Positions 1 to 64,000 of a DNA stretch of 64,000 nucleotides are shown in pieces. The stretch covers positions 186,001 to 250,000 of the forward strand of contig NZ_JBBKTT010000001.1 of the NCBI RefSeq assembly GCF_037892425.1, in the 5' to 3' direction. Below the pieces are notes generated by a model. That model made no database searches. It worked only from the letters and a program-made list of their open reading frames with translations, and had not been told where the DNA came from. The translations under genes were made by a program, and so were the position numbers. Source of the DNA: Lacibacter sp. H375 (GTDB lineage Bacteria; Bacteroidota; Bacteroidia; Chitinophagales; Chitinophagaceae). Every line of letters begins with the position of its first letter. Within the stretch, counting starts at the first letter, position 1.

Positions 1-177
1 AATCAACGGAGCTTCTGTTTTAGCAGATTGCCAGAGTTGTTGCAGTTCTTCGTTCAATCCTGTTTCATCGGAATGTTCGTTCAATAATCGCCACAACTCT
101 GTATACTCAGCAGAAGTTAACCGGTTATTGAGGTATTTATTTATAAGATCGGAGAGGTTCTCCTTGTTATTATTCAT
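1..177 (-). CDS. FecR-type anti-sigma factor, N-terminal fragment
   Basis: The frame starts with ATG at 177 and stays open to the window edge, so only 59 residues are visible. They are hydrophilic and helical with the Leu-rich, acidic pattern of the cytoplasmic N-terminus of FecR-like anti-sigma factors (LSDLINKYLNNRL, then a run of Glu, Leu and Gln). This part would hold the ECF sigma factor; the membrane helix and periplasmic FecR domain would lie outside. An ECF sigma gene lies upstream on the same strand, separated by one inserted gene. The family call rests on this short segment plus context. Confidence 0.65.
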   Translation of the reverse strand, partial: MNNNKENLSDLINKYLNNRLTSAEYTELWRLLNEHSDETGLNEELQQLWQSAKTEAPLI

Positions 178-190
178 GTGCTGAAATGGA

Positions 191-250
191 ATGTGCTAAA
201 TAGTTGACGATCGAAAAGAAAATATGTACCAATGCGTCCTCAACTTTTTT
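191..250 (-). repeat. 60-bp imperfect direct repeat, copy A (before FecR-type gene)
   Basis: This copy matches 1513-1572 at about 49 of 60 positions without gaps, in the same orientation. It ends 13 nt before the start of the FecR-type gene. The shared core includes ATGTACCAATGC and GAAAAGAAA on the plus strand. Confidence 0.85.
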
Positions 251-268
251 ATAATTAAAAAATGATTA

Positions 269-1501
269 TTAAAGTGATGATAAAACCTGCAGTGCTTTTG
301 TTCTGTATTCATCAGCCGTAGGGTACTTATTATTTTTCTGCTTTTCATCTTTCAGGTAAGTATTCATAGCCTTATAAAAGTTGTTGTGCAGCCCATACTG
401 CCGTGTTTTGGATCCTGACTCATTGATCAATGACATCTGCTTCGATACCCCGTTCTCGTACTCATTATTGTACATCTGCCAATGCAAAGCAAACGGAAGA
501 TTCAGCTCAAAGGAAATCCGCATAATTTCCTTTGTTTCATCAAATTGTTTTTGAAACGTTTCGGGCTTAGAGGCATTGGCCTGATAGCCATATTCGCCAA
601 TGAAAACCCTCCTGCTGAAAGGCAATCCTGCTTTTGGTTTCAGCTTCGACTCCAGGTAAGTGAAAATCGCTTGCAGATCGGTTTTTTTCTGTGCAGCAGT
701 TTTATCCTTGATAGCTTCATAGCTGGAGTAAGAGATGAGATCGATATCAACATTCGGAATCACACTTTCTGCAACACAAGGCTCGCCATTCATTCCTTTT
801 AATACCAGGTTTGCTTCGATATAATGATACACCGAAACATTTTTTGCTGTTGATGCCAGTTTTGCATCGTCAATTGCTTTTTGTCTTATCTGAAACCACT
901 TGCTCATGTTTGCAAGCAATTCCGGAGCAGGTGTAACTGTTCTGTCGTAGTTGGGAATTAACAGCCAGTCGCCTTCCCAGTTACCGATTAAAAATGTTTT
1001 ACCCGAGTTATCGTATGTTGATAGTAAATGAGAAACGAAATTGAACATTTCATCATATAATACTTTTTCTTCGGCATCAGTGAGGGTCTTCTTCCAATCC
1101 ACATTGGTTAATGTATGCACCCAAAAAAATATGTATTTAAAATCCATATTACAGACCGTTTTATACGGCAGGTTATTGGAGAACAACGCTAACGTGGTGG
1201 TACTTTTTGTAACCTCATTGATGCCATAGATATCTGCTGAGTTTTTACCCAATGTAATTTTCAGGATATTCGAGCCCATCTCCCGCACTTTCTTTGCCTG
1301 CTCCACCAGTTTGTTTTCTGAAGTAAACTGGTAACTGCCCGATATGGCATGTGTACCAAGTACAAAATTATAAGGCTCCAGTTGCTGAAGCGTATTTGTT
1401 TGTGGTTCGTTGGTCGTGTTGTTTACAACATCTTTTTTGCCACAGGAAAATAAAAAGACGATTAAAACTGATAACAGCTGGATTGGGATTCTTTTTTTCA
1501 T
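269..1501 (-). CDS. Predicted TIM-barrel glycoside hydrolase lipoprotein
   Basis: The frame extends upstream to 1588, but the ATG at 1501 is preferred because it begins a lipoprotein signal (MKKRIPIQ, hydrophobic stretch, lipobox LFSC). The product is 410 residues. Two motifs resemble the acid/base and nucleophile strands of clan-A glycosidases: NWEGDW with E176, and FIGEYGYQ with E303. An aromatic strand (ALHWQMYNNE) follows. I cannot name a GH family. The gene sits between an ECF sigma gene and a FecR-type gene and is bracketed by a 60-bp direct repeat, suggesting it was inserted there or shares their regulation. The substrate is unknown. Confidence 0.6.
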   Translation of the reverse strand: MKKRIPIQLLSVLIVFLFSCGKKDVVNNTTNEPQTNTLQQLEPYNFVLGTHAISGSYQFTSENKLVEQAKKVREMGSNILKITLGKNSADIYGINEVTKSTTTLALFSNNLPYKTVCNMDFKYIFFWVHTLTNVDWKKTLTDAEEKVLYDEMFNFVSHLLSTYDNSGKTFLIGNWEGDWLLIPNYDRTVTPAPELLANMSKWFQIRQKAIDDAKLASTAKNVSVYHYIEANLVLKGMNGEPCVAESVIPNVDIDLISYSSYEAIKDKTAAQKKTDLQAIFTYLESKLKPKAGLPFSRRVFIGEYGYQANASKPETFQKQFDETKEIMRISFELNLPFALHWQMYNNEYENGVSKQMSLINESGSKTRQYGLHNNFYKAMNTYLKDEKQKNNKYPTADEYRTKALQVLSSL

Positions 1502-1512
1502 GTTAATCTGGT

Positions 1513-1572
1513 ATGTGCCAGATAACTGACGATTGAAAAGAAAGCATGTACCAATGCTCCCCCTACTTTTTT
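1513..1572 (-). repeat. 60-bp imperfect direct repeat, copy B (sigma 3' end)
   Basis: This copy overlaps the last 10 nt of the ECF sigma gene and ends 11 nt before the ATG of the glycosidase-like gene. It matches 191-250 at roughly 82% identity, with the longest identical stretches in the middle. It may be a duplication footprint or a shared promoter/leader element. Confidence 0.85.
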
Positions 1573-2168
1573 TCAAAATAAATGGCAAGCAGCAGTAACA
1601 GTGCGTTGTTTTTTTCTAAATACTCCCGGATAAACTGCAGGGATGCAGCGAGGTGGTTGCGCACTGTATGGGAGGATAAGTTGAGGGTTGCGGCTATTTC
1701 AGCATAGCTCAGATCTTCGTAGTGACGCAGCTCAAAAACTTTTTTTCGTTGGGGAGATAATTGATTGATAGCTTCTTTAATTAAGGCATCGGTGTTTTTA
1801 AAAATGAGCCGGTTATCGGCATTATCTGCCGCCGGGGCTTCGGTAATTGCTTGCCATAAAGCCTGCTGTAAAGCCTGGCTGCGTTTAGCCGCCCTGAAAA
1901 AATCAATGGCTTTGTTGTGCGCCACCTTGTACAAAAAGGCTTCAAAGTTTTGTATTTCGGTGATCGCTTCCCTTCCATGCCAGAGTTTTAAAAAAACATC
2001 CAGCACTATTTCCTCAGACAGTTCTTTTGATTTGGTGACTTTGTACAAATAGGCAAACAACTGATTTCGGTACTTTTCGAATATCAGGTTAAAAAAATGC
2101 TCATCCCCCTCCTTTATTTTTGAGAGGCAATATTCATCATTAACTAATGGCTTACCAATATCGTTCAT
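1563..2168 (-). CDS. ECF RNA polymerase sigma-70 factor
   Basis: The ATG at 2168 is chosen over the longer frame (to 2267) because the extra residues do not look like sigma sequence. The product is 201 residues, normal for the family. Region 2 lies near residues 20-90 (EKYRNQLFAYLYKVTK, then VLDVFLKLWHGR), and region 4 near 135-190 has the helix-turn-helix LSYAEIAATLNLSSHTVRNHL. It directs RNA polymerase to an extracytoplasmic regulon, probably antagonised by the FecR-type protein at the window edge. In this phylum such pairs usually control a nearby SusC-like TonB system; its partner would lie beyond the left end. Confidence 0.9.
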   Translation of the reverse strand: MNDIGKPLVNDEYCLSKIKEGDEHFFNLIFEKYRNQLFAYLYKVTKSKELSEEIVLDVFLKLWHGREAITEIQNFEAFLYKVAHNKAIDFFRAAKRSQALQQALWQAITEAPAADNADNRLIFKNTDALIKEAINQLSPQRKKVFELRHYEDLSYAEIAATLNLSSHTVRNHLAASLQFIREYLEKNNALLLLLAIYFEKK

Positions 2169-2746
2169 GAGCAATCGTCGAAATTCACAAAAATCAAAAT
2201 AACAGGAAAATACTGAAACAAAATACAGATTACATGGGCGTACAGACCTGTCCAAAAAGGTTTTCACCTACATAACACAAATATTGCAGTTCTAGTTCAT
2301 AATGTGTACAAACTGATGGCAGAAAGCTATAATCAGACTCCACTCAGATTAAAAAGTGATCATATATCTTGCAGATTTAAAAATCACCTGCCTATCAAAT
2401 TGTGAAAATAATTCGATTACTATATTATAAAAATGATTGATTAGAAATCTTATCGCATCTGTCCATAATCAGTTCTACTTGTATTACCAGCACTGTCTTT
2501 ACTTTGAGCATTTAAGTCGGTTCGGCCACCTTATGCATAAACTCAAAATAGCCAAGTGGAATTCGTCTTAAAATTTTAATCGCCATTTGGTATCATAGTC
2601 CGGAAATTCTATCAATCATTTCAGGGCAACTATTTTAACCTGATAAGCCAATTATGAAGCCATAAAGAAAAATTTGGTTTACCGGCGTAGATAATTATAC
2701 AAAAACGTGCATACCCATTAGCTTTGTTTACAGTATACATAACAAC
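2169..2746. other. 578-bp AT-rich intergenic region
   Basis: No convincing gene, terminator or repeat was found. One short minus-strand frame (2450-2533, 27 codons between stops) has protein-like composition (Gly, Thr, Asp, Asn, Ser) and may be a remnant of a decayed coding region, but it is too short to assign. Confidence 0.5.
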
Positions 2747-3310
2747 ATGATCAGTTATTCTACATCAAACACAAAAGAAGAACTGGAAGGAATATTAGAA
2801 CTTCAGCAATCAAACTTAGCACAAGGGTTAACCGTTGATGAAATACAAAGCCAGGGTTTTGTAACGGTGAAACATTCTTATGAGGTGCTGAAAAAAATGA
2901 ATGACCTCGAAAAACATGTGATTGCAAAAGATGATGAAGCTGTTATTGGTTATTGCCTGGCCATGACGAAACAATCAAGATTTGAAATTCCGGTATTGGT
3001 TCCCATGTTTGATGTGTTTGATCAGATCGTTTATAAGGAGAAGATCATTTCAACTCTTCACTATATTGTTGTGGGCCAGGTTTGTGTTGACAAAGCCTAT
3101 CGTGGACAAGGAATTTTTGATAACTGTTATGCAGCTTATAAAGAATTTTACCAAAAGAAGTATGATCTTGCAATAACCGAAATAGCCAGCAGTAATATAC
3201 GTTCGTTGCAAGCGCATAAAAGAATTGGCTTTCGGGAAATACATTCATACACAGATCCTGCCAACACTGAATGGATCGTTGTAGTTTGGGACTGGAGAAA
3301 TGATCAATAA
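2747..3310 (+). CDS. GNAT family N-acetyltransferase
   Basis: The 187-residue product carries the acetyl-CoA binding signature of the fold: a beta strand IVVGQVCVDKAYRG followed by QGIFDNCYAAYK (motif A, Arg/Gln-x-x-Gly-x-Gly-like). Motif B follows in TEIASSNIRSLQAHKRIGF, ending in the usual Phe of the C-terminal strand. It is a soluble cytoplasmic enzyme transferring an acetyl group from acetyl-CoA to an unknown amine. It starts a plus-strand run of small metabolic genes, 27 bp before a reductase gene. The substrate cannot be told from sequence. Confidence 0.85.
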   Translation: MISYSTSNTKEELEGILELQQSNLAQGLTVDEIQSQGFVTVKHSYEVLKKMNDLEKHVIAKDDEAVIGYCLAMTKQSRFEIPVLVPMFDVFDQIVYKEKIISTLHYIVVGQVCVDKAYRGQGIFDNCYAAYKEFYQKKYDLAITEIASSNIRSLQAHKRIGFREIHSYTDPANTEWIVVVWDWRNDQ

Positions 3311-3337
3311 CAACACTTAACATTCAACATAAAAAAG

Positions 3338-3898
3338 ATGCGAAAAATTATTGTAAACGTTGCTGTAACACTCGATGGTTTTATTGAAGGACCAAATGGA
3401 GAAATCGACTGGATCAACCAAGATGCTGCTGCTGAAATGGGAGAAGGTTCGGCCTTCGATCAATTTCTTACAACTGTTGATGCTGTTTTTTATGGCAGAA
3501 TAAGTTATGATCTGTGGGGACAATATCAACCAGACAGTAATGCATCTGCAGCAGAAAAAAGTCTTTGGAAAAATGTGCACAGCAAAAAGAAATATGTTTT
3601 TTCAAATAATCCGAAAGAAGATGGCAAGGCAACATACATCAGCTCGCCCATAGCTGAGCGGGTGAATGAAATTAAAAAAGAACCGGGCAAGAACATCTGG
3701 CTTTATGGTGGAGGCAGCCTTATCAGCAGTTTTATGAATGAAGGTCTTGTTGATGCTTACCAGCTTGCAGTTTATCCCGTTCTTTTAGGTGAGGGCAAAC
3801 CGCTTTTTTCAAACATCAAAAAACAGATCAACCTTGGCTTAAAAGAAATCAGCACGTCAAAATCTGGCGTCGTCTTTATGAATTATGAGCGGGTTTAA
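3338..3898 (+). CDS. RibD C-terminal-like (dihydrofolate reductase fold) protein
   Basis: The 186-residue product has the hallmark order of stand-alone RibD_C proteins (YyaP/YwjB-like): an N-terminal strand RKIIVNVAVTLDGFIEGPNGEIDW, a VDAVFYGRISYDLW segment and a glycine-rich NADPH-binding turn IWLYGGGSLISSFM. It ends with the usual DAYQLAVYPVLLGEGKPLF. It is probably a cytosolic NAD(P)H-dependent reductase. It is not a complete RibD because the deaminase domain is absent, and classical FolA is unlikely given the GGGSL motif. The physiological substrate is unknown for most of this family. Confidence 0.85.
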   Translation: MRKIIVNVAVTLDGFIEGPNGEIDWINQDAAAEMGEGSAFDQFLTTVDAVFYGRISYDLWGQYQPDSNASAAEKSLWKNVHSKKKYVFSNNPKEDGKATYISSPIAERVNEIKKEPGKNIWLYGGGSLISSFMNEGLVDAYQLAVYPVLLGEGKPLFSNIKKQINLGLKEISTSKSGVVFMNYERV

Positions 3899-4008
3899 TT
3901 TTTCCTAACCACAATCACCTCCCAAATCATTGTTTTTTATTACAGCAGGAATTAGCTTTCTGTATTCATCGAAAAAATCAGTTGCTGTCTGTTGTAAAAT
4001 AAGAACAC

Positions 4009-4776
4009 ATGAAAAAGTTAGCAGGCAAAACAGCACTCATCACCGGGGCAGGTTCCGGTATGGGCAAAGCTATTGCCCTTTTATTTGCATTTGAAGATTG
4101 TAAAGTAGTTGCAACAGATATTAACTCCGAACGTTTACAATTACTTCACCAGGAAATTACCGGTCAGGGTGGCGATGTTACAACACTGTTATCCAATATG
4201 GCTTTGGAAGAAGATATAGATCGAATGATCAACCTGGCCGTTACAACTTATGGATCATTAGACATCTTAGTGAACAATGCCGGTATCATGGATCACTTTG
4301 CACCTGTTGCCGAACTTGACAACAGCATGTGGGAAAAAGTGATGAACATTAATGTTACAGGCCCCATGAAGGCCATGCGTCATGCAGTAAAAATTTTTCT
4401 TGCAAAAGGTAGTGGTTGTATCATTAACATCGCATCCATTGGTGGATTGCAAGGTGCAAGAGCAGGAGCCGCCTATACTGCCAGTAAACATGCATTAATC
4501 GGCCTCACAAAAAACACTGGTTACCTGTATGCTAAAACGGGTATCCGTTGTAACGCCATTGCACCTGGCGCAATCAATACAAATATCGGCGACACAATAG
4601 ACATGAGTAAAATAACTCCGCTTATTAATGACCGCATCATGAGTGGTATGGTCTTGAATGCCAAAACAGGTGAGCCATCAGATGTTGCAAATGCTGCTTT
4701 ATTCCTTGCAACAGATGATGCTGGTTTTATTAACGGTGCAGTGCTTACTGTTGATGGCGGATGGACCGCTTACTGA
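4009..4776 (+). CDS. Short-chain dehydrogenase/reductase (SDR)
   Basis: This is a 255-residue classical SDR. The Rossmann motif TGAGSGMGKA is near residues 12-21, an Asp ends beta-2 (VVATDIN, suggesting NAD preference), and NNAG is near 90. A Ser precedes the catalytic YTASK, and the C-terminus ends in FINGAVLTVDGGW. It resembles 3-oxoacyl-ACP reductase-like or glucose dehydrogenase-like members, but the substrate is not predictable. It is monocistronic in appearance, with about 110 bp before it and 150 bp to the next gene. Confidence 0.9.
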   Translation: MKKLAGKTALITGAGSGMGKAIALLFAFEDCKVVATDINSERLQLLHQEITGQGGDVTTLLSNMALEEDIDRMINLAVTTYGSLDILVNNAGIMDHFAPVAELDNSMWEKVMNINVTGPMKAMRHAVKIFLAKGSGCIINIASIGGLQGARAGAAYTASKHALIGLTKNTGYLYAKTGIRCNAIAPGAINTNIGDTIDMSKITPLINDRIMSGMVLNAKTGEPSDVANAALFLATDDAGFINGAVLTVDGGWTAY

Positions 4777-4929
4777 TAATGCATAAAAAACTTACCGGTA
4801 AATCATTTTCTATCAGCTATATACCTCTGCCTGCCGAATAAAATGAAGAACACGTCGGATTCGTAACATTTGTCATACAACATACTGTTTTGATGAATAA
4901 CTTTGTCTGTAAACTACATCACCTTTATC

Positions 4930-5304
4930 ATGGCTACCGTCAAAATCACCTCACAGGATTTTAAAGACAAGATCTTTAACTACGAAACCGAAAAGGAATG
5001 GAAATACAACGGCACCGTTCCTGCCATCATTGATTTTTATGCTGATTGGTGTGGTCCCTGTAAAATGGTGGCGCCCGTACTTGAAGAATTAGCAATAGAA
5101 TACGAAGGAAAAATTCTGATCTATAAAGTAGATACAGAAGCAGAGATGGAATTAGCTGCCGTATTTGGCATCCAAAGTATTCCTACTTTTTTATTTATCC
5201 CTGTGAATGCTGATCCCATGATGCAGCCGGGTGCGTTTCCCAAAACAGTATTCAAAGAAATTATTGAAGATCATTTGCTGAAACAGACAGCGGCGAAAGA
5301 ATAA
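4930..5304 (+). CDS. trxA: Thioredoxin
   Basis: The ATG at 4930 gives a 124-residue protein; the frame extends nine codons further but without family similarity. The active site WCGPC has C41 and C44, preceded by IIDFYADW and followed by KMVAPVLEELA. The cis-Pro loop SIPTF is present. It is a cytoplasmic disulfide reductase. No thioredoxin reductase is adjacent. The stop codon is followed directly by a short spacer that separates it from the convergent kinase gene. Confidence 0.92.
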   Translation: MATVKITSQDFKDKIFNYETEKEWKYNGTVPAIIDFYADWCGPCKMVAPVLEELAIEYEGKILIYKVDTEAEMELAAVFGIQSIPTFLFIPVNADPMMQPGAFPKTVFKEIIEDHLLKQTAAKE

Positions 5305-5338
5305 TTGCCAATTGACAACATTCTAATTTCGAATTGTG
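5303..5338. repeat. Weak 7-nt periodic tract between convergent genes
   Basis: AA dinucleotides recur at 5303, 5310 and 5317, then at 5325 and 5332 after a 1-nt slip. The tract fills the entire 35-bp gap between trxA and the convergent kinase and includes part of the trxA stop codon. It is less regular than the tracts listed further on. Confidence 0.4.
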
Positions 5339-5339
5339 C

Positions 5340-8300
5340 TTATTGAATAAGTGGCAGCTCCACAAAAAAAGTGCTACCTTTTTCCTGTTCAGTTACAAAC
5401 CATATTTCACCTTTCATCTGTTCAACTATACTCTTACACATTGCAAGACCTAAACCTGTGCCCGATGTTTTGGTTGTGAAATTGGGATAGAATATTTTGT
5501 CCTGCAGCTCTGGCCTGATACCGTGTCCATTATCTGTAACAGCTACTATTAATTTTTCATCCTTCACCTCTACCTGTAATTTCACACGGGCTGTTTCATC
5601 AGCAGGCGCTGCTTCAATTGCATTTCGGGTGAGATTGGTAAACAAACGGTTAAGCTGTGTTTTATCTGCCATCACAAATGCTGCATCTGTATTGGTGCTG
5701 AAAGCAACATGTGCATCTTCATGCATATTGAAAAGATCAACAACCGACTGTACCGATTCAACCAGGTTTACTCTTTCCAAACGGGGATTTCCAATGTTTG
5801 CAAAGTTGGAAAAGTCGGATGCAATGTTTGATAAATAATCAATCTGCTCAACCAATGTTTTTGCCACGCTTTGGGAAATATTTTTTGCATCGGCTGAGTT
5901 TGAATCAACTGCCTTCTGCAAATACTGGATACTTAATTTCATTGGCGTAAGCGGGTTCTTGATCTCATGTGCCACCTGCCTTGCCATTTCACGCCATGCA
6001 CCTTCACGTTCGCTTCTTGCAAGCAAGTTAGCACTCTCTTCAAGTTGCTTCACCATTCGGTTGTACTCCTGTACCAATTCGCCAATTTCATCATTACGGT
6101 TCCATACAATGGCTTCATTTGTTTTACCCAGTTTGATCGCTTTCATCTTTTCACTGATGATAGCAAATGAATTGGTAATACGGCTTGTTACAAAAAATGC
6201 AACCAATCCTGCAATAAGAAAAATAAATGCATTAAGGTTGATCAACGTTACAAGGAAATTCGATATTTCCTGTTTTAATTCATTCTGCGATGTGAAGTAA
6301 GGAATGTTGAGATACGCATAGGTTTGTCCATCTGCATCACGAACAGGCACATAAATACTCATGTAAGAACGGCTGCCGACTTTTTCGTCTTCAATTGTTT
6401 GCACAAGATATTCCTGAGACAATTTATAATAAGCCAATGGATCTGTTTTGCGGCTCAGCAATCCTTTGTTGTAATAATAAGGTTGCGATGATAAACGCAG
6501 GTTACCAGCAGGATCATAAATATTTACATCCACCCCATGTATCTCTGAAATACGGTTAATTTTTCCCTGCAGTTCAGCCGAGGCGGCATCATCATATGCT
6601 TTGAGCACATCATCAAATACAGCATGATTGTTTAATGCCACTTCCACTTCTGTACGCATGATCCCGATTGTTCTTGACAACCTTTCCTTATTAATACGGC
6701 TATGCCTGTTAATAAAGAAGAAGATGGTTGAGGCACCAATAATCAGGAATGAAAAAATGCTGATGCCTATAATGGTTGTGTGAACTTGTGTACGGAAAGT
6801 AAGTTGCAGGTGTTCTTTCCATTTGGAAGGTCTGATGCCTAACTGCAATACATATTGTATAAATCTGAAAACAGCCAGCATAAGCAGAAACACACAGAAC
6901 AGGTAAGCAAACAAAGTAATTCCTTCAAGCAACCTGTTTTGCGGTTTTACCACAATTACTGTAAGGTCTTTTGAACTGCTGTACCATAATTCTGAATAAC
7001 CATTTTTTTTCTTCTGCTCAATTAATAAACGGGCATTCCTGGTCTCATTCAAATGTATAGGGAAAGGATAATCATTTACACTGCTGATGAGTTCCTTATT
7101 CTTGTAAATCGCATAGGCATAAGAAGGCATGTCATCAGGAAGCAGGTTGAATGTCCGGGAAAAAAGTTCAGGATAAAATTTCTCATCAGCATAGCGTTTG
7201 GGACGGGAAATAATGAATACATATCCTATCAATTGATTTGTTTCCCGGTCGGTTACATTCCTGCGTGCAATGTAATAGAACTTATCAAACGATTCCTCGT
7301 AATACTGCCAGTCACGCACGCTCGTTGGTTTGCTTTGCAACGTATAGACAGTATTCAGTGTATTGAAGGAGATGGAATCAATATTGAATAATGGTTCTGG
7401 TTCTTCAGCTGCAGTAAAGGTATAGATCTCTGTTTCAAATTTATTGAGATACCCACTGAAGTTTTCGCTGATAAGACTGTCTTTTAAAAACTGGTTGCCA
7501 CTTGAAGTAGTGAAACGATAAAACTCGTTATCAAGAAACTCAGGTCTGAAATTTTGCAGCGCTATGTTTAATAAAGTTTCCGCCGAGGGATCAGTTTGAA
7601 GGCTAAGTTTCTCAGCCATACTTGTGGCTTTTTGTATTTCTTTCCGACCGTTCTCTGTTATGAGCAAAGTTGTTAGTGATACAGAAAAGAAAAACAACCA
7701 GAAGATAACACGCCCATTTGATGGCAGAAACCTCAACTGCAGACGTTGCCTGTTTAGCAGGGTCAACAATAACAACAACCATCCAAGCAAAATGAGATGA
7801 TATATTACTGCAGCAGAACTGATGGTAAACGTGAGGTAAACCAGACCGGTAATAGTTAATGCAAGTATCTGTATCTGGAGTTTTCCATTGCTATACCGCT
7901 TGAAAAATCCAGACAACCAATCGGCTAACAAAAAATAGTTGAGTGCAAGAGATCCAAGTAAGATAAAACCTGCGAAACTAAAAACGGTAAGTTCGAAAAA
8001 ATTAGTAACGTCGAACGATATCTGTGAATCAGCAACCATACTGCGGATAATATTTCCAAACAGAATGGTTAACGCAAACAGAAGTACAGCTGTAATTGCG
8101 AGCCCAGCTTTATCGTTGATCTTTAAAGGCAACAGTGTTGTTGATTTTCCATACCTCCGTATAAATAACAGGACCCACAACAATAAAAATGAATTAATGA
8201 ACAGATCACCCAGCGAACGAAGAATATTGTTTGAGCCATACACAGCAGGATCGAACAATTCGAACTGCCGCAGGTTCAGAGGCACAGGAAAATAATAACT

Positions 8301-9095
8301 CAACGTTCGTATGATAATAATAACCCCAACAAGAAAACACAAACCTACCAGGAATGAATACGTGTTTACAAGTGCAGCAGCAGTTTTTTGTATGAACATT
8401 AAGAAACAAAAAACAGCCAGTAATCGTAAAATAACTGTTGTTTTGTTTAGTGGCTGTGGAAAATTACTCTGTTCTTTTAGCCAGAACAAACCGGTACCAT
8501 CAGTACTCTTTACCTGAAGTTCTGTTTGCTGCACATCGCTGAGTGAGTAATACTTCTCTATACCATCGAGGTATGCAAAACTGTTACTGAGATAACTGGC
8601 AGGAACAAAATAATTCCACTTGACGGGAATGAGGGCCATGGCATAACAAAAAGAACCATCACCGAGTTTCACTGTTTCTTTATAAACAGTATAGTAACCA
8701 TTGATCAGTTGTTCGAACCAGATGCCGTTTGCACGTTGCCACAACTCAATGTTTGGCAAAATGGTTTGTGTGTTCCAGAAACGTGTTTGAAATCCATCGG
8801 CACCATCAGAGGCAATAAAGATGAAGTAATCTTTAACCAGTAGTTTTATCACTTCCCGCTTTTCGGCTCTTCCCTTTTTCAGATCAAGTAAAAGCGCTGT
8901 ATCAGCAAGAATTTTTGTAAAATCATTTTCCCTTTTATTAATGGCCTTCTGTAAAGTTTTTTTCACCTGCACCGGTGCAGAAGTGTAAGACCAGTAATAT
9001 TGAAAAAGATAAGAGAATGTGAGTAACCAACCGGCTAAAATAAGCAGGTAGCCATTTTTAAAAATGAAGTTGCGGATGGTTGAAATGTGGCTCAA
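5340..9095 (-). CDS. NtrY-like membrane sensor histidine kinase, 1251 aa
   Basis: A very large sensor kinase. The N-terminal half has a membrane helix (NGYLLILAGWLLTFSYLF), an extracytoplasmic region and a cluster of about eight helices, then a second periplasmic segment and further helices. HAMP follows near residues 960-1010. The phosphoacceptor box VAHEIKNPLTPM has H1043, with N box NAIEAA, G1 DNGHGI and G2 GTGLGLAM; the KNPLTP form is typical of NtrY. No in-frame ATG lies near the start; the best start is TTG at 9095, seven nt after the mazG stop, preceded by AGGGAAG. No response regulator is adjacent. It closes the DUF3667-mazG-kinase unit. The signal is unknown. Confidence 0.85.
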   Translation of the reverse strand: MSHISTIRNFIFKNGYLLILAGWLLTFSYLFQYYWSYTSAPVQVKKTLQKAINKRENDFTKILADTALLLDLKKGRAEKREVIKLLVKDYFIFIASDGADGFQTRFWNTQTILPNIELWQRANGIWFEQLINGYYTVYKETVKLGDGSFCYAMALIPVKWNYFVPASYLSNSFAYLDGIEKYYSLSDVQQTELQVKSTDGTGLFWLKEQSNFPQPLNKTTVILRLLAVFCFLMFIQKTAAALVNTYSFLVGLCFLVGVIIIIRTLSYYFPVPLNLRQFELFDPAVYGSNNILRSLGDLFINSFLLLWVLLFIRRYGKSTTLLPLKINDKAGLAITAVLLFALTILFGNIIRSMVADSQISFDVTNFFELTVFSFAGFILLGSLALNYFLLADWLSGFFKRYSNGKLQIQILALTITGLVYLTFTISSAAVIYHLILLGWLLLLLTLLNRQRLQLRFLPSNGRVIFWLFFFSVSLTTLLITENGRKEIQKATSMAEKLSLQTDPSAETLLNIALQNFRPEFLDNEFYRFTTSSGNQFLKDSLISENFSGYLNKFETEIYTFTAAEEPEPLFNIDSISFNTLNTVYTLQSKPTSVRDWQYYEESFDKFYYIARRNVTDRETNQLIGYVFIISRPKRYADEKFYPELFSRTFNLLPDDMPSYAYAIYKNKELISSVNDYPFPIHLNETRNARLLIEQKKKNGYSELWYSSSKDLTVIVVKPQNRLLEGITLFAYLFCVFLLMLAVFRFIQYVLQLGIRPSKWKEHLQLTFRTQVHTTIIGISIFSFLIIGASTIFFFINRHSRINKERLSRTIGIMRTEVEVALNNHAVFDDVLKAYDDAASAELQGKINRISEIHGVDVNIYDPAGNLRLSSQPYYYNKGLLSRKTDPLAYYKLSQEYLVQTIEDEKVGSRSYMSIYVPVRDADGQTYAYLNIPYFTSQNELKQEISNFLVTLINLNAFIFLIAGLVAFFVTSRITNSFAIISEKMKAIKLGKTNEAIVWNRNDEIGELVQEYNRMVKQLEESANLLARSEREGAWREMARQVAHEIKNPLTPMKLSIQYLQKAVDSNSADAKNISQSVAKTLVEQIDYLSNIASDFSNFANIGNPRLERVNLVESVQSVVDLFNMHEDAHVAFSTNTDAAFVMADKTQLNRLFTNLTRNAIEAAPADETARVKLQVEVKDEKLIVAVTDNGHGIRPELQDKIFYPNFTTKTSGTGLGLAMCKSIVEQMKGEIWFVTEQEKGSTFFVELPLIQ

Positions 9096-9102
9096 GATAT
9101 TA

Positions 9103-9882
9103 TTATGCTTCCCTGTTTTTCTGTTTGATGCGGTTCCAGATGCCGTCCATCTCTTCCAAACTCATATGTGTCAACTGTTTTCCTTCACTTATAGCTTCCT
9201 GCTCCATCTGGGTAAACCGCTGTATGAACTTTTGATTTGTGCGTTCCAGCGCATGGTCAGCATCAATCTGCAAAAACCGTGCATAATTCACCAATGAAAA
9301 GAATACATCGCCTAACTCCTCTTCTATTTTATCCTGCTCGGCAGTTTGCACCACTTCTTTTAATTCATTGATCTCTTCTTCTATCTTTTCAAACACTTGT
9401 TCTTTGTTCTCCCATTCAAACCCAACCTGTTTTGCTTTTTCCTGTATGCGGATGGCTTTTACCATGGAGGGTAATCCTTTGGGCACGCCACTCAAAACAG
9501 AAGTCTTTCCTTCTTTCATCTTGAGTTTTTCCCAGTTGCGTTTCACATCTTCCTCATCATCCACTTTCACATCGCCGTAAATATGCGGATGACGTGCAAT
9601 CAACTTTTCACAAACCCCATTGATCATTTCTGGTATAGTGAACTGTCCCTGCTCTGCTCCGATTTTTGAATAGAAGACGATGTGCAACATCAGGTCGCCC
9701 AACTCCTCTTTAATATCTTTCCAGTTCTCGTCCGAGATAGCATCTGTAAGTTCATAGGTTTCTTCAATGGTGAGTTGGCGCAGCGTATGAATTGTTTGCT
9801 TCCTGTCCCATGGGCACTGCTCCCGCAGTTCATCCATGATCTTTACCAAACGCAGAAAACTATCGGCTGTGGCTGTTTGCAT
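9103..9882 (-). CDS. mazG: Nucleoside triphosphate pyrophosphohydrolase MazG
   Basis: The 259-residue product has the double MazG architecture of the E. coli type. The first domain begins LREQCPWDRKQTIHTL with metal-binding EETYEL and EELGDLMLHIVF; the second has EEEINEL and EELGDVFFSLVNYARF. It hydrolyses NTPs or dNTPs to the monophosphate and pyrophosphate, a house-cleaning role. It lies 3 bp after the DUF3667 gene and seven nt before the kinase start, so the three are probably cotranscribed. Confidence 0.93.
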   Translation of the reverse strand: MQTATADSFLRLVKIMDELREQCPWDRKQTIHTLRQLTIEETYELTDAISDENWKDIKEELGDLMLHIVFYSKIGAEQGQFTIPEMINGVCEKLIARHPHIYGDVKVDDEEDVKRNWEKLKMKEGKTSVLSGVPKGLPSMVKAIRIQEKAKQVGFEWENKEQVFEKIEEEINELKEVVQTAEQDKIEEELGDVFFSLVNYARFLQIDADHALERTNQKFIQRFTQMEQEAISEGKQLTHMSLEEMDGIWNRIKQKNREA

Positions 9883-9885
9883 AGT

Positions 9886-11010
9886 TTAAATATTAAACGC
9901 TGAGAAAATTAAAAATCCAGCAAAAAGAAATGTAACAATTATGAAAAAAATGAAGTTAAGAAGAAAGTACTTGATGATGGTTTTGGCTCTGCGTTGCAGG
10001 TAATAGTTACGCATGGCTTTATAGAGATAAATAAACAGGTAGAAGCCCAATGCTATCTGGATCCACAAAAAAATACTCCACCCGCTGATGTCTCGCAGTT
10101 TGTTTGCAGCAAAATAGATCAACATCAACAGGAAACAGAAGATATAATAGTAGATACTAAAGATGGCATGGTTAACAAAATTAAACTGCTTTCGTCGGCG
10201 GATGTATAACAACGAAAGGATAAGAGCAAACAAGGGTAATGAAACAAAAAAAATGGTGGGCAACTTATGCAGAAACACATCGCTGATACGGGCAAATGCA
10301 AGACCGGGAGTTTTGCCATATTTTTCATTGATGTGTGCTGCTTTCCTACTCACCAGAGTTGCAAACCAACCATCCCGTTCATCTGCAGGTAAACTCTTCT
10401 GGATGGAATCATATACTTCAAGCGATTCAAACTTTCCATTAAAGTCAAACAAAGTTGCCGGTTTCTTCTTTTTCACTGTGTCGCCAACTTGTGTTGAATC
10501 TTTCTTTTGTGCTTTTGCCCTGATAAGCGAATCGATCAGTTGCTCATTGAGCTTATCCATCCTGTTGAGATTGCCAACGTTTTGTTCACCAACACTAATT
10601 TCGCCAGACACAAAATTTACATCAAAATTCACATCGCTGTCTTTAAACCGTTGTTCAAGTTTGGCATAACTCAATGCAACTGCACTATCATCTATTTTGA
10701 ACAACGAAAAGAAAATGATAAAGAAAAATGCCGATGTAAATACATACATCCGCACAGGATTCATATAACTCATGCGGCGCCCACGGGCATACTCAGCCGG
10801 TAAAAAGCCGGGCCTGAACAAAAGATAACGTATGGCTTTGCTGAATTTTCCTTCGAAATGGGTGATATCGTTAAAGAAATGAACGATCAAATGCCAGGCT
10901 GTTTCTCTCGGTTCAACATTTTCCTGGCCGCAAACATGGCAATAACGGCCAAAGACCCTTGCATTACAGTTTAAGCAGTTTTTTTCTTTCCTTCCCTCGC
11001 CGTGCGACAT
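9886..11010 (-). CDS. DUF3667 membrane protein with N-terminal zinc ribbon
   Basis: The ATG at 11010 is chosen because it places the zinc-ribbon motif right after the start (NCLNCNARVFGRYCHVCGQ). The product is 374 residues. This ribbon followed by HLIVHFFNDITHFEGKF and RPGFLPAEYARGRRMSYMNP is diagnostic of DUF3667. One helix follows (VFTSAFFFIIFFSLF), then a hydrophilic section of about 150 residues, then four C-terminal helices. The family is common in Bacteroidota and its function is unknown. It is first in the unit with mazG and the large kinase, and starts divergently from the next gene across about 70 bp. Confidence 0.85.
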   Translation of the reverse strand: MSHGEGRKEKNCLNCNARVFGRYCHVCGQENVEPRETAWHLIVHFFNDITHFEGKFSKAIRYLLFRPGFLPAEYARGRRMSYMNPVRMYVFTSAFFFIIFFSLFKIDDSAVALSYAKLEQRFKDSDVNFDVNFVSGEISVGEQNVGNLNRMDKLNEQLIDSLIRAKAQKKDSTQVGDTVKKKKPATLFDFNGKFESLEVYDSIQKSLPADERDGWFATLVSRKAAHINEKYGKTPGLAFARISDVFLHKLPTIFFVSLPLFALILSLLYIRRRKQFNFVNHAIFSIYYYIFCFLLMLIYFAANKLRDISGWSIFLWIQIALGFYLFIYLYKAMRNYYLQRRAKTIIKYFLLNFIFFIIVTFLFAGFLIFSAFNI

Positions 11011-11080
11011 AGCCTTAGTTTTGGCTAAAATAAAAAGATTCACCCATACGTTTCTTATTTCAGGAATATCTTTGCCACAC

Positions 11081-11920
11081 ATGATGCACAAACTAATATC
11101 CGTTTTCGTTTTACTTGCCCTCTTACCTTTTGCCGGCAATAGCCAGTACTACCAGAAAGACATCCTCAGTACACGCCAAACAATGGAGCAGATCAAACAG
11201 TACAAAGCCAACAAAGTTCGTAAGGTGGTGTTGCAGTCTTTTGAAGGAAGTGGCCAACCTGTTGAACAGTTCATCTGCTTCCAGGAAATAAATCCATCGT
11301 TCAACATCATTAAAACATTTAGTCAAACAACGTCTACCATGCAATCGGTATTGGTGACACAGTTCAATGCAAAAGGACAATTGATACGCAGTGCCGATAG
11401 CAGTAACACAACATTGAATGTTTCGAGCTATACCTACGATGCAACAGGACGATTAGCCGTTGTTGAAAATGTATCGCAGGCATACGCTTATAAAACAAAA
11501 GAAACAGTGCGTCACCAATACACGTATGATTCAAGTGGCCTACCCGTTTCAATGTTGCGCATTAAAAACGGAACCGATACTGCGTTTGTACAATTTAAAG
11601 CTGATGAAAAAGGTAATGTGGGTGAAGAGATCATTACAGCAAAAGGAAAAGAAACGCAAACCTGGTATTACTATTATGATGCACAAAACCGTTTAACAGA
11701 TATTGTACGCTTTAATGATCGTGCACGCCGTTTGCTACCTGATTATGTTTATGAATACAACGAGCAATCTTTGCTTTCACAAATGATCTCAGTGCAAAGT
11801 GGCGGCAGTGATTATGTTACCTGGCGCTATCAATACAATCCACAAGGATTGAAAACAAAAGAGAGTTGTTTCAGTAAACAGAAGCAGTTGATGGGATATG
11901 TGACGTATAGGTATGAATAG
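11081..11920 (+). CDS. Secreted YD-repeat-like protein
   Basis: The ATG at 11081 (a second ATG is at 11084) begins a signal peptide (MHKLISVFVLLALLPFAGNSQ). The mature part carries degenerate RHS/YD-type repeats at about 20-40 residue spacing: YTYDATGRLAVVEN, YYDAQNRLTDIV, YEYNEQSLLSQM and YQYNPQGLKTKE. Such repeats form beta-strand shells in large RHS toxins; here there are few and no toxin domain, so the role is unknown. It is transcribed away from the DUF3667 gene. Its TAG stop lies inside a 7-nt periodic tract. Confidence 0.7.
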   Translation: MMHKLISVFVLLALLPFAGNSQYYQKDILSTRQTMEQIKQYKANKVRKVVLQSFEGSGQPVEQFICFQEINPSFNIIKTFSQTTSTMQSVLVTQFNAKGQLIRSADSSNTTLNVSSYTYDATGRLAVVENVSQAYAYKTKETVRHQYTYDSSGLPVSMLRIKNGTDTAFVQFKADEKGNVGEEIITAKGKETQTWYYYYDAQNRLTDIVRFNDRARRLLPDYVYEYNEQSLLSQMISVQSGGSDYVTWRYQYNPQGLKTKESCFSKQKQLMGYVTYRYE

Positions 11921-11953
11921 GCAATAGTCAATTGTGAATGGGCAATGGTGAAC
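11916..11953. repeat. Heptad-periodic intergenic tract
   Basis: AA recurs at 11916, 11923, 11930, 11937, 11944 and 11951, exactly 7 nt apart, usually as AAT. The first units overlap the stop codon of the upstream gene. Confidence 0.75.
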
Positions 11954-12000
11954 TTAATGCCATTCTAAAAACTAAAACAAAATCTGAAATGGATGTAAAT

Positions 12001-12031
12001 AAAAAAAGCGACGTTAAACGTCGCTTTTTTT
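12001..12031. terminator. Bidirectional rho-independent terminator
   Basis: An A-run, a stem of AGCGACGT with ACGTCGCT, loop TAA, and a T-run form a near-perfect hairpin that works in both directions. It can end the YD-repeat gene (+) and the tRNA-Leu (-), whose 3' end is one nt away. Confidence 0.9.
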
Positions 12032-12032
12032 G

Positions 12033-12118
12033 TGCCCCGGAACGGAGTTGAACCGTTACGACCGTTGCGGGTCACAGGATTTTAAGTCCTGCGTGTCTAC
12101 CAATTCCACCACCGGGGC
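12033..12118 (-). tRNA. tRNA-Leu (UAA)
   Basis: The 86-nt cloverleaf has acceptor arm GCCCCGG paired with CCGGGGC, discriminator A, a D-arm with GGTAGACA, an anticodon stem CAGGA/TCCTG with loop CTTAAAA (anticodon UAA), a long class II variable arm, and a T-loop GTTCAACTC. CCA is not encoded. Confidence 0.95.
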
Positions 12119-12130
12119 TCCAATAGGGTG

Positions 12131-12156
12131 AAAAAAAATCCCGCATGAGAGCGGGA
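12131..12156 (-). terminator. Rho-independent terminator of tRNA-Gly
   Basis: On the minus strand, TCCCGC and GCGGGA form a 6-bp stem with a 6-nt loop, followed by eight U. It lies 6 nt beyond the 3' end of tRNA-Gly, separating it from tRNA-Leu. Confidence 0.85.
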
Positions 12157-12161
12157 CTGTG

Positions 12162-12234
<73 letters not shown>

Positions 12235-12378
12235 TTGTAAAAGAACGATTGGGGTGCAAATGTAAGGGACGTTCAATTAATTGACAAAAAAGAGAGCAAA
12301 AATTTTCTGCATTCGCCTGAAGAAAAGCGATCTCACGACCCGATCACAACTGAAATCCAATGCTAAAACCAATCTTTG

Positions 12379-13905
12379 TCAATTTTTACTCTTATCCCGT
12401 TGTTTCCAGTATGCATTAAAAACCGCCTGCATATCTATGATCAGAACTTTTGCAGCAGTATCGGTTACTGAAAATGCAGGCGACTGAGTTGCTGAAGAAA
12501 CATCTAACAACACTTGTTTGGCTTCCTCCCTGCTTTTTGTTTTCTCGAACACAAGTTGTTTCAGCAATGGTTCAGGAGTCCAGTCTTTTTCAGTTGATGG
12601 ATAGCCAAACTCGTCGGTATAATAATTCACCCCGAATGCCGACTTAAATAAATTCATGGGTGGTCGAACAAAAAATATCGCCTCTGTTCTTTCCTCATAA
12701 TTATTCATGAAGTAAGAACGCAAAGCTGCATACTCATTTTCCAACGGTTTCGAAAAATTGATGTGGTAATTATAAAACGCAACTGCGCAAAAAATAAGAC
12801 CGGCTAATGCTGCCACAATATTTCTCAATCTGTTAGTTCTCAAAAATGAAATAACAAAATCGCAAACCATTACAAATACAAGAAAGTTGAGTGCAAACAT
12901 TGTTCTGTATGAAGCGAAGTTTTCAATCGAAATCATCAACGGCAGATAAGTAAGGATGAGCAATGCAAAACAAATAAGTATATGCCCGATAATCTTCCCA
13001 ACATTCTTTTTCCCGATCCGTATAAACAAACTGATCATCCAAAACAGAATAACCAATGGATAAAAAATCTGCGACAAAATACTTCTTGCATTGTACAGAA
13101 AATTAAAACTAAATGCCTGTGCCAGTGGGTAAGAAAAAAAGAAACTGAGCTTTCCCAAAGGATCAATATTTATGGTGGCTCTTGTACTTGGCTGAACATT
13201 GTACACTTTCAATGAATACCTGAAAAGGAAGTAATACACAACATAACATGCAATATAGAAGCCTACGCCGATAATGATAGTTCTGTCAATTTTTGCAGAT
13301 TTATTTTTTATGAAATACAGGAAGAAGGGCAACAGGAAAAAACCAAATGCCGTTTGGTAAGTAAACAATGAGCACATGGCGAAGAACAGACTTACAGCCA
13401 ATGTGAGAGTAGAAACTTTTAAATAAGTCTCTTTACTGTTTACTTTTCTAAACAGGAGATACCCCGATAAAAATGCTGCAAGTGTGGCTAAAAATATTTC
13501 GGCGCAGGATGCCCATCCAACATAGATAGCAGCAGATAAACTACACGGAATAAATACAACAGACAGTGCCCATACTTTGCCATCGATTTTCAGATCATCA
13601 AACAGTTTTTTTGATAACACTCCATACAACACCATAAACACGACCATGGAGGAAAATGAAAATATCCGCAACCATTTTATATCGCTTACCGAATCCATAT
13701 TGCCAAAGGCGCCATCAATTAACCATCCGGTAATGAGTCGGCCCTGGTTCAGAAACATGATAAAGTTCGATCCATCATTATTGAACCAGAGCTGATGGGC
13801 TTCATCAGTAAATGCATAATCGGCAAAGAATACCGGATAATAGATCAGGAAGCAGGCGAGGATGGCAATGCCAATTATTGTAAACAGGTGTTTTGAAGTC
13901 TGCAT
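12379..13905 (-). CDS. Polytopic membrane protein, possible GT-C glycosyltransferase
   Basis: The 508-residue product has about 10-11 predicted helices. After the first helix (FTIIGIAILACFLIYYPVFF) comes a loop DYAFTDEAHQLWFNN with adjacent acidic residues, the position where GT-C enzymes carry their metal or catalytic Asp. A further loop contains QGRLITGWLID, similar to membrane glucosyltransferases of the GtrII type. The C-terminal 90 residues are soluble. This resemblance is my reading rather than a firm family assignment. It stands alone on the minus strand; the next gene on that strand has its own terminator. Confidence 0.55.
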   Translation of the reverse strand: MQTSKHLFTIIGIAILACFLIYYPVFFADYAFTDEAHQLWFNNDGSNFIMFLNQGRLITGWLIDGAFGNMDSVSDIKWLRIFSFSSMVVFMVLYGVLSKKLFDDLKIDGKVWALSVVFIPCSLSAAIYVGWASCAEIFLATLAAFLSGYLLFRKVNSKETYLKVSTLTLAVSLFFAMCSLFTYQTAFGFFLLPFFLYFIKNKSAKIDRTIIIGVGFYIACYVVYYFLFRYSLKVYNVQPSTRATINIDPLGKLSFFFSYPLAQAFSFNFLYNARSILSQIFYPLVILFWMISLFIRIGKKNVGKIIGHILICFALLILTYLPLMISIENFASYRTMFALNFLVFVMVCDFVISFLRTNRLRNIVAALAGLIFCAVAFYNYHINFSKPLENEYAALRSYFMNNYEERTEAIFFVRPPMNLFKSAFGVNYYTDEFGYPSTEKDWTPEPLLKQLVFEKTKSREEAKQVLLDVSSATQSPAFSVTDTAAKVLIIDMQAVFNAYWKQRDKSKN

Positions 13906-13938
13906 GCAATTAAATCAGGGTTTCAGGTTATTATCTCG

Positions 13939-13970
13939 AAAAAAAAAGCCCTCTTTTCTGCAAAGAGGGC
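13939..13970 (-). terminator. Rho-independent terminator
   Basis: On the minus strand GCCCTCTTT and AAAGAGGGC-type arms (with a short loop) are followed by nine U. It lies 22 nt downstream of the small membrane protein gene. Confidence 0.88.
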
Positions 13971-13991
13971 CGGGTATTATTATAAGAAGAC

Positions 13992-14195
13992 TTATTTATA
14001 CTTTGGATTATAAAGTGTGCTTTCAGGTATTTGCACTTCTGGCTTTCCTTTGTAACGGTAGCTGTACAATTTGTAACATCCCCCCAGCAAAAACGCTGCA
14101 ATACAAAACACCTGAACATAAAACAGGAAGCGGGATGAGGTTACCCAATTGCTGGTGATATCTTTTTGCTTTTCGTCGATGATCTCTTGAGCCAT
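13992..14195 (-). CDS. Small single-helix membrane protein, 67 aa
   Basis: The product has a charged N-terminus (MAQEIIDEKQKDITSNW), one hydrophobic helix with a central Cys (FLFYVQVFCIAAFLLGG), and a short polar tail with Pro and Tyr. I do not recognise the family. The gene has a clear ATG, and a strong terminator follows within 25 nt, which supports it being expressed. It is 51 bp downstream of the glycosyltransferase gene on the same strand and could be its cotranscribed partner. Confidence 0.7.
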   Translation of the reverse strand: MAQEIIDEKQKDITSNWVTSSRFLFYVQVFCIAAFLLGGCYKLYSYRYKGKPEVQIPESTLYNPKYK

Positions 14196-14246
14196 ATTAG
14201 TCGGTTTTTACAGTTGCAAATGTAAGGGATGATGTGTTACAACCCT

Positions 14247-15287
14247 TCAGGCAGGCTTTACAATTTCAGAAAAAATCTTCTTTTTCCGGATGAAATACTG
14301 CCACACAACCGATCCTTGATATACGGTTTTTAAACGGGGATATGCGTTTGAAGAGGGCTGTTTTGGCCCGAATACCCATCCAACAAAGGCAAAATGTGCT
14401 TTTAACACCGCCAGCCAATAGCCGGATTTACCGCTTAGTAATTCTTTCCAGGCAGATACTGCATCTAACCCAACCCGCAACGGAACCTTCCACCATAATT
14501 CAGACCACGGCAGATTTTTGCAGATCATCACGAGGTTGTTACGGAAGTTGAGGAATACTTTTTGGCTGCTGCCGGTTGGTAAGGTGCCACCGCCGACATG
14601 ATACACGACTGATTGTGGACATACATATACTTTATTTCCACCCCGCTGTAATCGCCAGCACAGATCGATCTCTTCCTGGTGGGCAAAAAAGAATTCATCA
14701 AATCCCTTCATCTCCTGAAAACATTGTGACCTGATAAACAGTGCAGCACCACTTGCCCAAAAAACAGGTACTGCATTGTTGTATTGTCCGTTATCTTTCT
14801 CCAGCACATCAAACACACGGCCACGTGAAAAAGGATAACCCAATGTGTCGATCCACCCTCCACTTGCACCCGCATATTCAAATGTATTTTTCTGATGAAA
14901 AGAAAGAATTTTTGGCTGACAGGCTGCAATGCTTTTATCTGCTTCCATCAACTCAATTACAGGTTCTATCCAGTTTGTTGTTACTTCCACGTCACTGTTC
15001 AGTAACACATAATAATCAGCCTTTACCTGTTGCAGAAAAAAATTATAACCTTTTGCAAATCCATAATTCTCTTTACTGGTTAATATCTCAACTGAAGGAA
15101 ATGTTTGTTGTAAGAACTGCACCGAATCATCTGTTGATGCATTATCAGCAACGATCACCTGCAGATTGGTATACGTTGATGCCAATACAGAAGGCAGAAA
15201 CTGTTGCAGGAAATTTCTTCCATTCCAGTTAAGAATAACAACAGCAACAGGCGGGAGGGTTTGCAAGTGTGGTAAATATTTTTTCAA
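14247..15287 (-). CDS. Family 2 glycosyltransferase
   Basis: The 346-residue product has a GT-A fold: VAVVILNWNGRNFL at the N-terminus, VIVADNASTDDSV for nucleotide binding, YYVLLNSDVEVTTNW containing the DxD-like site, and FFFAHQEEIDLCWRLQRGG as the acceptor/catalytic region. This pattern matches rhamnosyltransferase-like (WbbL) enzymes acting on polysaccharide or lipid-linked acceptors at the cytoplasmic membrane face. Donor and acceptor are not predictable. It starts divergently from the histidine kinase, 39 bp away. Confidence 0.9.
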   Translation of the reverse strand: MKKYLPHLQTLPPVAVVILNWNGRNFLQQFLPSVLASTYTNLQVIVADNASTDDSVQFLQQTFPSVEILTSKENYGFAKGYNFFLQQVKADYYVLLNSDVEVTTNWIEPVIELMEADKSIAACQPKILSFHQKNTFEYAGASGGWIDTLGYPFSRGRVFDVLEKDNGQYNNAVPVFWASGAALFIRSQCFQEMKGFDEFFFAHQEEIDLCWRLQRGGNKVYVCPQSVVYHVGGGTLPTGSSQKVFLNFRNNLVMICKNLPWSELWWKVPLRVGLDAVSAWKELLSGKSGYWLAVLKAHFAFVGWVFGPKQPSSNAYPRLKTVYQGSVVWQYFIRKKKIFSEIVKPA

Positions 15288-15326
15288 AAATAGCGGTTGA
15301 GAGTGAAACCTTGTCTAAATTAGGGC

Positions 15327-16475
15327 ATGCTTGGTCAATATTTTAACTGGCGAACATTACTGGCAATGATTGCCATTGGCATTGTAACCGGTACCATTTT
15401 TTATTCGAACTATCTCGCCGATAAAATTGCTGTTGATGAACGTTTGAAAGTGGAACAATGGGTTGAGGCCGGTAAATTCCTGATCATGGCACCAATTGAT
15501 GCTGACACGAAACTCCCTTCGCTCATTCGAAATGAACAGAAATCGATTCCTATTATTGAAACAGATGAAAAGGATAGTATTGTTAGTTATATCAATATCG
15601 ACAGTGCAAAAATTGCAAACAATCCCGGTTATCTCGCTTCCAGGTTAAAAGAATTTAAAGGTCAGAATCAACCTATCATTCTTGAAATAAGTAAAGACCC
15701 TTTACTCATCAATAAATATTATTATGGTCATTCTGCATTGCTGCAACAGGTACGTTACTACCCAATGGTTCAGTTGTTTATTGTGGCGCTCTTTATCATC
15801 ATTACCATTTTCTCGTTGCAGGCAAGAAATAAATCGACCCAAAACCAGGTATGGGCTGGTATGGCTAAAGAAACGGCACATCAGTTGGGAACACCCGTTT
15901 CATCGTTACAAGGTTGGGTGGAAATGTTGAAAGAAGAAAACGCACAATCGCAAATTGCAACAGAGATCGAAAAAGATGTGCAGCGCCTGCGATTGGTGAG
16001 CGATCGCTTTGGCAAGATCGGCAGCATACCACAATTAGAACCGAATAATGTGGTAAGGCAGGTAGAAGAAATGGTGGAATATATCCGCAAACGGGCAACC
16101 GGAAAAGTACACCTGGAAGTGAAGAAGAATAGAGCGGATATGATCGTAGCAATTTCTCCCCCGCTCTTCGATTGGGTAATTGAAAACCTGCTCAAAAATG
16201 CACTTGATGCCATGGATGGAAAGGGAAATATTACAGTTGATATGCATGAGGAGGAACGAACCATCATCATTGATATCACAGATACAGGCAAAGGCATTGC
16301 ATCGCAAAACATCAACCGAGTTTTTAAACCGGGCTTTACCACCAAGAAACGTGGCTGGGGCTTGGGCTTGTCGCTGAGTAAACGTATAATAGAACAATAT
16401 CATAAAGGACAACTGTACGTAAAACACTCTGAGCCTGGAAAAGGCACTACATTCAGGATTGTGTTGAAAAAGTAG
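15327..16475 (+). CDS. Membrane sensor histidine kinase
   Basis: The 382-residue product has an N-terminal helix (LLAMIAIGIVTGTIFYSNYL), a periplasmic stretch to about residue 145, and a second helix (PMVQLFIVALFIIITIFSL). The H box AKETAHQLGTPVSSL has H185, followed by N box ENLLKNALDAM, G1 DTGKGI and G2 GWGLGLSLSKRI. No response regulator is next to it. The HQLGTP form of the H box recurs in Bacteroidota kinases. The TAG stop is followed after five bases by a 7-nt periodic tract. Confidence 0.9.
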   Translation: MLGQYFNWRTLLAMIAIGIVTGTIFYSNYLADKIAVDERLKVEQWVEAGKFLIMAPIDADTKLPSLIRNEQKSIPIIETDEKDSIVSYINIDSAKIANNPGYLASRLKEFKGQNQPIILEISKDPLLINKYYYGHSALLQQVRYYPMVQLFIVALFIIITIFSLQARNKSTQNQVWAGMAKETAHQLGTPVSSLQGWVEMLKEENAQSQIATEIEKDVQRLRLVSDRFGKIGSIPQLEPNNVVRQVEEMVEYIRKRATGKVHLEVKKNRADMIVAISPPLFDWVIENLLKNALDAMDGKGNITVDMHEEERTIIIDITDTGKGIASQNINRVFKPGFTTKKRGWGLGLSLSKRIIEQYHKGQLYVKHSEPGKGTTFRIVLKK

Positions 16476-16480
16476 GCGGA

Positions 16481-16515
16481 AGTCAATAGTCTCAAGTGTT
16501 CAGTAGTTAGTAACA
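16481..16515. repeat. Heptad-periodic intergenic tract
   Basis: AGT recurs at 16481, 16488, 16495, 16502 and 16509, exactly 7 nt apart, with variable intervening bases. It begins five bases after the stop of the histidine kinase. Confidence 0.8.
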
Positions 16516-16584
16516 CTTTACAACCAGCAGCCCTGCAAATAAATTTGATTGAATGGGTGCAGCATTTTACATTTGCACCCCGAT

Positions 16585-16668
16585 GCCCGGGTGTTGAAAT
16601 TGGTAGACAAGCCACTTTGAGGTGGTGGTGTTCGAAAGGACGTGCTGGTTCGAATCCAGTCCCGGGCA
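16585..16668 (+). tRNA. tRNA-Leu (GAG)
   Basis: The 84-nt class II cloverleaf has acceptor arm GCCCGGG with CCCGGGC, discriminator A, a D-arm with GGTAGACA, anticodon stem CCACT/GGTGG with loop TTGAGGT (anticodon GAG), a long variable arm with a TTCGAAAGGA loop, and T-loop GTTCGAATC. CCA is not encoded. Confidence 0.93.
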
Positions 16669-16675
16669 CGATTAC

Positions 16676-16703
16676 AAAAAGCGATTCAATAGAATCGCTT
16701 TTT
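16676..16703. terminator. Bidirectional rho-independent terminator
   Basis: A 12-bp stem (AAAAAGCGATTC with its complement) and a 4-nt loop are flanked by A and T runs. It can end tRNA-Leu on the plus strand and the long fructan operon on the minus strand, whose last gene stops 20 nt away. Confidence 0.9.
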
Positions 16704-16723
16704 GTTATTTCAAAGTGCATCTT

Positions 16724-19700
16724 TCAATTTTTCTTAAAAACCTTTAAATCTCCGTTGTATTGCGATGCAATTAACAAACTCAAACCTGACGCAGTTTTTA
16801 ATTGCCGCAACTTAGCTCCGGCCATCGGAATATATAAACCACTTTCGTTCAATGAAAGGGAACGGTAGCCACCGGTTAAAAGTCCTTGCAAAAACAAACC
16901 ATTGAAGGCATCTAACCGGCCATGTACTACTTCAAAACTAAAATCATTTCCGGTTAATACAATATCCTTGATGCCGTCTTTATCAAAATCATCAATACAT
17001 ATATCTTTTACAGCAGAGAGCTGAGCCTGCCACGGAAGTTCTTCAAAACGGAAGACACCATTTCCATTGTTGCGTATAACAACAGTTTTAAAATAGGAAG
17101 CGGTATGTTGTTCAACGCCTTTCCATTGCTCGGCTAAGAATATATCTTTCAAAGCTGCATCAGCAAAGCTACTGTAGGATAGATACCTTTTCTTAAGTGC
17201 CGGTATTTGATCCATCACATCGTCTCTTCCATTTGCAATAAACTCCTGTAATATTCCTTTTTTGTTTTTTAAGTATTTCGTTGTTACAAATTCGAAGCGG
17301 CCATTCTTATCAAAATCATTATAGTAATTATTGACAGGACTATTTTCGTTGAACGTAAAAAAAGAGTTGAGCCCGGTATTACCTGCAACAAAATCCACAT
17401 CACCATCTTTATCAAGATCTGCAGCTTTAATACAATTCCACCAGCCTGATTGATTATTTAGACCTGTACTTTTTGTAACATCGACGAACTTGCCGCCTTT
17501 ATTTGCAAAGAAAGTAATTGGCATCCATTCACCAACAACTACAAGATCAACCTCCCCGTCTTTATTGAAATCATTCCATACAGCATCACAAACCAATCCT
17601 ACTTTTTGCAATACCGGCGCAACCGATGCGGTAATATCTGTATACTTTACCCTCCCTTGCCTGGTATCATTGCGAAGTATGATCGATGAAACTGCTTTCG
17701 GATAATTGCCGGGCTCTACTCTTCCTCCAAGGAAAAGATCGATATCACCATCCTTATCAAAATCTGCAGCACGTACACAAGATTTGCTTATTGGAACAGA
17801 TGGTAACGAATCAATTGATGCAAGGAACTTCCCCTGTCCGTTATTCAAGAACAATGCGTCAGTGTAATAAGAAGATCCTGACGGTTGCTCATAGCCGCCT
17901 CTGCATACATATAGATCAAGATCAGCATCATTGTCTGCATCAAACAAAAGAAGATCAGCATCTGTTGATGTGTGTTCAATCAACAATGAATCGGTTTTGA
18001 ATTGCCCGCTTTCTTGTTGAAAGAATAAACGAATGTTATTATTCCCACTTACAACAAAATCTTCTAGTTCATCTCCGTTTATATCACCGGTTGCAATTAC
18101 CGGACCGATCTCCGATAATTTATGAGGCAATAATTTTTGAATATTGTAATCATTAAAATCTTTAGGTTGATGTTGATAGTTGACTTGTAACTGATTGCTT
18201 ACTTCTGTAAACATAGCAGACTCATCTGGCCTTTTCCAGTTAAATACTTCTCTGTTTTGTGACTTATCAATCACAAGAGTTTTATTAGCAACAACGTTAT
18301 ACTGAACTTGCTTCGTATTATCTGGCCATATTACTTCGACTGAATCAACATGATTAATACTGTCTAAGCCAAACCATGCCATAAGTTCATTTGAAGATAA
18401 ATAGCCACGTACAGGATTTACTTCATACACCTGCTTATTTATTCCATAGTAAATTGTAACCCATGCTCCATATGCGTTTCTATTTGGAGCAGGTGATTTT
18501 AATTTAACAGCCAGGAAATGTTTTAATTTATTTTCCGAATTATTTAGCTTGTTTTCATAAAGAAAAGCTTTGTCATTTATATTATTAATTACCACATCAA
18601 GATCTCCATCAATGTCAAGATCAGCTGTTGCAGCTCCATTTGAAAATGAAGGCTCATTAAATCCCCATTTCAATCCAACGTTTTCGAACCGGATGTTACC
18701 TGTATTTCGATAAGCGTAATTTTCGATTTTAACTTGCGGTATCATCGCTAATAGTTTTTTACGGTCGTTCAATGCAAAAGTACTGTTGCGATATACCATG
18801 AAGTCATGATCGGTTACATCTCGAGGAAAGCCATTTGTGATAATAATATCACGTAAACCATCATTATCAAAATCGGCTACAAGTGGTGCCCAGCTCCAAT
18901 CGGTCTCAGCGATGCCACTGTAAAAACCAGTTTCAGCAAAAACGGGACGCTTTGTACTATCTCCCCCATCATTTACCAAACCCATATTTACATGCAACAT
19001 GTTACGTACATATTGATATTGAAATCCGTAATAAGTATTATTGATATACGACTGATAATTACCTGAATTCAACATCATTTTTTTTCGGTAATTATCCTCG
19101 GGATTCATATCAAGTTCAATCACATCGCTCAGCCCATCATTGTTAATATCCACAACGTCAGCTCCCATGGCATTGTAAGCCGTATGTTTAAAATATTCGC
19201 TTGAATGATTTGTAAATGTTCCGTTTCGATTATTTATATAAAGTATATTTTCTGATAAATAATCATTTGCGACAAATACATCCTTCCATCCATCAAGATT
19301 CAGATCACAAATAGTTACAGAATGCCCATACCCCTCCTGCAACACGCCTGCCTTCCTTGACACATCAACAAAAACCGGATGGTGCTTTGCTGAATCCCAA
19401 TCATTCCGATAAAGCTTGTCTGTATTTGGATGTTCTCCGTTTTTCAAGATTGGTCGATATGCATTTCCATTGTCCCTCTTTGCAAACATGTTCACTGTCA
19501 TGTACACATCCAGATCGCCATCATTATCATAATCAAAAAATGCTGATTGCGTTGTGTAGCTGTTATCTGCTAATCCATATTCTCTTGCCAAGTTTTTAAA
19601 AACCGGTAGACCTTTGTTACTATTTCCCTGATTCACATAAAGGATGTTTTCTCTCTTTAATGAATCACTTAGCATGGTACAAGAAATATAAATATCCTGT

Positions 19701-20068
19701 AATCCATCGTCATTAATATCAATAATTGAAACACCCCTGCTCCACTTGCCCTCTCCTTCAACCTTTGCAATTGTTGTTATATCGTCAAATTGCATTTTTC
19801 CTTTGTTGAGATAAAGTTTATTACTGATCATATTACCTGTAAAGTAAATATCCTGCAAACCGTCGTTATTAAAATCGGCTATACCAATTCCGCCACCATT
19901 GTAAATATTCTCCTGATCAATGATGTTCATCGAATCGGTTTCACTAATCTGATTATTAAAATGAATTCCTGAATGAGATGAACTCACTTTTTCAAACAAT
20001 GTTTCTTGACTGCAGGATAAAAAGAAAATACAACAAGCAAAACTGCATACATAAACTACATGTTTCAT
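16724..20068 (-). CDS. FG-GAP/VCBS-repeat lipoprotein with ASPIC/UnbV domain
   Basis: The 1114-residue product starts with a lipoprotein signal (lipobox FLSC, Cys near 19). At least seven FG-GAP/VCBS calcium-binding repeats precede residue ~510 (ADFNNDGLQDIYFTGN, FDYDNDGDLDVYM and others). An ASPIC/UnbV domain (YGAWVTIYYGINKQVYEVNPV...GYLSSNE) follows, then about seven more repeats. The repeats should form beta-propellers at the cell surface. It is the last gene of the fructan operon, six nt after a LamG-GH32 gene, so a glycan-binding or scaffolding role is inferred. No catalytic motif was recognised. Confidence 0.85.
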   Translation of the reverse strand: MKHVVYVCSFACCIFFLSCSQETLFEKVSSSHSGIHFNNQISETDSMNIIDQENIYNGGGIGIADFNNDGLQDIYFTGNMISNKLYLNKGKMQFDDITTIAKVEGEGKWSRGVSIIDINDDGLQDIYISCTMLSDSLKRENILYVNQGNSNKGLPVFKNLAREYGLADNSYTTQSAFFDYDNDGDLDVYMTVNMFAKRDNGNAYRPILKNGEHPNTDKLYRNDWDSAKHHPVFVDVSRKAGVLQEGYGHSVTICDLNLDGWKDVFVANDYLSENILYINNRNGTFTNHSSEYFKHTAYNAMGADVVDINNDGLSDVIELDMNPEDNYRKKMMLNSGNYQSYINNTYYGFQYQYVRNMLHVNMGLVNDGGDSTKRPVFAETGFYSGIAETDWSWAPLVADFDNDGLRDIIITNGFPRDVTDHDFMVYRNSTFALNDRKKLLAMIPQVKIENYAYRNTGNIRFENVGLKWGFNEPSFSNGAATADLDIDGDLDVVINNINDKAFLYENKLNNSENKLKHFLAVKLKSPAPNRNAYGAWVTIYYGINKQVYEVNPVRGYLSSNELMAWFGLDSINHVDSVEVIWPDNTKQVQYNVVANKTLVIDKSQNREVFNWKRPDESAMFTEVSNQLQVNYQHQPKDFNDYNIQKLLPHKLSEIGPVIATGDINGDELEDFVVSGNNNIRLFFQQESGQFKTDSLLIEHTSTDADLLLFDADNDADLDLYVCRGGYEQPSGSSYYTDALFLNNGQGKFLASIDSLPSVPISKSCVRAADFDKDGDIDLFLGGRVEPGNYPKAVSSIILRNDTRQGRVKYTDITASVAPVLQKVGLVCDAVWNDFNKDGEVDLVVVGEWMPITFFANKGGKFVDVTKSTGLNNQSGWWNCIKAADLDKDGDVDFVAGNTGLNSFFTFNENSPVNNYYNDFDKNGRFEFVTTKYLKNKKGILQEFIANGRDDVMDQIPALKKRYLSYSSFADAALKDIFLAEQWKGVEQHTASYFKTVVIRNNGNGVFRFEELPWQAQLSAVKDICIDDFDKDGIKDIVLTGNDFSFEVVHGRLDAFNGLFLQGLLTGGYRSLSLNESGLYIPMAGAKLRQLKTASGLSLLIASQYNGDLKVFKKN

Positions 20069-20074
20069 ATAAAA

Positions 20075-22561
20075 TCAATTTCGAATGACTAAAATCTTTG
20101 ACCTATACAAGTCTTTATTATTTACTTGAGCCACCAAAAAATAAGTACCAGTATTCACCATTAGCCCTTGCTGATCTTTCAGGTCCCAAATAATTTGTTG
20201 ATCCGGTAACAATACTTTGTGATCAATTGTGCGTATCATTTTCCCGCTTACATCGTAGAGACTTGTTTTTATCTGACCTTTTACTTCTTTAGGCAATTGT
20301 ATTATACATTGCTTAATGGCTGGAACAGGATATACTTTTATGTTTTTGTAAATGGAAGAATTAGGATCAAACAAACCTGTTATGGTTGATGTAACATCAC
20401 CTCTGTCCCACACTTGCACATTGCTTGCAGTTGCAGTACCGCCCTCAATAAAAAAGTCTATGATCTTGCTTTCAGGATCAGTTGGATATGCCCTTGATGC
20501 AAATGCCCATTTGTCATTGATGAATACTTCTATAACCGAGCCATCGGTATATATATGCCATTCAACGGGATCGTTATTGGGAAACATGAAAAATTCCGAC
20601 TGAACATCTCTCGGCGTATTTGGATTCATCGATGCTTTAGAACGATCAACGACAAAAGATAACCCATTGTAATCGTAGTAGATCCTCGTGTATTCACTGT
20701 TGCCGGAATTCTTAAGCAATGTAAACCCAATCTTGGTTGCAGTTCCTTTTGTGATGGTTGCTTTTATTTCTGCACGAAATCCCTTTAAGTTTAAATAGTT
20801 TGCAGCAGAGGATTGCAAGTTGATGGTATTAAAATTATACAGAGTGCCACGACCTGTATTAAGATTAGGATGCGGACTTTGAAATAAACTATCGTTCTGC
20901 ATTTGCCATACCCGTGGGAGGCTGAAAAAATTTGCCCAGCCATTTTCATATTGTTCATGCGTTGGCAATAGATCAGGAATAATACCAATAGCAACAGTTC
21001 TTCCCTGGGCATCAACATTCACAGCCGGAGATAACAATGAATTAATAATATCGAGGTTTTTCACAACAGGATTTGTTGGCGTAAATGTTTCATTTGAAAA
21101 ATCACCTACCCAATAAAATGCTTTTGCAGGTGTTGGGCCAACAGGTGTTTTATTCACCAGTAATAAATACTTCGATCCAAATTTCCAGAAAACGGGCATC
21201 TCCCAAAAAATGCCCACACTGTTATATCCTGAATTATCAATGAACAATGGCTTTACGTACTGCCAGTTTGTAAGATCATTTGACTTGTACAAGAACACAG
21301 TTCCTGTTTCAGGAGAATTGATACCAGTGCCAATAATCATATACCATGTATTCCCTTCTTTAAATACATATGGATCTCTGAAATCTTTGTTAGATGGCGA
21401 CACAGGTGCACGTTGAATTAATGGATTAGCAGGGTTCCTGTTCCAGACGTTAAACTCACCACTTGATTGCGCAGAACCAATACCTGCATATGCACCATTT
21501 ACTCCGGTGTATATCAAAGTTGGATTCCCACTATCATCTTTCACAGCATGACCGGACCATGTACCAACAGATTCCCAACCGGGTTGCGGATACAAAGCAG
21601 GTTGCTTCTCCTGCCAGTTTACAAGATCAGTACTTGTAAGATGTCCCCAGTTTTGTTGAGAGAAAAAAGGTCCGTTTCCATTCTTCTGGTAAAACATGTG
21701 ATAGACACCGTTGTGAAGAAATAAACCATGTGATTCATTGGCCCATGCATTGTTGGGTACAGGGTGATATTTAGGACGATGAAAATCATTTGCAAAACGG
21801 GACGCAGGAGTTTTCATATCAGGAGTAGAAGCGGGATTTAACGCTGCATACTCTTGTTGTACCTGTCCAAGTGTCCAACGTTTCCTGCGTACGATCACTT
21901 CATCAACAATACAGTTTAGATAGTTGACAGGATAAATGGTTTGAACGTTTACAGTGGAAGATGTTCTTGCTAAAAATGTTTTGCCGGAAGGCCAACTGAG
22001 TGTACCAGGTAAAAAACTTTGATTGATGATCTCTATGCCATTATTATATACCGTGCAATTCCCATTCACTGCATCCACATTCATCACCAGGAAATTCCAT
22101 TTGTAATGTTCTGCCCGCATCAGCGAGCTAATGGTAACCGCCTGGTTATTGACGGTAAAATTAACAACCACATTCCCGAATTTATTAATGCCTATGTAAG
22201 CACCTTTATTTGAAGGTTGATCATAGTAACTCCATACGGCTGCCATATCAACCGGGTAAACTTCCGGCGCCAGCCATGCAGAAACCGAAAACGAATCAAC
22301 AGGGTAAATATTTGTTACATCACCATCAACCCAACAAGTATATCCATCGGTTCGTAAAGCATTTTGTTTGATACCCGGCACTCGCTCAACTGTTGGCCAT
22401 TTGCTGTGGATGACATAATCGGTATTTGTGATCGCCTCTTTTGTTGTTGAACCCAATGCTTCATTCAATCCCCAGTAAGCAATAGTATCTTGCCCAAACA
22501 CTGTATTACAGGCAAATATTGCAATACCTGATATTACTTGTTTCAACCTCATATTCTTCAT
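20075..22561 (-). CDS. LamG-GH32 protein with Glu for nucleophile Asp and T9SS signal
   Basis: The ATG at 22561 gives 828 residues with a signal peptide ending VFGQ; an A-rich ribosome-binding stretch precedes it. Residues ~25-240 form a LamG/concanavalin-like jellyroll. The GH32 five-bladed domain follows: AWANESHGLF, where canonical WxNDPNG has Asp, here E276; FRDPYVFK for the stabiliser; FWEMPVFW for the acid/base. A C-terminal beta-sandwich follows, then a type IX secretion sorting domain (VYPVPA, SLYDVSGKMI, GTYFLVAQ). The protein should be exported and attached at the surface. Whether it hydrolyses fructans with Glu at this position is untested. Confidence 0.85.
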   Translation of the reverse strand: MKNMRLKQVISGIAIFACNTVFGQDTIAYWGLNEALGSTTKEAITNTDYVIHSKWPTVERVPGIKQNALRTDGYTCWVDGDVTNIYPVDSFSVSAWLAPEVYPVDMAAVWSYYDQPSNKGAYIGINKFGNVVVNFTVNNQAVTISSLMRAEHYKWNFLVMNVDAVNGNCTVYNNGIEIINQSFLPGTLSWPSGKTFLARTSSTVNVQTIYPVNYLNCIVDEVIVRRKRWTLGQVQQEYAALNPASTPDMKTPASRFANDFHRPKYHPVPNNAWANESHGLFLHNGVYHMFYQKNGNGPFFSQQNWGHLTSTDLVNWQEKQPALYPQPGWESVGTWSGHAVKDDSGNPTLIYTGVNGAYAGIGSAQSSGEFNVWNRNPANPLIQRAPVSPSNKDFRDPYVFKEGNTWYMIIGTGINSPETGTVFLYKSNDLTNWQYVKPLFIDNSGYNSVGIFWEMPVFWKFGSKYLLLVNKTPVGPTPAKAFYWVGDFSNETFTPTNPVVKNLDIINSLLSPAVNVDAQGRTVAIGIIPDLLPTHEQYENGWANFFSLPRVWQMQNDSLFQSPHPNLNTGRGTLYNFNTINLQSSAANYLNLKGFRAEIKATITKGTATKIGFTLLKNSGNSEYTRIYYDYNGLSFVVDRSKASMNPNTPRDVQSEFFMFPNNDPVEWHIYTDGSVIEVFINDKWAFASRAYPTDPESKIIDFFIEGGTATASNVQVWDRGDVTSTITGLFDPNSSIYKNIKVYPVPAIKQCIIQLPKEVKGQIKTSLYDVSGKMIRTIDHKVLLPDQQIIWDLKDQQGLMVNTGTYFLVAQVNNKDLYRSKILVIRN

Positions 22562-22589
22562 TCTTTTTTTACAAAGCAAGCCCTACTAA

Positions 22590-24758
22590 CTAAAATTCTG
22601 TTTGGTTATTTGATGATCTAAGCTTCCACACTGTTGCGTTACTCAATTTTACCTCACCTCCTTCGCAATACAAATGCACTTCGTTACTTATACTTTTAAG
22701 TGGAAAAATTCTGGTAGTGAACGCATCTTCATTATTAATAAAACACTCCACTACAGAGCCATCAATAAACAAACGAATCTTTACCTTTTGGTTTCTACTT
22801 AAATTATACGTTCCGCTTCTGCCCTCATTCGGAATATTTTTATCCAATGATGATCTTGATTTATCAACCACAAACTCCTGCTGATCGAAATCGAAATAAA
22901 TTTTCGTGTATTCTTTATCATGGGGATGTTTGCCGATAACAACGCCGAAACGTTTGGAGTCTTTAGGATCAAGCTCAAGTTCAATTTCCAGTTGTTGTTT
23001 GTTCTTGCTTAGCAGTATCGGTTTCCCAGGCAAAACATCCACATTAGTTAAAGTAGTTACATCTGTTCGCAACTTCTTTAAAGAAGGATGAGGTTGCTGG
23101 CAAAGTTTATTATTCTTCAACGTCCACACACGAGGAATACTGTAAAGATGTGCCCATCCTTGTTTGTAATGAGCCTCTGCGGTAACAAGATCAGGAATGA
23201 TGGCAATGGCAGTCGTAAGCCCACTCTCATCTTTTGCAACTGACGGCGAAAGTAATTGATTGATCACTTCCAGCTTTTGTGGCACAGCTTTATCAGGAAC
23301 AAATTTCTCATTTACAAAATCACCGATCCAGTACAATGCATTTGCCGGCTCCTTTTTGTATGGTACTTTATTTACAAGCAGAATGTATTTATTATTCTCT
23401 TTCCAAAACACAGGCATTTCCCAAAACACACCTGAATCATCAATAGAAGGTTTTCCTTCAAACAAAGTGTGCAGAAACATCCACTCTTTCAGATCAGTTG
23501 ATCTGTATAAAAGCAAAGCACCTCGCCTGGTATTATTTTCATCAATACCAAATCCAACAGCCATGTAATAAGATGAACCTTCTTTCCAGATATAAGGATC
23601 ACGGAAATCGAAACGGGTATATTGTTTCGGAGTTCCGTTTACAACGGGATTACCCGCATACTTTTTCCAACTAAGCAGATCATCAGCTTCAGGATATGCA
23701 AGATGCATTCCAAACGATGTATCTGAAGACGCTCCGGTGTATATGATAACCGGCTTGCCTAGCGGATCAAGTACACAATGACCAGACCAAATTCCCAACC
23801 GATCATAATCAGGTCCTGGCGAAAGAACAGGTTTATGTTCTGTCCACTGCAACATATCCTTACTACTGAAATGCCCCCAATTAATATTTCGGAGTAGTAA
23901 GTTGTTCCCATCTTTCTGATTAAAGATGTGATAACGACCTTGGTAATAAATCAAACCATGTGTTTCGTTTGTCCAGTTTGCAGCCGGAATCAAATGATAC
24001 TTTGGCCGATGAAAATCGTCTTTGAAACGCACAAAAGGTACACTCAGATTTGGCTTTCTCTTTTCAACTAATGTATAGTTTATAGCTGCAATATCTTTTT
24101 GCTGATAAGCCTTATTCAATAAGATAACTTCATCGGCAATACCGTTAAAATAGTTCAATGGAAATTGGAGGATGTGTCGCTGTTTGCCGTTTCTACCAAC
24201 AACCAGCTGCCGATAAGTATTTCTGTTTTCAGCAGCCTGCGACAACATCAATTTCCCATTGATATAATATTTAACCGAATCGCCGGCAGTAACAAGAGCT
24301 ATATGCAGCCATTTGAATCGTTCAACAGTTGTTGTTGCTGTAAAAAAATGAGTAGATCCGTTTTCCGAAATTTCCAATACCGGGTAACCAAATTGGTTAA
24401 TACCGGCCGCAATCCATTCTGTTCCGGCTTTATTCTGTAACAACAGAAAGCCAGCTGTATCCGTTGGATAAGTTTCCAATGCAAACCATCCCATTGCTGA
24501 AAGTCCTTTTTTCTCTGTTGCAATATCAACTGCAACAAAAGTGGAGTAACCATCAGTTCGTAACCCTTTACCAACCGCTCCGGGCACCAGCTCTGCTTGT
24601 TTACGTACAGTTGAAACAGCAATTGCTTTTCCCGTTTTTCGATTATAAATAGTTTTGCCGTTTGCTTTTTCAAAATTCAAATGCACGAGTGTATCCTGCA
24701 TTGCAAACAACTGCATTGAACAAAAAAAGGAAATGGTTATTAAGAAGAAACGAATCAT
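22590..24758 (-). CDS. LamG-GH32 protein with Glu for nucleophile Asp
   Basis: The 722-residue product has a signal peptide (MIRFFLITISFFCSMQLFAM), a LamG-like jellyroll to about residue 235, then GH32. Signature residues are NWTNETHGLI (E265 where the family has Asp), FRDPYIWKEG and FWEMPVFW, followed by the C-terminal beta-sandwich (DGSVVECFINNEDAFTTRIFP). It is a clear paralogue of the next gene but lacks the type IX sorting domain. The shared changes (Glu nucleophile, WEMP instead of WECP) mark a distinct clade relative to the canonical enzyme upstream. It is probably periplasmic or surface-exposed. Confidence 0.85.
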   Translation of the reverse strand: MIRFFLITISFFCSMQLFAMQDTLVHLNFEKANGKTIYNRKTGKAIAVSTVRKQAELVPGAVGKGLRTDGYSTFVAVDIATEKKGLSAMGWFALETYPTDTAGFLLLQNKAGTEWIAAGINQFGYPVLEISENGSTHFFTATTTVERFKWLHIALVTAGDSVKYYINGKLMLSQAAENRNTYRQLVVGRNGKQRHILQFPLNYFNGIADEVILLNKAYQQKDIAAINYTLVEKRKPNLSVPFVRFKDDFHRPKYHLIPAANWTNETHGLIYYQGRYHIFNQKDGNNLLLRNINWGHFSSKDMLQWTEHKPVLSPGPDYDRLGIWSGHCVLDPLGKPVIIYTGASSDTSFGMHLAYPEADDLLSWKKYAGNPVVNGTPKQYTRFDFRDPYIWKEGSSYYMAVGFGIDENNTRRGALLLYRSTDLKEWMFLHTLFEGKPSIDDSGVFWEMPVFWKENNKYILLVNKVPYKKEPANALYWIGDFVNEKFVPDKAVPQKLEVINQLLSPSVAKDESGLTTAIAIIPDLVTAEAHYKQGWAHLYSIPRVWTLKNNKLCQQPHPSLKKLRTDVTTLTNVDVLPGKPILLSKNKQQLEIELELDPKDSKRFGVVIGKHPHDKEYTKIYFDFDQQEFVVDKSRSSLDKNIPNEGRSGTYNLSRNQKVKIRLFIDGSVVECFINNEDAFTTRIFPLKSISNEVHLYCEGGEVKLSNATVWKLRSSNNQTEF

Positions 24759-24782
24759 ACTTAGTGGTTCTGGATTGATTTC

Positions 24783-26339
24783 TTACTTGTTTGTTTTGAT
24801 CTCCCATATTTTCAGATCACTGATCACTGCCTGGTCACCTTCTGAGAAAAATTCGATGAGACCTTCTTTTTCGTTTGGAAAAACAAGATCAGTCAACACT
24901 GTTTCTCCATCGTTCACAAAAACTTCCACAATGCATTTATCAACCAGAACTCTGATCTTTAACTTTCCATCCTTTAAGGCAACAGGAGCCATTTCAACAG
25001 AAGGGAATTTTGTACTGAAGCTTACGTTGCCCGACCTTGTTCTGTCAAGCATCAACTCACCGGTTTTTTTATCAAAAGAAAGAACGGTTTCTTCATTTGC
25101 ACTTTTTAATAATTTTACGCCTGCTTTAACAGCTTGTTTCGGATCGAGCGTAAATTCCATTTCATAAGATAACCCTGCATATTTTAAACGAAGCGGAGCC
25201 GTCAACACTTCCATACTGAGTGATAATACTTCTTTTCGTTTTTCAATCAGTTCCTGCACCGGCTTTTGAATCAACACAAGGTCAGTACCGGATTTTATAA
25301 GTTCGAATTCACGTGGCACGGCATACAAACCACGCCAAACTGAACCTGTTGGAATTTCACGAGCATATGTCCAGTTGCTTGCCCAACCAACAATTATTTT
25401 TCTTGGAGTTGAAAGATTATTATAAGAAACAGCTGCATAAAAATCTTTCCCGTAATCTAAATAAACGGGTTCGGTATAATCTTTCTGCGTAGTAAATTCT
25501 TTTCCATTAAAATCACCAACAAAGTATTGCATACCTACATACTTTTCCTGGCGATGACCTGCAGAAACGAGCAACACCCATTTCTTTTCGTTGGTACCTG
25601 CAACATTCATTTCCATAAGATCAGGACATTCCCAAACAGTAGCTGTATTTCCTTTACGTCCCCAGCGACTCATGTAAGACCACTCTTTTAAATTCTTTGA
25701 TTCGTAAAACCATACTTCCTGCCTGTCGGATTTTACTAATAACAACACCCACTTTTGTTGTGGTGCATACCAGAACACTTTCGGATCACGGTAATCCATC
25801 GAGCCAACATCAAGGACAGGGTTTCCTTCATACTTTTTCCATGTGCGACCCTTATCAATACTATAGGCAATGCTTTGTGTTTGTGCCACTTCAATGTACT
25901 CAGATGTGCCTGGCCTTCTTCCTTTATGTTCAAAGGATGTATATACTGCCACCATTGGTGGATGTTCACCTGTACCGAAACCACTTGTATTGAGTGTATC
26001 CATCACAGCACTTCCACTAAAGATCATTGAGGAATCTTTGTTATGAAAATTCTTGTCTTCATACAATGCAACCGGCAATGTTTTCCATTGAAGGAGATCG
26101 CTGCTTACCGAATGCCCCCATGCCATATGACCCCAATTTGTACCGAACGGATTGTATTGATAAAACAGGTGATATTCTCCGTCGTGATAAACCAATCCGT
26201 TTGGATCATTGATCCAGTTTGAATCTGCTGTAAAATGATATTGCGGACGATAGTCGATCTCAGTTACTTTTTGTTCAGCTTCATTTTTACAACTAAACAT
26301 AGCAACCGTTGTTATGGCCATTAAAATATACTTCTTCAT
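24783..26339 (-). CDS. GH32 fructan beta-fructosidase/levanase-type lipoprotein
   Basis: The 518-residue product has a lipoprotein signal (MKKYILMAITTVAMFSC) and a canonical GH32 catalytic domain: WINDPNGLVYHDG with nucleophile D45, YRDPKVFW for the transition-state stabiliser, and WECPDLME for the acid/base. The C-terminal beta-sandwich carries DKCIVEVFVNDGE. It should release fructose from inulin or levan. An AAGGAG Shine-Dalgarno lies about 9 nt before the ATG, stronger than usual for this phylum. It follows SusD after 118 bp containing a hairpin. Exo versus endo action cannot be decided. Confidence 0.92.
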   Translation of the reverse strand: MKKYILMAITTVAMFSCKNEAEQKVTEIDYRPQYHFTADSNWINDPNGLVYHDGEYHLFYQYNPFGTNWGHMAWGHSVSSDLLQWKTLPVALYEDKNFHNKDSSMIFSGSAVMDTLNTSGFGTGEHPPMVAVYTSFEHKGRRPGTSEYIEVAQTQSIAYSIDKGRTWKKYEGNPVLDVGSMDYRDPKVFWYAPQQKWVLLLVKSDRQEVWFYESKNLKEWSYMSRWGRKGNTATVWECPDLMEMNVAGTNEKKWVLLVSAGHRQEKYVGMQYFVGDFNGKEFTTQKDYTEPVYLDYGKDFYAAVSYNNLSTPRKIIVGWASNWTYAREIPTGSVWRGLYAVPREFELIKSGTDLVLIQKPVQELIEKRKEVLSLSMEVLTAPLRLKYAGLSYEMEFTLDPKQAVKAGVKLLKSANEETVLSFDKKTGELMLDRTRSGNVSFSTKFPSVEMAPVALKDGKLKIRVLVDKCIVEVFVNDGETVLTDLVFPNEKEGLIEFFSEGDQAVISDLKIWEIKTNK

Positions 26340-26366
26340 AGTAATAAACTCCTTGCTTTAAAAAGT

Positions 26367-26388
26367 CCAGGGCTTAGAAAAGCCCCGG
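26367..26388 (-). terminator. Intra-operon hairpin after susD (partial terminator?)
   Basis: On the minus strand CCGGGGCTT and AAGCCCTGG pair over 9 bp with one G-U and a 4-nt loop, followed by ACTTTTTAAAG. The T-run is short. It lies between susD and the first GH32 gene and could attenuate the downstream genes or protect the susCD 3' end. Confidence 0.5.
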
Positions 26389-26457
26389 CAACTATTGATT
26401 ATGATAAAACTTGTCTCAACTAAATTCTCTATTTAATTGACCGATATGTAGTTCCAA

Positions 26458-28170
26458 TTAATAGTTTGGATCCTGTTTCAGTTTTCCACGACTAATATCG
26501 ATCTCTGCTTGCGGAATTGGGTAGTATTCAACTTTTGGTGCATTAAATGTTGCTGCTCCTAAGTATACACGTTTTGTTTTTTCTGTATTATTATATGCAT
26601 CGATTACTTGTTTTGCCACACCCCAACGTAACAGATCGAAGTAACGTAAGCCTTCAAGGCAAAGTTCTAATCTCCGTTCAAACCGAACTGCCTTCCGTGC
26701 ATAGTCCTGCGTCCATCCCGTTGCAGGATATAAACCAATTTGATAATTGGCGGCATTGATTGCCGGGTTAGAGAAACTTTTGACTTTTGGCGTATTTGCT
26801 GCTCTTGTTCTTAACTGATTGATCAATGTGCGAGCCAGATCCAAATTCTGATTTAATTCGACCAAGGCCTCTGCTTTAATCAACAGAATTTCAGAATACT
26901 TTAAGAAAGGAAGATTCAACGCACCACCAGCCCATGGAAAATCAGTTGATGCTGTTGCACGGAACGGTGAATTAACGTAAATGAGATTTTTCTTTTTAAC
27001 ATAAGGACCATATGTTCCTTCAGCACGTGCCCAGCCAATTGTTTGCGGACTATTTGTATAATCTTTCCAACGAATACCAGGACGACCGATCGCATGATCC
27101 AGTCTTGGATCAACAGGCGTTGCAATGTCGGCTGCGGGTAAATCTGAATTATTATAAGTATCGTGTAAGGGCAAACCATTTGCATCGACCTTAAATGCGT
27201 TCACTAAGTTTTGTGAGGGCCGTTGAAATCCATCGCCACCACCGTATGGACCATTTGATGGTGCCACCCAGATATCACCCCAATTGAATCTTACATTGCT
27301 TTCTGCTCCACCGCCAACACTTGCTTCAATGGCAAAAATATTTTCACCTGCACGTTCCAGCGCAGGGTCTGAATACAAACCTTCGAGATTATTCAATAAC
27401 TGGTATTTACCAGAACTGATCACCTGGTCAGCAGCAGTGATTGCTGCAGCATAATTTTTACGGAACATTTCCGCTTTTGCTATAAAAGAATATGCTACGT
27501 ATTTATTTACACGTCCAGCATCCTGTCCATCAAATGGAATAGTAATACCGGCATTAAAATCTGCAACGATTTTTTCCCACAGCTGTGCTTCTGTAAGATT
27601 ATTTGCTACTTCACCTTCCTGCCCTGTAACAACTGTTTCATCAATATATGGAAATGTGCGGAAGAGCTGTTTTAAGCGCATATAGTAAAACCCACGCAAC
27701 ACCTTTACCTCTGCAATTCTGCGCTGACGTAGAGGGAACTCAGCATCCGTTAACTGATTTAAAAGCTGTAATGCCTTATTACATCTCGATATTGAAACGT
27801 AATGTCCTTTCCAGATAACCTGGAATGCAGCGTTTGTTGTTTGCAGAATACCTAATTCAATTTGTCCGTATTCGCTTACGTCATCTGTTCCGCCGCCACC
27901 TTTGTAACAATCATCCGAACGAAGATCTCCGCTCTCCCACATAGAAGCATTATTCAACAAATTACTGCCAACATTTCCCCAACCCCACGATGGTTGTGGA
28001 TCTTTATTATCTAAAATGGAGTAACAGGCTATTACCAATGCTTCTGCTCCTTCTTTGTTTTTTAGCGTCTCTGTATTGAGAGATCCTTTAGGAGCCTGAT
28101 CAAGAATTTTCGTACAGGAATAAACTGTCGCAATGAGTAATCCCGCTATAATTATATATCTCTTTTTCAT
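26458..28170 (-). CDS. susD-like: SusD/RagB-family surface glycan-binding lipoprotein
   Basis: The ATG at 28170 starts a 570-residue lipoprotein (MKKRYIIIAGLLIATVYSC). Characteristic SusD features are the N-terminal LDQAPKGSLN, a helical repeat core (LRGFYYMRLKQLFRTFPYI), and the C-terminal RFERRLELCLEGLRYFDLLRWG and YYPIPQAEIDIS. It should cap the SusC barrel and bind fructan oligosaccharides. It begins 19 bp after susC, in the same operon. Confidence 0.95.
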   Translation of the reverse strand: MKKRYIIIAGLLIATVYSCTKILDQAPKGSLNTETLKNKEGAEALVIACYSILDNKDPQPSWGWGNVGSNLLNNASMWESGDLRSDDCYKGGGGTDDVSEYGQIELGILQTTNAAFQVIWKGHYVSISRCNKALQLLNQLTDAEFPLRQRRIAEVKVLRGFYYMRLKQLFRTFPYIDETVVTGQEGEVANNLTEAQLWEKIVADFNAGITIPFDGQDAGRVNKYVAYSFIAKAEMFRKNYAAAITAADQVISSGKYQLLNNLEGLYSDPALERAGENIFAIEASVGGGAESNVRFNWGDIWVAPSNGPYGGGDGFQRPSQNLVNAFKVDANGLPLHDTYNNSDLPAADIATPVDPRLDHAIGRPGIRWKDYTNSPQTIGWARAEGTYGPYVKKKNLIYVNSPFRATASTDFPWAGGALNLPFLKYSEILLIKAEALVELNQNLDLARTLINQLRTRAANTPKVKSFSNPAINAANYQIGLYPATGWTQDYARKAVRFERRLELCLEGLRYFDLLRWGVAKQVIDAYNNTEKTKRVYLGAATFNAPKVEYYPIPQAEIDISRGKLKQDPNY

Positions 28171-28189
28171 ACTTATTATTTTTACTTGA

Positions 28190-31100
28190 TTAGAAACCAA
28201 CATTTAATCCAAATGAAAATCCTTTTGAGTGTGGATACTGTCCAAAAGCAGTTACGCCTAAAGAGCCGAGATCAGCATTCAATGTTTCAAAATCGTATCC
28301 TTTAAATTTGGTGACAGTAAACAGGTTATCAGCCTGCAGATAAACACGTAAACTTGCAATATGTGCTTTGTTCAAAATTGATTTTGGAATACTGTACCCC
28401 AGTGTAACGTTCTTCAGCCGGAAATACGATCCATCACTGATATAATAACTGGAATTAATTTTATTAAAAGATGCGTTGTTGTTGGTAAGAATAGGGATCG
28501 TCGTATTTGTATTTGTGGGAGTCCATGCGTTCAACAAATTCTTACCATGATTGGAAACATATCCAAGAAAGTCGAGGTTCCATTTGGTTTGATCCCAGAT
28601 CTTGTTACCTAATCTTGAATCGAAGAAGACAGTAAGATCGAAACTTTTATAGCTTACGTTTGCATTTAATCCCATCTGTACTTTTGCCAAGGGACTACCT
28701 AATGCAATCCTGTCATCAGCATCAATTTTTCCATCTTTATTTTGATCCCGGAAGCGAAGCATACCAGGCTTCTTACCATCCTGCGCAGCGTGCGCATCTA
28801 CTTCGGCCTGGCTGTTGAAAATGCCATCTACTTCGTAGCCATAGAACTCAGCAATAGATAATCCTTTTTTGATGATGTGAGGACCTGGATACTGAATATC
28901 TTTTCCATCTAAACCAACGCTTAATACCTTATTCTTGTTTGAAGTGAATGTAAAGTCAAGATTGTAGTTCAGATCTTTAGATGCTGTGCCTTTATAACTA
29001 ACCAGCAATTCTATTCCTTTGTTTTCTATATCTCCTACGTTAATAAAAGGACGTGTACCCTCACCTACCGTACCCGGTAATTGTTGCTGATACAAAAGAT
29101 CATTTGATTTTTTGATGTAGTAATCGGCAGTAATATATAAACTGTTATTAAACAGTCCAAGATCAAAACCAATATTTGTTTGCGAAACAGCTTCCCACTT
29201 GGTAAGCGGATTACCTATGCTTGAAGTAATAAAACCTGTAGCTCCGTTCCAGTTGCTGATATTGTTATTACCAAAAATATCATAGTTGGCATAATCTATA
29301 CTTGGACCAAAGAAAGTAGCATAGTTGTAATCTTTAATATTGTCATTACCATTCTGTCCCCATGAAACTCTGAACTTCAGGTCAGATATTTTCTTTGCCA
29401 ATGAACTTTTGCTGAAGAAACTTTCTTCGCTGATTCGCCATGCAGCAGAGGCAGCCGGAAAATAACCATAACGATTGGCTTCACCAAACCGTGAAGAACC
29501 ATCTCTACGAATAGATGCGCTGAAAAGATATTTACTATCGTAGGTATACCCTACTTTACCAAACTGACCGATCAAACCATATTCGGCACCACCTCCACCG
29601 CTGCGGATGATATCAGATGCCGCTGAGAGATACAGATAGTCACGGTTTTCTACAAAAAAACCGCTGGCTTGGGTAAACAGGTTATATGATTCATTGTTAA
29701 TCCATTCGTAACCTGCCAACGCTTGTACATCATGTTTGTTAAATGTTCTGTTGTAGGCAAGTGTATTTGTGATGGTGATATTTGTACTTCTGTTTTCAGA
29801 TTGAGTAAGTTTATTTACATCGCTGCTGAAACGCCCCATCACATATTTGTTTTCGAAAAATTTAAGACCTGAAGCGACGTTATCAATAGCAATAGAACCA
29901 TGATATACTAAACCTTTTACGATCTCTACATCCACAAAAGCATTACCAAACATACGCCAGCCTTTGCTTACATTATCCTTGTAGCGGTTAAGATCGCCCA
30001 ATGGATTTCTGAAATCACCAAGGTTGTAGGTATTGGAAGGTCCGCCCCAGTTACCATTAATATCTTTCAACGGAATAATGGGCAGTTGAATAAATCCTGC
30101 TTCCAGCACACGACCTTCATTTTCCCTGTTACCACGCAGGTAACTGATTGAAAGGTTTTCTCCTAATGTAATTCGTTTACCTACTTTAAATGTTGTGTTC
30201 ACACGTGCAGTAAGACGATCGTAGAACGTATGTTTGGCCAATCCTTCTTCTTTATTGTAGTTTACACCAAAATAAAAGTTTGATTTATCAGCGAGCTTGC
30301 TTACTGATAGATTGTAAGCCATTGTGTTGGCCGGCTGAAACACTTCATTCTGCCAATCAGTATTTGCAGAAGGCAATGTTTTTGCAGCATCAATAAAGGC
30401 AGGAATTACTGCAGCCGGGCCGGAACCATATGCTTCACCGGGAATAACATTGATCCCGTCATTATTATAACCACGATAAAGCACCGTACCATACTCCTGT
30501 GCATTCAACATATCAAGTTTGTTGCGGAGTTTTCTTGTGCCATAAAAAGCATCGAATGTAATTTTCGCATTTTGCGCTTTACCTTTTTTTGTGGTGATAA
30601 CGATAACACCACTTGATGCCCTTGCACCATAGATAGCAGCCGAAGCCGCATCTTTCAATACCTGGAATGATTCGATATCATTCGGGCTTAACCCGTTGAA
30701 ATCGTAGGTAGGAACACCATCAATGATAAATAATGGTGGTGTGTTAAAATTAAAACTCGCAAGACCACGCAGGTTTATGTTTACTCCAGAGCCCGGCGCA
30801 CCGTCTGTTGAAATTGTAAGACCGGGAACTCTTCCCTGTAAAGCAGCAACAATGTTTGCATTGTTCTCCTTCAGTGCATCACCCATCTTTACAACAGTAA
30901 CAGCACCTTTCAGATCTTTTTTCTTTTCAGTTGTATAACCAACCACCACAACTTCTTCAAGATTTTGTGGATCTTCTTCCATCGCAACGGTATACTCCGT
31001 CAACCCGGATACTACTTTTAGCGAAGAAGATTTATAACCCGTAAAGGTGAATGTAATAATGCTGCCATCAGAAGCAGCAAGAGAAAATTTCCCATCTGCA

Positions 31101-31255
31101 CCGGTAACGGCGGATGAGTTACCAACCTGCACTGTTACACCTTGTAACGGCGAGCCGGATGATTTAACAGTAACCGTACCGGAAACTGGTCTTTGCTGTG
31201 CAAATAAATTAAACCCAGCAAGCAAGAAAACAATAGCAAAAAGCAACCTTCGCAT
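28190..31255 (-). CDS. susC-like: SusC/RagA-family TonB-linked outer-membrane transporter
   Basis: The 1021-residue product has a signal peptide ending LFAQ. A carboxypeptidase-D-like domain follows (SGTVTVKSSGSPLQGVTV), then the plug with LEEVVVVGY and the SusC signature VLKDAASAAIYGARASSGVIVITTK-type stretch. A 22-strand barrel ends in GFSFGLNVGF with terminal Phe. It imports oligosaccharide powered by TonB. It is fused by position to the downstream SusD gene. Confidence 0.95.
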   Translation of the reverse strand: MRRLLFAIVFLLAGFNLFAQQRPVSGTVTVKSSGSPLQGVTVQVGNSSAVTGADGKFSLAASDGSIITFTFTGYKSSSLKVVSGLTEYTVAMEEDPQNLEEVVVVGYTTEKKKDLKGAVTVVKMGDALKENNANIVAALQGRVPGLTISTDGAPGSGVNINLRGLASFNFNTPPLFIIDGVPTYDFNGLSPNDIESFQVLKDAASAAIYGARASSGVIVITTKKGKAQNAKITFDAFYGTRKLRNKLDMLNAQEYGTVLYRGYNNDGINVIPGEAYGSGPAAVIPAFIDAAKTLPSANTDWQNEVFQPANTMAYNLSVSKLADKSNFYFGVNYNKEEGLAKHTFYDRLTARVNTTFKVGKRITLGENLSISYLRGNRENEGRVLEAGFIQLPIIPLKDINGNWGGPSNTYNLGDFRNPLGDLNRYKDNVSKGWRMFGNAFVDVEIVKGLVYHGSIAIDNVASGLKFFENKYVMGRFSSDVNKLTQSENRSTNITITNTLAYNRTFNKHDVQALAGYEWINNESYNLFTQASGFFVENRDYLYLSAASDIIRSGGGGAEYGLIGQFGKVGYTYDSKYLFSASIRRDGSSRFGEANRYGYFPAASAAWRISEESFFSKSSLAKKISDLKFRVSWGQNGNDNIKDYNYATFFGPSIDYANYDIFGNNNISNWNGATGFITSSIGNPLTKWEAVSQTNIGFDLGLFNNSLYITADYYIKKSNDLLYQQQLPGTVGEGTRPFINVGDIENKGIELLVSYKGTASKDLNYNLDFTFTSNKNKVLSVGLDGKDIQYPGPHIIKKGLSIAEFYGYEVDGIFNSQAEVDAHAAQDGKKPGMLRFRDQNKDGKIDADDRIALGSPLAKVQMGLNANVSYKSFDLTVFFDSRLGNKIWDQTKWNLDFLGYVSNHGKNLLNAWTPTNTNTTIPILTNNNASFNKINSSYYISDGSYFRLKNVTLGYSIPKSILNKAHIASLRVYLQADNLFTVTKFKGYDFETLNADLGSLGVTAFGQYPHSKGFSFGLNVGF

Positions 31256-31294
31256 AAGTCGTAGTTTTTATTGGTTTAAAAGTTCAAAAACATT

Positions 31295-32185
31295 TCAGCA
31301 TGTTTCCATAGGTATTTTTATATCATGTAATTCATACATCGGGCAGGCACCATGTTTAGTTGCAATGAAAGAACCAATGACGCAGGCAAACTCTAACGCT
31401 TCCTGCCCGCTCTTTCCTTCTAATAATTTTGACAGCAAGCCTGCAAGAAATGCATCGCCACTACCAACTGTATCTGCAACAGTAACATTGAAGCCCTCCT
31501 GACGGTAAAATGTTTGGTTCATATTTAAGACCGCACCATGCTCACCCATAGTAACAACCATATCAGCAATATGGAAGCGTTCCATTACTACTTGCATCTG
31601 CTCTTCAATTAATTTGTAATCACAAAACCATGAACTTACAAACTTAAGTTCAGTCTGATTGAGTTTTAAGAACTGCGCCTTTGACAATAATTCTCTTAAC
31701 AGTTGTGGTGTAAAATGTGGTATGCGCAGATTAATATCCAGCACAGGTTTCTTTGCTGCTTCCAGCAATTGAAACAATGTTCTTCCTGTATGTTGTGTGC
31801 GTGCTGCTAAACTTCCATACACAAAATAATCTGCTTGCTGAACAAGATCGGTATGGTTGTTTTGCAAATCAATAAAGTCCCATGCTGATGGTTTTACAAT
31901 ATCATATACCATTTCATCATCATCATTCGGCCTGCCATATACTTTTCCTGTTTCGTAACATTCATCAATCTGAAAAAAATCAGTACATACTCCACGTTTA
32001 GAAAAAATTGTTTTCAATTTTCTACCTTCTTCATCGTTCCCGATTTTTGTAATAAGTACAGGATTTTTTTTCAATTGCTGCAAATGAAAAGCCACATTCA
32101 TTGGTGCACCACCCGGCACGGCTCCGCCCGGAAGAATATCCCATAGCACTTCACCAAAGCAAACAACAGGATGTTTCGGATTCAT
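31295..32185 (-). CDS. PfkB-family sugar kinase (probable fructokinase)
   Basis: The 296-residue product begins VVCFGEVLWDILPGG, has the family sugar-binding segment GGAPMNVAFHLQQL, and ends with signature 2, DTVGSGDAFLAGLL, carrying the catalytic Asp. In the context of GH32 enzymes and a sugar porter it should phosphorylate fructose from the transporter. 39 bp separate it from susC and 23 bp from the MFS gene, so it is in the operon. Fructose specificity is inferred from context, not from residues. Confidence 0.88.
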   Translation of the reverse strand: MNPKHPVVCFGEVLWDILPGGAVPGGAPMNVAFHLQQLKKNPVLITKIGNDEEGRKLKTIFSKRGVCTDFFQIDECYETGKVYGRPNDDDEMVYDIVKPSAWDFIDLQNNHTDLVQQADYFVYGSLAARTQHTGRTLFQLLEAAKKPVLDINLRIPHFTPQLLRELLSKAQFLKLNQTELKFVSSWFCDYKLIEEQMQVVMERFHIADMVVTMGEHGAVLNMNQTFYRQEGFNVTVADTVGSGDAFLAGLLSKLLEGKSGQEALEFACVIGSFIATKHGACPMYELHDIKIPMETC

Positions 32186-32208
32186 ATTTATTATACTGAG
32201 TTTAGTAA

Positions 32209-33537
32209 TTAATGTAAAATGAGTGCGCCTTCTATCTGTTCAAGCGACTTCCCTTTTGTTTCGGGCATTACCTTCCATACAAAAACCAGTTGTATACACA
32301 TCATCACACAAAAGAATAAAAATGTATTACCGCCACCCGCCTTCTCTGCCAGGTATGGAAAAGAGAATGCAATAGCTGCTGCCATTACCCAATGTGTGGT
32401 ACTGCCAAGTGTTTGTCCTTTTGCACGCACTTGGTTTGGAAAAATTTCAGAAATAAATACCCATATCACCGCTCCTTGTGAGAAAGCAAAAAAAGCAATG
32501 TATGTGAACAGGAATAATGGAACGAGTATGCCGCTGAAGTTTTGCATATAAAAAGAGTACGATACCAGTCCCAGTGTAAGGATCAAACCGAGTGACCCGA
32601 TCATCATCAATGTTTTTCGCCCCACCTTATCAATAAAATTCATAGCGAGTAAAGTGAAAATGAAATTAATAACGCCAAGACCAATGGTAGATAAAAGTGA
32701 TGATCCGGTTCCTAAACCAGTCATTTCAAAAATGCGTGGCGCATAGTAAATAATAGCGTTGATGCCAGACACCTGATTAAAGATGGCAAACAACATGGCC
32801 AACATTACAGGTGTGCGATACTTTTTTGAAAATAATGGTTCAGATTGCAGGGCATCATTTACGTTATTACCAAGCGTAATATCCTGCACTATTTTATCGG
32901 CCGATGCCGGATTAATGAGTTTAAAAATTTCTAGCGCTTTTGCATTTTCTCCTTTTTTCAGTATCAACCAACGTGGGCTTTCAGGAACGAACCGCAAAAG
33001 GATCAGAAACAGTGCGGATGGAATTGCCTGTATGCCCAACATCAACCTCCACGATTGCTCACCCGACAGTCCAATGATATAATTTGATAAATATGAAACC
33101 ACAATTCCCAACACCACATTAAACTGGAACATACCAACCAGTTGTCCTCTTTTTTCTGCGGGAGAGATCTCAGAAATATAAATAGGCGCTGTAACAGAAG
33201 ATGCTCCAACACCAAGTCCGCCCATAAAACGAAAAACAAGGAATACCCACCAATCAGTAGCCAAAGCGGTACCAATGGATGATAACAAATAAAGCACTGC
33301 AATGAGGATAAGAGTTTTTTTACGTCCCAATCTGTCTGATGGAATTGCGCCGAAGATGGCACCGATGATCGTTCCGATCAATGCAATAGAAACTGTAAGT
33401 CCATGTTCAACGGTAGTAAGGCCCCAATATTTTTGAATAGATTGTTCGGCTCCGGAGATCACAGCAGTATCGAATCCGAAAAGAAAACCTCCTATGGCAA
33501 TTACGAGCGACCAGGTGAAAACGCTTTTTGCGTACAT
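32209..33537 (-). CDS. MFS sugar porter (sugar:H+ symporter family)
   Basis: The ATG at 33537 (a TTG lies two codons earlier) gives 442 residues with 12 predicted helices. Sugar-porter signatures include GFDTAVISGAE, DRLGRKKT in loop 2-3, RFMGGLGVGASSVTAPIYISEISPAEKRGQ, PESPRWL and PETKGKSLEQIE near the C-terminus. It should bring fructose across the inner membrane, as the corresponding importer does in the characterised B. thetaiotaomicron fructan locus. It is the first gene of the long operon. An inverted repeat lies 9 nt upstream of its start. Confidence 0.9.
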   Translation of the reverse strand: MYAKSVFTWSLVIAIGGFLFGFDTAVISGAEQSIQKYWGLTTVEHGLTVSIALIGTIIGAIFGAIPSDRLGRKKTLILIAVLYLLSSIGTALATDWWVFLVFRFMGGLGVGASSVTAPIYISEISPAEKRGQLVGMFQFNVVLGIVVSYLSNYIIGLSGEQSWRLMLGIQAIPSALFLILLRFVPESPRWLILKKGENAKALEIFKLINPASADKIVQDITLGNNVNDALQSEPLFSKKYRTPVMLAMLFAIFNQVSGINAIIYYAPRIFEMTGLGTGSSLLSTIGLGVINFIFTLLAMNFIDKVGRKTLMMIGSLGLILTLGLVSYSFYMQNFSGILVPLFLFTYIAFFAFSQGAVIWVFISEIFPNQVRAKGQTLGSTTHWVMAAAIAFSFPYLAEKAGGGNTFLFFCVMMCIQLVFVWKVMPETKGKSLEQIEGALILH

Positions 33538-33879
33538 AAGCAATCATTTGTTGCTTCAAATTTCAATTTTGCAACAAACAATGCTGTTGAGTATAGGGTC
33601 AAAATCATTTAAAATTGGGACATTCTCTTTTTTTCATTTAAGTAGTTGAAAAACATTGTACTTACATTCCATAATTCATTTTTATGTCTCACATTGTTTC
33701 TAAAATTGAGTCGCAGATTATTGAAAAATGGACAAGCCAAGGTTCGTAAAACAAACTATCTAACCGGGAATGACCCGAAATTGAATGAAAAGGAACATTA
33801 TTGAAAATGCGTTCTTAAGAAAATATCTCAAATTGCATTCAGGTTGCCTGGTTACTTTGTAGTTCGTAAACTGAAATGT
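33538..33879. promoter_or_regulatory. Divergent promoter region of the fructan locus
   Basis: This 342-bp AT-rich spacer separates the HTCS gene (+) and the MFS-led operon (-). An inverted repeat TTTGTTGC / GCAACAAA (33547-33554 and 33571-33578, 16-nt spacer) sits directly upstream of the MFS start. No clear TAnnTTTG promoter was identified on either strand. This is where the HTCS AraC-type domain is expected to bind. Confidence 0.5.
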
Positions 33880-36666
33880 ATGCTGTGTAGAAAAGGTTTG
33901 CTTGTTTTATATACTCTGTTTTTTCTTTTGTCTTTTTCGTCCTGTAGTAACAGACATGAAAAAAAGACCCGAATTGGTTTTTCTCAATGCCTTGGTACTG
34001 ATAGCTGGAGAAAGACGATGCTTGCAGAAATGAACAGGGAGCTTTCTTTTCATAATAACATTGAACTGATATATAAAAATGCCGATGGAAACAGTAAACG
34101 GCAGATTGAGCAAATAAATGAACTGCTTGCACAGGAGATCGACCTTCTCATAGTATCGCCCAACGAAGTAAACCCTCTTACACCTGCTGTTGAAAAAGCC
34201 TATGATTCAGGCATCCCTGTAGTTGTGATCGATCGTCGGACCAGCTCTAATAAATACACTGCCTTTATTGGCGCTTCAAATTTTGAAGTGGGGCAAAATG
34301 CCGGACGCTATGCCGCAGCTGTATTAAAAGGAAAAGGTAATGTGATTGAGGTAACGGGTATTCCCGATGCGTCACCGGTAATAGACCGGCATAAGGGTTT
34401 TATGGATGTGATCGACGATTACAAGGGTATTAACTATCTTAAACGGTTCAACAATTACCTTACTGATTCAAGCACAAAGAATCCCGTCTATCAATTCCTG
34501 CTGGCAAATCCACATGTTGATTTTATTTATGCGCAGAACGACTATATGGCCTTTGACATGTACAAAATCTGCAAACGTTTAGGATTAGAAAAAAAGATAA
34601 AAATCATAGGCATTGACGGCTTGCCTTTAAAAGATGAAGGTCTTGATATGGTGGCGAACAATTATATTGATGCCACTGTGCTTTACCCAACGGGTGGTGG
34701 CGAGGCTATTCTTACGGCGGTAAATATTTTGCAGAAAAAGCCTTACAAGAAAGAGAACCAGTTGTTCACCACAATCATTGACTCTTCCAATGTGCGAATC
34801 ATGAAATTGCAGAATGCAAAAGTGCTTACCCAGCAGGAGGATATTGACAGAAGACAAAAAATCATTAACCGCCAGGTGATCGTATCGAAGAACCAGTCAA
34901 ATATTATTATTGCTATTTCCGTTACACTTGCGTTGGCACTGATCTTTGGAGGTATTGTATTTTATTACCTTGAAGAAAATAAAAAGATCACCCGCAAACT
35001 GGCTCAACAAAAAGAAACTCTTCAACAACAAAAAGAAGAAATTGCCGACCAACGTAATCAGTTAATTGAATTAATGGGGAAAGTAAAGGAAGCAACAGAT
35101 GCAAAATTTAATTTCTACACCAATATATCGCATGAGCTGCGTACTCCTCTTACATTGATCATGGGGCCACTTGAAGATGCATTATTATCTTCTAAACTTC
35201 ATTTTACAATTAAGAATGACCTTGAGTTTATCCGCAGGAATACCATTCGTCTCTTGCGCCTGATCAACCAGCTGATGGATTTCCGTAAGATCGAAGAAGG
35301 AAAAATGAAATTACGTGCCTCTGAAAACAACCTTTCAAATTTTGTAATTGATATCACCAATGCATTTCAGGATCTCGCAAGAAAGAAATCAATTTCGTTT
35401 AGTGTCGACAGCAAGGTGAAAGATCTCAGCCTTTGGTTTGATGCAACAATGCTTGATAAAGTATTGTTCAACCTCCTTTCAAATGCATTCAAATTTACAA
35501 ATGGAAACGGTTTTATTCATGTAATGATCGATAAAACAATTGATGGGAAACATGCACTAATAAAAGTAGAAGATAGCGGTATTGGTATGTCGCCAGAAGA
35601 AGCGAAACATATATTTGAAATGTTTTACCAGGGTGAAGACAGTGCAGTAAAGGGTACAGGACTTGGATTGTCACTTTCTAAAGAACTGATTTTACTTCAT
35701 CACGGCAGCATTTCTGTCAACAGCACAAAAGGTAAAGGAACAACGTTTGAAATATTGCTGCCCATTGGGAAAGAACATTTGAAGCCGGAGGAGATCATAA
35801 CTTTTCAACCAAGTTTAAGTCTTTACGAGGACATTAAGATCTATACAACCGATATTGAACCAATGAATATTGAGTCAGAAACTGTTTCAACGACAGAAAA
35901 AGAGCATTCTATTCTGTTGATTGAAGACAACGAAGACCTACGTGTATTTTTAGAGCAGCGTCTCGGCCAACAATATGAAATTCATTCAGCGGAACACGGT
36001 GATAAAGGCATTGCTCTTGCATTTGACATAATTCCTGACCTGATCATTTCCGATATCATTCTCCCGGGAAAAAATGGTTTGCAAATCACTGAAGTATTAA
36101 AGCAGGATATCCGCACTTCTCACATTCCTGTTATTTTATTAACGGCTAAAGGAAGTATTGAAGAACAGATTGAAGGCATCCGCACGCAAGCCGATGCATT
36201 TGTGGTAAAGCCTTTCAACCTTGAGTACCTCGAAGAAACCATCAAGAACTTAATCAAGAACAGGGCTGTATTGCGTGAACATTATACCAGTGAATTGCCA
36301 ACTGAAACAAGAAGCAACTCAGCAAATAAGATAGACCGTAAGTTCATTAATCAGTTTACAGCCATTGTTGAAAACAATATTGAAAACGAGAACTTCTCCA
36401 TTGATGACATTTGTAAAGAGATCGGCATTTCAAAAAAACAACTCTACCGAAAAGCAAAGGCGTTAATTGGATTAAACATTAATGATTATATTTTAACGGT
36501 ACGATTGCAAAAAGCAAGATTCTTATTATCGAGCGAAGACCTGTCAATTTCCGAAGTTGCATTCAAAGTAGGTTTTGCATCGCAGGCATATTTCTCTACG
36601 GTATTCAAATCGAAATTTGGCGTATCGCCTTCTGAGTTTAAAGCGGGAAAGAAATTTAACAGTTGA
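33880..36666 (+). CDS. Hybrid two-component system sensor/regulator (HTCS) with sugar-binding domain
   Basis: The ATG at 33880 gives 928 residues starting with a lipobox-like signal (LSFSSCSN). Residues ~30-315 are an RbsB/LacI-like periplasmic binding protein (RIGFSQCLGTDSWRK, VVVIDRRTSSNKYTAFIGASN). A membrane helix lies near 338-362, then coiled coil, HisKA with ISHELRTP (H418), HATPase (DSGIGM, GTGLGLSLS), a receiver domain (LLIEDNEDLR, phosphoacceptor D725) and a C-terminal AraC helix-turn-helix from ~822. One polypeptide thus senses sugar and activates transcription. The layout matches the fructose-binding HTCS of B. thetaiotaomicron (BT1754), and it is divergent from the operon it should control. 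Confidence 0.93.
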   Translation: MLCRKGLLVLYTLFFLLSFSSCSNRHEKKTRIGFSQCLGTDSWRKTMLAEMNRELSFHNNIELIYKNADGNSKRQIEQINELLAQEIDLLIVSPNEVNPLTPAVEKAYDSGIPVVVIDRRTSSNKYTAFIGASNFEVGQNAGRYAAAVLKGKGNVIEVTGIPDASPVIDRHKGFMDVIDDYKGINYLKRFNNYLTDSSTKNPVYQFLLANPHVDFIYAQNDYMAFDMYKICKRLGLEKKIKIIGIDGLPLKDEGLDMVANNYIDATVLYPTGGGEAILTAVNILQKKPYKKENQLFTTIIDSSNVRIMKLQNAKVLTQQEDIDRRQKIINRQVIVSKNQSNIIIAISVTLALALIFGGIVFYYLEENKKITRKLAQQKETLQQQKEEIADQRNQLIELMGKVKEATDAKFNFYTNISHELRTPLTLIMGPLEDALLSSKLHFTIKNDLEFIRRNTIRLLRLINQLMDFRKIEEGKMKLRASENNLSNFVIDITNAFQDLARKKSISFSVDSKVKDLSLWFDATMLDKVLFNLLSNAFKFTNGNGFIHVMIDKTIDGKHALIKVEDSGIGMSPEEAKHIFEMFYQGEDSAVKGTGLGLSLSKELILLHHGSISVNSTKGKGTTFEILLPIGKEHLKPEEIITFQPSLSLYEDIKIYTTDIEPMNIESETVSTTEKEHSILLIEDNEDLRVFLEQRLGQQYEIHSAEHGDKGIALAFDIIPDLIISDIILPGKNGLQITEVLKQDIRTSHIPVILLTAKGSIEEQIEGIRTQADAFVVKPFNLEYLEETIKNLIKNRAVLREHYTSELPTETRSNSANKIDRKFINQFTAIVENNIENENFSIDDICKEIGISKKQLYRKAKALIGLNINDYILTVRLQKARFLLSSEDLSISEVAFKVGFASQAYFSTVFKSKFGVSPSEFKAGKKFNS

Positions 36667-36754
36667 ATATCCTGACCGTTATTTTACATAAAATAAATCA
36701 ACTGATTAATATCGGCAAGTAGAAAGTTTGAACTCTGTTTAGTCCCGGGCACAT

Positions 36755-36786
36755 GCAAAGCCCCGATCAAAATATCGGGGCTTTGC
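36755..36786. terminator. Bidirectional terminator-like hairpin
   Basis: A 13-bp stem (GCAAAGCCCCGAT with its complement) and a 6-nt loop lie between two convergent genes. The T-run is short, so termination strength is uncertain. Confidence 0.6.
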
Positions 36787-36811
36787 AATATGTAGAGTTG
36801 TTTGTTGTCTA

Positions 36812-37660
36812 TTATAAACGCACACCCACACTTGCAGTTACATAAAAACGATTGCGTCCATATTCACCGTTCGAAGTAATGAGGTTTTGCGGCATTACAT
36901 AAGATGGGCTCAAAACTGCATTGAACTTACCCCACACCAATACAAGTGGCATTGTGTATTCGTAAGCTAAAATGGAAAATGTATTTACATTCCTGGTTTC
37001 AGTTACCGTTTGAGGTGGACCAACGGGCAGCCCCCCCACCGTACTGTTTTGTTTTTTCTGATACGTTTCGCTAAAGCGTTGTGTACCACCATAGGCTGTT
37101 ATTGTAGGATTGATGGCAAATGCTTTTGCCTCACCTTCTTTTAACGGTATAATGAATAAATGATCAAGTCCTGCTGTTGCACCGATATCGGTATTGTTGC
37201 TGAACTTCAGATCAGCACCAAGATTTATATTGACAATTTTATTTTGAAGGGACGTGTTAATTCCTGTTTGGTATTTTAATGCTGACTGCACCAGCACTGA
37301 TTCGTCTTTATATAAAAACCGTGACACAAATACATTACCTGAAAATTTATCACTCTCCGGAAAACGATAGCCAAGTTCTACACTTCCACCGGTATACTGA
37401 AAAGGCAACGCACTGTTTGCAATAAAAATAGCTGCACCCTGTGCATACAATCCATTTTTCAATTGATAGCTGATAATTGGTAATGTTGCGTTACTACTCA
37501 AACTATCTGTTCGGCCAAGAAAATGTACAAGCGATTGATGGGCTATGTTGGCTGTAAAAACCGGCTTCCTTGCATCAGCTTTTGTGCTATCGCCCTGTGC
37601 AGAAAGAATGAGCGGATTAACGAGCACAAGAAATAAGAACAGTTGTTTATACTTTTTCAT
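36812..37660 (-). CDS. Predicted outer-membrane beta-barrel protein
   Basis: The 282-residue product has a signal peptide (MKKYKQLFLFLVLVNPLILSAQ), then alternating hydrophobic strands (YAQGAAIFIANSALPF, VELGYRF, NINLGADLKF, RFYVTASVGVRL) with periplasmic turns, and ends in a strand with a terminal Leu. This resembles small outer-membrane barrels of unknown role. It sits downstream of the low-complexity protein on the same strand but is separated by a hairpin. I see no named family. Confidence 0.6.
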   Translation of the reverse strand: MKKYKQLFLFLVLVNPLILSAQGDSTKADARKPVFTANIAHQSLVHFLGRTDSLSSNATLPIISYQLKNGLYAQGAAIFIANSALPFQYTGGSVELGYRFPESDKFSGNVFVSRFLYKDESVLVQSALKYQTGINTSLQNKIVNINLGADLKFSNNTDIGATAGLDHLFIIPLKEGEAKAFAINPTITAYGGTQRFSETYQKKQNSTVGGLPVGPPQTVTETRNVNTFSILAYEYTMPLVLVWGKFNAVLSPSYVMPQNLITSNGEYGRNRFYVTASVGVRL

Positions 37661-37694
37661 GGCTTTACGGTTTGATAAAGGTTTGAAGAAGAAA

Positions 37695-37712
37695 GTCCCG
37701 CCGTGGCGGGAC
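37695..37712 (-). terminator. Hairpin terminator
   Basis: Eight-bp arms GTCCCGCC / GGCGGGAC with a 2-nt loop lie between two minus-strand genes. On the minus strand a TTTCTTCTTC stretch follows. It likely ends the 242-residue gene's transcript. Confidence 0.65.
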
Positions 37713-37746
37713 CTTCTTTCCCAATCGTCAATACAAAATATTCACC

Positions 37747-38475
37747 TTACTGACGACCAGCTGAAACTGCTGAATTACTGCTTGCAGAAACTTCAGCATT
37801 AGCGTTTACTTTTGTTTTCTTTACTTTCTTCACTGTAGCTTTTGCATTCTTCTTTGCGTCGGCAGCTTTTGCTTCTGCTTTTTCTTTCATTGCATCAGCT
37901 TTCGCTTTGGCATCAGTTTTCACTTCTGCACTACCATTGATCTCGCCATTTGCAGATGCATTGTTTGAATTTACTTCACCGTTTGCATTAGCATTGGTAT
38001 TGCTGCTGATGTTTAAGCCGGGCTTAACATCATTCCGTAATTCTTTTTCTGCAGTACGGATGCCCTGTGCTTCAGCAACTACCATTTCTTTTACTTCAGC
38101 AGAAATACCTTTCCCCTGTTCTGTTGCGTTTGTCTCAGATTTCAAACGTGCATCAACGGCTGTTTCATTAGTAACTTTTGCATTGCTGCTTTTTAATGTT
38201 GCATTAGTTGCAGCATTTGTTTTTGCTGATACATTAGCAGTTGTGCGTATTGCAACATTTGCTGTTGTTTGCACCACTTTACCAGTAGCGTTCACAACTC
38301 TTGTTGTAGCCTGTGTTGTTTTACTTACAACATCTGCCACTTTTGTTGTACTCACTGTTGCTTTTGTAACCGCACTTGTTGTGCTGTTCAAGTTAAGGTT
38401 TACTTGTGCAAATGCTGCATTTCCTAAAAGCATTACTGCTGCTGCTACGGATAACTGTTTCATCTTGTTCTTCAT
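37747..38475 (-). CDS. Secreted low-complexity Ala/Thr/Asn/Lys-rich protein
   Basis: The 242-residue product has a signal peptide (MKNKMKQLSVAAAVMLLGNAAFAQ). The mature part is built from short imperfect repeats of Thr, Val, Asn and Ala (STTKVADVVSKTTQATTRVV), a mildly conserved acidic segment (GKGISAEVKEMVVAEAQGI), and a Lys/Ala-rich tail (KAKADAMKEKAEAKAADAKK). No catalytic motif or known domain is visible. It may be a periplasmic helical filler or cell-envelope protein, but that is speculation. Third-position composition looks normal for the window. Confidence 0.7.
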   Translation of the reverse strand: MKNKMKQLSVAAAVMLLGNAAFAQVNLNLNSTTSAVTKATVSTTKVADVVSKTTQATTRVVNATGKVVQTTANVAIRTTANVSAKTNAATNATLKSSNAKVTNETAVDARLKSETNATEQGKGISAEVKEMVVAEAQGIRTAEKELRNDVKPGLNISSNTNANANGEVNSNNASANGEINGSAEVKTDAKAKADAMKEKAEAKAADAKKNAKATVKKVKKTKVNANAEVSASSNSAVSAGRQ

Positions 38476-39042
38476 ACTGTTTTGTTTTGATGATTGAATA
38501 TGTATAAAAGCTTTTGCAGCTTTTCAACGGATATACAGACAGATGATGTTTCCAGAGGTTTAAAAGTGTTGATAAAGTTTTTTTACATCAACACTCATCC
38601 AAAATCATAAACTGTGCCAAGAGAAATTTTCTTTTACTTATCACAAACAATAAGACGCAGTTCCTATTCAAAATCAATGCGTAAGAGATATTTAAAGAAG
38701 GATAAAAAAGATATATACATTCACAAAGTATCAGCTTATAAAACTTCTTTTTCTTGAGTTGAAATCCATTAAACACTCATTTACGTACATGAAGGTTTTC
38801 TTTGACTATACTTCTGTGTTAAGTATTTATTTTTATATCATGTAGCACTTCGATTATCATTGATCAGGAAAATGCGTATGGCATTTTATCTGCCTTAATC
38901 ATGGTTATATTTTCGCTTATTATTACTTATTACAGACATTTCAATAGAAATATCAAACTATGATCAAGATCATCTTTTTCACCTATCCCTGTCAGCTACC
39001 TGAAAGCCCCTGCCTTTTACTTTCGTATGCAAATTATTGTAC
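38476..39042. other. 567-bp AT-rich intergenic region
   Basis: No convincing gene: one 62-codon minus-strand frame (38588-38776) is Phe/Leu/Lys-rich with no start context and is treated as chance. The region holds the palindrome at 38960-38973, with a promoter-like TACTTTCG near 39020. Confidence 0.5.
38960..38973. promoter_or_regulatory. Crp/Fnr-type palindrome
   Basis: ATGATC-AA-GATCAT is a perfect palindrome with a 2-nt centre, matching the Fnr-class core TGAT-N4-ATCA. It lies about 70 nt upstream of the small membrane protein start. Confidence 0.4.
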
Positions 39043-39450
39043 ATGAAAAAAATCATCAGCTCCGGTTTTATTGCAAGCATCGTTCTACTGGTGTTTGCTT
39101 ACCTGTGTTTATTGGTGATGCCCATCCTGCTACCAAAAGTGGCCGAAGAATACTATAATCCTTCGTTTGTCAATGATGAATCACGCAATCTCCTTTATTA
39201 TGTTCATCCTGTTTTATTGGCTTTTGGCCTTGCATGGTTCTGGAACAGGTTTAAAGCATTGCTAAAAGGAAATGCATTGATGCAGGGTATTGAAATGGCA
39301 TTCATCTATGTAATAATTGCAACTGTTCCTTCCTTACTAATTACTTATAGTGCCATCAATGTTTCATTGCTAACTATAGGAACCTGGTTGTTATATGGTT
39401 TTTTCCAAACATTGATCGCCGGACTTATTTTTTCAAGAATGCATGTTTAG
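39043..39450 (+). CDS. Small four-helix membrane protein
   Basis: The ATG at 39043 is preferred over an upstream TTG. The 135-residue product has helices near residues 5-28 (IASIVLLVFAYLCLLVMPIL), 50-68, 85-105 and 110-130. The first is followed by a periplasmic loop rich in Asn and Tyr (EEYYNPSFVNDESRNLLYY). I do not recognise a family. It is monocistronic, with a palindrome upstream and a terminator hairpin downstream shared with ftsZ. Confidence 0.7.
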   Translation: MKKIISSGFIASIVLLVFAYLCLLVMPILLPKVAEEYYNPSFVNDESRNLLYYVHPVLLAFGLAWFWNRFKALLKGNALMQGIEMAFIYVIIATVPSLLITYSAINVSLLTIGTWLLYGFFQTLIAGLIFSRMHV

Positions 39451-39511
39451 ATTCGTTTAAGTATAAATGGCAGACTTTCGTTTTCTCATGTTTAAGGTTT
39501 GACAAAAAAAG

Positions 39512-39538
39512 AAACCCCTCCGTAAAGCAGAGGGGTTT
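39512..39538. terminator. Bidirectional terminator (ftsZ and membrane protein gene)
   Basis: A 9-bp stem AAACCCCTC / GAGGGGTTT with a 9-nt loop is flanked by A- and T-runs on both sides. It is the only strong terminator downstream of ftsZ, so it should end the long dcw transcript. Confidence 0.88.
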
Positions 39539-39627
39539 TACACAACTAATAAAAATCAACGATTCTAAAAATTCACCTTACAACTATAAAACAAAGATTT
39601 CTCTATGTTGAAACATAGAGCAAGTCA

Positions 39628-41487
39628 TTAATCTGGTTTTTTACCATCTAAAAATGTGTTGATGGTATTGATCTGCGCCTGGTTATTCTCATCGCTTTGT
39701 ACAGTGTAATTGCTGTAGAAATTTTCTGCAGGCGAAATTGTATTGTACAATTCTAAATTACGGCGGAGATATGCCGGCACAGTGTCAAACTCATTATTCG
39801 GATCGCTGCCATGAATGTTAAACGAGAGGTTTCTCAACTTCTGTAAACGATCGGCTGCTTTTTTCCGTTGCTCTTCTGCCTCATCCGTTACCGGAGGCTC
39901 TTCCGAAGAAGCAAGATGAACATTTTGATCGGCCCTAAGCTCTTTCTCCGCCGTTGGTTGTTCTTTTTTCTCCACCAACTGCATTTCGAACGACTCTTCC
40001 TCGTCCTTTACAATGTGCAATTGTTGTACGGGAGATTCAACCGGTTTTTCTTCGGCCTTTATTTCCGGAATGGATTCTTCTTCTGTTTCTACATAAATCA
40101 TCGTTGGCTTCTTCAGGAATGCACTTGTAGGTTTTACTTCCTGAACCGGCTGTTTCATTACCACTTCTTCGTTCACTTCTGCAACCGGAGCTGTTACTTC
40201 AGGTTGCATAGTTTGTACAGGAGCAATTGGCTCTAATACAAATTCGATCTTCTCTGTTTCAACAACAGGTGCTGCTGTTACTTCCACTTTTACAACAGGT
40301 GCTTCAGTTGATAAAACAGGTTGCAGATTTACCTCTTTAGTAACGGCAGGGGCAACATTTTCAACAGGAGCCGGAGCAGGTGCCGGAGTTGGCTTCGGCT
40401 CCTCCGCAAAAAGAGCGGGCTGTGAATATGCTTTTTTCTCTGGCTCAGCCAAAGTCATAACGATCTTTTCTGTTTTCGGTTTTACTTCTTCAACAACAGC
40501 AGGTTTTTTATCGAATGGATCTTTTGCTTCGAATCCTGTTGCAATAAGTGTAATACCGATCTTATCACCTAACGTACTATCATAACCTAAACCAAGGATC
40601 ACATCGGTGTTTTCACCAGCTTGTGACAACAAATGGTTTTGAATAATCTCAACTTCATCCATGGTGAACTCATGCTCACCTTCTGCACTATTGATATTAA
40701 TAAGTATCCATTTTGCGCCTTTAATATCATTATCATTCAACAATGGTGAATTCAATGCCTCTTCAATAGCACGCTGTGCACGGTTATCACCATTTGCACT
40801 TGCATTACCAAGAATAGCCACACCACCGTTTTTCATTACAGTACATACATCCGCAAAATCGACGTTGATCTGACCAGTACTGTTAATAACATCAGTAATA
40901 CATTTTGCAGCAGTTGCTAATACATTATCTGCTTTTGAAAATGCTTCTTTCATTTTCAAGTTACCAAACTGGTGACGCAGTTTATCATTGCTGATCACAA
41001 GTAATGTATCAACATATTCTTTCAAACGTCCAATGCCATCTTCTGCTTGCTGAATACGTTTCTTTCCTTCGTAACCAAATGGTGTTGTAACAATACCAAC
41101 AGTAAGAATGCCGAGATCCTTACAAATTTTTGCAATGATGGGTGCACCACCCGTACCGGTACCACCGCCCATACCTGCAGTAATGAACGCCATCTTGGTA
41201 TTCACCTCCAGCATCGTTTTTAATTCTTCTAAACTTTCCTCTGTTGCCTGTCTTCCAATTTCAGGATTGGCACCTGCACCAAGGCCCTGCGTTAAATGCG
41301 GACCTAACTGCACTTTATTTGGCACCATGCTTTGCGCAATTGCCTGTGCATCTGTATTACAAATAATAAAATTTACTCCTTCAATAACTTGAGCATGCAT
41401 GTGATTTACTGCATTGCTACCACCGCCACCAACACCAATTACTTTGATGATGGATGACTTTTCCTTTGGCAGATCAAAATGTATCAT
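39628..41487 (-). CDS. ftsZ: Cell division protein FtsZ
   Basis: The 619-residue product is a tubulin homologue forming the division ring. The GTP-binding and polymerising core covers about residues 1-325, with GVGGGGSNAVNHM and AGMGGGTGTGGAP. A long linker follows, rich in Pro, Glu and Val (residues ~325-555). The C-terminal peptide FDTVPAYLRRNLEL contacts FtsA. FtsZ proteins of other phyla are often 380-400 residues, so the linker is the unusual part. It is the last gene of the dcw cluster, after ftsA. Confidence 0.97.
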   Translation of the reverse strand: MIHFDLPKEKSSIIKVIGVGGGGSNAVNHMHAQVIEGVNFIICNTDAQAIAQSMVPNKVQLGPHLTQGLGAGANPEIGRQATEESLEELKTMLEVNTKMAFITAGMGGGTGTGGAPIIAKICKDLGILTVGIVTTPFGYEGKKRIQQAEDGIGRLKEYVDTLLVISNDKLRHQFGNLKMKEAFSKADNVLATAAKCITDVINSTGQINVDFADVCTVMKNGGVAILGNASANGDNRAQRAIEEALNSPLLNDNDIKGAKWILININSAEGEHEFTMDEVEIIQNHLLSQAGENTDVILGLGYDSTLGDKIGITLIATGFEAKDPFDKKPAVVEEVKPKTEKIVMTLAEPEKKAYSQPALFAEEPKPTPAPAPAPVENVAPAVTKEVNLQPVLSTEAPVVKVEVTAAPVVETEKIEFVLEPIAPVQTMQPEVTAPVAEVNEEVVMKQPVQEVKPTSAFLKKPTMIYVETEEESIPEIKAEEKPVESPVQQLHIVKDEEESFEMQLVEKKEQPTAEKELRADQNVHLASSEEPPVTDEAEEQRKKAADRLQKLRNLSFNIHGSDPNNEFDTVPAYLRRNLELYNTISPAENFYSNYTVQSDENNQAQINTINTFLDGKKPD

Positions 41488-41526
41488 AACTTTCCGGGTT
41501 TGCTGGGTTAGTAAGTTTTTTATTGA

Positions 41527-41593
41527 AGTCGGTAGCCGATAGTTGTCAGTTGATAGCCCTATACTATTTACTAAGGACTATCGGCTGCAGACT
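41527..41593. repeat. Mirrored heptad tract, about 30-bp imperfect hairpin (ftsA-ftsZ)
   Basis: AG recurs at 41527, 41534, 41541, 41548 and 41555; CT recurs at 41564, 41571, 41578, 41585 and 41592. The halves are symmetric about 41560, so AG in one arm faces CT in the other. A perfect 9-bp core AGCCGATAG / CTATCGGCT (41534-41542, 41578-41586) lies in register. Arms 41527-41556 and 41564-41593 pair at about 22 Watson-Crick and 3 G-U of 30 positions. Confidence 0.85.
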
Positions 41594-41597
41594 GTAT

Positions 41598-42998
41598 TTA
41601 AAGCTTGCGATCTTCTTCTTCGTTAAACAAATCAATCAGCCCGTCTTTAATGCTGTCCATAAATCCTTTCAGGCTCTTGCGTTTTTTAACACGCACCACA
41701 TGCGTTTCAGATTGCTCATCGTATACATTCACTACTTCTGCAACCGGTTCTTCTTTTATTTCAATTCCTTTCAACTTGTTCTGTGTGTTCTCGAATACAT
41801 TATAGCCTTTCATGATCAAACCGATACATGTTGAATACATTGGCTTAGCCAACTCATCAATATGACCCGGAGCCAAATGTTCGTTCGGGAAACCGATACG
41901 TGCATTCAATCCTGTTACATATTCTGTTAACTGAATAAGATGTTTCAATTGTGAACCACCACCTGTTAACACAATACCACCATTGAGCATGCGGTTATCT
42001 AAACCAACCTGCTTTAAATGATAGGTTACAAAATCCATGATCTCACTCATACGTGCCTGGATGATGTGCGCAAGATTTTTTACACTGATCTCTTTCGGCG
42101 CCATTCCACGAATGCCAGGAATAGTGATGAACGCATTTGATTTTGCTTCATCAGCCAAGGCACTACCAAACTGCACTTTCATTTGTTCTGCCTGTGTACG
42201 CAATACACCTAATCCCATTTTAATATCGTTGGTAATATTCTCACCACCGAATGGAATAACTGCAGTATGTTTTAAAATACCTTCATAAAAAACTGCGAGA
42301 TCAGTTGTGCCACCACCAATATCAACAATGGCAACACCTGCTTCAAGATCATGCTCGCACATAACAGCAGCAGCAGATGCCAAAGGTTGCAATACAAGAT
42401 CTCTTACTTTCAAATTACTCTTCTCAACACTGCGATTAATATTGCGGATCGCATTTTTATCGCCGGTGATGATGTGGAAGTTTGCTCCAACTTTCACGCC
42501 ACTATAACCAATTGGGTTAGGAATGTTTTGAAAGTTATCCACGGTGAATTCCTGTGGTATCACATCAATGATCTGATCACCTGCAGGAATATATGTTTTG
42601 TATTGATCGCCGATGAGCTGATCAATTTCACGTTGCGCAATTTCTTCTTCGTTGTTCTGACGAACAATATCGCCACGTGTTTGCAATGATTTAATGTGAT
42701 GGCCTGCAATACCAACGTATACTTCGTTGATCTCAAGATTTGGGTTGCTTGCATAGCAATTTTGTAAAGCCTGTTCAATAGCTTTAATTGTTTGATCGAT
42801 GTTTAACACCATGCCGTGTTGCACACCGCTGGAGTTTGCACGACCAAAGCCAAGAATTTCAAGTTTGCCGAACTCATTCTTACGTCCGGCAATAGCAGCG
42901 ATCTTGGTTGTACCAATATCCAATCCCACGATGATGGGGTTGTTATTGACAGCCTGTGCGCTCATTGCTGTTCCGTTTGTGGGTGATTCCGTTGTCAT
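41598..42998 (-). CDS. ftsA: Cell division protein FtsA
   Basis: The ATG at 42998 gives 466 residues; the frame runs further upstream without family similarity. The actin-like fold has phosphate-binding VGLDIGTTKIAAIAG and IVDIGGGTTDLAV, plus the GVVLTGGGSQL-type loop (GGIVLTGGGSQL). The C-terminal KSLKGFMDSIKDGLIDLF is the expected amphipathic membrane-targeting helix. It anchors FtsZ. It lies between ftsQ and ftsZ in the canonical order. A heptad tract fills most of the spacer after its stop. Confidence 0.95.
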   Translation of the reverse strand: MTTESPTNGTAMSAQAVNNNPIIVGLDIGTTKIAAIAGRKNEFGKLEILGFGRANSSGVQHGMVLNIDQTIKAIEQALQNCYASNPNLEINEVYVGIAGHHIKSLQTRGDIVRQNNEEEIAQREIDQLIGDQYKTYIPAGDQIIDVIPQEFTVDNFQNIPNPIGYSGVKVGANFHIITGDKNAIRNINRSVEKSNLKVRDLVLQPLASAAAVMCEHDLEAGVAIVDIGGGTTDLAVFYEGILKHTAVIPFGGENITNDIKMGLGVLRTQAEQMKVQFGSALADEAKSNAFITIPGIRGMAPKEISVKNLAHIIQARMSEIMDFVTYHLKQVGLDNRMLNGGIVLTGGGSQLKHLIQLTEYVTGLNARIGFPNEHLAPGHIDELAKPMYSTCIGLIMKGYNVFENTQNKLKGIEIKEEPVAEVVNVYDEQSETHVVRVKKRKSLKGFMDSIKDGLIDLFNEEEDRKL

Positions 42999-43155
42999 AG
43001 TTGTATGTTGTTTTTTAGTTGTGTGAACTTTTTTGTTTTTATGGTTATCAACTGTTGTGCGTGTTTGTTCATCGTTGCGTCGCACTCTTGTACGGCTTTC
43101 TTACATTCATCTTCAACCCACCCCTTTCATCATTCCTTAGTGCAACACTCTGTCG

Positions 43156-43171
43156 CCCCTCCAGGGAGGGG
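43156..43171. repeat. GC-rich palindrome between ftsQ and ftsA
   Basis: CCCCTCC-AG-GGAGGGG is a 7-bp inverted repeat with a 2-nt centre, standing out from AT-rich surroundings. No T-run follows on the minus strand, so termination is unlikely. Confidence 0.6.
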
Positions 43172-43177
43172 ATAAAC

Positions 43178-43212
43178 ACTCCTCACTCATTACTCATCAT
43201 TCATCACTCATT
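43178..43212. repeat. Heptad tract overlapping ftsQ stop
   Basis: ACT recurs at 43178, 43185, 43192 and 43206, with ATT in phase at 43199. It reaches into the last codons of ftsQ, placing several TGA triplets around the stop. Confidence 0.8.
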
Positions 43213-44385
43213 CTCTTTCTTCTTCATCACTGCTTTAGGTTGTTTTTTCACAGGTTGGCTCTTCGCCTCATTCAACACACTTTCTTCTTCGGTCTTAGGC
43301 TTAGGTTTTTGTTCAGTTGGTTTTGGATTCTGTACAATGGTTTTTACTGTAGGGGTAGGGAGTTGGTTTTTCATCGCATTGCGATTTTCATTTGTCTCTG
43401 GTTTCACAGTAGCGGACTTTAAAACGGGCTCTGCGGATGTTGGTTCTCTCTTATAGGTCCCGGAGGTAAGCAAACTGTTTGGGTCTTGGTTTATAAGTGG
43501 TTTTTCAGTTGTTAATGTTGTGTCGCTGTTTATATAACTTGTATCAATAGCCCTGCTCACTTCATAATTATTTTGTTCTACCACAAAACTTTTGAACAGG
43601 CTTACACTGTCTCTTCTAACAGCCACCAGTTGTTTATCATAACGCACATCTAATGCGCTGTAATAATTCCAGCCGGTTTTATTCATGATGTTTTTATAAA
43701 ACAACAGCAGGCGATTAAACTTCTGCTCCATTTTCTCTGTATTGCCAAATTGAATAAGATGATTCCCAAGCTTGGGTACCAATTCAAATTCATAGTTGTT
43801 GATGTTCACCTGATCAACCTGTGCCATCCAGAAATCATTCTTTATTAAGTAGTGGCCCATTTCTTTCACCTGCTCCTGTAACAAACTATCTTTCTTTTTT
43901 GCAACCGTTGTTTCATTCGGGAAAGATGTAAACACAGGTACACGTGCAACCTGGTCGTTGGTGATCGGCAACTGTTCGCCCATGTCATCAATATAAAACG
44001 ACTGACCATTTACCATAAACACTCTAGCCACAGGTTCACGTTCTGTTATATCAGCATGCAGTACATCATTATTATCAAAGAACAATTCTGCATTACGTAT
44101 CCAGAGATTACGTTCCAGCAGTTCTTCCAGCTGTTGCAGATCAAATGTTTTAACAGGCGCACCTTTCATCAGATCAGGACGACCACCGGAGATCGTATTC
44201 AGTATTTGCTTTTTACTCACATACTCCGTTCCATCAACTCCTGTAATATTTACAATAACATCTTTGCAGCGCTTTCCGTTTTTATTACGGGCAGCAGCAA
44301 CCAGCAGCACAATTGTTGCCGTACAAACCACCGTCCACATGACAGTGAGTACTAACTTCTTCCACGAAAATTTCTTACTGCTCAT
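43204..44385 (-). CDS. ftsQ: Cell division protein FtsQ
   Basis: The 393-residue product has one N-terminal helix (KLVLTVMWTVVCTATIVLLVAAA), a POTRA-like segment (IVNITGVDGTEYVSKKQIL), then the beta domain of FtsQ/DivIB (LWIRNAELFFDNNDVLHADITEREPVARVFMV). The last 110 residues are a Lys/Pro/Thr-rich tail unusual for the family. It bridges FtsL to periplasmic division proteins. It is five nt after murC. Confidence 0.9.
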   Translation of the reverse strand: MSSKKFSWKKLVLTVMWTVVCTATIVLLVAAARNKNGKRCKDVIVNITGVDGTEYVSKKQILNTISGGRPDLMKGAPVKTFDLQQLEELLERNLWIRNAELFFDNNDVLHADITEREPVARVFMVNGQSFYIDDMGEQLPITNDQVARVPVFTSFPNETTVAKKKDSLLQEQVKEMGHYLIKNDFWMAQVDQVNINNYEFELVPKLGNHLIQFGNTEKMEQKFNRLLLFYKNIMNKTGWNYYSALDVRYDKQLVAVRRDSVSLFKSFVVEQNNYEVSRAIDTSYINSDTTLTTEKPLINQDPNSLLTSGTYKREPTSAEPVLKSATVKPETNENRNAMKNQLPTPTVKTIVQNPKPTEQKPKPKTEEESVLNEAKSQPVKKQPKAVMKKKENE

Positions 44386-44390
44386 TATAA

Positions 44391-45761
44391 TTATGCTTCT
44401 ATCTTCTTTTTTAACTCTAGTAACATCGCATCAATATCTCCTGCACCTGCTGTTACAAACACCACATCTTTATTTACTTTACTCTTTACCTCATTCAACA
44501 ACTCTTCTTTTGATAATATCTGCTTCTTTTTCAATTTCATCTTGTTTAAGATGAGTTCGCTTGTTACTCCTTCAATCGGTAATTCACGTGCCGGATAAAT
44601 CGGCAAGAGAATTACTTCATCAGCCATATCAAGACTTGCTGCAAAACCATCAGCTAAGTCTCTTGTTCTTGTAAACAGGTGCGGTTGAAATACCAGCACC
44701 AGTTTTTTATCTTCAAACAAACTTCTTGCTCCGGTGATTAGCGCTCTCAACTCTTCCGGATGGTGTGCATAATCATCTACAAACACCACTTCTCCTTCAC
44801 CGGGCGCAATCACATATTCAAATCGTCTCTTCACTCCTTTAAATGCAGTTACTGCTTCTTTTATTTTTTCATCATCGATCTTCAATACATGCGCAACTGC
44901 AATAGCTGCTAAACCATTTTCAACATTATGCAGCCCACCAACATTCAACAACACATCTTTTAATATCCAATCACCAAACACCACATCAAAGACATAACTG
45001 CCGTTTTGTACTTTTAGATTCGTTGAATGAACCGTGGCATTTGTATCATTGAGGTGATAAGTAATGTGATTGTCTGCAACCAGATCATTGTATCGTTTCA
45101 ATCCATGCTTGCTGATGAGCCATCCACCGGGTTTAATTTTTCTTGTAAACTCAATGAAGGCTTCTTCCATTGCTTCAGCAGTTCCATAGATATCTAAATG
45201 ATCTGCATCCATTGCAGTGATCACTGCAATATCCGGACTCAGCTTATGAAATGAACGATCATATTCATCGGCTTCCACCACACACACATTGTTATCGCTT
45301 GCCCAGAAGTTGCGATTATAATTCACCGCAATACCGCCGAGAAAAGCATTACAACCAAAACCACTGTGGCGCAGCAAATGACCCGTCATGGTACTGATGG
45401 TTGTTTTACCATGCGTACCTGCTACACATATATTCAAAGAACTTTGCGTAATGATCTGCAAAACATCACTCCTCTTTACTACGCTGTATCCATTCTGCAG
45501 ATAATACTGATACTCTTTATGTTCCTTCGGAATAGCAGGTGTGTAAACCACCAATTGCACATCTTTCGGAATACGATCAACATCTTCACTGTAATTCACT
45601 TCAATTCCTTCTGCTTCCAATTGCGATGTAAGTGGTGTAACCGTTTTATCGTAACCACTCACCTTCACTCCATTCTCATTAAAGAACCTTGCAATTGCAC
45701 TCATACCAATGCCACCAATTCCTACGAAGTACACTGCCTTTATATCGTTCAACTGAATCAT
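44391..45761 (-). CDS. murC: UDP-N-acetylmuramate--L-alanine ligase MurC
   Basis: The 456-residue product adds L-Ala to UDP-MurNAc using ATP. Landmarks are FVGIGGIGMSAIARFF for the nucleotide fold, AGTHGKTTISTMTGHLL as the P-loop, and VFVDDYAHHPEELRAL of the C-terminal domain. It overlaps murG by four nt (ATGA), implying coupled translation. Confidence 0.96.
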   Translation of the reverse strand: MIQLNDIKAVYFVGIGGIGMSAIARFFNENGVKVSGYDKTVTPLTSQLEAEGIEVNYSEDVDRIPKDVQLVVYTPAIPKEHKEYQYYLQNGYSVVKRSDVLQIITQSSLNICVAGTHGKTTISTMTGHLLRHSGFGCNAFLGGIAVNYNRNFWASDNNVCVVEADEYDRSFHKLSPDIAVITAMDADHLDIYGTAEAMEEAFIEFTRKIKPGGWLISKHGLKRYNDLVADNHITYHLNDTNATVHSTNLKVQNGSYVFDVVFGDWILKDVLLNVGGLHNVENGLAAIAVAHVLKIDDEKIKEAVTAFKGVKRRFEYVIAPGEGEVVFVDDYAHHPEELRALITGARSLFEDKKLVLVFQPHLFTRTRDLADGFAASLDMADEVILLPIYPARELPIEGVTSELILNKMKLKKKQILSKEELLNEVKSKVNKDVVFVTAGAGDIDAMLLELKKKIEA

Positions 45762-46852
45762 TTCTTTATCAACTTCAATACTTCTGTTGCAATCACTGTA
45801 TCGGCATCTGCCACACCCAGTTTTGCAATATGTTGTTTCAATTCATTTTGCTTTGCTTCATCTTTTGCCAATGCAATGATGCTGCTTACTAATTTTTCTT
45901 TTGCTTCACTGTCCTTCACCATCAATCCGGCATGTTTCGCAACCAAATGTTTAGCGTTTACTGTTTGGTGATCTTCAGCTGCATGCGGATAAGGAACAAA
46001 CACTGCCGGCTTTGCCACCAAACAAATCTCAGCAATGGCCATTGCACCTGCTCTAGAGATCACTACGTCAGCGGCAGAGTAAGCATGTTCCATTTGACTG
46101 ATAAATTCATTCACCCACACATGGTATTTTCCTGCTGCTCTTGCCTTTGCTGTTTCAGCATATATTTTCCCTGTTTGCCAAATGAGTTGCAGATTATTCA
46201 TTTCAAATTCATCAAGCCCGGCATCAATTGCTTCGTTAATACTCCTTGCACCCAAACTTCCGCCAACCACGAGCACCGTTTTCTTTGTTGTTTCCAAACC
46301 AAAGTATTTTAACCCTTCTTCCTTCGTTATAGTAGAAAGCGAAATAGAAGCACGAACAGGATTACCGGTGATCATGATCTTTTGTGCCGGAAAAAACTTT
46401 TCCATCCCATCGCTGGCTACAAATACTTTTGTTGCTTTCTTTCCCAACATAATATTCGCCTTTCCTGCAAACGAGTTGCTTTCATGAATAAAGGATGCAA
46501 TGCCTTTACCCTGGGCAAAACGCAACACCGGAAAACTGGAATAGCCGCCAACTCCTATCACTGCGTCTGGTTTAAATTGGTTGATAATCGATCGCACCTG
46601 TACAAAGCTTCGTATCAACTTAAACGGCAAACCCACATTTTTTATCAAAGAACTTCTGTTAAAACCTATAATATCTATACCCTTAATATCATAACCTGCC
46701 TGCGGCACTTTTTCCATTTCCATTCTGCCTTTTGCTCCAACAAACAATATCTCAGCATCGGGCTGTTGTTTTCTAATCGCATTGGCAATTGCAACGGCCG
46801 GAAAAATATGGCCGCCAGTTCCACCACCTGCAAGTATGATCTTTACACTCAT
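45758..46852 (-). CDS. murG: MurG: UDP-GlcNAc transferase to lipid I
   Basis: The 364-residue product has the GT-B fold. The N-terminal GGGTGGHIFPAVAIANAI is the lipid I site, followed by HESNSFAGKANIML. The C-terminal domain has GGSLGARSINEAI and ISRAGAMAIAEICLV for UDP-GlcNAc. It makes lipid II at the cytoplasmic face of the membrane. It overlaps both ftsW and murC by four nt. Confidence 0.96.
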   Translation of the reverse strand: MSVKIILAGGGTGGHIFPAVAIANAIRKQQPDAEILFVGAKGRMEMEKVPQAGYDIKGIDIIGFNRSSLIKNVGLPFKLIRSFVQVRSIINQFKPDAVIGVGGYSSFPVLRFAQGKGIASFIHESNSFAGKANIMLGKKATKVFVASDGMEKFFPAQKIMITGNPVRASISLSTITKEEGLKYFGLETTKKTVLVVGGSLGARSINEAIDAGLDEFEMNNLQLIWQTGKIYAETAKARAAGKYHVWVNEFISQMEHAYSAADVVISRAGAMAIAEICLVAKPAVFVPYPHAAEDHQTVNAKHLVAKHAGLMVKDSEAKEKLVSSIIALAKDEAKQNELKQHIAKLGVADADTVIATEVLKLIKK

Positions 46853-48090
46853 GCCAACTCTTCTTTAACGTTCTCTGCTTTCCCTTCTGCATCTTCCACA
46901 TTTCTCGCCACACTTAAAATGATACCGATGGATAAACAGGTAAACAAAAAGCTACTACCGCCCATGCTCACCAATGGAAGCGTTACACCTGTTACCGGGA
47001 ACAATCCCACATTCACCGCCATGTTTGTCATGGCTTGTATCACGAGTGTAAAACTCAACGCCAATGCAAGGAATGCACCAAAAGCATACGGACACTTTCT
47101 AAATAATCTTATACTCCTGAACAGAAATACCATATAGATAAACACGATGAATGCCGCACCAATTATTCCATACTCTTCTATAATAATTGCATAGATATAA
47201 TCCGAATAAGGATGTGGTAAGAAATTGCGTTGCTCACTGTTGCCTGGCCCTAATCCAAACACACCACCTTTTGCAACTGCGATCTTTGCCTGTTGTACCT
47301 GGTAAGGCGCTTCACCTTTTCCGGCATATACAAAATCCTGCACACGCTTGATCCATGTTGGTATGCGTCCTGCTGATAAAAGAGCCGGCAACTCTTTTGT
47401 TTTTCCTTCTTCTTTATCGTAGTAGGCACTGGCAATACCAATCAGGATAATTACCGGTACCATTACAGCCGCAGCAACCAACGCAATATGCTTGAAACTT
47501 ATACGACCGATAAACAACAACAACATACTTGTTGCACCGGTGAGCAATGCGGTTGAAAGATTCGCAGGTGCAATTAGTCCGCAGATGACCACAATAGGTA
47601 TCATCATTGGAATAAATCCTTTTTTGAAATCTTTGATGACATGTTGCTTCTTTGATAACAATCTCGACAGGTACATGAACAAAGCCAACTTGGCAATGTC
47701 GGAGGTTTGTACTGTAAGATTGATGATGGGCAACTTAATCCAACGGCTGCCATCGTTGATCGTTGCACCAAAGAACAATGTATAAATGAGTAACAGGATG
47801 GAGATGTAAAACAACATCTTCGCTACTCTTGAATAAATGGTATAGTTTACCCTGTGCGCAAAGTAAACAATGATAATACCCAACGAAATAAATGCGATCT
47901 GTTTAAAAAGATAAACGTAGGTATTGCCTTTGTATAATTTATAAGCCAAAGAGTTGGTGGCGCTGTACACTACCAATAAACTCACCAGCGACAATACAAC
48001 CACGATTGCCCAGATCACTTTATCGCCACGGGTTTTATCCCGAAGCCCTGCCGCTGAAAATTTAGATGATATGTTTGCGATTTGACTCAT
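46849..48090 (-). CDS. ftsW: Peptidoglycan polymerase FtsW (SEDS family)
   Basis: The 413-residue product has ten predicted helices and the SEDS signatures VYSATNSLAYKLYKG, GPGNSEQRNFLPHPYSDYIYAIIIEE in the extracytoplasmic loop, and VTLPLVSMGGSSFLF. It polymerises lipid II with FtsI during septation. A heptad tract lies between its start and the murD stop. Confidence 0.93.
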   Translation of the reverse strand: MSQIANISSKFSAAGLRDKTRGDKVIWAIVVVLSLVSLLVVYSATNSLAYKLYKGNTYVYLFKQIAFISLGIIIVYFAHRVNYTIYSRVAKMLFYISILLLIYTLFFGATINDGSRWIKLPIINLTVQTSDIAKLALFMYLSRLLSKKQHVIKDFKKGFIPMMIPIVVICGLIAPANLSTALLTGATSMLLLFIGRISFKHIALVAAAVMVPVIILIGIASAYYDKEEGKTKELPALLSAGRIPTWIKRVQDFVYAGKGEAPYQVQQAKIAVAKGGVFGLGPGNSEQRNFLPHPYSDYIYAIIIEEYGIIGAAFIVFIYMVFLFRSIRLFRKCPYAFGAFLALALSFTLVIQAMTNMAVNVGLFPVTGVTLPLVSMGGSSFLFTCLSIGIILSVARNVEDAEGKAENVKEELA

Positions 48091-48105
48091 TTCGTTTTGC
48101 TTCTT

Positions 48106-48133
48106 CGTATGTCTTACTCCGTACCTCGTACTT
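48106..48133. repeat. Heptad tract between ftsW and murD
   Basis: TA recurs at 48108, 48115, 48122 and 48129, exactly 7 nt apart, just downstream of the murD stop codon. Confidence 0.7.
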
Positions 48134-48137
48134 CTTT

Positions 48138-49484
48138 TTACAGATCTCTTACTGCTTGTTTAAACTGGTTACCCCTGTCTTCATAATTTTTAAACAGATC
48201 GAAACTTGCACAAGCCGGGCTCAGCAATACTGCATCACCTTTTTCTGCAAAATGGTAAGCTGCTCTTACTGCATCTTCCGCACTGGTGGTATTCACGATC
48301 AATGAAACTGTATCACCAAATGCTTCGTGAATTTTTCTGTTGTCTAACCCAAGACAAACAATTGCTTTTACTTTTTCCTTCACCAGTTCTTTTAATACTT
48401 CGTAATCATTTCCTTTATCAACACCACCAAGAATCAGAATGGTTGGATGCGTCATACTCTCCAACGCATACCAGGTAGAATTGATGTTGGTTGCTTTACT
48501 GTCGTTGATGTATTCAACTCCTTTTACCATTGCCACCATTTCCATTCTATGCTCAAGGCTTTCGAATGTGGTAACGGCCTCCCTGATCTTTTCTTTGCGG
48601 ATACCTAAAGTAGCCGCTGCAATACCTGCTGCCATGGTGTTGTACTGGTTGTGTTTACCCTTGATCTTAAAATCGTCTACGCTCATTGTTACTTTGTCGT
48701 CGTTCACTGCAATCGTCATGGTGCCGTCTTTGATGAAAGCGCCTTTTTGTGGTTCCTGTTTCATGGTGAATGGTAATGGGGTTGATTGGAGAGTAAGTTT
48801 TTTTAAATACTTTACTGTAACCGGGTCATCGGCACAGTAAATGAAAAAATCGTCTTTCGTTTGGTTATTGAGGATCTTAAATTTTGCGTTGATATAATTT
48901 TCAAACCTGTATTCGTACCTGTCTAAATGATCTTCGGTAATATTGGTGAGTATAGCGATCTCCGCTTTGAACTCCTTAATATCATCGAGCTGAAAACTGC
49001 TGAGCTCAGCGATATATACTTCCTTTGGATCAATAGCAACTTGTTTTGCAATGCTGATACCGATGTTACCCACCAATGCGCAATCCAATCCTGCATGTTT
49101 GCAAATGTGATACGCTAATGATGTGGTAGTGGTTTTACCATTGCTTCCGGTAATTGCAACGATCTTGCTGTTACCTTTAAAACGATATGCCAACTCCACC
49201 TCACTGATTACAGGAATGCCTTGCTTGCGTATCTTCTTCATCATTTCACTCTTCTCAGGAATGCCGGGGCTCTTTACAATTTCATCTGCACTCAGAATTT
49301 TTTCTTCGCTGTGCATGCTCTCTTCAAACTCAATTCCGTACTCCTTCAACTCTTCTTTGTAAATGTTTTTGATAGGTCCTGCATCGCTCACAAATACATC
49401 ATACCCTTGCTTCTTTGCAAGAATAGCAGCGCCTGCTCCACTTTCGCCGCCACCAAGTATGTAACATTTGTGTGCCATGTTCAT
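48138..49484 (-). CDS. murD: UDP-N-acetylmuramoylalanine--D-glutamate ligase MurD
   Basis: The 448-residue product adds D-Glu to UDP-MurNAc-L-Ala. It begins with CYILGGGESGAGAAILAKKQG, has the P-loop ITGSNGKTTTTSLAY and the substrate segment NDSKATNINSTWYALES. A second ATG at 49478 may be the true start. The 230-bp spacer to mraY is the longest in the cluster and contains the hairpin tract. Confidence 0.96.
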   Translation of the reverse strand: MNMAHKCYILGGGESGAGAAILAKKQGYDVFVSDAGPIKNIYKEELKEYGIEFEESMHSEEKILSADEIVKSPGIPEKSEMMKKIRKQGIPVISEVELAYRFKGNSKIVAITGSNGKTTTTSLAYHICKHAGLDCALVGNIGISIAKQVAIDPKEVYIAELSSFQLDDIKEFKAEIAILTNITEDHLDRYEYRFENYINAKFKILNNQTKDDFFIYCADDPVTVKYLKKLTLQSTPLPFTMKQEPQKGAFIKDGTMTIAVNDDKVTMSVDDFKIKGKHNQYNTMAAGIAAATLGIRKEKIREAVTTFESLEHRMEMVAMVKGVEYINDSKATNINSTWYALESMTHPTILILGGVDKGNDYEVLKELVKEKVKAIVCLGLDNRKIHEAFGDTVSLIVNTTSAEDAVRAAYHFAEKGDAVLLSPACASFDLFKNYEDRGNQFKQAVRDL

Positions 49485-49488
49485 TTCA

Positions 49489-49540
49489 AGTTTCCAGTTG
49501 CCTGATAAATGTTACCGGTAACCGGAGACCGGTAACATTT
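49489..49540. repeat. Heptad tract with 13-bp perfect inverted repeat (murD leader)
   Basis: GT (twice GA) recurs at 49490, 49497, 49504, 49511, 49518, 49525 and 49532. Within it 49507-49519 and 49528-49540 are a 13-bp perfect inverted repeat (AAATGTTACCGGT and its complement) with an 8-nt loop. It ends five to eleven nt before the murD start, depending on which ATG is used. Confidence 0.85.
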
Positions 49541-49714
49541 TCTTTTTTGGTTTTTCTACTTTTTTTATTTCCAATAGAGAAATAAAAAAGGCTCTTCACA
49601 AGTATGGGTTAGTACAGGATCTCAGAGGTGCTACATAGATGGTTCTCTTCTAAGTCTTACATAGGATTGGTTGGGTAAGGATTTAAAACCAGGGGTGGTT
49701 TTTCAATAACCTCT

Positions 49715-50992
49715 TTAACGGATTTTGAGTGTTACAATCGCCAGCACCACACAAAGAATCGTTACGATCCAAAAGCGGGTGACGATCTTACTCTCATGAA
49801 ATCCTTTTTTCTGATAATGATGATGCAACGGACTCATTAAAAATATCCTTCTGCCTTCACCATATTTTCGCTTTGTGTATTTGAAGTAGCCAACCTGCAG
49901 CACCACACTCAGGTTTTCTACTAAAAACACTCCGCAGAAAATGGGTATCAATAATTCTTTTCTTACTAAAAATGCTAATGATGCAATTACACCGCCTAAC
50001 ATTAAACTACCGGTATCGCCCATGAACACTTGTGCCGGATAAGAGTTGTACCAGAGAAAACCGATACATGCACCAACCATTGCAGCAATGAAAATGGATA
50101 ACTCACCAATTCCGGGTATATATAAAATGTTGAGATAATCGGCTAAGCGAATGTTACCACTTGCATAAGCGAATATGCCCAGACATATTCCAATTACCGC
50201 CGATACACCTGTTGCTAAACCATCAATCCCATCTGTAATGTTTGCACCGTTTGATACTGCAGTTACAATAAACACGACGATCATTACATACAATAACCAT
50301 GTGGCACCACGGATTGCTTTCGGCAATAGTTTTGAATAATTAAATTCATGTCCCTTCACAAATGGAATGGTGGTGATAGGTCCATCTGCTTTAATCATGA
50401 TTTTTTCTTCGCCATCCAGCTTTGGTTTCCTTGTTTGTGCATCCGCTGGTAGTTCTGTTCCTGTAAACTCACGGTAGGCACTCACAGAATCATTAAACAT
50501 TAATGTTGTTGCAACTGCTACACCTAATACAACTTGTCCTAATACTTTAAACCAACCTGCCAATCCATCTTTATCCCCTTTCTTATAATTAACACCTTGC
50601 TCCTGTGCCAAACGTTTTGCACGGAGTTTCAAATAATCATCAATGAAGCCGATCATCCCCATCCATATTGTTGCAAACAACATGAGCAGGATATACACTT
50701 TGCTCACATCTGCTAACAATAAAGTAGGAACTACAATCGCAAGGATGATGATAAGACCACCCATTGTTGGTGTTCCTTTCTTTTGTTGTTCACCTGCTAA
50801 TCCAAGATCACGAACCGTTTCACCAACCTGCCGTTTGCGCAGATAGTTGATGAGTTTTTTACCGAACACAGTTGAAATGATCAGTGATAACAATACAGCC
50901 AGCATCACCCTGCTGGTGATGAACTGGAACAGATTGTCGCCCGGGAATTTTATCCCGATACTGTTCAACCAATCAAATAAGTTCTTTAACAT
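49715..50992 (-). CDS. mraY: Phospho-N-acetylmuramoyl-pentapeptide transferase MraY
   Basis: The 425-residue product is polytopic and makes lipid I. Motifs are GTPTMGGLIII near the N-terminus, NGANITDGIDGLATGV and VFMGDTGSLMLGGV with the catalytic Asp residues, and SPLHHHYQKKGFHESKIVTRFW near the C-terminus. It is longer than the roughly 360 residues of proteobacterial MraY because of an inserted polar loop (residues ~155-230). It follows murE. Confidence 0.95.
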   Translation of the reverse strand: MLKNLFDWLNSIGIKFPGDNLFQFITSRVMLAVLLSLIISTVFGKKLINYLRKRQVGETVRDLGLAGEQQKKGTPTMGGLIIILAIVVPTLLLADVSKVYILLMLFATIWMGMIGFIDDYLKLRAKRLAQEQGVNYKKGDKDGLAGWFKVLGQVVLGVAVATTLMFNDSVSAYREFTGTELPADAQTRKPKLDGEEKIMIKADGPITTIPFVKGHEFNYSKLLPKAIRGATWLLYVMIVVFIVTAVSNGANITDGIDGLATGVSAVIGICLGIFAYASGNIRLADYLNILYIPGIGELSIFIAAMVGACIGFLWYNSYPAQVFMGDTGSLMLGGVIASLAFLVRKELLIPIFCGVFLVENLSVVLQVGYFKYTKRKYGEGRRIFLMSPLHHHYQKKGFHESKIVTRFWIVTILCVVLAIVTLKIR

Positions 50993-51006
50993 GCATTCAG
51001 TTTTTA

Positions 51007-51065
51007 TTGTGAATCGTCAATGGTGAATGGTAAAGCCCACTCATCACTGATTACTCATCACTCAT
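51007..51065. repeat. Mirrored heptad tract (murE-mraY)
   Basis: GT recurs at 51009, 51016, 51023 and 51030; ACT recurs at 51039, 51046, 51053 and 51060. The halves are symmetric about 51035, so GT faces AC. It includes the murE stop codon at 51062-51064. Pairing between arms is weaker than in the ftsA-ftsZ tract. Confidence 0.8.
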
Positions 51066-52528
51066 CTTTCTAATAATTCAAACATTTGTTCCAACACCTT
51101 CTTATCATCAAACTCGTACTTCACTCCTTTAATATCCTGGTACTTTTCATGCCCCTTGCCGGCAACGAGGATGATGTCTTCGTGCTTGGCAAGACTTACA
51201 GCAGTTTTAATTGCTTCCTTTCTGTCAGCGATTGAAATAAATTTTCTTCTTGCTGCACTGCTCAAACCAAATTCCATATCGGCCAGTATCTCCAGTGGAT
51301 CTTCACTACGTGGATTATCGCTGGTAAAAATCACTCTGTCACTGAGTTCACATGCCACTTCACCCATCACCGGACGTTTGGTTTTATCTCTATCGCCACC
51401 ACAACCAACTACGGTGATGATCTGCTCATGACCTCTTCTTAATTTTTTGATTGTTGCTAACACATTTTCCAATGCATCGGGTGTGTGTGCATAGTCAACA
51501 ATACCGAGTATGAGATCCTTTGGTGAAATGAGGTAATCAAATCTTCCTTCTGCACCGGTAACACCACTCAACACCTGCAACACTTTCAGTTTATCTTCCC
51601 TCAGGCAAATAGCTGCCCCGTACACGGCCAGTAAATTGTATGCATTGAACTCGCCGATCAAACGGAAATGCACTTCATCATTATTCACCAACATCTGCAA
51701 ACCAGTGAGACTGTTCTCCAGGATCTTCCCTTTAAAATCAGCTATGCTCTTCAACCCGTAATAAAACTTCTTCGCTTTTGTATTCTGCAACATCACTTCA
51801 CCTCTCTTATCATCCTTATTACTGATCGCAAACGCATCAGCCCCAAGTCCATCAAAAAAGCTCTTTTTAACTTTGATGTATTCATCAAAAGTTTTGTGAT
51901 AATCGAGGTGATCGTGTGTGATATTGCTGAACAATGCGCCGGTGAAATGGATACCGGTAATACGATGCTGATGAATAGCGTGACTGCTGCACTCCATAAA
52001 AACATACGTACAACCGGCATCGTACATCTGTTTTAATAAGCTGTTTAAATTGATTACATCAGGTGTTGTATGTGTTGATGGAAATACTTTGTCGCCTACA
52101 TGATATTCAACTGTTGAGATCAGTCCGCACCTGTAACCTAAACCACTGAACAGCTTAAATAATAATGTAGCAATAGTTGTCTTTCCATTGGTGCCTGTTA
52201 CACCAATCACTTTCATTTGCTCACTCACATTTCCAAAGAACTGGTTGGCCATAAAGCCTGCTGCCTCTGCGCTGTTGGCAACCTGTATATAGTTTATACC
52301 ATCATTCAGTTGATCAGGTAACACTTCACACACTACAGCTGTGGCACCTGATTCAATTGCTTTGTTGATGAATTCATGACCATCAACCGACACACCTTTA
52401 ATAGCAATAAAGCAAGTGCCCGGTTTCACCATACGTGAATCGATCTGCAGATCATTTACATCAACATTAGTTGATCCATGAACACTGCGCAGGTGCACTT
52501 TATACAATATGTCTTTTAATTCTGCCAT
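51062..52528 (-). CDS. murE: UDP-N-acetylmuramoylalanyl-D-glutamate--2,6-diaminopimelate ligase MurE
   Basis: The 488-residue product adds meso-DAP to the muropeptide. Landmarks are the P-loop VTGTNGKTTIATLLF and TSDNPRSEDPLEILADM, where DNPR is the meso-DAP recognition motif that separates it from Lys-adding enzymes. The gene starts on the last base of the ftsI stop codon, a one-nt overlap. Confidence 0.96.
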   Translation of the reverse strand: MAELKDILYKVHLRSVHGSTNVDVNDLQIDSRMVKPGTCFIAIKGVSVDGHEFINKAIESGATAVVCEVLPDQLNDGINYIQVANSAEAAGFMANQFFGNVSEQMKVIGVTGTNGKTTIATLLFKLFSGLGYRCGLISTVEYHVGDKVFPSTHTTPDVINLNSLLKQMYDAGCTYVFMECSSHAIHQHRITGIHFTGALFSNITHDHLDYHKTFDEYIKVKKSFFDGLGADAFAISNKDDKRGEVMLQNTKAKKFYYGLKSIADFKGKILENSLTGLQMLVNNDEVHFRLIGEFNAYNLLAVYGAAICLREDKLKVLQVLSGVTGAEGRFDYLISPKDLILGIVDYAHTPDALENVLATIKKLRRGHEQIITVVGCGGDRDKTKRPVMGEVACELSDRVIFTSDNPRSEDPLEILADMEFGLSSAARRKFISIADRKEAIKTAVSLAKHEDIILVAGKGHEKYQDIKGVKYEFDDKKVLEQMFELLER

Positions 52529-54636
52529 TAATTGAGATACAACATTATTTCTTGTCCTTTTGCAACAGGTGTACCTGCTGCTATCGATTGATTATTGATT
52601 CTTCCTTTTCCTGTCACTTTCACTTTTACACCAGCTGTTTCCATAACATACAGTGCGTCTTTCAATCCCATTCCTTTTACATCGGGTACCAGCTTTTCTC
52701 GTGTTTCAGCTGATAGAGCTTGCACACTATTATTCTTCAGATACGATCTGCGCCAGTTACCTGCCAGTTGATCAGCATAATTAAATCCGAACTGCAATGC
52801 GATCACCTGCAGTTCTTTTTTCATTCCGTTGAATGTGTACAGCATGGAATCAGCAATGGCAGGTAATTGATAAGGTTGTTGCTGTTCCTGGCTGTATTTA
52901 TAAAGATGGTCAGCAATTTCTCTGAATACGGGTGCTGCCACAGATCCTCCATAGTAGTTAGCTGCATGCGGTTTATTCTTCACCACTACAATGATGGAAT
53001 ACTTCGGTGCTTCTGCAGGGAAATAACCTGCAAATGCTGATTGATATACACCATCACGATATTTATACTTTCCATCATTCACTTTTGCTGTACCTGTTTT
53101 CCCTGCTGCTTTATAAGGAGCAGTCTCAAATTGTTTCTTTGCCGTACCTTCTGTGCAAACAGCAGCCAAACATTCCTGTAATTGTTTGATGGTTGATACA
53201 CTTGCTATTGCTTCATTCAAAACAACAGGTTCATTTTTCCTGATCACTGTTCCGTAACTTTTTATTTCGTTGAGCAGGTAAGGCTTCATCATTTTGCCAT
53301 TATTCGCAACGGCATTGTATACCATCAGCATCTGCAAAGGCGACACCATCAGTTCATATCCAAAACCCCATGATGCCAATGTTTGCGGATGCCAGTTCTT
53401 TGGTTTTACTTTATTGGGATTCCTGATTAGCGGACTGAATTCTTCGTTAAGCTCAATACCTGTTTTTGTAGTAAGATGAAGCGCCTTCAGATGCTTGTAA
53501 TATTCTTTGGGATCTTTTGTGTAATACTGATAAGCCAGTTTACTCATTGCCACATTCGAGCTTTGTGTAAAGGCTGTTTTAATACTGGTTACTTCCGGAC
53601 CGTGATGATCATCAACAATTGTTCTTCCATTCAAATTCCAACGGCCACCATGGATCGCAATATTATCGTTGATGGTTACATGCTTATCTTCCAATGCAGC
53701 AAGCAGTGTTACCAATTTTACTGTTGAACCAGGTTCTGCAGTGCGCAATGCATAATTATCTGTTTCGAAATAAGTTCCATCTTTTGTGCGACCAAGATTT
53801 GCAATGGCTTTAATCTTGCCTGTTGCCACTTCCATTACAATGCATGTACCTTCCAGAGCTTCATTTGTCGTCATGGTACGCATCAATGCACGCTCAGCAA
53901 TATCCTGGATGTTTACATCAAGCGTTGTATAAACATCATCGCCATTTTCAGGTTCCACTTCAAAACCTTCAACAGGCATCATTACTCCTCCTGCCACATA
54001 ACGAACCAGGCGTTTACCAGTTGTACCACGCAACACACTATCAAATGAACGCTCAAGTCCTACGAGTTTTGAATTTTCACGATACAAACCAATAGTGCGG
54101 AAACCAAGCTCACCAAACGGATTAAGACGTTTTGTTTTTACTTCAGCAATAAAACCACTCTTGTTCCGACCCAAACGCACCAATGGGAACTCACGCAACT
54201 GTTTGTAATCTTCAAACGATACTTTTTTATGAAGCAGGTAGTAACGCTCCTTCTCTTGATAAGCCTGCTTTAATTCCTTTTTATAAGTAGCTGCTGTTTT
54301 ATCGCTGAACAAACCTGCAAGCGCAATACTTAATGAATCAATATTCTCTTTGAAATTCTTTCCGGCTTTTGCACGCAAACCATCAGCGCCAAAATCAATG
54401 TAGATATCAAATTGTGGTAACGATGTACTCAGCATACTTCCATCTTCGCTGTAAATCGTACCACGCTCAGCATCAAGATCAAGAATCTTTGTGTGCAGAC
54501 TATCGCCCATGCTCTTCCAATAACTTCCTTCAATGCGTTGTGTGTAAAGGGCCTTTCCTAAAATAAGGAGGCCAAATACACCCAAGCCGAGAAAGCCAAG
54601 GTAAACACGCCACAATATGTCTTTTTTTACTTCCAT
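52528..54636 (-). CDS. ftsI: Septal penicillin-binding protein FtsI (PBP3-type) with PASTA domain
   Basis: The 702-residue product has an N-terminal helix (YLGFLGLGVFGLLILGKALY), a dimerisation domain, and a class B transpeptidase domain with SxxK at S304 (PGSTVKL), SSN, and KTG at K513. A C-terminal PASTA domain starts near LVPDVKGMGLKDALYVMETAG. It crosslinks septal peptidoglycan with FtsW. It overlaps murE and ftsL by one nt at each end. Confidence 0.94.
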   Translation of the reverse strand: MEVKKDILWRVYLGFLGLGVFGLLILGKALYTQRIEGSYWKSMGDSLHTKILDLDAERGTIYSEDGSMLSTSLPQFDIYIDFGADGLRAKAGKNFKENIDSLSIALAGLFSDKTAATYKKELKQAYQEKERYYLLHKKVSFEDYKQLREFPLVRLGRNKSGFIAEVKTKRLNPFGELGFRTIGLYRENSKLVGLERSFDSVLRGTTGKRLVRYVAGGVMMPVEGFEVEPENGDDVYTTLDVNIQDIAERALMRTMTTNEALEGTCIVMEVATGKIKAIANLGRTKDGTYFETDNYALRTAEPGSTVKLVTLLAALEDKHVTINDNIAIHGGRWNLNGRTIVDDHHGPEVTSIKTAFTQSSNVAMSKLAYQYYTKDPKEYYKHLKALHLTTKTGIELNEEFSPLIRNPNKVKPKNWHPQTLASWGFGYELMVSPLQMLMVYNAVANNGKMMKPYLLNEIKSYGTVIRKNEPVVLNEAIASVSTIKQLQECLAAVCTEGTAKKQFETAPYKAAGKTGTAKVNDGKYKYRDGVYQSAFAGYFPAEAPKYSIIVVVKNKPHAANYYGGSVAAPVFREIADHLYKYSQEQQQPYQLPAIADSMLYTFNGMKKELQVIALQFGFNYADQLAGNWRRSYLKNNSVQALSAETREKLVPDVKGMGLKDALYVMETAGVKVKVTGKGRINNQSIAAGTPVAKGQEIMLYLN

Positions 54637-54962
54637 TAATTGTCTTTCAGTTTTGTACTGTCAGTTAATTTGATGGGTTGCTGAATATTTTCTTTTAAAC
54701 CAATTGGCTCAACTGCTTTTGCCACTTCACTTAACCTGTTCTGGAACATGAGTTTTCCGTTGAGAGTTTTGTACTCATACTCCTGTTCTTTTAATTGCCT
54801 CGTGGTTTTGTTAATGTTGCGGATGGTGTTATCGGCGTAATGGCCATTGGCGATGTAAATGATCGCCAGCAGGGAGAGAAAGAGAAAGTATGGAACGTTC
54901 TTCACGATCCACTGGTAATTCAACCACTTTTTAAAATCGATCTTCGGCTCTTTTACTGCCAT
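54636..54962 (-). CDS. ftsL: FtsL-like cell division protein
   Basis: The 108-residue product has a polar N-terminus, one helix (VPYFLFLSLLAIIYIAN), and a short coiled coil (NINKTTRQLKEQEYEYKTLNG). FtsL sequences diverge strongly; the call rests on topology and position between rsmH and ftsI. It recruits FtsQ and FtsI to the division site. Confidence 0.8.
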   Translation of the reverse strand: MAVKEPKIDFKKWLNYQWIVKNVPYFLFLSLLAIIYIANGHYADNTIRNINKTTRQLKEQEYEYKTLNGKLMFQNRLSEVAKAVEPIGLKENIQQPIKLTDSTKLKDN

Positions 54963-55018
54963 TGGTTTGTTTGTAATTTCCTGTGTTCAGTTTGTTTGTT
55001 TCTTCAGTTTTACAAGGG

Positions 55019-55975
55019 TTAAAGTTTTTCGGCTATTCGTAACCGTGCACTTCTGGATCTTGAGTTCAGTTTCTGCTCTTCAGCCGATGGTTCTATTGGT
55101 TTCTTCGAAATGATCTTAAATACCTGTTCTTTTGTTTCCCGTTCAAATGGGTTATACGTTTCCTCTTCAAAACTTCCTTTTTTTAAAAAGTTTTTCACCA
55201 ATCTGTCTTCCAGCGAATGAAAGGAAATGATAGCCACTCGGGCTTTGGGTTTCAGGATACCGGGCAATTGCTCTAACAATTCTTTCAACACACCTAATTC
55301 ATCGTTCACTTCAATACGCAATGCCTGGAACACCTGGGCGAAATATTTATTGGGATTACCCTTTACCACTGATTGCAATGCCTGTTTTAACTGCTCAATA
55401 GTTTGAAGCGGATTGGTATTACGTTGCTGAACGATTGTTGCTGCAAGCGTTTTTGCATTGGTTACCTCACCGTACTGTTCAAACAATTTGTGCAGTTGCT
55501 GTTGCGAAAAGGTTTGAAGAATGGTAGAAGCTGTAACCGGTTGCGATGGATCCATCCGCATATCAAGCGGACCATCGAACCTTGTAGAAAAACCTCTTGT
55601 ACCTTCATCAAACTGGTGACTCGAAACTCCGAGATCGGCTAAGATGCCGTCCACTTTTGCAAAACCGTTGAGTTTTAAAAAGCGGCCGATATGTTTAAAG
55701 TTGTGCGGAACAAAAACAATACGCTCATCATCCGGCAGATTACGTTTGGCATCAGGGTCCTGGTCAAAAGCAACCAGTTTCCCATCTTTACCCAAGCGTT
55801 TTAATATCTCCCTGCTATGACCGCCGCCGCCAAATGTGCAATCAACATAAACGCCATCAGGATCTATGTTCAACGCATCTACGGCTTCCATCAACATTAC
55901 AGGAATGTGATAAACATCCTGTTGCTGATCGACCTTTTGCGGGTCTGCAGCTTGTATTTTTTTTTGTTTCGCCAT
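55019..55975 (-). CDS. rsmH: 16S rRNA (cytosine-1402-N4)-methyltransferase RsmH
   Basis: The 318-residue product uses SAM to methylate C1402 of 16S rRNA. It has YVDCTFGGGGHSREIL for SAM binding, ILADLGVSSHQFDEGTRGFSTR, and a C-terminal SFHSLEDRLVKNF. It lies 3 nt after mraZ, as in most dcw clusters. Confidence 0.95.
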   Translation of the reverse strand: MAKQKKIQAADPQKVDQQQDVYHIPVMLMEAVDALNIDPDGVYVDCTFGGGGHSREILKRLGKDGKLVAFDQDPDAKRNLPDDERIVFVPHNFKHIGRFLKLNGFAKVDGILADLGVSSHQFDEGTRGFSTRFDGPLDMRMDPSQPVTASTILQTFSQQQLHKLFEQYGEVTNAKTLAATIVQQRNTNPLQTIEQLKQALQSVVKGNPNKYFAQVFQALRIEVNDELGVLKELLEQLPGILKPKARVAIISFHSLEDRLVKNFLKKGSFEEETYNPFERETKEQVFKIISKKPIEPSAEEQKLNSRSRSARLRIAEKL

Positions 55976-55978
55976 CTC

Positions 55979-56437
55979 TTACAACACCGGAGGTTTCACC
56001 ATCACCTCATTCGCCAGGTTGCTGAAATCGTTGGCTGAAAGGGCTTCAAAGAACTGTTTGTACTTATTACTATCCCATATTTCTATCTTGTTTCCCTTGG
56101 CAAACAACACTACATCCTTATCAAGCCCTGCAAATTCTTTCAGTTGAGCGGGCACCAGTAAACGACCTGCAGAATCAAGCTCGACTGTGGTTGCTCCGTT
56201 CAAAAAGTAGCGTTGAAATTGCCTTACCTTCGGATCAAAATCGTTTAAAGAACTTATGTGGGCGAAAATTGGTTCCCAATGTTTAGAATGGTATAAAGAG
56301 AGGCATGAGTCTAAGCCACGGCTGATCACAAATTGGCTGTTCCACTCTTCCGGCATTTGCTTTTTAAAGCCAGCCGGGAGCAGGAATCGACCTTTTGCGT
56401 CGAGCGTAACCTCATATTCTCCCAGAAAACCAATCAT
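55979..56437 (-). CDS. mraZ: Transcriptional regulator MraZ
   Basis: The 152-residue product carries two SpoVT-AbrB-type repeats: EYEVTLDAKGRFLLPAGF and TTVELDSAGRLLVPAQL. It binds repeats upstream of its own operon; a candidate operator with 10-nt period lies 23 nt upstream of its ATG. It is the first gene of the dcw cluster. Confidence 0.95.
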   Translation of the reverse strand: MIGFLGEYEVTLDAKGRFLLPAGFKKQMPEEWNSQFVISRGLDSCLSLYHSKHWEPIFAHISSLNDFDPKVRQFQRYFLNGATTVELDSAGRLLVPAQLKEFAGLDKDVVLFAKGNKIEIWDSNKYKQFFEALSANDFSNLANEVMVKPPVL

Positions 56438-56454
56438 TTAAGCGATTTTAATCG

Positions 56455-56494
56455 AATTCTTACACAATTACACACAAAATAACACTTTTTCCCA
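56455..56494 (-). promoter_or_regulatory. Candidate MraZ operator, degenerate 10-nt repeats
   Basis: Minus-strand pentamers TGGGA, TGTTA, TGTGT and TGTAA occur with strict 10-nt spacing. Only the first matches the TGGGN consensus known for E. coli MraZ; the spacing agrees with it. Confidence 0.45.
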
Positions 56495-56523
56495 CTTTCG
56501 AACCAAAAGTGTGAAGTTTTATT

Positions 56524-56625
56524 TTTTCCACAACTCCCTGAGTCTTACTGGCAAAGGACTTGGGCCGATTAAACCCCGATTTTTGTGAACTTGCTTGTGG
56601 ATTACGGTGAATAGCCTGTGGAAAA
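56524..56625. promoter_or_regulatory. Three DnaA-box-like 9-mers upstream of mraZ
   Basis: TTTTCCACA occurs at 56524-56532 (+) and 56617-56625 (-), both fitting the relaxed DnaA box TTWTNCACA. A one-mismatch copy TAATCCACA is at 56596-56604 (-). They lie in the divergent spacer between mraZ and the DUF3052 gene. Confidence 0.4.
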
Positions 56626-56657
56626 CCCTGATTTCATTGTGAATTAAACTTTTGTTC

Positions 56658-57065
56658 ATGACTGGTTACTCAGGCACGGCGCTTATTAAAAAACTTGGAA
56701 TTACTGATGAGATGAAACTCCTCATCCTAAACCCACCGGGTGGAATAGATGCGTATTGGGAATTGATATCTGCTGATTGCTCGGCACAATTATGCAAGCC
56801 AAAAGAACGGCCCGGGTTTATTCACCTGTTCGCAGCATCGCAAAAAGAATTTCTAAAATGTTACAAGCAAATTGAAAAGCGACTGAGCGGCAACGTTAGC
56901 TTTTGGGTGAGCTGGTATAAAAAAAGTGCAAGTATACCAACCGATCTTACGGAAGACTGGATACGACAGTTTGCCTTAGCTAATAATTTAGTTGATGTGA
57001 AAGTGTGTGCCGTTACTGAGCAATGGAGTGGATTGAAGTTGGTAATACCGGTTGCGAAGAGATGA
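56658..57065 (+). CDS. DUF3052-like protein
   Basis: The ATG at 56658 gives 135 residues. The sequence TGYSGTALIKKLGI, LNPPGGIDAYWELI and SFWVSWYKKSASIPTDLTED matches the DUF3052 pattern (small, soluble, function unknown). It is divergent from mraZ across about 220 bp and convergent with the histidine kinase, with only 3 bp between stops. Confidence 0.7.
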   Translation: MTGYSGTALIKKLGITDEMKLLILNPPGGIDAYWELISADCSAQLCKPKERPGFIHLFAASQKEFLKCYKQIEKRLSGNVSFWVSWYKKSASIPTDLTEDWIRQFALANNLVDVKVCAVTEQWSGLKLVIPVAKR

Positions 57066-57068
57066 TGA

Positions 57069-58397
57069 TCATTTCTTCAATGGCAGATCAACCGTAAACG
57101 TACTACCCTTCCCAACAACACTATCGGCTTTTACTTTACCGCCATGTGCCTCTACCATTGTTTTTACATAGCTGAGACCAAGACCAAATCCTTTTACATT
57201 ATGCACGTTGCCGGTATGTGCACGATAGAATTTTTCAAACACTCGTGTAAGTGTTTCTTTGTTCATACCAATACCATGATCTTCTACCGTAATACGAATG
57301 AACTTACCCATGTTCTTAGTACCGATTTGCAGATGAAACGAATCATCTTTTGAATATTTCAGTGCATTATCAACAAGGTTGTTGATGAGATTGGTGAGAT
57401 GAACTTCATCTGCATCCATCAGATCATTTGTTGCTGAAAGCTGCACATCAACCTTACCTTGTTTCTCTTCGATCTGTAACTGAAGATTAGTCAATACATT
57501 TCGTATGATGTCATGCACATGCAGCTCACGTAAGTTCAATTGTACTTCCTGGCGTTCCATTTGTGCAGCCTGCAGAATTGATTCCACATGTTTATTCATG
57601 CGTTTGTTCTCATCCTTGATCATATTGGTGAAATAGCCGAGCTTTTCAGGATTGCCCAATACTTTTTCATTTTTCAAAGCATCAACTGCCAGAGAAATAG
57701 TTGCTAATGGCGTTTTTAGCTCATGCGTCATATTGTTGATGAAATCATTCTTCATATCACCCAATTTCTTTTGACGCAACAACGTACGGATGGTGAGGAA
57801 GAATGCCGTGATGATGATGAGTGTAAATAGAATTGATCCGGTGATCATCCAACCTAGTGATTGAAGAACATAACTTTTTACATCGGGCACCACAATTACA
57901 AATACTTCGTCTGGCGCAAGGCTTTCGAGTATACTTCCACTACTTGCAACCAATGGATACCATGCTTTTAAATTATGTACGGTATCTGAAGCCATATCCA
58001 TAAACCGTGGCGACTTCAATTCATAATGACCAAACACATTATCACTTGCCACTGCAAATTCAAACTCTGTGTCTCTTAAATTATTCCGGATAAAAGCCTT
58101 TTGCAGTTTTTCCCTGATTTCGTAAATGGTAAACCTGTTTGTGACGGAAAACTGTTTGTAGATATCATATCCATCTCCCGGAAATTTCATACCGGGCATG
58201 CGGCCAAGATTATTAAACGCATCGCTACGCTGTACCACTAGTTCCTCACCCACCTGCTGAATAACTGCGGACAGTTTTTCTTTTAGCTGCTCCTCCCTTA
58301 GAAAAGCCAGGTTCCTCAACCATGACACCTGTATATAAATAATCCCCATTAACGACAGTGTGATTAATGCAATAATGATGGGAAACGTTTTCTTCAT
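57069..58397 (-). CDS. Membrane sensor histidine kinase
   Basis: The 442-residue product has an N-terminal helix (IIIALITLSLMGIIYIQV), a periplasmic domain to about residue 170, a second helix (GWMITGSILFTLIIITAFFLT) and the transmitter. The H box MTHELKTPLATI has H225, N box NLVDNAL, G1 DHGIGM and G2 GFGLGLSYVKTM. No partner response regulator is adjacent. Confidence 0.92.
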   Translation of the reverse strand: MKKTFPIIIALITLSLMGIIYIQVSWLRNLAFLREEQLKEKLSAVIQQVGEELVVQRSDAFNNLGRMPGMKFPGDGYDIYKQFSVTNRFTIYEIREKLQKAFIRNNLRDTEFEFAVASDNVFGHYELKSPRFMDMASDTVHNLKAWYPLVASSGSILESLAPDEVFVIVVPDVKSYVLQSLGWMITGSILFTLIIITAFFLTIRTLLRQKKLGDMKNDFINNMTHELKTPLATISLAVDALKNEKVLGNPEKLGYFTNMIKDENKRMNKHVESILQAAQMERQEVQLNLRELHVHDIIRNVLTNLQLQIEEKQGKVDVQLSATNDLMDADEVHLTNLINNLVDNALKYSKDDSFHLQIGTKNMGKFIRITVEDHGIGMNKETLTRVFEKFYRAHTGNVHNVKGFGLGLSYVKTMVEAHGGKVKADSVVGKGSTFTVDLPLKK

Positions 58398-58564
58398 GTG
58401 TTCTATTTACGGTTGTGCATTTGGCCTTTTGGAACGATCTGCAAAAATACCTGTGAAAGTAACAGGAAATCGCCTATTTCTAAACACCAGTTTCTTTTAA
58501 CGAGGCTTTGACAGAACATGTGCAAAAAAATGGAAAATTGAAAATTCCGCTGTAAATTAAGTGT

Positions 58565-59116
58565 ATGATTGAACCGGCAAGTGGCATATTACTCATATCT
58601 GATCCATTTTTAAAGGACCCGAATTTTATGCGAACCGTTGTGTTGCTCTGTGAGCATGATGAAGCAGGAAGTTTTGGATTGGTAATCAATCGTACGTTTG
58701 AGCAAACACTTAACGAACTGATCACCGATCTTGAGGGATATACTGTACCTGTTTATTATGGCGGACCTGTACAAATGGATACATTACATTTTTTACATCA
58801 ACTGCCCGATGAGATACCCGGCGGACAGGAAATAACAAAAGGAATTTTCTGGGGAGGCGATTTTGACTTGGTGCTTAGTATGTTGAAAAACGAAACACTT
58901 GATCTTAATAAAATCCGTTTCTATCTCGGCTACAGCGGCTGGAGCAACGGACAGCTAAACGATGAAATGAAAGAAAAAACCTGGCTAACGGTAAACGCCA
59001 GCCGCAATATTGTTTTTCATAATCAAACAGACAGTATCTGGAAAGAAGCCGTTAAATCAATGGGTGGAGAATACAGTCAAATCATCAACTATCCCATTGA
59101 TCCGCAGTTAAACTAA
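58565..59116 (+). CDS. YqgE/AlgH family protein (UPF0301)
   Basis: The 183-residue product matches the family through PASGILLISDPFLKDPNFMRTVVLLCEHD, GSFGLVINRT and GGPVQMDTLHFLH. The fold is known but the biochemical role is not settled. Its 3' end overlaps the convergent punA gene by nine nt. Confidence 0.9.
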   Translation: MIEPASGILLISDPFLKDPNFMRTVVLLCEHDEAGSFGLVINRTFEQTLNELITDLEGYTVPVYYGGPVQMDTLHFLHQLPDEIPGGQEITKGIFWGGDFDLVLSMLKNETLDLNKIRFYLGYSGWSNGQLNDEMKEKTWLTVNASRNIVFHNQTDSIWKEAVKSMGGEYSQIINYPIDPQLN

Positions 59117-59935
59117 GCCTTCAATTAACGATGCAAACAAGGTACTGAGTTTTTCATCGGCCTTGCCTGCCACTTCAATAATCTCTGCAATATTTACCGG
59201 CTTTAAATTTTCAGGATCACATTCATCTGTAATTACACTTACGGCCAAACATTTTAAACCAATCTGGTTGGCAACAATCACTTCAGGTACCGTACTCATG
59301 CCCACCATATCTGCACCGGTGCTGCGCAACCATCTGTACTCTGCTCTTGTTTCAAGGTTTGGCCCCATTACTGCTACATAAGTCCCTTTGTGTAATAGAA
59401 TATTTTGCTCTGTTGCTTTTTGTAACATCAGTTGTTGTAGCGAAGCATTGTACGGCGTACTCATATCAACAAAACGTTCGCCCAACAAAGGATCGCTCAA
59501 CCCACGCAGTGGATTATCAGGAAGCATATTGATATGATCATCGATGAGAATAAGATCGCCTTTTTTGTAATGGAGATTCATACCACCGGCAGCGTTACTC
59601 AACAGAAGCGTTTCAACACCCAATGCTTTCATTACACGAATAGGGAACGTAACCTGTTGCATACTATATCCTTCATAATAATGAAACCTTCCCTGCATGG
59701 CAACTACCTGCACACCTCCAATTTTGCCGTATAATAAATTTCCTTTGTGAAACTCAACGGTAGCGTGTGGAAAATGAGGGATATCGGTATAAGGAATCGT
59801 GAGCTCCACCTCTATTTTGTTAACCAATGCTCCAAGCCCGGTACCAAGTACAATACCCACCACCGGCTTTACTTTCATACCCCGTTCTGCTAAAAAAGAA
59901 GCCGATTCCTGAATTGCTGCAACAATATTGTTCAT
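59108..59935 (-). CDS. punA: Purine-nucleoside phosphorylase
   Basis: The 275-residue product phosphorolyses purine nucleosides. Motifs are VGIVLGTGLGALVNKI (phosphate site), FHYYEGYSMQQVTFPIRVM, SNAAGGMNLHYKKGDLILI, and ETRAEYRWLRSTGADMVGMS with the purine-site Glu. It is divergent from the TlpA/DUF547 gene. Confidence 0.93.
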   Translation of the reverse strand: MNNIVAAIQESASFLAERGMKVKPVVGIVLGTGLGALVNKIEVELTIPYTDIPHFPHATVEFHKGNLLYGKIGGVQVVAMQGRFHYYEGYSMQQVTFPIRVMKALGVETLLLSNAAGGMNLHYKKGDLILIDDHINMLPDNPLRGLSDPLLGERFVDMSTPYNASLQQLMLQKATEQNILLHKGTYVAVMGPNLETRAEYRWLRSTGADMVGMSTVPEVIVANQIGLKCLAVSVITDECDPENLKPVNIAEIIEVAGKADEKLSTLFASLIEGLV

Positions 59936-59991
59936 GCGTTGTATTTATTGAGTTATTTATCAATCTATAATTTTCCCACTTACGTATATCC

Positions 59992-61266
59992 ATGAAAATA
60001 GGTTTTTTGCGATTACGACCCTTCTTCATACTGTTTCTTTTTCCGGCATCCCTTGTATCGGCTCAGAACGGATACAAAACGGGTGATGCTGTGCAAAACT
60101 TTCCCATCAACAAAACACTGAACAAGGAAAAGCCTGCCACGAACTTCAATTCCTTGCAGAATGAACTTACCATCGTGGATTTCTTTGGCACATGGTGCGT
60201 TCCCTGCATCAAAGCAATACCACAGCTCGTAAAAATTCAGGAGAAGTTTAAAGATAAGCTAACGGTGATTCTTGTATCAAATGAAGAAGAAGCAAGATTA
60301 CAGAAGTTCCTTGCTGCAAGAAAAAATTTTGCTTTCCCGATTGTGTCGGATGCAGATAACAGCATTACCAATTTATTTCAACCGCCTGCTTATCCTTACA
60401 CCGTTATTCTGAAAGACGGAAAGATCATTGCCATTACAGAAGCCGAAACAATTACAGACGAAGCAATAACCAACTGGATGAAGGGAGAAAAGCAACCGAT
60501 TGAAGAACCGAAAATAACAAGTGTACCAACCACGAATTACAATGAAGTGATGAACACAAAAACCCGCAGTAAAAATATGTTGGTAAAACTATCGCAGGAT
60601 TATATCTATGCTGCAAAAACAGGCGAAAGCACTGCAGCATTGGAAGACCAACTCCGGTCGATCGCAATTACTGATCTTAAAAATAAATTAAGTACGGATG
60701 ATGAGAAGAAAGCTTTCTGGATAAATCTTTATAACGGTTATGTTCAGGCTGCTTTGCAAAAGAACCCAGGTGCTTACAAAAGCAGACGAGCCTTCTTCAA
60801 AAGCAATCAATTAACGATTGCAGGTTTACCGTTAAGCCTGGATGATATTGAACATGATGTTTTACGTCGTTCAAAAATTAAATGGAGCGGCGGTTATCTT
60901 AGTAAATTTTTTCCCGGTAAAACAGAAAAGCAATTACGTGTGGAAGAACTGGATTACCGTTTACACTTTGCGCTGAATTGTGGAGCGAAGAGTTGTCCGC
61001 CGATTGCTTTTTACAATCCTGAAAACTTACATCAACAATTGGATATTGCAGCAACTGCTTACTTAACCGGCGAAGCGGAATATGATAAGCAAGCAAATAC
61101 CATGAAGCTTCCTGCTATTATGGGATGGTTCCGGAAAGACTTTGGCGGCAAGAAAGGAATGATCCGTTTGCTGAAAGAAAAAGCGATCATCCCGAACGAT
61201 GTACATCCGAATATCAAATTCAAATCGTACGACTGGACTTTATATTTAAATAATTATCAGAACTAA
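59992..61266 (+). CDS. Secreted TlpA-like thioredoxin fused to DUF547
   Basis: The 424-residue product has a signal peptide (MKIGFLRLRPFFILFLFPASLVSAQ), a TlpA/redoxin domain to about residue 165 with WCVPC (C69, C72), then a DUF547 domain (KKAFWINLYNGYVQAAL, LDYRLHFALNCGAKSCPPI). DUF547 holds conserved Cys and His. It is ten nt before the AhpD-like gene and should be in that operon. The redox partner is unknown; the fusion suggests reduction of DUF547 cysteines or a shared substrate. Confidence 0.85.
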   Translation: MKIGFLRLRPFFILFLFPASLVSAQNGYKTGDAVQNFPINKTLNKEKPATNFNSLQNELTIVDFFGTWCVPCIKAIPQLVKIQEKFKDKLTVILVSNEEEARLQKFLAARKNFAFPIVSDADNSITNLFQPPAYPYTVILKDGKIIAITEAETITDEAITNWMKGEKQPIEEPKITSVPTTNYNEVMNTKTRSKNMLVKLSQDYIYAAKTGESTAALEDQLRSIAITDLKNKLSTDDEKKAFWINLYNGYVQAALQKNPGAYKSRRAFFKSNQLTIAGLPLSLDDIEHDVLRRSKIKWSGGYLSKFFPGKTEKQLRVEELDYRLHFALNCGAKSCPPIAFYNPENLHQQLDIAATAYLTGEAEYDKQANTMKLPAIMGWFRKDFGGKKGMIRLLKEKAIIPNDVHPNIKFKSYDWTLYLNNYQN

Positions 61267-61276
61267 AACCAACAGC

Positions 61277-61612
61277 ATGCACAATCATTATTACAATGCA
61301 GAAGACCTCGGCAAATTTGGAAAGATCGGTGAATATCAAAAAGACCTGGCAGATAAATTCTTTGCATGGTATGGTGCAACATTTGCCGACAGTGCGTTGA
61401 CAGCAAAAGAAAAATCATTGATCGCCTTGGCAGTAGCGCATGCAGTACAATGCCCTTATTGCATTGATGCTTACAGCAGCGATGCATTTGAAAAAGGCTG
61501 GGATGAAGCACAAATGATGGAAGCCGTGCATGTAGCAGCAGCTATTAAAGGTGGTGCAGCATTGGTGCATGGTGTGCAAATGATGAACAAGGTGAAAGAA
61601 ATAGCCATGTAA
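61277..61612 (+). CDS. AhpD/carboxymuconolactone decarboxylase-like protein (arsenosugar-associated)
   Basis: The 111-residue product has the CxxC of AhpD-like peroxidases in HAVQCPYCIDAYSSDA (C59, C62) and HVAAAIKGGAALVHG. This subfamily is repeatedly found beside the radical SAM protein ArsS, which follows 39 bp downstream here. It likely has a thiol peroxidase or transfer role in that pathway. Confidence 0.85.
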   Translation: MHNHYYNAEDLGKFGKIGEYQKDLADKFFAWYGATFADSALTAKEKSLIALAVAHAVQCPYCIDAYSSDAFEKGWDEAQMMEAVHVAAAIKGGAALVHGVQMMNKVKEIAM

Positions 61613-61651
61613 ACAGAACTAAACGAATTACCAACCATCAATAACGCAAAG

Positions 61652-62719
61652 ATGAGCAGCAACACGAAATCATTAAAGGCACAGGGAAACAGTTTAGCAG
61701 ATGCGCATGAACAGATCGATATTTTAGAACATGGTTATAACGGTCACGAATATCGTCTTGTACCCTTTCAGCAAAAACTGGAAACGATAGGTCTTTATCC
61801 ATTACAATCAACACAACTGGAAATATTCCAGATAAACGTTGGTAAAATGTGTAACCAGGTGTGCAAACATTGTCATGTGGATGCAGGCCCCGACCGTAAA
61901 GAGATCATGACCCGTGACACCATGCAATTGTGCCTGGATATACTTGCTGCTAATCCATCGTTTAAAACAGTTGACCTAACGGGTGGTGCTCCTGAATTGA
62001 ATCCGGATTTCCGTTGGTTTGTGGAAGAAATTAAAAAGCTTGGTAAGCATATCATTGTACGTTGTAATCTTACCATCATTCTTGCGAATAAACGTTTTCA
62101 TGATCTGCCTAAATTTTTCAAACAGCATCAAATAGAAGTTGCCTCATCGCTTCCCTCCTACTCAAAAGACCGTACAGACCGTCAGCGTGGTGATGGTGTG
62201 TTTGAAGATTCGGTGAAAGCATTACAAATGTTAAATGCAGTTGGTTATGGAGTGGAAGGCACGGGGTTAATTCTGAACCTTGTTTACAATCCCGCCGGTG
62301 CTTTTTTACCTGCGCCGCAAAACGCTTTAGAAAAAGAATACAAAGCAGCGTTGAAAAAAGATTTCGGCATTGTTTTCAATTCGTTGTTTACGATTACAAA
62401 TATGCCCATCAGTCGTTATCTCGATTACCTGTTGCAAACAGAAAACTATGAGAAGTATATGGAAAAACTGATTGCAGCTTTTAATCCGGCTGCTGCTGCA
62501 AACGTTATGTGCCGCACTACGCTTTCCATTGGGTGGGATGGCTATATCTACGATTGTGATTTTAATCAGATGCTGGAAATGAAGGTATCGTGTAAAGAAT
62601 CGCAGCATTTATCAACCTTCAATGCGGCAGCATTAACTAACAGAGAGATTATTATCAACCAGCATTGCTACGGCTGCACTGCAGGTATGGGTAGCAGTTG
62701 TGGTGGTGCAGTAGCATAA
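61652..62719 (+). CDS. arsS: Radical SAM protein ArsS (arsenosugar biosynthesis)
   Basis: The 355-residue product has the radical SAM cluster motif CNQVCKHC (C67, C71, C74), followed by HVDAGPDRKEIM, the SAM segment DLTGGAPELNPDF and CNLTIIL. The C-terminal part contains MCRTTLSIGWDGYIYDCDFNQML and CYGCTAGMGSSCGG. The family transfers adenosyl to methylated arsenic. Some homologues place selenocysteine in this C-terminal region, whereas here all are Cys. No arsenic methyltransferase (ArsM) is seen in the window. Confidence 0.85.
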   Translation: MSSNTKSLKAQGNSLADAHEQIDILEHGYNGHEYRLVPFQQKLETIGLYPLQSTQLEIFQINVGKMCNQVCKHCHVDAGPDRKEIMTRDTMQLCLDILAANPSFKTVDLTGGAPELNPDFRWFVEEIKKLGKHIIVRCNLTIILANKRFHDLPKFFKQHQIEVASSLPSYSKDRTDRQRGDGVFEDSVKALQMLNAVGYGVEGTGLILNLVYNPAGAFLPAPQNALEKEYKAALKKDFGIVFNSLFTITNMPISRYLDYLLQTENYEKYMEKLIAAFNPAAAANVMCRTTLSIGWDGYIYDCDFNQMLEMKVSCKESQHLSTFNAAALTNREIIINQHCYGCTAGMGSSCGGAVA

Positions 62720-62798
62720 TTGAAATCGAATGTATAACCATTCTTAAAAAACCGCATGCACAATTCTTTCGTTTATACGAGAGGGTAACAACTGTCGT

Positions 62799-64000
62799 AT
62801 GGCGAAAAATTTTCCGGCAATTCATTTCATCAAGTCTGTACTGCTTTTTATCACAAGGCATCATATTTTAGTAACGCTGGGATTATGTTCTCTCGCATTT
62901 CAAATAAATGCACAGATTACAAGTGCGGGCATACGTGGCAATGTAAGAGCGCAAAATGGGGAAGAGCTTGAAAGGATAACCATACAGGCAATTCATGAAC
63001 CTACAAAATCAGTGTATGCAACCGTTTCCCAAAAAGGAGGAACTTACAATTTACCCAATCTTAAAAGTGGCGGACCTTACACGCTCATTTTTTCTTATAT
63101 CGGATTTGCGAGTGATACACTTACTGATGTTCAATTAAGTTTAGGCAGCATAGAAAATATCAACAGTGTTTTACAACCACTTTCAACCTCTTTAGAGGAT
63201 ATTATTATCCGTAGTAATAAAAAAATCATTCGCAGAACCGGTGCCGGTACTTCTATTTCAAAAAGCCAGATTGAAAATTTTCCTACCATTAGCAGAAGTT
63301 TACAGGATTTTACACGTTTAAGCCCACAATCAAATGGCAACAGTTTAAGCGGTACCAATTATCGCTATAATAATTTAAGCATTGATGGAGCCGCTTTGAA
63401 TGATGCATTTGGTTTTACCGAACCTGCAAGTGGTGCAGGCGGATCATTGGCATCGGGCACTCCCGGAGGCTTAGCAAAAACACAACCCATCAGTTTAGAA
63501 GCCATACAGGAAGTACAGGTAGAAGTATCGCCTTACACAGTAACGTTAGGAAATTTTACCGGGGGCAGTATTAATGCTGTCACAAGAAGTGGTACAAATC
63601 AATTTTCAGGTTCTGCTTTTTTCTCAGGGAGAAACCAATGGTTAACCGGACCAACAGCCGATGCAAAGCGCCAACGCATAGAAAATTTTTCTGATTATCA
63701 AACCGGCTTTCGACTGGGAGGCCCAATCATCAAGAATAAACTTTTCTATTTTACAGCTATTGAAATTGCAAGAAGAAACGAACCTGTTGCATTCGCACCC
63801 GGCAGCGATGGCTCAGCTATACCGTTTGCACTTGCAAAAGCATTGTACGATACGGTTCTATCCCGTTACAACTATGATCTTGGCTCTTATGAAGATGTTA
63901 CCTTAAAGATCAACAGCGATAAATTTTTTGCGAAGCTTGACTGGAATGTGAATAGTGTACACAAACTGAGCATCAGGCACAATTATGTACAGGCATTTGC
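62799..64000 (+). CDS. Oar-like TonB-dependent receptor, truncated by window end
   Basis: The frame opens with ATG at 62799 and continues without stop to the edge, about 400 codons. After a signal segment (LGLCSLAFQINAQ) comes a carboxypeptidase-like regulatory domain (AGIRGNVRAQNGEELERITI, YTLIFSYIGF), then a plug with DGAALNDAFGF and EAIQEVQVEVSPYTVTLGNF, followed by NAVTRSGTNQFSGSAFF. This order is typical of Oar-family outer-membrane receptors rather than SusC. It is 79 bp after arsS; whether it is cotranscribed is unclear. Confidence 0.9.
   Translation, partial: MAKNFPAIHFIKSVLLFITRHHILVTLGLCSLAFQINAQITSAGIRGNVRAQNGEELERITIQAIHEPTKSVYATVSQKGGTYNLPNLKSGGPYTLIFSYIGFASDTLTDVQLSLGSIENINSVLQPLSTSLEDIIIRSNKKIIRRTGAGTSISKSQIENFPTISRSLQDFTRLSPQSNGNSLSGTNYRYNNLSIDGAALNDAFGFTEPASGAGGSLASGTPGGLAKTQPISLEAIQEVQVEVSPYTVTLGNFTGGSINAVTRSGTNQFSGSAFFSGRNQWLTGPTADAKRQRIENFSDYQTGFRLGGPIIKNKLFYFTAIEIARRNEPVAFAPGSDGSAIPFALAKALYDTVLSRYNYDLGSYEDVTLKINSDKFFAKLDWNVNSVHKLSIRHNYVQAF

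What the first reader, a model, noticed from the sequence alone, without database searches (positions are those of the whole stretch)
11916..51065. Dispersed intergenic tracts with strict 7-nt periodicity but different sequences
At least seven short spacers carry a phased 2-3 nt core every 7 nt: 11916-11953 (AA), 16481-16515 (AGT), 41527-41593 (AG then CT), 43178-43212 (ACT), 48106-48133 (TA), 49489-49540 (GT), and 51007-51065 (GT then ACT). 5303-5338 is a weaker case. The intervening bases differ between tracts, so a similarity search would miss them. All but one (49489) begin at or within about ten nt of a stop codon. Heptanucleotide short tandem repeats are known in heterocystous cyanobacteria; I do not know a description for this phylum. 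Possible roles are transcript 3'-end processing, spacer expansion by slippage, or a protein phasing site. Coding sequence nearby does not show the pattern.
Basis: partly seen in the sequence, partly recalled or inferred. Interest (0 to 1): 0.85.

Follow-up and report, generated by a model that had tools for sequence, protein, structure and literature searches.

The report
Seven-base repeat ladders at stop codons
In this group of bacteria some genes are followed by a short stretch that repeats every seven bases, in step with the gene's own stop signal and often folding back into a hairpin, which looks like an unusual, fast-changing form of a known repeat class rather than chance.

Summary
Spacers of this Chitinophagaceae genome carry a 7-nt periodicity that replicates outside the window and is not seen in genes, shuffles or an E. 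coli tract control. With tools it sharpens. (1) Tracts favour gene 3' ends and are in register with the stop codon: its triplet recurs at +7/+14/+21 (0.47 vs 0.30), rung stops match the gene's stop type (53 of 73, expected 26.5), and stop positions are conserved between two species (19 of 20). (2) Many continue into a reverse-complement arm; in 68 of 79 such hairpins the 5' arm has more G than C. (3) Periods 7 and 8 form them, five other tested periods hardly. (4) Some tracts are replaced as blocks between species. (5) Stems do not favour G.U over A.C; 1 of 68 has a U-tail. Best reading: a DNA-level repeat-birth process seeded at the stop codon, a degenerate relative of known bacterial heptanucleotide repeats. 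Lack of 7-nt length steps and weak decay of identity with distance speak against simple slippage; a function is not excluded.

The parts
5303..5335 (+). period-7 tract starting on the TAA stop (5302-5304) of the + gene, in register with it (TAA TTGCCAA TTGACAA CATTCTA ATTTCGA); convergent spacer, abuts the stop of the - gene 5340-9095
   Evidence: score 8.0, p 0.0035; listings (in one search below the ladder threshold in G000, above it in G003)
11916..11952 (+). period-7 tract over the TAG stop (11918-11920): TAG GCAATAG TCAATTG TGAATGG GCAATGG; the relative G003 has a short TGA-based stretch here, below threshold
   Evidence: score 12.6, p <0.0005
16472..16512 (+). period-7 tract in register with the TAG stop (16473-16475): TAG GCGGAAG TCAATAG TCTCAAG TGTTCAG TAGTTAG
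   Evidence: score 7.3, p 0.007; (below the ladder threshold in G000, above it in G003)
41518..41602 (.). period-7 hairpin between ftsA and ftsZ; arms 41518-41556 and 41564-41602; overlaps the ftsA TAA stop (41598-41600, - strand) but is not in 7-nt register with it; by eye, eight species show three different hairpin families here
43177..43211 (-). period-7 tract over the TGA stop of gene 43204-44385: TGA TGAATGA TGAGTAA TGAGTGA
   Evidence: score 15.3, p <0.0005
48090..48136 (-). weak period-7 tract between the murD stop (48138-48140) and ftsW, not in 7-nt register with the stop; not seen in G003, other species differ in length and sequence
49484..49570 (.). period-7 tract with inner hairpin 49507-49519 / 49528-49540 in front of murD; the exception, not at a stop codon
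   Evidence: score 17.1, p <0.0005
50996..51070 (.). period-7 hairpin between a Mur ligase gene (murE by its place in the cluster, inferred; TGA stop 51062-51064, - strand) and mraY; arms 51010-51030 and 51037-51057; TGA GTGATGA GTAATCA GTGATGA
   Evidence: score 18.9, p <0.0005

Best explanation
These are degenerate 7-nt (less often 8-nt) repeat ladders born at the DNA level on the stop codons of genes. Shown for period 7: tracts favour the stop side of spacers; the stop codon is often itself a rung; the repeat starts within about one unit of it and steps 7 nt downstream; many tracts continue into a complementary arm so that the spacer becomes a hairpin with a C-poor 5' arm; the stop's position is conserved also where the ladder differs; some ladders are replaced as a block, and some spacer versions are shared between species whose flanking genes are more distant. 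Inferred: a copying error with a preferred step of 7 or 8 nt (polymerase slippage or short templated re-synthesis) duplicates the stop-containing stretch, which is tolerated only beyond the coding boundary; snap-back copying (quasi-palindrome template switching) then makes the second arm; short recombination tracts move finished cassettes between strains. The C-poor 5' arm may simply follow from rungs that resemble TAA/TAG/TGA, which contain no C. On this reading the tracts need no function of their own.
For: Period 7 stands out: 74 tracts in 65 of 757 spacers of 1.25 Mb against a mean of 4.45 (maximum 9) in 20 shuffles and 3-31 for periods 5, 6, 8-13. Annotation-free inverted-repeat tracts: 57 at period 7 (4 of them in called genes), 24 at period 8 (3 in called genes), 2-6 at periods 5, 6, 9, 10, 11. 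Anchoring: 44 of 46 tandem-gene period-7 hairpins start within 10 nt of the upstream stop (random mean 25.5, maximum 35 of 5000); 55 of 68 in the spacer-based set (random 29.3), against 37 of 181 non-periodic hairpins (random 26.8). Register: with the stop not used for detection, 126 of 1638 gene ends have a ladder and the stop triplet matches 0.47/0.46/0.47 at +7/+14/+21 against 0.30 at other offsets; rung stops match the gene's stop type 53 of 73 times (expected 26.5). Same stop position in 19 of 20 G000/G003 orthologues with a ladder in either, 202 of 217 without. DNA rather than RNA pairing: G.U 85, A.C 100 in 68 oriented stems. Block replacement: ftsA-ftsZ G000/G003 flanks 0.93/0.93, spacer 0.63; G003/G001 flanks 0.92/0.88, spacer 0.95.
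Against: Length differences between orthologous spacers are not multiples of 7 (5 of 111) and clean 7-nt steps are rare in the alignments. Identity falls little with distance when tracts are picked by another lag (picked by 14: 0.63 at 7, 0.59 at 21; by 21: 0.46 at 7, 0.45 at 14), more like fixed columns than stepwise duplication; picked by lag 7 it falls 0.59, 0.54, 0.45 at 14, 21, 28. Words recur between loci (39 of 2080 locus pairs share a 14-mer, column-permuted mean 1.0, maximum 3), which independent births do not predict, although shared stop seeds would raise it. Anchoring is not shown for period 8 (17 of 27, random 13.3, maximum 19), and long non-periodic hairpins also lean to the stop (21 of 71, random 11.8, maximum 20). 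Different tracts at the same spacer (4 of 9 and 5 of 9 non-conserved cases, several of them borderline at 0.70-0.73 identity) could mean selection for having one.
Confidence: 0.5

Rival explanations
1. The ladders are kept by selection as gene-end insulators: extra stop codons 7 nt apart cover all three frames, and the hairpin shields or separates neighbouring messages in an operon.
For: Stops at +7/+14/+21 in 36/35/40 of 153 ladder ends against 6-23 at other offsets from +3 to +39 (where the stop was part of the stretch used for detection); period-7 5' arms hold 201 stop triplets against 165 (sd 8.2, maximum 189 of 500) after column permutation, TGA 88 against 49.5; 46 of 53 hairpins lie between genes of one direction (tandem spacers are 514 of 757 in the own sample); by eye, hairpins are present at the ftsA-ftsZ spacer in all eight species compared although three families occur.
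Against: About three quarters of rungs at a given step are not real stops, only partial rhymes such as AAG, CAA, GAA; period-8 arms show no stop excess over column permutation (59 vs 61.4); no G.U preference; 1512 of 1638 gene ends examined lack a ladder.
Confidence: 0.22
2. The hairpins are very small mobile elements copied between loci by an enzyme in trans, with a preference for stop codons.
For: Families recur across loci; presence/absence and block replacement between relatives; patchy occurrence of one word in 18 of 296 genomes and 9 of 140 genera of the phylum.
Against: No Y1 (RAYT-type) transposase found in the genome (other enzymes not searched); no fixed element sequence, ends or target duplication noticed by eye in the alignments.
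Confidence: 0.13
3. They are RNA signals for transcript 3' ends (intrinsic or Rho-dependent termination, or processing).
For: Position right after stops; the 3' arm is G-poor, as Rho sites are (the latter recalled, not tested).
Against: U-tail in 1 of 68 period-7 hairpins (26 of 181 non-periodic); several lie inside the dcw cell-division cluster; no G.U bias; Rfam at gathering scores finds only three tRNAs in the window.
Confidence: 0.1
4. Chance or low-complexity composition.
For: Single tracts such as 48106-48133 are weak.
Against: Replication in 386 kb and 800 kb outside the window, in G003 and in 80 Chitinophagaceae loci; shuffles flat; E. coli K-12 150 kb: 0 period-7 tracts in 82 spacers.
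Confidence: 0.02

Closest known systems
Degenerate heptanucleotide repeats of the cyanobacterial tRNA-Leu(UAA) intron, P6b stem-loop (Class 1 and Class 2; PMC3488679 passages; Costa 2002 recalled, not read)
   Same: [quoted passage not shown] copy-number variation; alternative classes at one place
   Different: one locus inside an intron; here many intergenic loci, registered on stop codons, with many families
TAACTGA heptamer direct repeats of Beggiatoaceae, cyanobacteria and five Bacteroidetes (PMC4679880, abstract and passages)
   Same: 7-nt direct repeats, intergenic, patchy over phyla; [quoted passage not shown] other heptamer repeats are mentioned in two Bacteroidetes spacers
   Different: one exact word, in the main genome mostly just before start codons; related heptamers rarely repeated; only one indirect repeat
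G-rich heptamers GGGAATC / GGGGA(T/C)T of Xanthomonas and Nostoc (PMC4692102, passages)
   Same: heterogeneous 7-nt units, intergenic, vary between close species at the same genes, some inverted
   Different: one G-quadruplex-type family; no stop-codon register in the passages seen
Long simple sequence repeats of prokaryotes (Mrazek 2007, not read; as cited in PMC4679880 and PMC4692102)
   Same: excess of unit length 7; slippage proposed
   Different: repeats defined by unusual length of tandem units; here the units are degenerate and most of the window's tracts escape a repeat finder

Membership tests
heptanucleotide simple sequence repeats (LSSR/STRR) | unit length 7, tandem, intergenic, in excess of chance | tested here: met
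heptanucleotide simple sequence repeats (LSSR/STRR) | near-identical neighbouring units, found by repeat finders | tested here: not met
   TRF finds 2 of the 8 window tracts; lag-7 identity 0.68
heptanucleotide simple sequence repeats (LSSR/STRR) | length variation in whole units between strains | tested here: inconclusive
   between two species 5 of 111 length differences are multiples of 7; strains of one species were not available
cyanobacterial P6b heptad hairpin | degenerate heptads pairing in one stem | tested here: met
   (sequence level; no RNA evidence)
cyanobacterial P6b heptad hairpin | lies in the intron of tRNA-Leu(UAA) | tested here: not met
   window tracts lie between protein genes; Rfam finds only three tRNAs in the window
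REP/RAYT elements | Y1 transposase in the genome | tested here: not met
   PF01797: 0 matches in G000; positive in 5 of 14 control genomes
intrinsic terminators | hairpin followed by U-run | tested here: not met
   1 of 68 period-7 hairpins in tandem spacers
TAACTGA repeats | the word TAACTGA in direct repeat | not tested
   no dedicated search made
integron attC sites | cassette array with integrase and conserved core sites | not tested
   considered only for its anatomy (recalled); the flanking window genes include the conserved dcw cluster

The most novel reading that the evidence does not exclude
Gene ends in this lineage are continually rewritten by a process that reads the stop codon as its seed: whatever stop a gene uses, a ladder of 7-nt (or 8-nt) rungs rhyming with that stop can be laid down behind it and mirrored into a hairpin with a fixed polarity. 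This would be either an unknown mutational mechanism tied to the end of translation (for example in the untranslated, R-loop-prone DNA just behind the last ribosome) or an unknown all-frame translation-stop and insulator device.
Probability: 0.3. Interest if true: 0.8.

Novelty: new variant of a known kind. Interest (0 to 1): 0.64.

Why it matters
Heptamer repeats have been noted in several bacterial groups, and the papers seen here offer only the size of the polymerase contact as a guess for the number 7 (PMC4679880, PMC4692102, passages). Here the repeats come with three new handles: register with the stop codon, restriction to steps of 7 and 8, and a strand-symmetric hairpin polarity. Each can be tested in a culturable relative, so the origin of heptad repeats becomes an answerable question. 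The tracts also account for part of the fast turnover of gene-to-gene spacers in this genus and warn against reading such hairpins as terminators.

Tried and rejected
Rejected: (a) chance; (b) intrinsic terminators (U-tail 1 of 68); (c) RNA structure under pairing selection (G.U 84 vs A.C 96, 85 vs 100). The only positive control for that test, U-tailed non-periodic hairpins (G.U 8, A.C 3), is too small to prove its power; (d) RAYT/REP elements (no Y1_Tnp); (e) ladder as an artefact of reading frames running into repeats: stop positions are conserved in 19 of 20, and the repeat fades within about one unit upstream of the stop (triplet match 0.38 at -7 but also 0.39 at -8); (f) polarity as a product of start-codon constraint: it also holds in the few convergent (5 of 5) and divergent (6 of 6) period-7 hairpins (period 8: 1 of 1 and 3 of 5).

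Led nowhere or mixed: blastn of one hairpin and of a typed heptad array against plasmids gave no match (BLAST masks low-complexity queries), so cyanobacterial DNA was not examined. Anchoring of convergent tracts is not significant (8 of 11 within 5 nt of a stop, random 6.4, P 0.18), and for period-8 hairpins it is not shown (17 of 27, random 13.3). Inverted repeats in tract spacers exceed the shuffled 95th percentile in 48%, but control spacers do so in 26% as well. Conserved columns are more unequal than random mutation gives (variance 0.034 vs 0.025) but are not contiguous (p 0.75). Period-8 arms show TGA excess but no general stop excess. The tool's control for the pattern search (the pattern read backwards) is not a clean control for the ATGAGTA variant, because that word is its own mirror image. 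One search ended in a script error after its main tables; the last table (7-mer words per locus) was not obtained.

Limits: genes were called by my own simple script, not by a standard gene finder. Tracts in which one base exceeds 60% were dropped throughout (not from the shuffles). Some sets share ancestry (G000/G003), so the 80 loci and G017 are the better replicates. Only spacers up to 1200 nt entered the hairpin sets; long pairs (over 500 nt, 4 of 35; over 1500, over 900) and, pairs under 78% aligned identity were dropped. In one search 194 of 289 spacers could be paired. Output was cut, so not every tract was seen.
Full report
What was checked. The window is G000:C1:186001-250000 of a 5.08-Mb, 3-contig genome. 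A SusC/RagA protein and the nearest MurD relatives place it in the Chitinophagaceae, Bacteroidota; relative G010, of the same genus, has a contig of the same length (3,092,511) as MAG UBA1931. All eight reported tracts have a lag-7 signal in their spacer (p from <0.0005 to 0.011; 48106-48133 taken alone p 0.09).

Is it more than chance? Match rates between bases k apart were computed over all spacers called by my own gene finder. Window: z 4.7, 4.2, 2.4 at lags 7, 14, 21. The 386 kb around it (220 spacers, 38 kb): 6.3, 5.1, 4.4, with one dinucleotide shuffle at -2.1, 1.1, 0.0, and genes with the codon period and no lag-7 excess. A further 800 kb (503 spacers): 7.2, 7.3, 4.3; by spacer type, lag 7 is 9.9 in tandem, 2.5 in convergent and 1.5 in divergent spacers of the 1.25 Mb. 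A tract detector at threshold 8.5 gives 74 period-7 tracts in 65 of 757 spacers, shuffles 4.45 on average (maximum 9 of 20), other periods 5:5, 6:6, 8:31, 9:3, 10:12, 11:15, 12:3, 13:5. E. coli K-12 (150 kb, 82 spacers) gives 0 at period 7.

Where in the tree. Strong in the same genus: G003 40 tracts per 400 kb against 1.7 in shuffles, G009 6, G001 8, G010 5, G013 3 in 60-100 kb each (shuffles 0.0-0.3). Strong in G017 (same family): 14 tracts at period 7 and 10 at period 8 in 80 kb. About shuffle level in G045 (1 vs 0.3) and G054 (2 vs 2.0), same family; 0-4 tracts in six samples of the same class (shuffles 0.0-2.3); 4, 0 and 0 in three samples of other classes of the phylum (shuffles 1.3, 0.0, 0.7). 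Pooled spacers of 80 Chitinophagaceae loci: z 9.8, 7.0, 10.8. One word family (ATGAGTRATGAGTRATGA) occurs in 18 of 296 genomes and 9 of 140 genera of the phylum. So the trait is patchy.

Anatomy 1, hairpins. Many tracts continue into a reverse-complement arm. Without using gene calls, inverted repeats overlapping a periodic tract number 57 at period 7, 24 at period 8, and 2, 4, 6, 4, 6 at periods 5, 6, 9, 10, 11. In 79 period-7 hairpins the 5' arm has more G than C in 68 and fewer in 9; in 34 period-8 hairpins 30 and 4; in 300 non-periodic hairpins 115 and 141. For periods 7 and 8 together the split is 35:4 in G000, 17:3 in G003, 25:4 in the 80 loci, 12:0 in other genus members and 9:2 in G017. 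A hairpin reads the same on both strands, so this polarity does not depend on gene direction.

Anatomy 2, stop codons. 29 of 51 tandem-spacer tracts start within 10 nt after the upstream stop (random mean 15.3, maximum 26 of 2000). 44 of 46 tandem-gene period-7 hairpins do (random mean 25.5, maximum 35 of 5000). In the spacer-based set 55 of 68 do (random 29.3), against 37 of 181 non-periodic hairpins (random 26.8); period-8 hairpins 17 of 27 (random 13.3, maximum 19) and long non-periodic ones 21 of 71 (random 11.8, maximum 20). With at least 35 nt of free spacer, 28 of 45 period-7/8 hairpins lie near the stop and none near the start. The gene's stop codon is often itself a rung. With detection limited to sequence after the stop, 126 of 1638 gene ends have a ladder; the stop triplet matches 0.47, 0.46, 0.47 at +7, +14, +21 (0.30 elsewhere), and upstream 0.38 at -7, 0.39 at -8, 0.33 at -14; for 22 period-8 ends 0.47, 0.48, 0.42 at +8, +16, +24. 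Where a rung is a stop codon it is of the gene's own type in 53 of 73 (expected 26.5). The stop position is the same in G000 and G003 for 19 of 20 genes with a ladder in either, and 202 of 217 without; several of the eleven 'G003 only' ladders have a weaker counterpart in G000. In the window the tracts at 5303, 11916, 16472, 43177 and 50996 are in register with the stop; those at 41518 and 48090 are not, and 49484 is not at a stop. Examples of ladder and stop changing together: ftsA has TAA with one hairpin in G000 and TGA GTGATGA GTGAATA GTAATGA in G003, while by my reading of the alignment FtsA ends Asp-Arg-Lys-Leu in all eight species; gene 227 has TGA TATCGGA TGTATGA in G000 and TAA GTACGAA GTTAGAA GTACGAG in G003.

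Turnover. Of 28 G000 tracts in paired spacers, 19 are conserved (at least 75%) in G003, 4 face another period-7 tract and 5 none; in reverse 24, 5 and 4 of 33; several non-conserved cases are borderline (0.70-0.73); of 114 control segments 102 are conserved. Spacer and flanks disagree: ftsA-ftsZ flanks G000/G003 0.93/0.93 with spacer 0.63, G000/G009 0.91/0.87 with 0.91, G003/G001 0.92/0.88 with 0.95; at 50993-51061 G009/G011 flanks 0.81/0.81 with spacer 0.96. This fits exchange of short blocks between species; selection on the spacer is not excluded. Aligned bases in tracts differ at 0.146 against 0.099 outside.

Mechanism. Two facts argue for a DNA-level origin: stems show no preference for G.U over A.C on the transcript strand (85 vs 100), and U-tails are nearly absent (1 of 68). 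The register with the stop, rungs that rhyme without being real stops in about three quarters of cases, and the restriction to steps of 7 and 8 point to a copying error with a preferred step, seeded where coding constraint ends; snap-back copying would give the second arm. That chain is inference. Against it: length differences are not multiples of 7 (5 of 111), identity decays little with distance, and words recur between loci (39 of 2080 pairs share a 14-mer; column-permuted 1.0), though shared stop seeds contribute to that. A functional gene-end insulator (period-7 5' arms do hold more stop triplets than column permutation gives, 201 vs 165) and a mobile hairpin remain rivals.

Literature. 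Heptamer repeats are known: TAACTGA (PMC4679880, abstract and passages), GGGAATC/GGGGATT (PMC4692102, passages), the paired degenerate heptads of the tRNA-Leu intron (PMC3488679, passages) and a survey of sequence patterns in prokaryotic genomes (PMC4060949, passages). Mrazek 2007 was not read. In the listings of eight searches of this open-licence library I saw no description of ladders in register with stop codons; subscription papers are not covered.

Noticed in passing
window 49590-49714: About 125 nt of non-coding sequence between the mraY stop and the murD-side tract looks well conserved by eye over the eight genus members; it may be a structured leader or small RNA. Not measured separately; Rfam gives no hit there at gathering scores.
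   Followed up: no
G017 stretch L213-L216: A strong period-8 class (GTTGATTG, GTTCACTT, CAACCAAT types) forms the same kind of hairpin as the period-7 tracts.
   Followed up: partly
G000:C1:163438-165480 (L011 about 3438-5480): A 2-kb stretch with no genes called by my script holds several period-7 tracts, unassigned reading frames of about 150-160 aa and, by eye, a segment of roughly 70 nt present twice; it may be a decayed mobile region.
   Followed up: partly
G302 (same class, another family), contigs C46 and C64 among others: 39 matches of the ATGAGTA-type pattern, the listed ones being overlapping steps of perfect tandem arrays.
   Followed up: no
G000:C1 near 757550 and near 2299097: Hairpins with arms ACCACAGAGACACAAA and ACCACAGAGACACGGAGGCACAGAG and an 8-nt period; I recall similar words from several phyla, which no call tested.
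   Followed up: no
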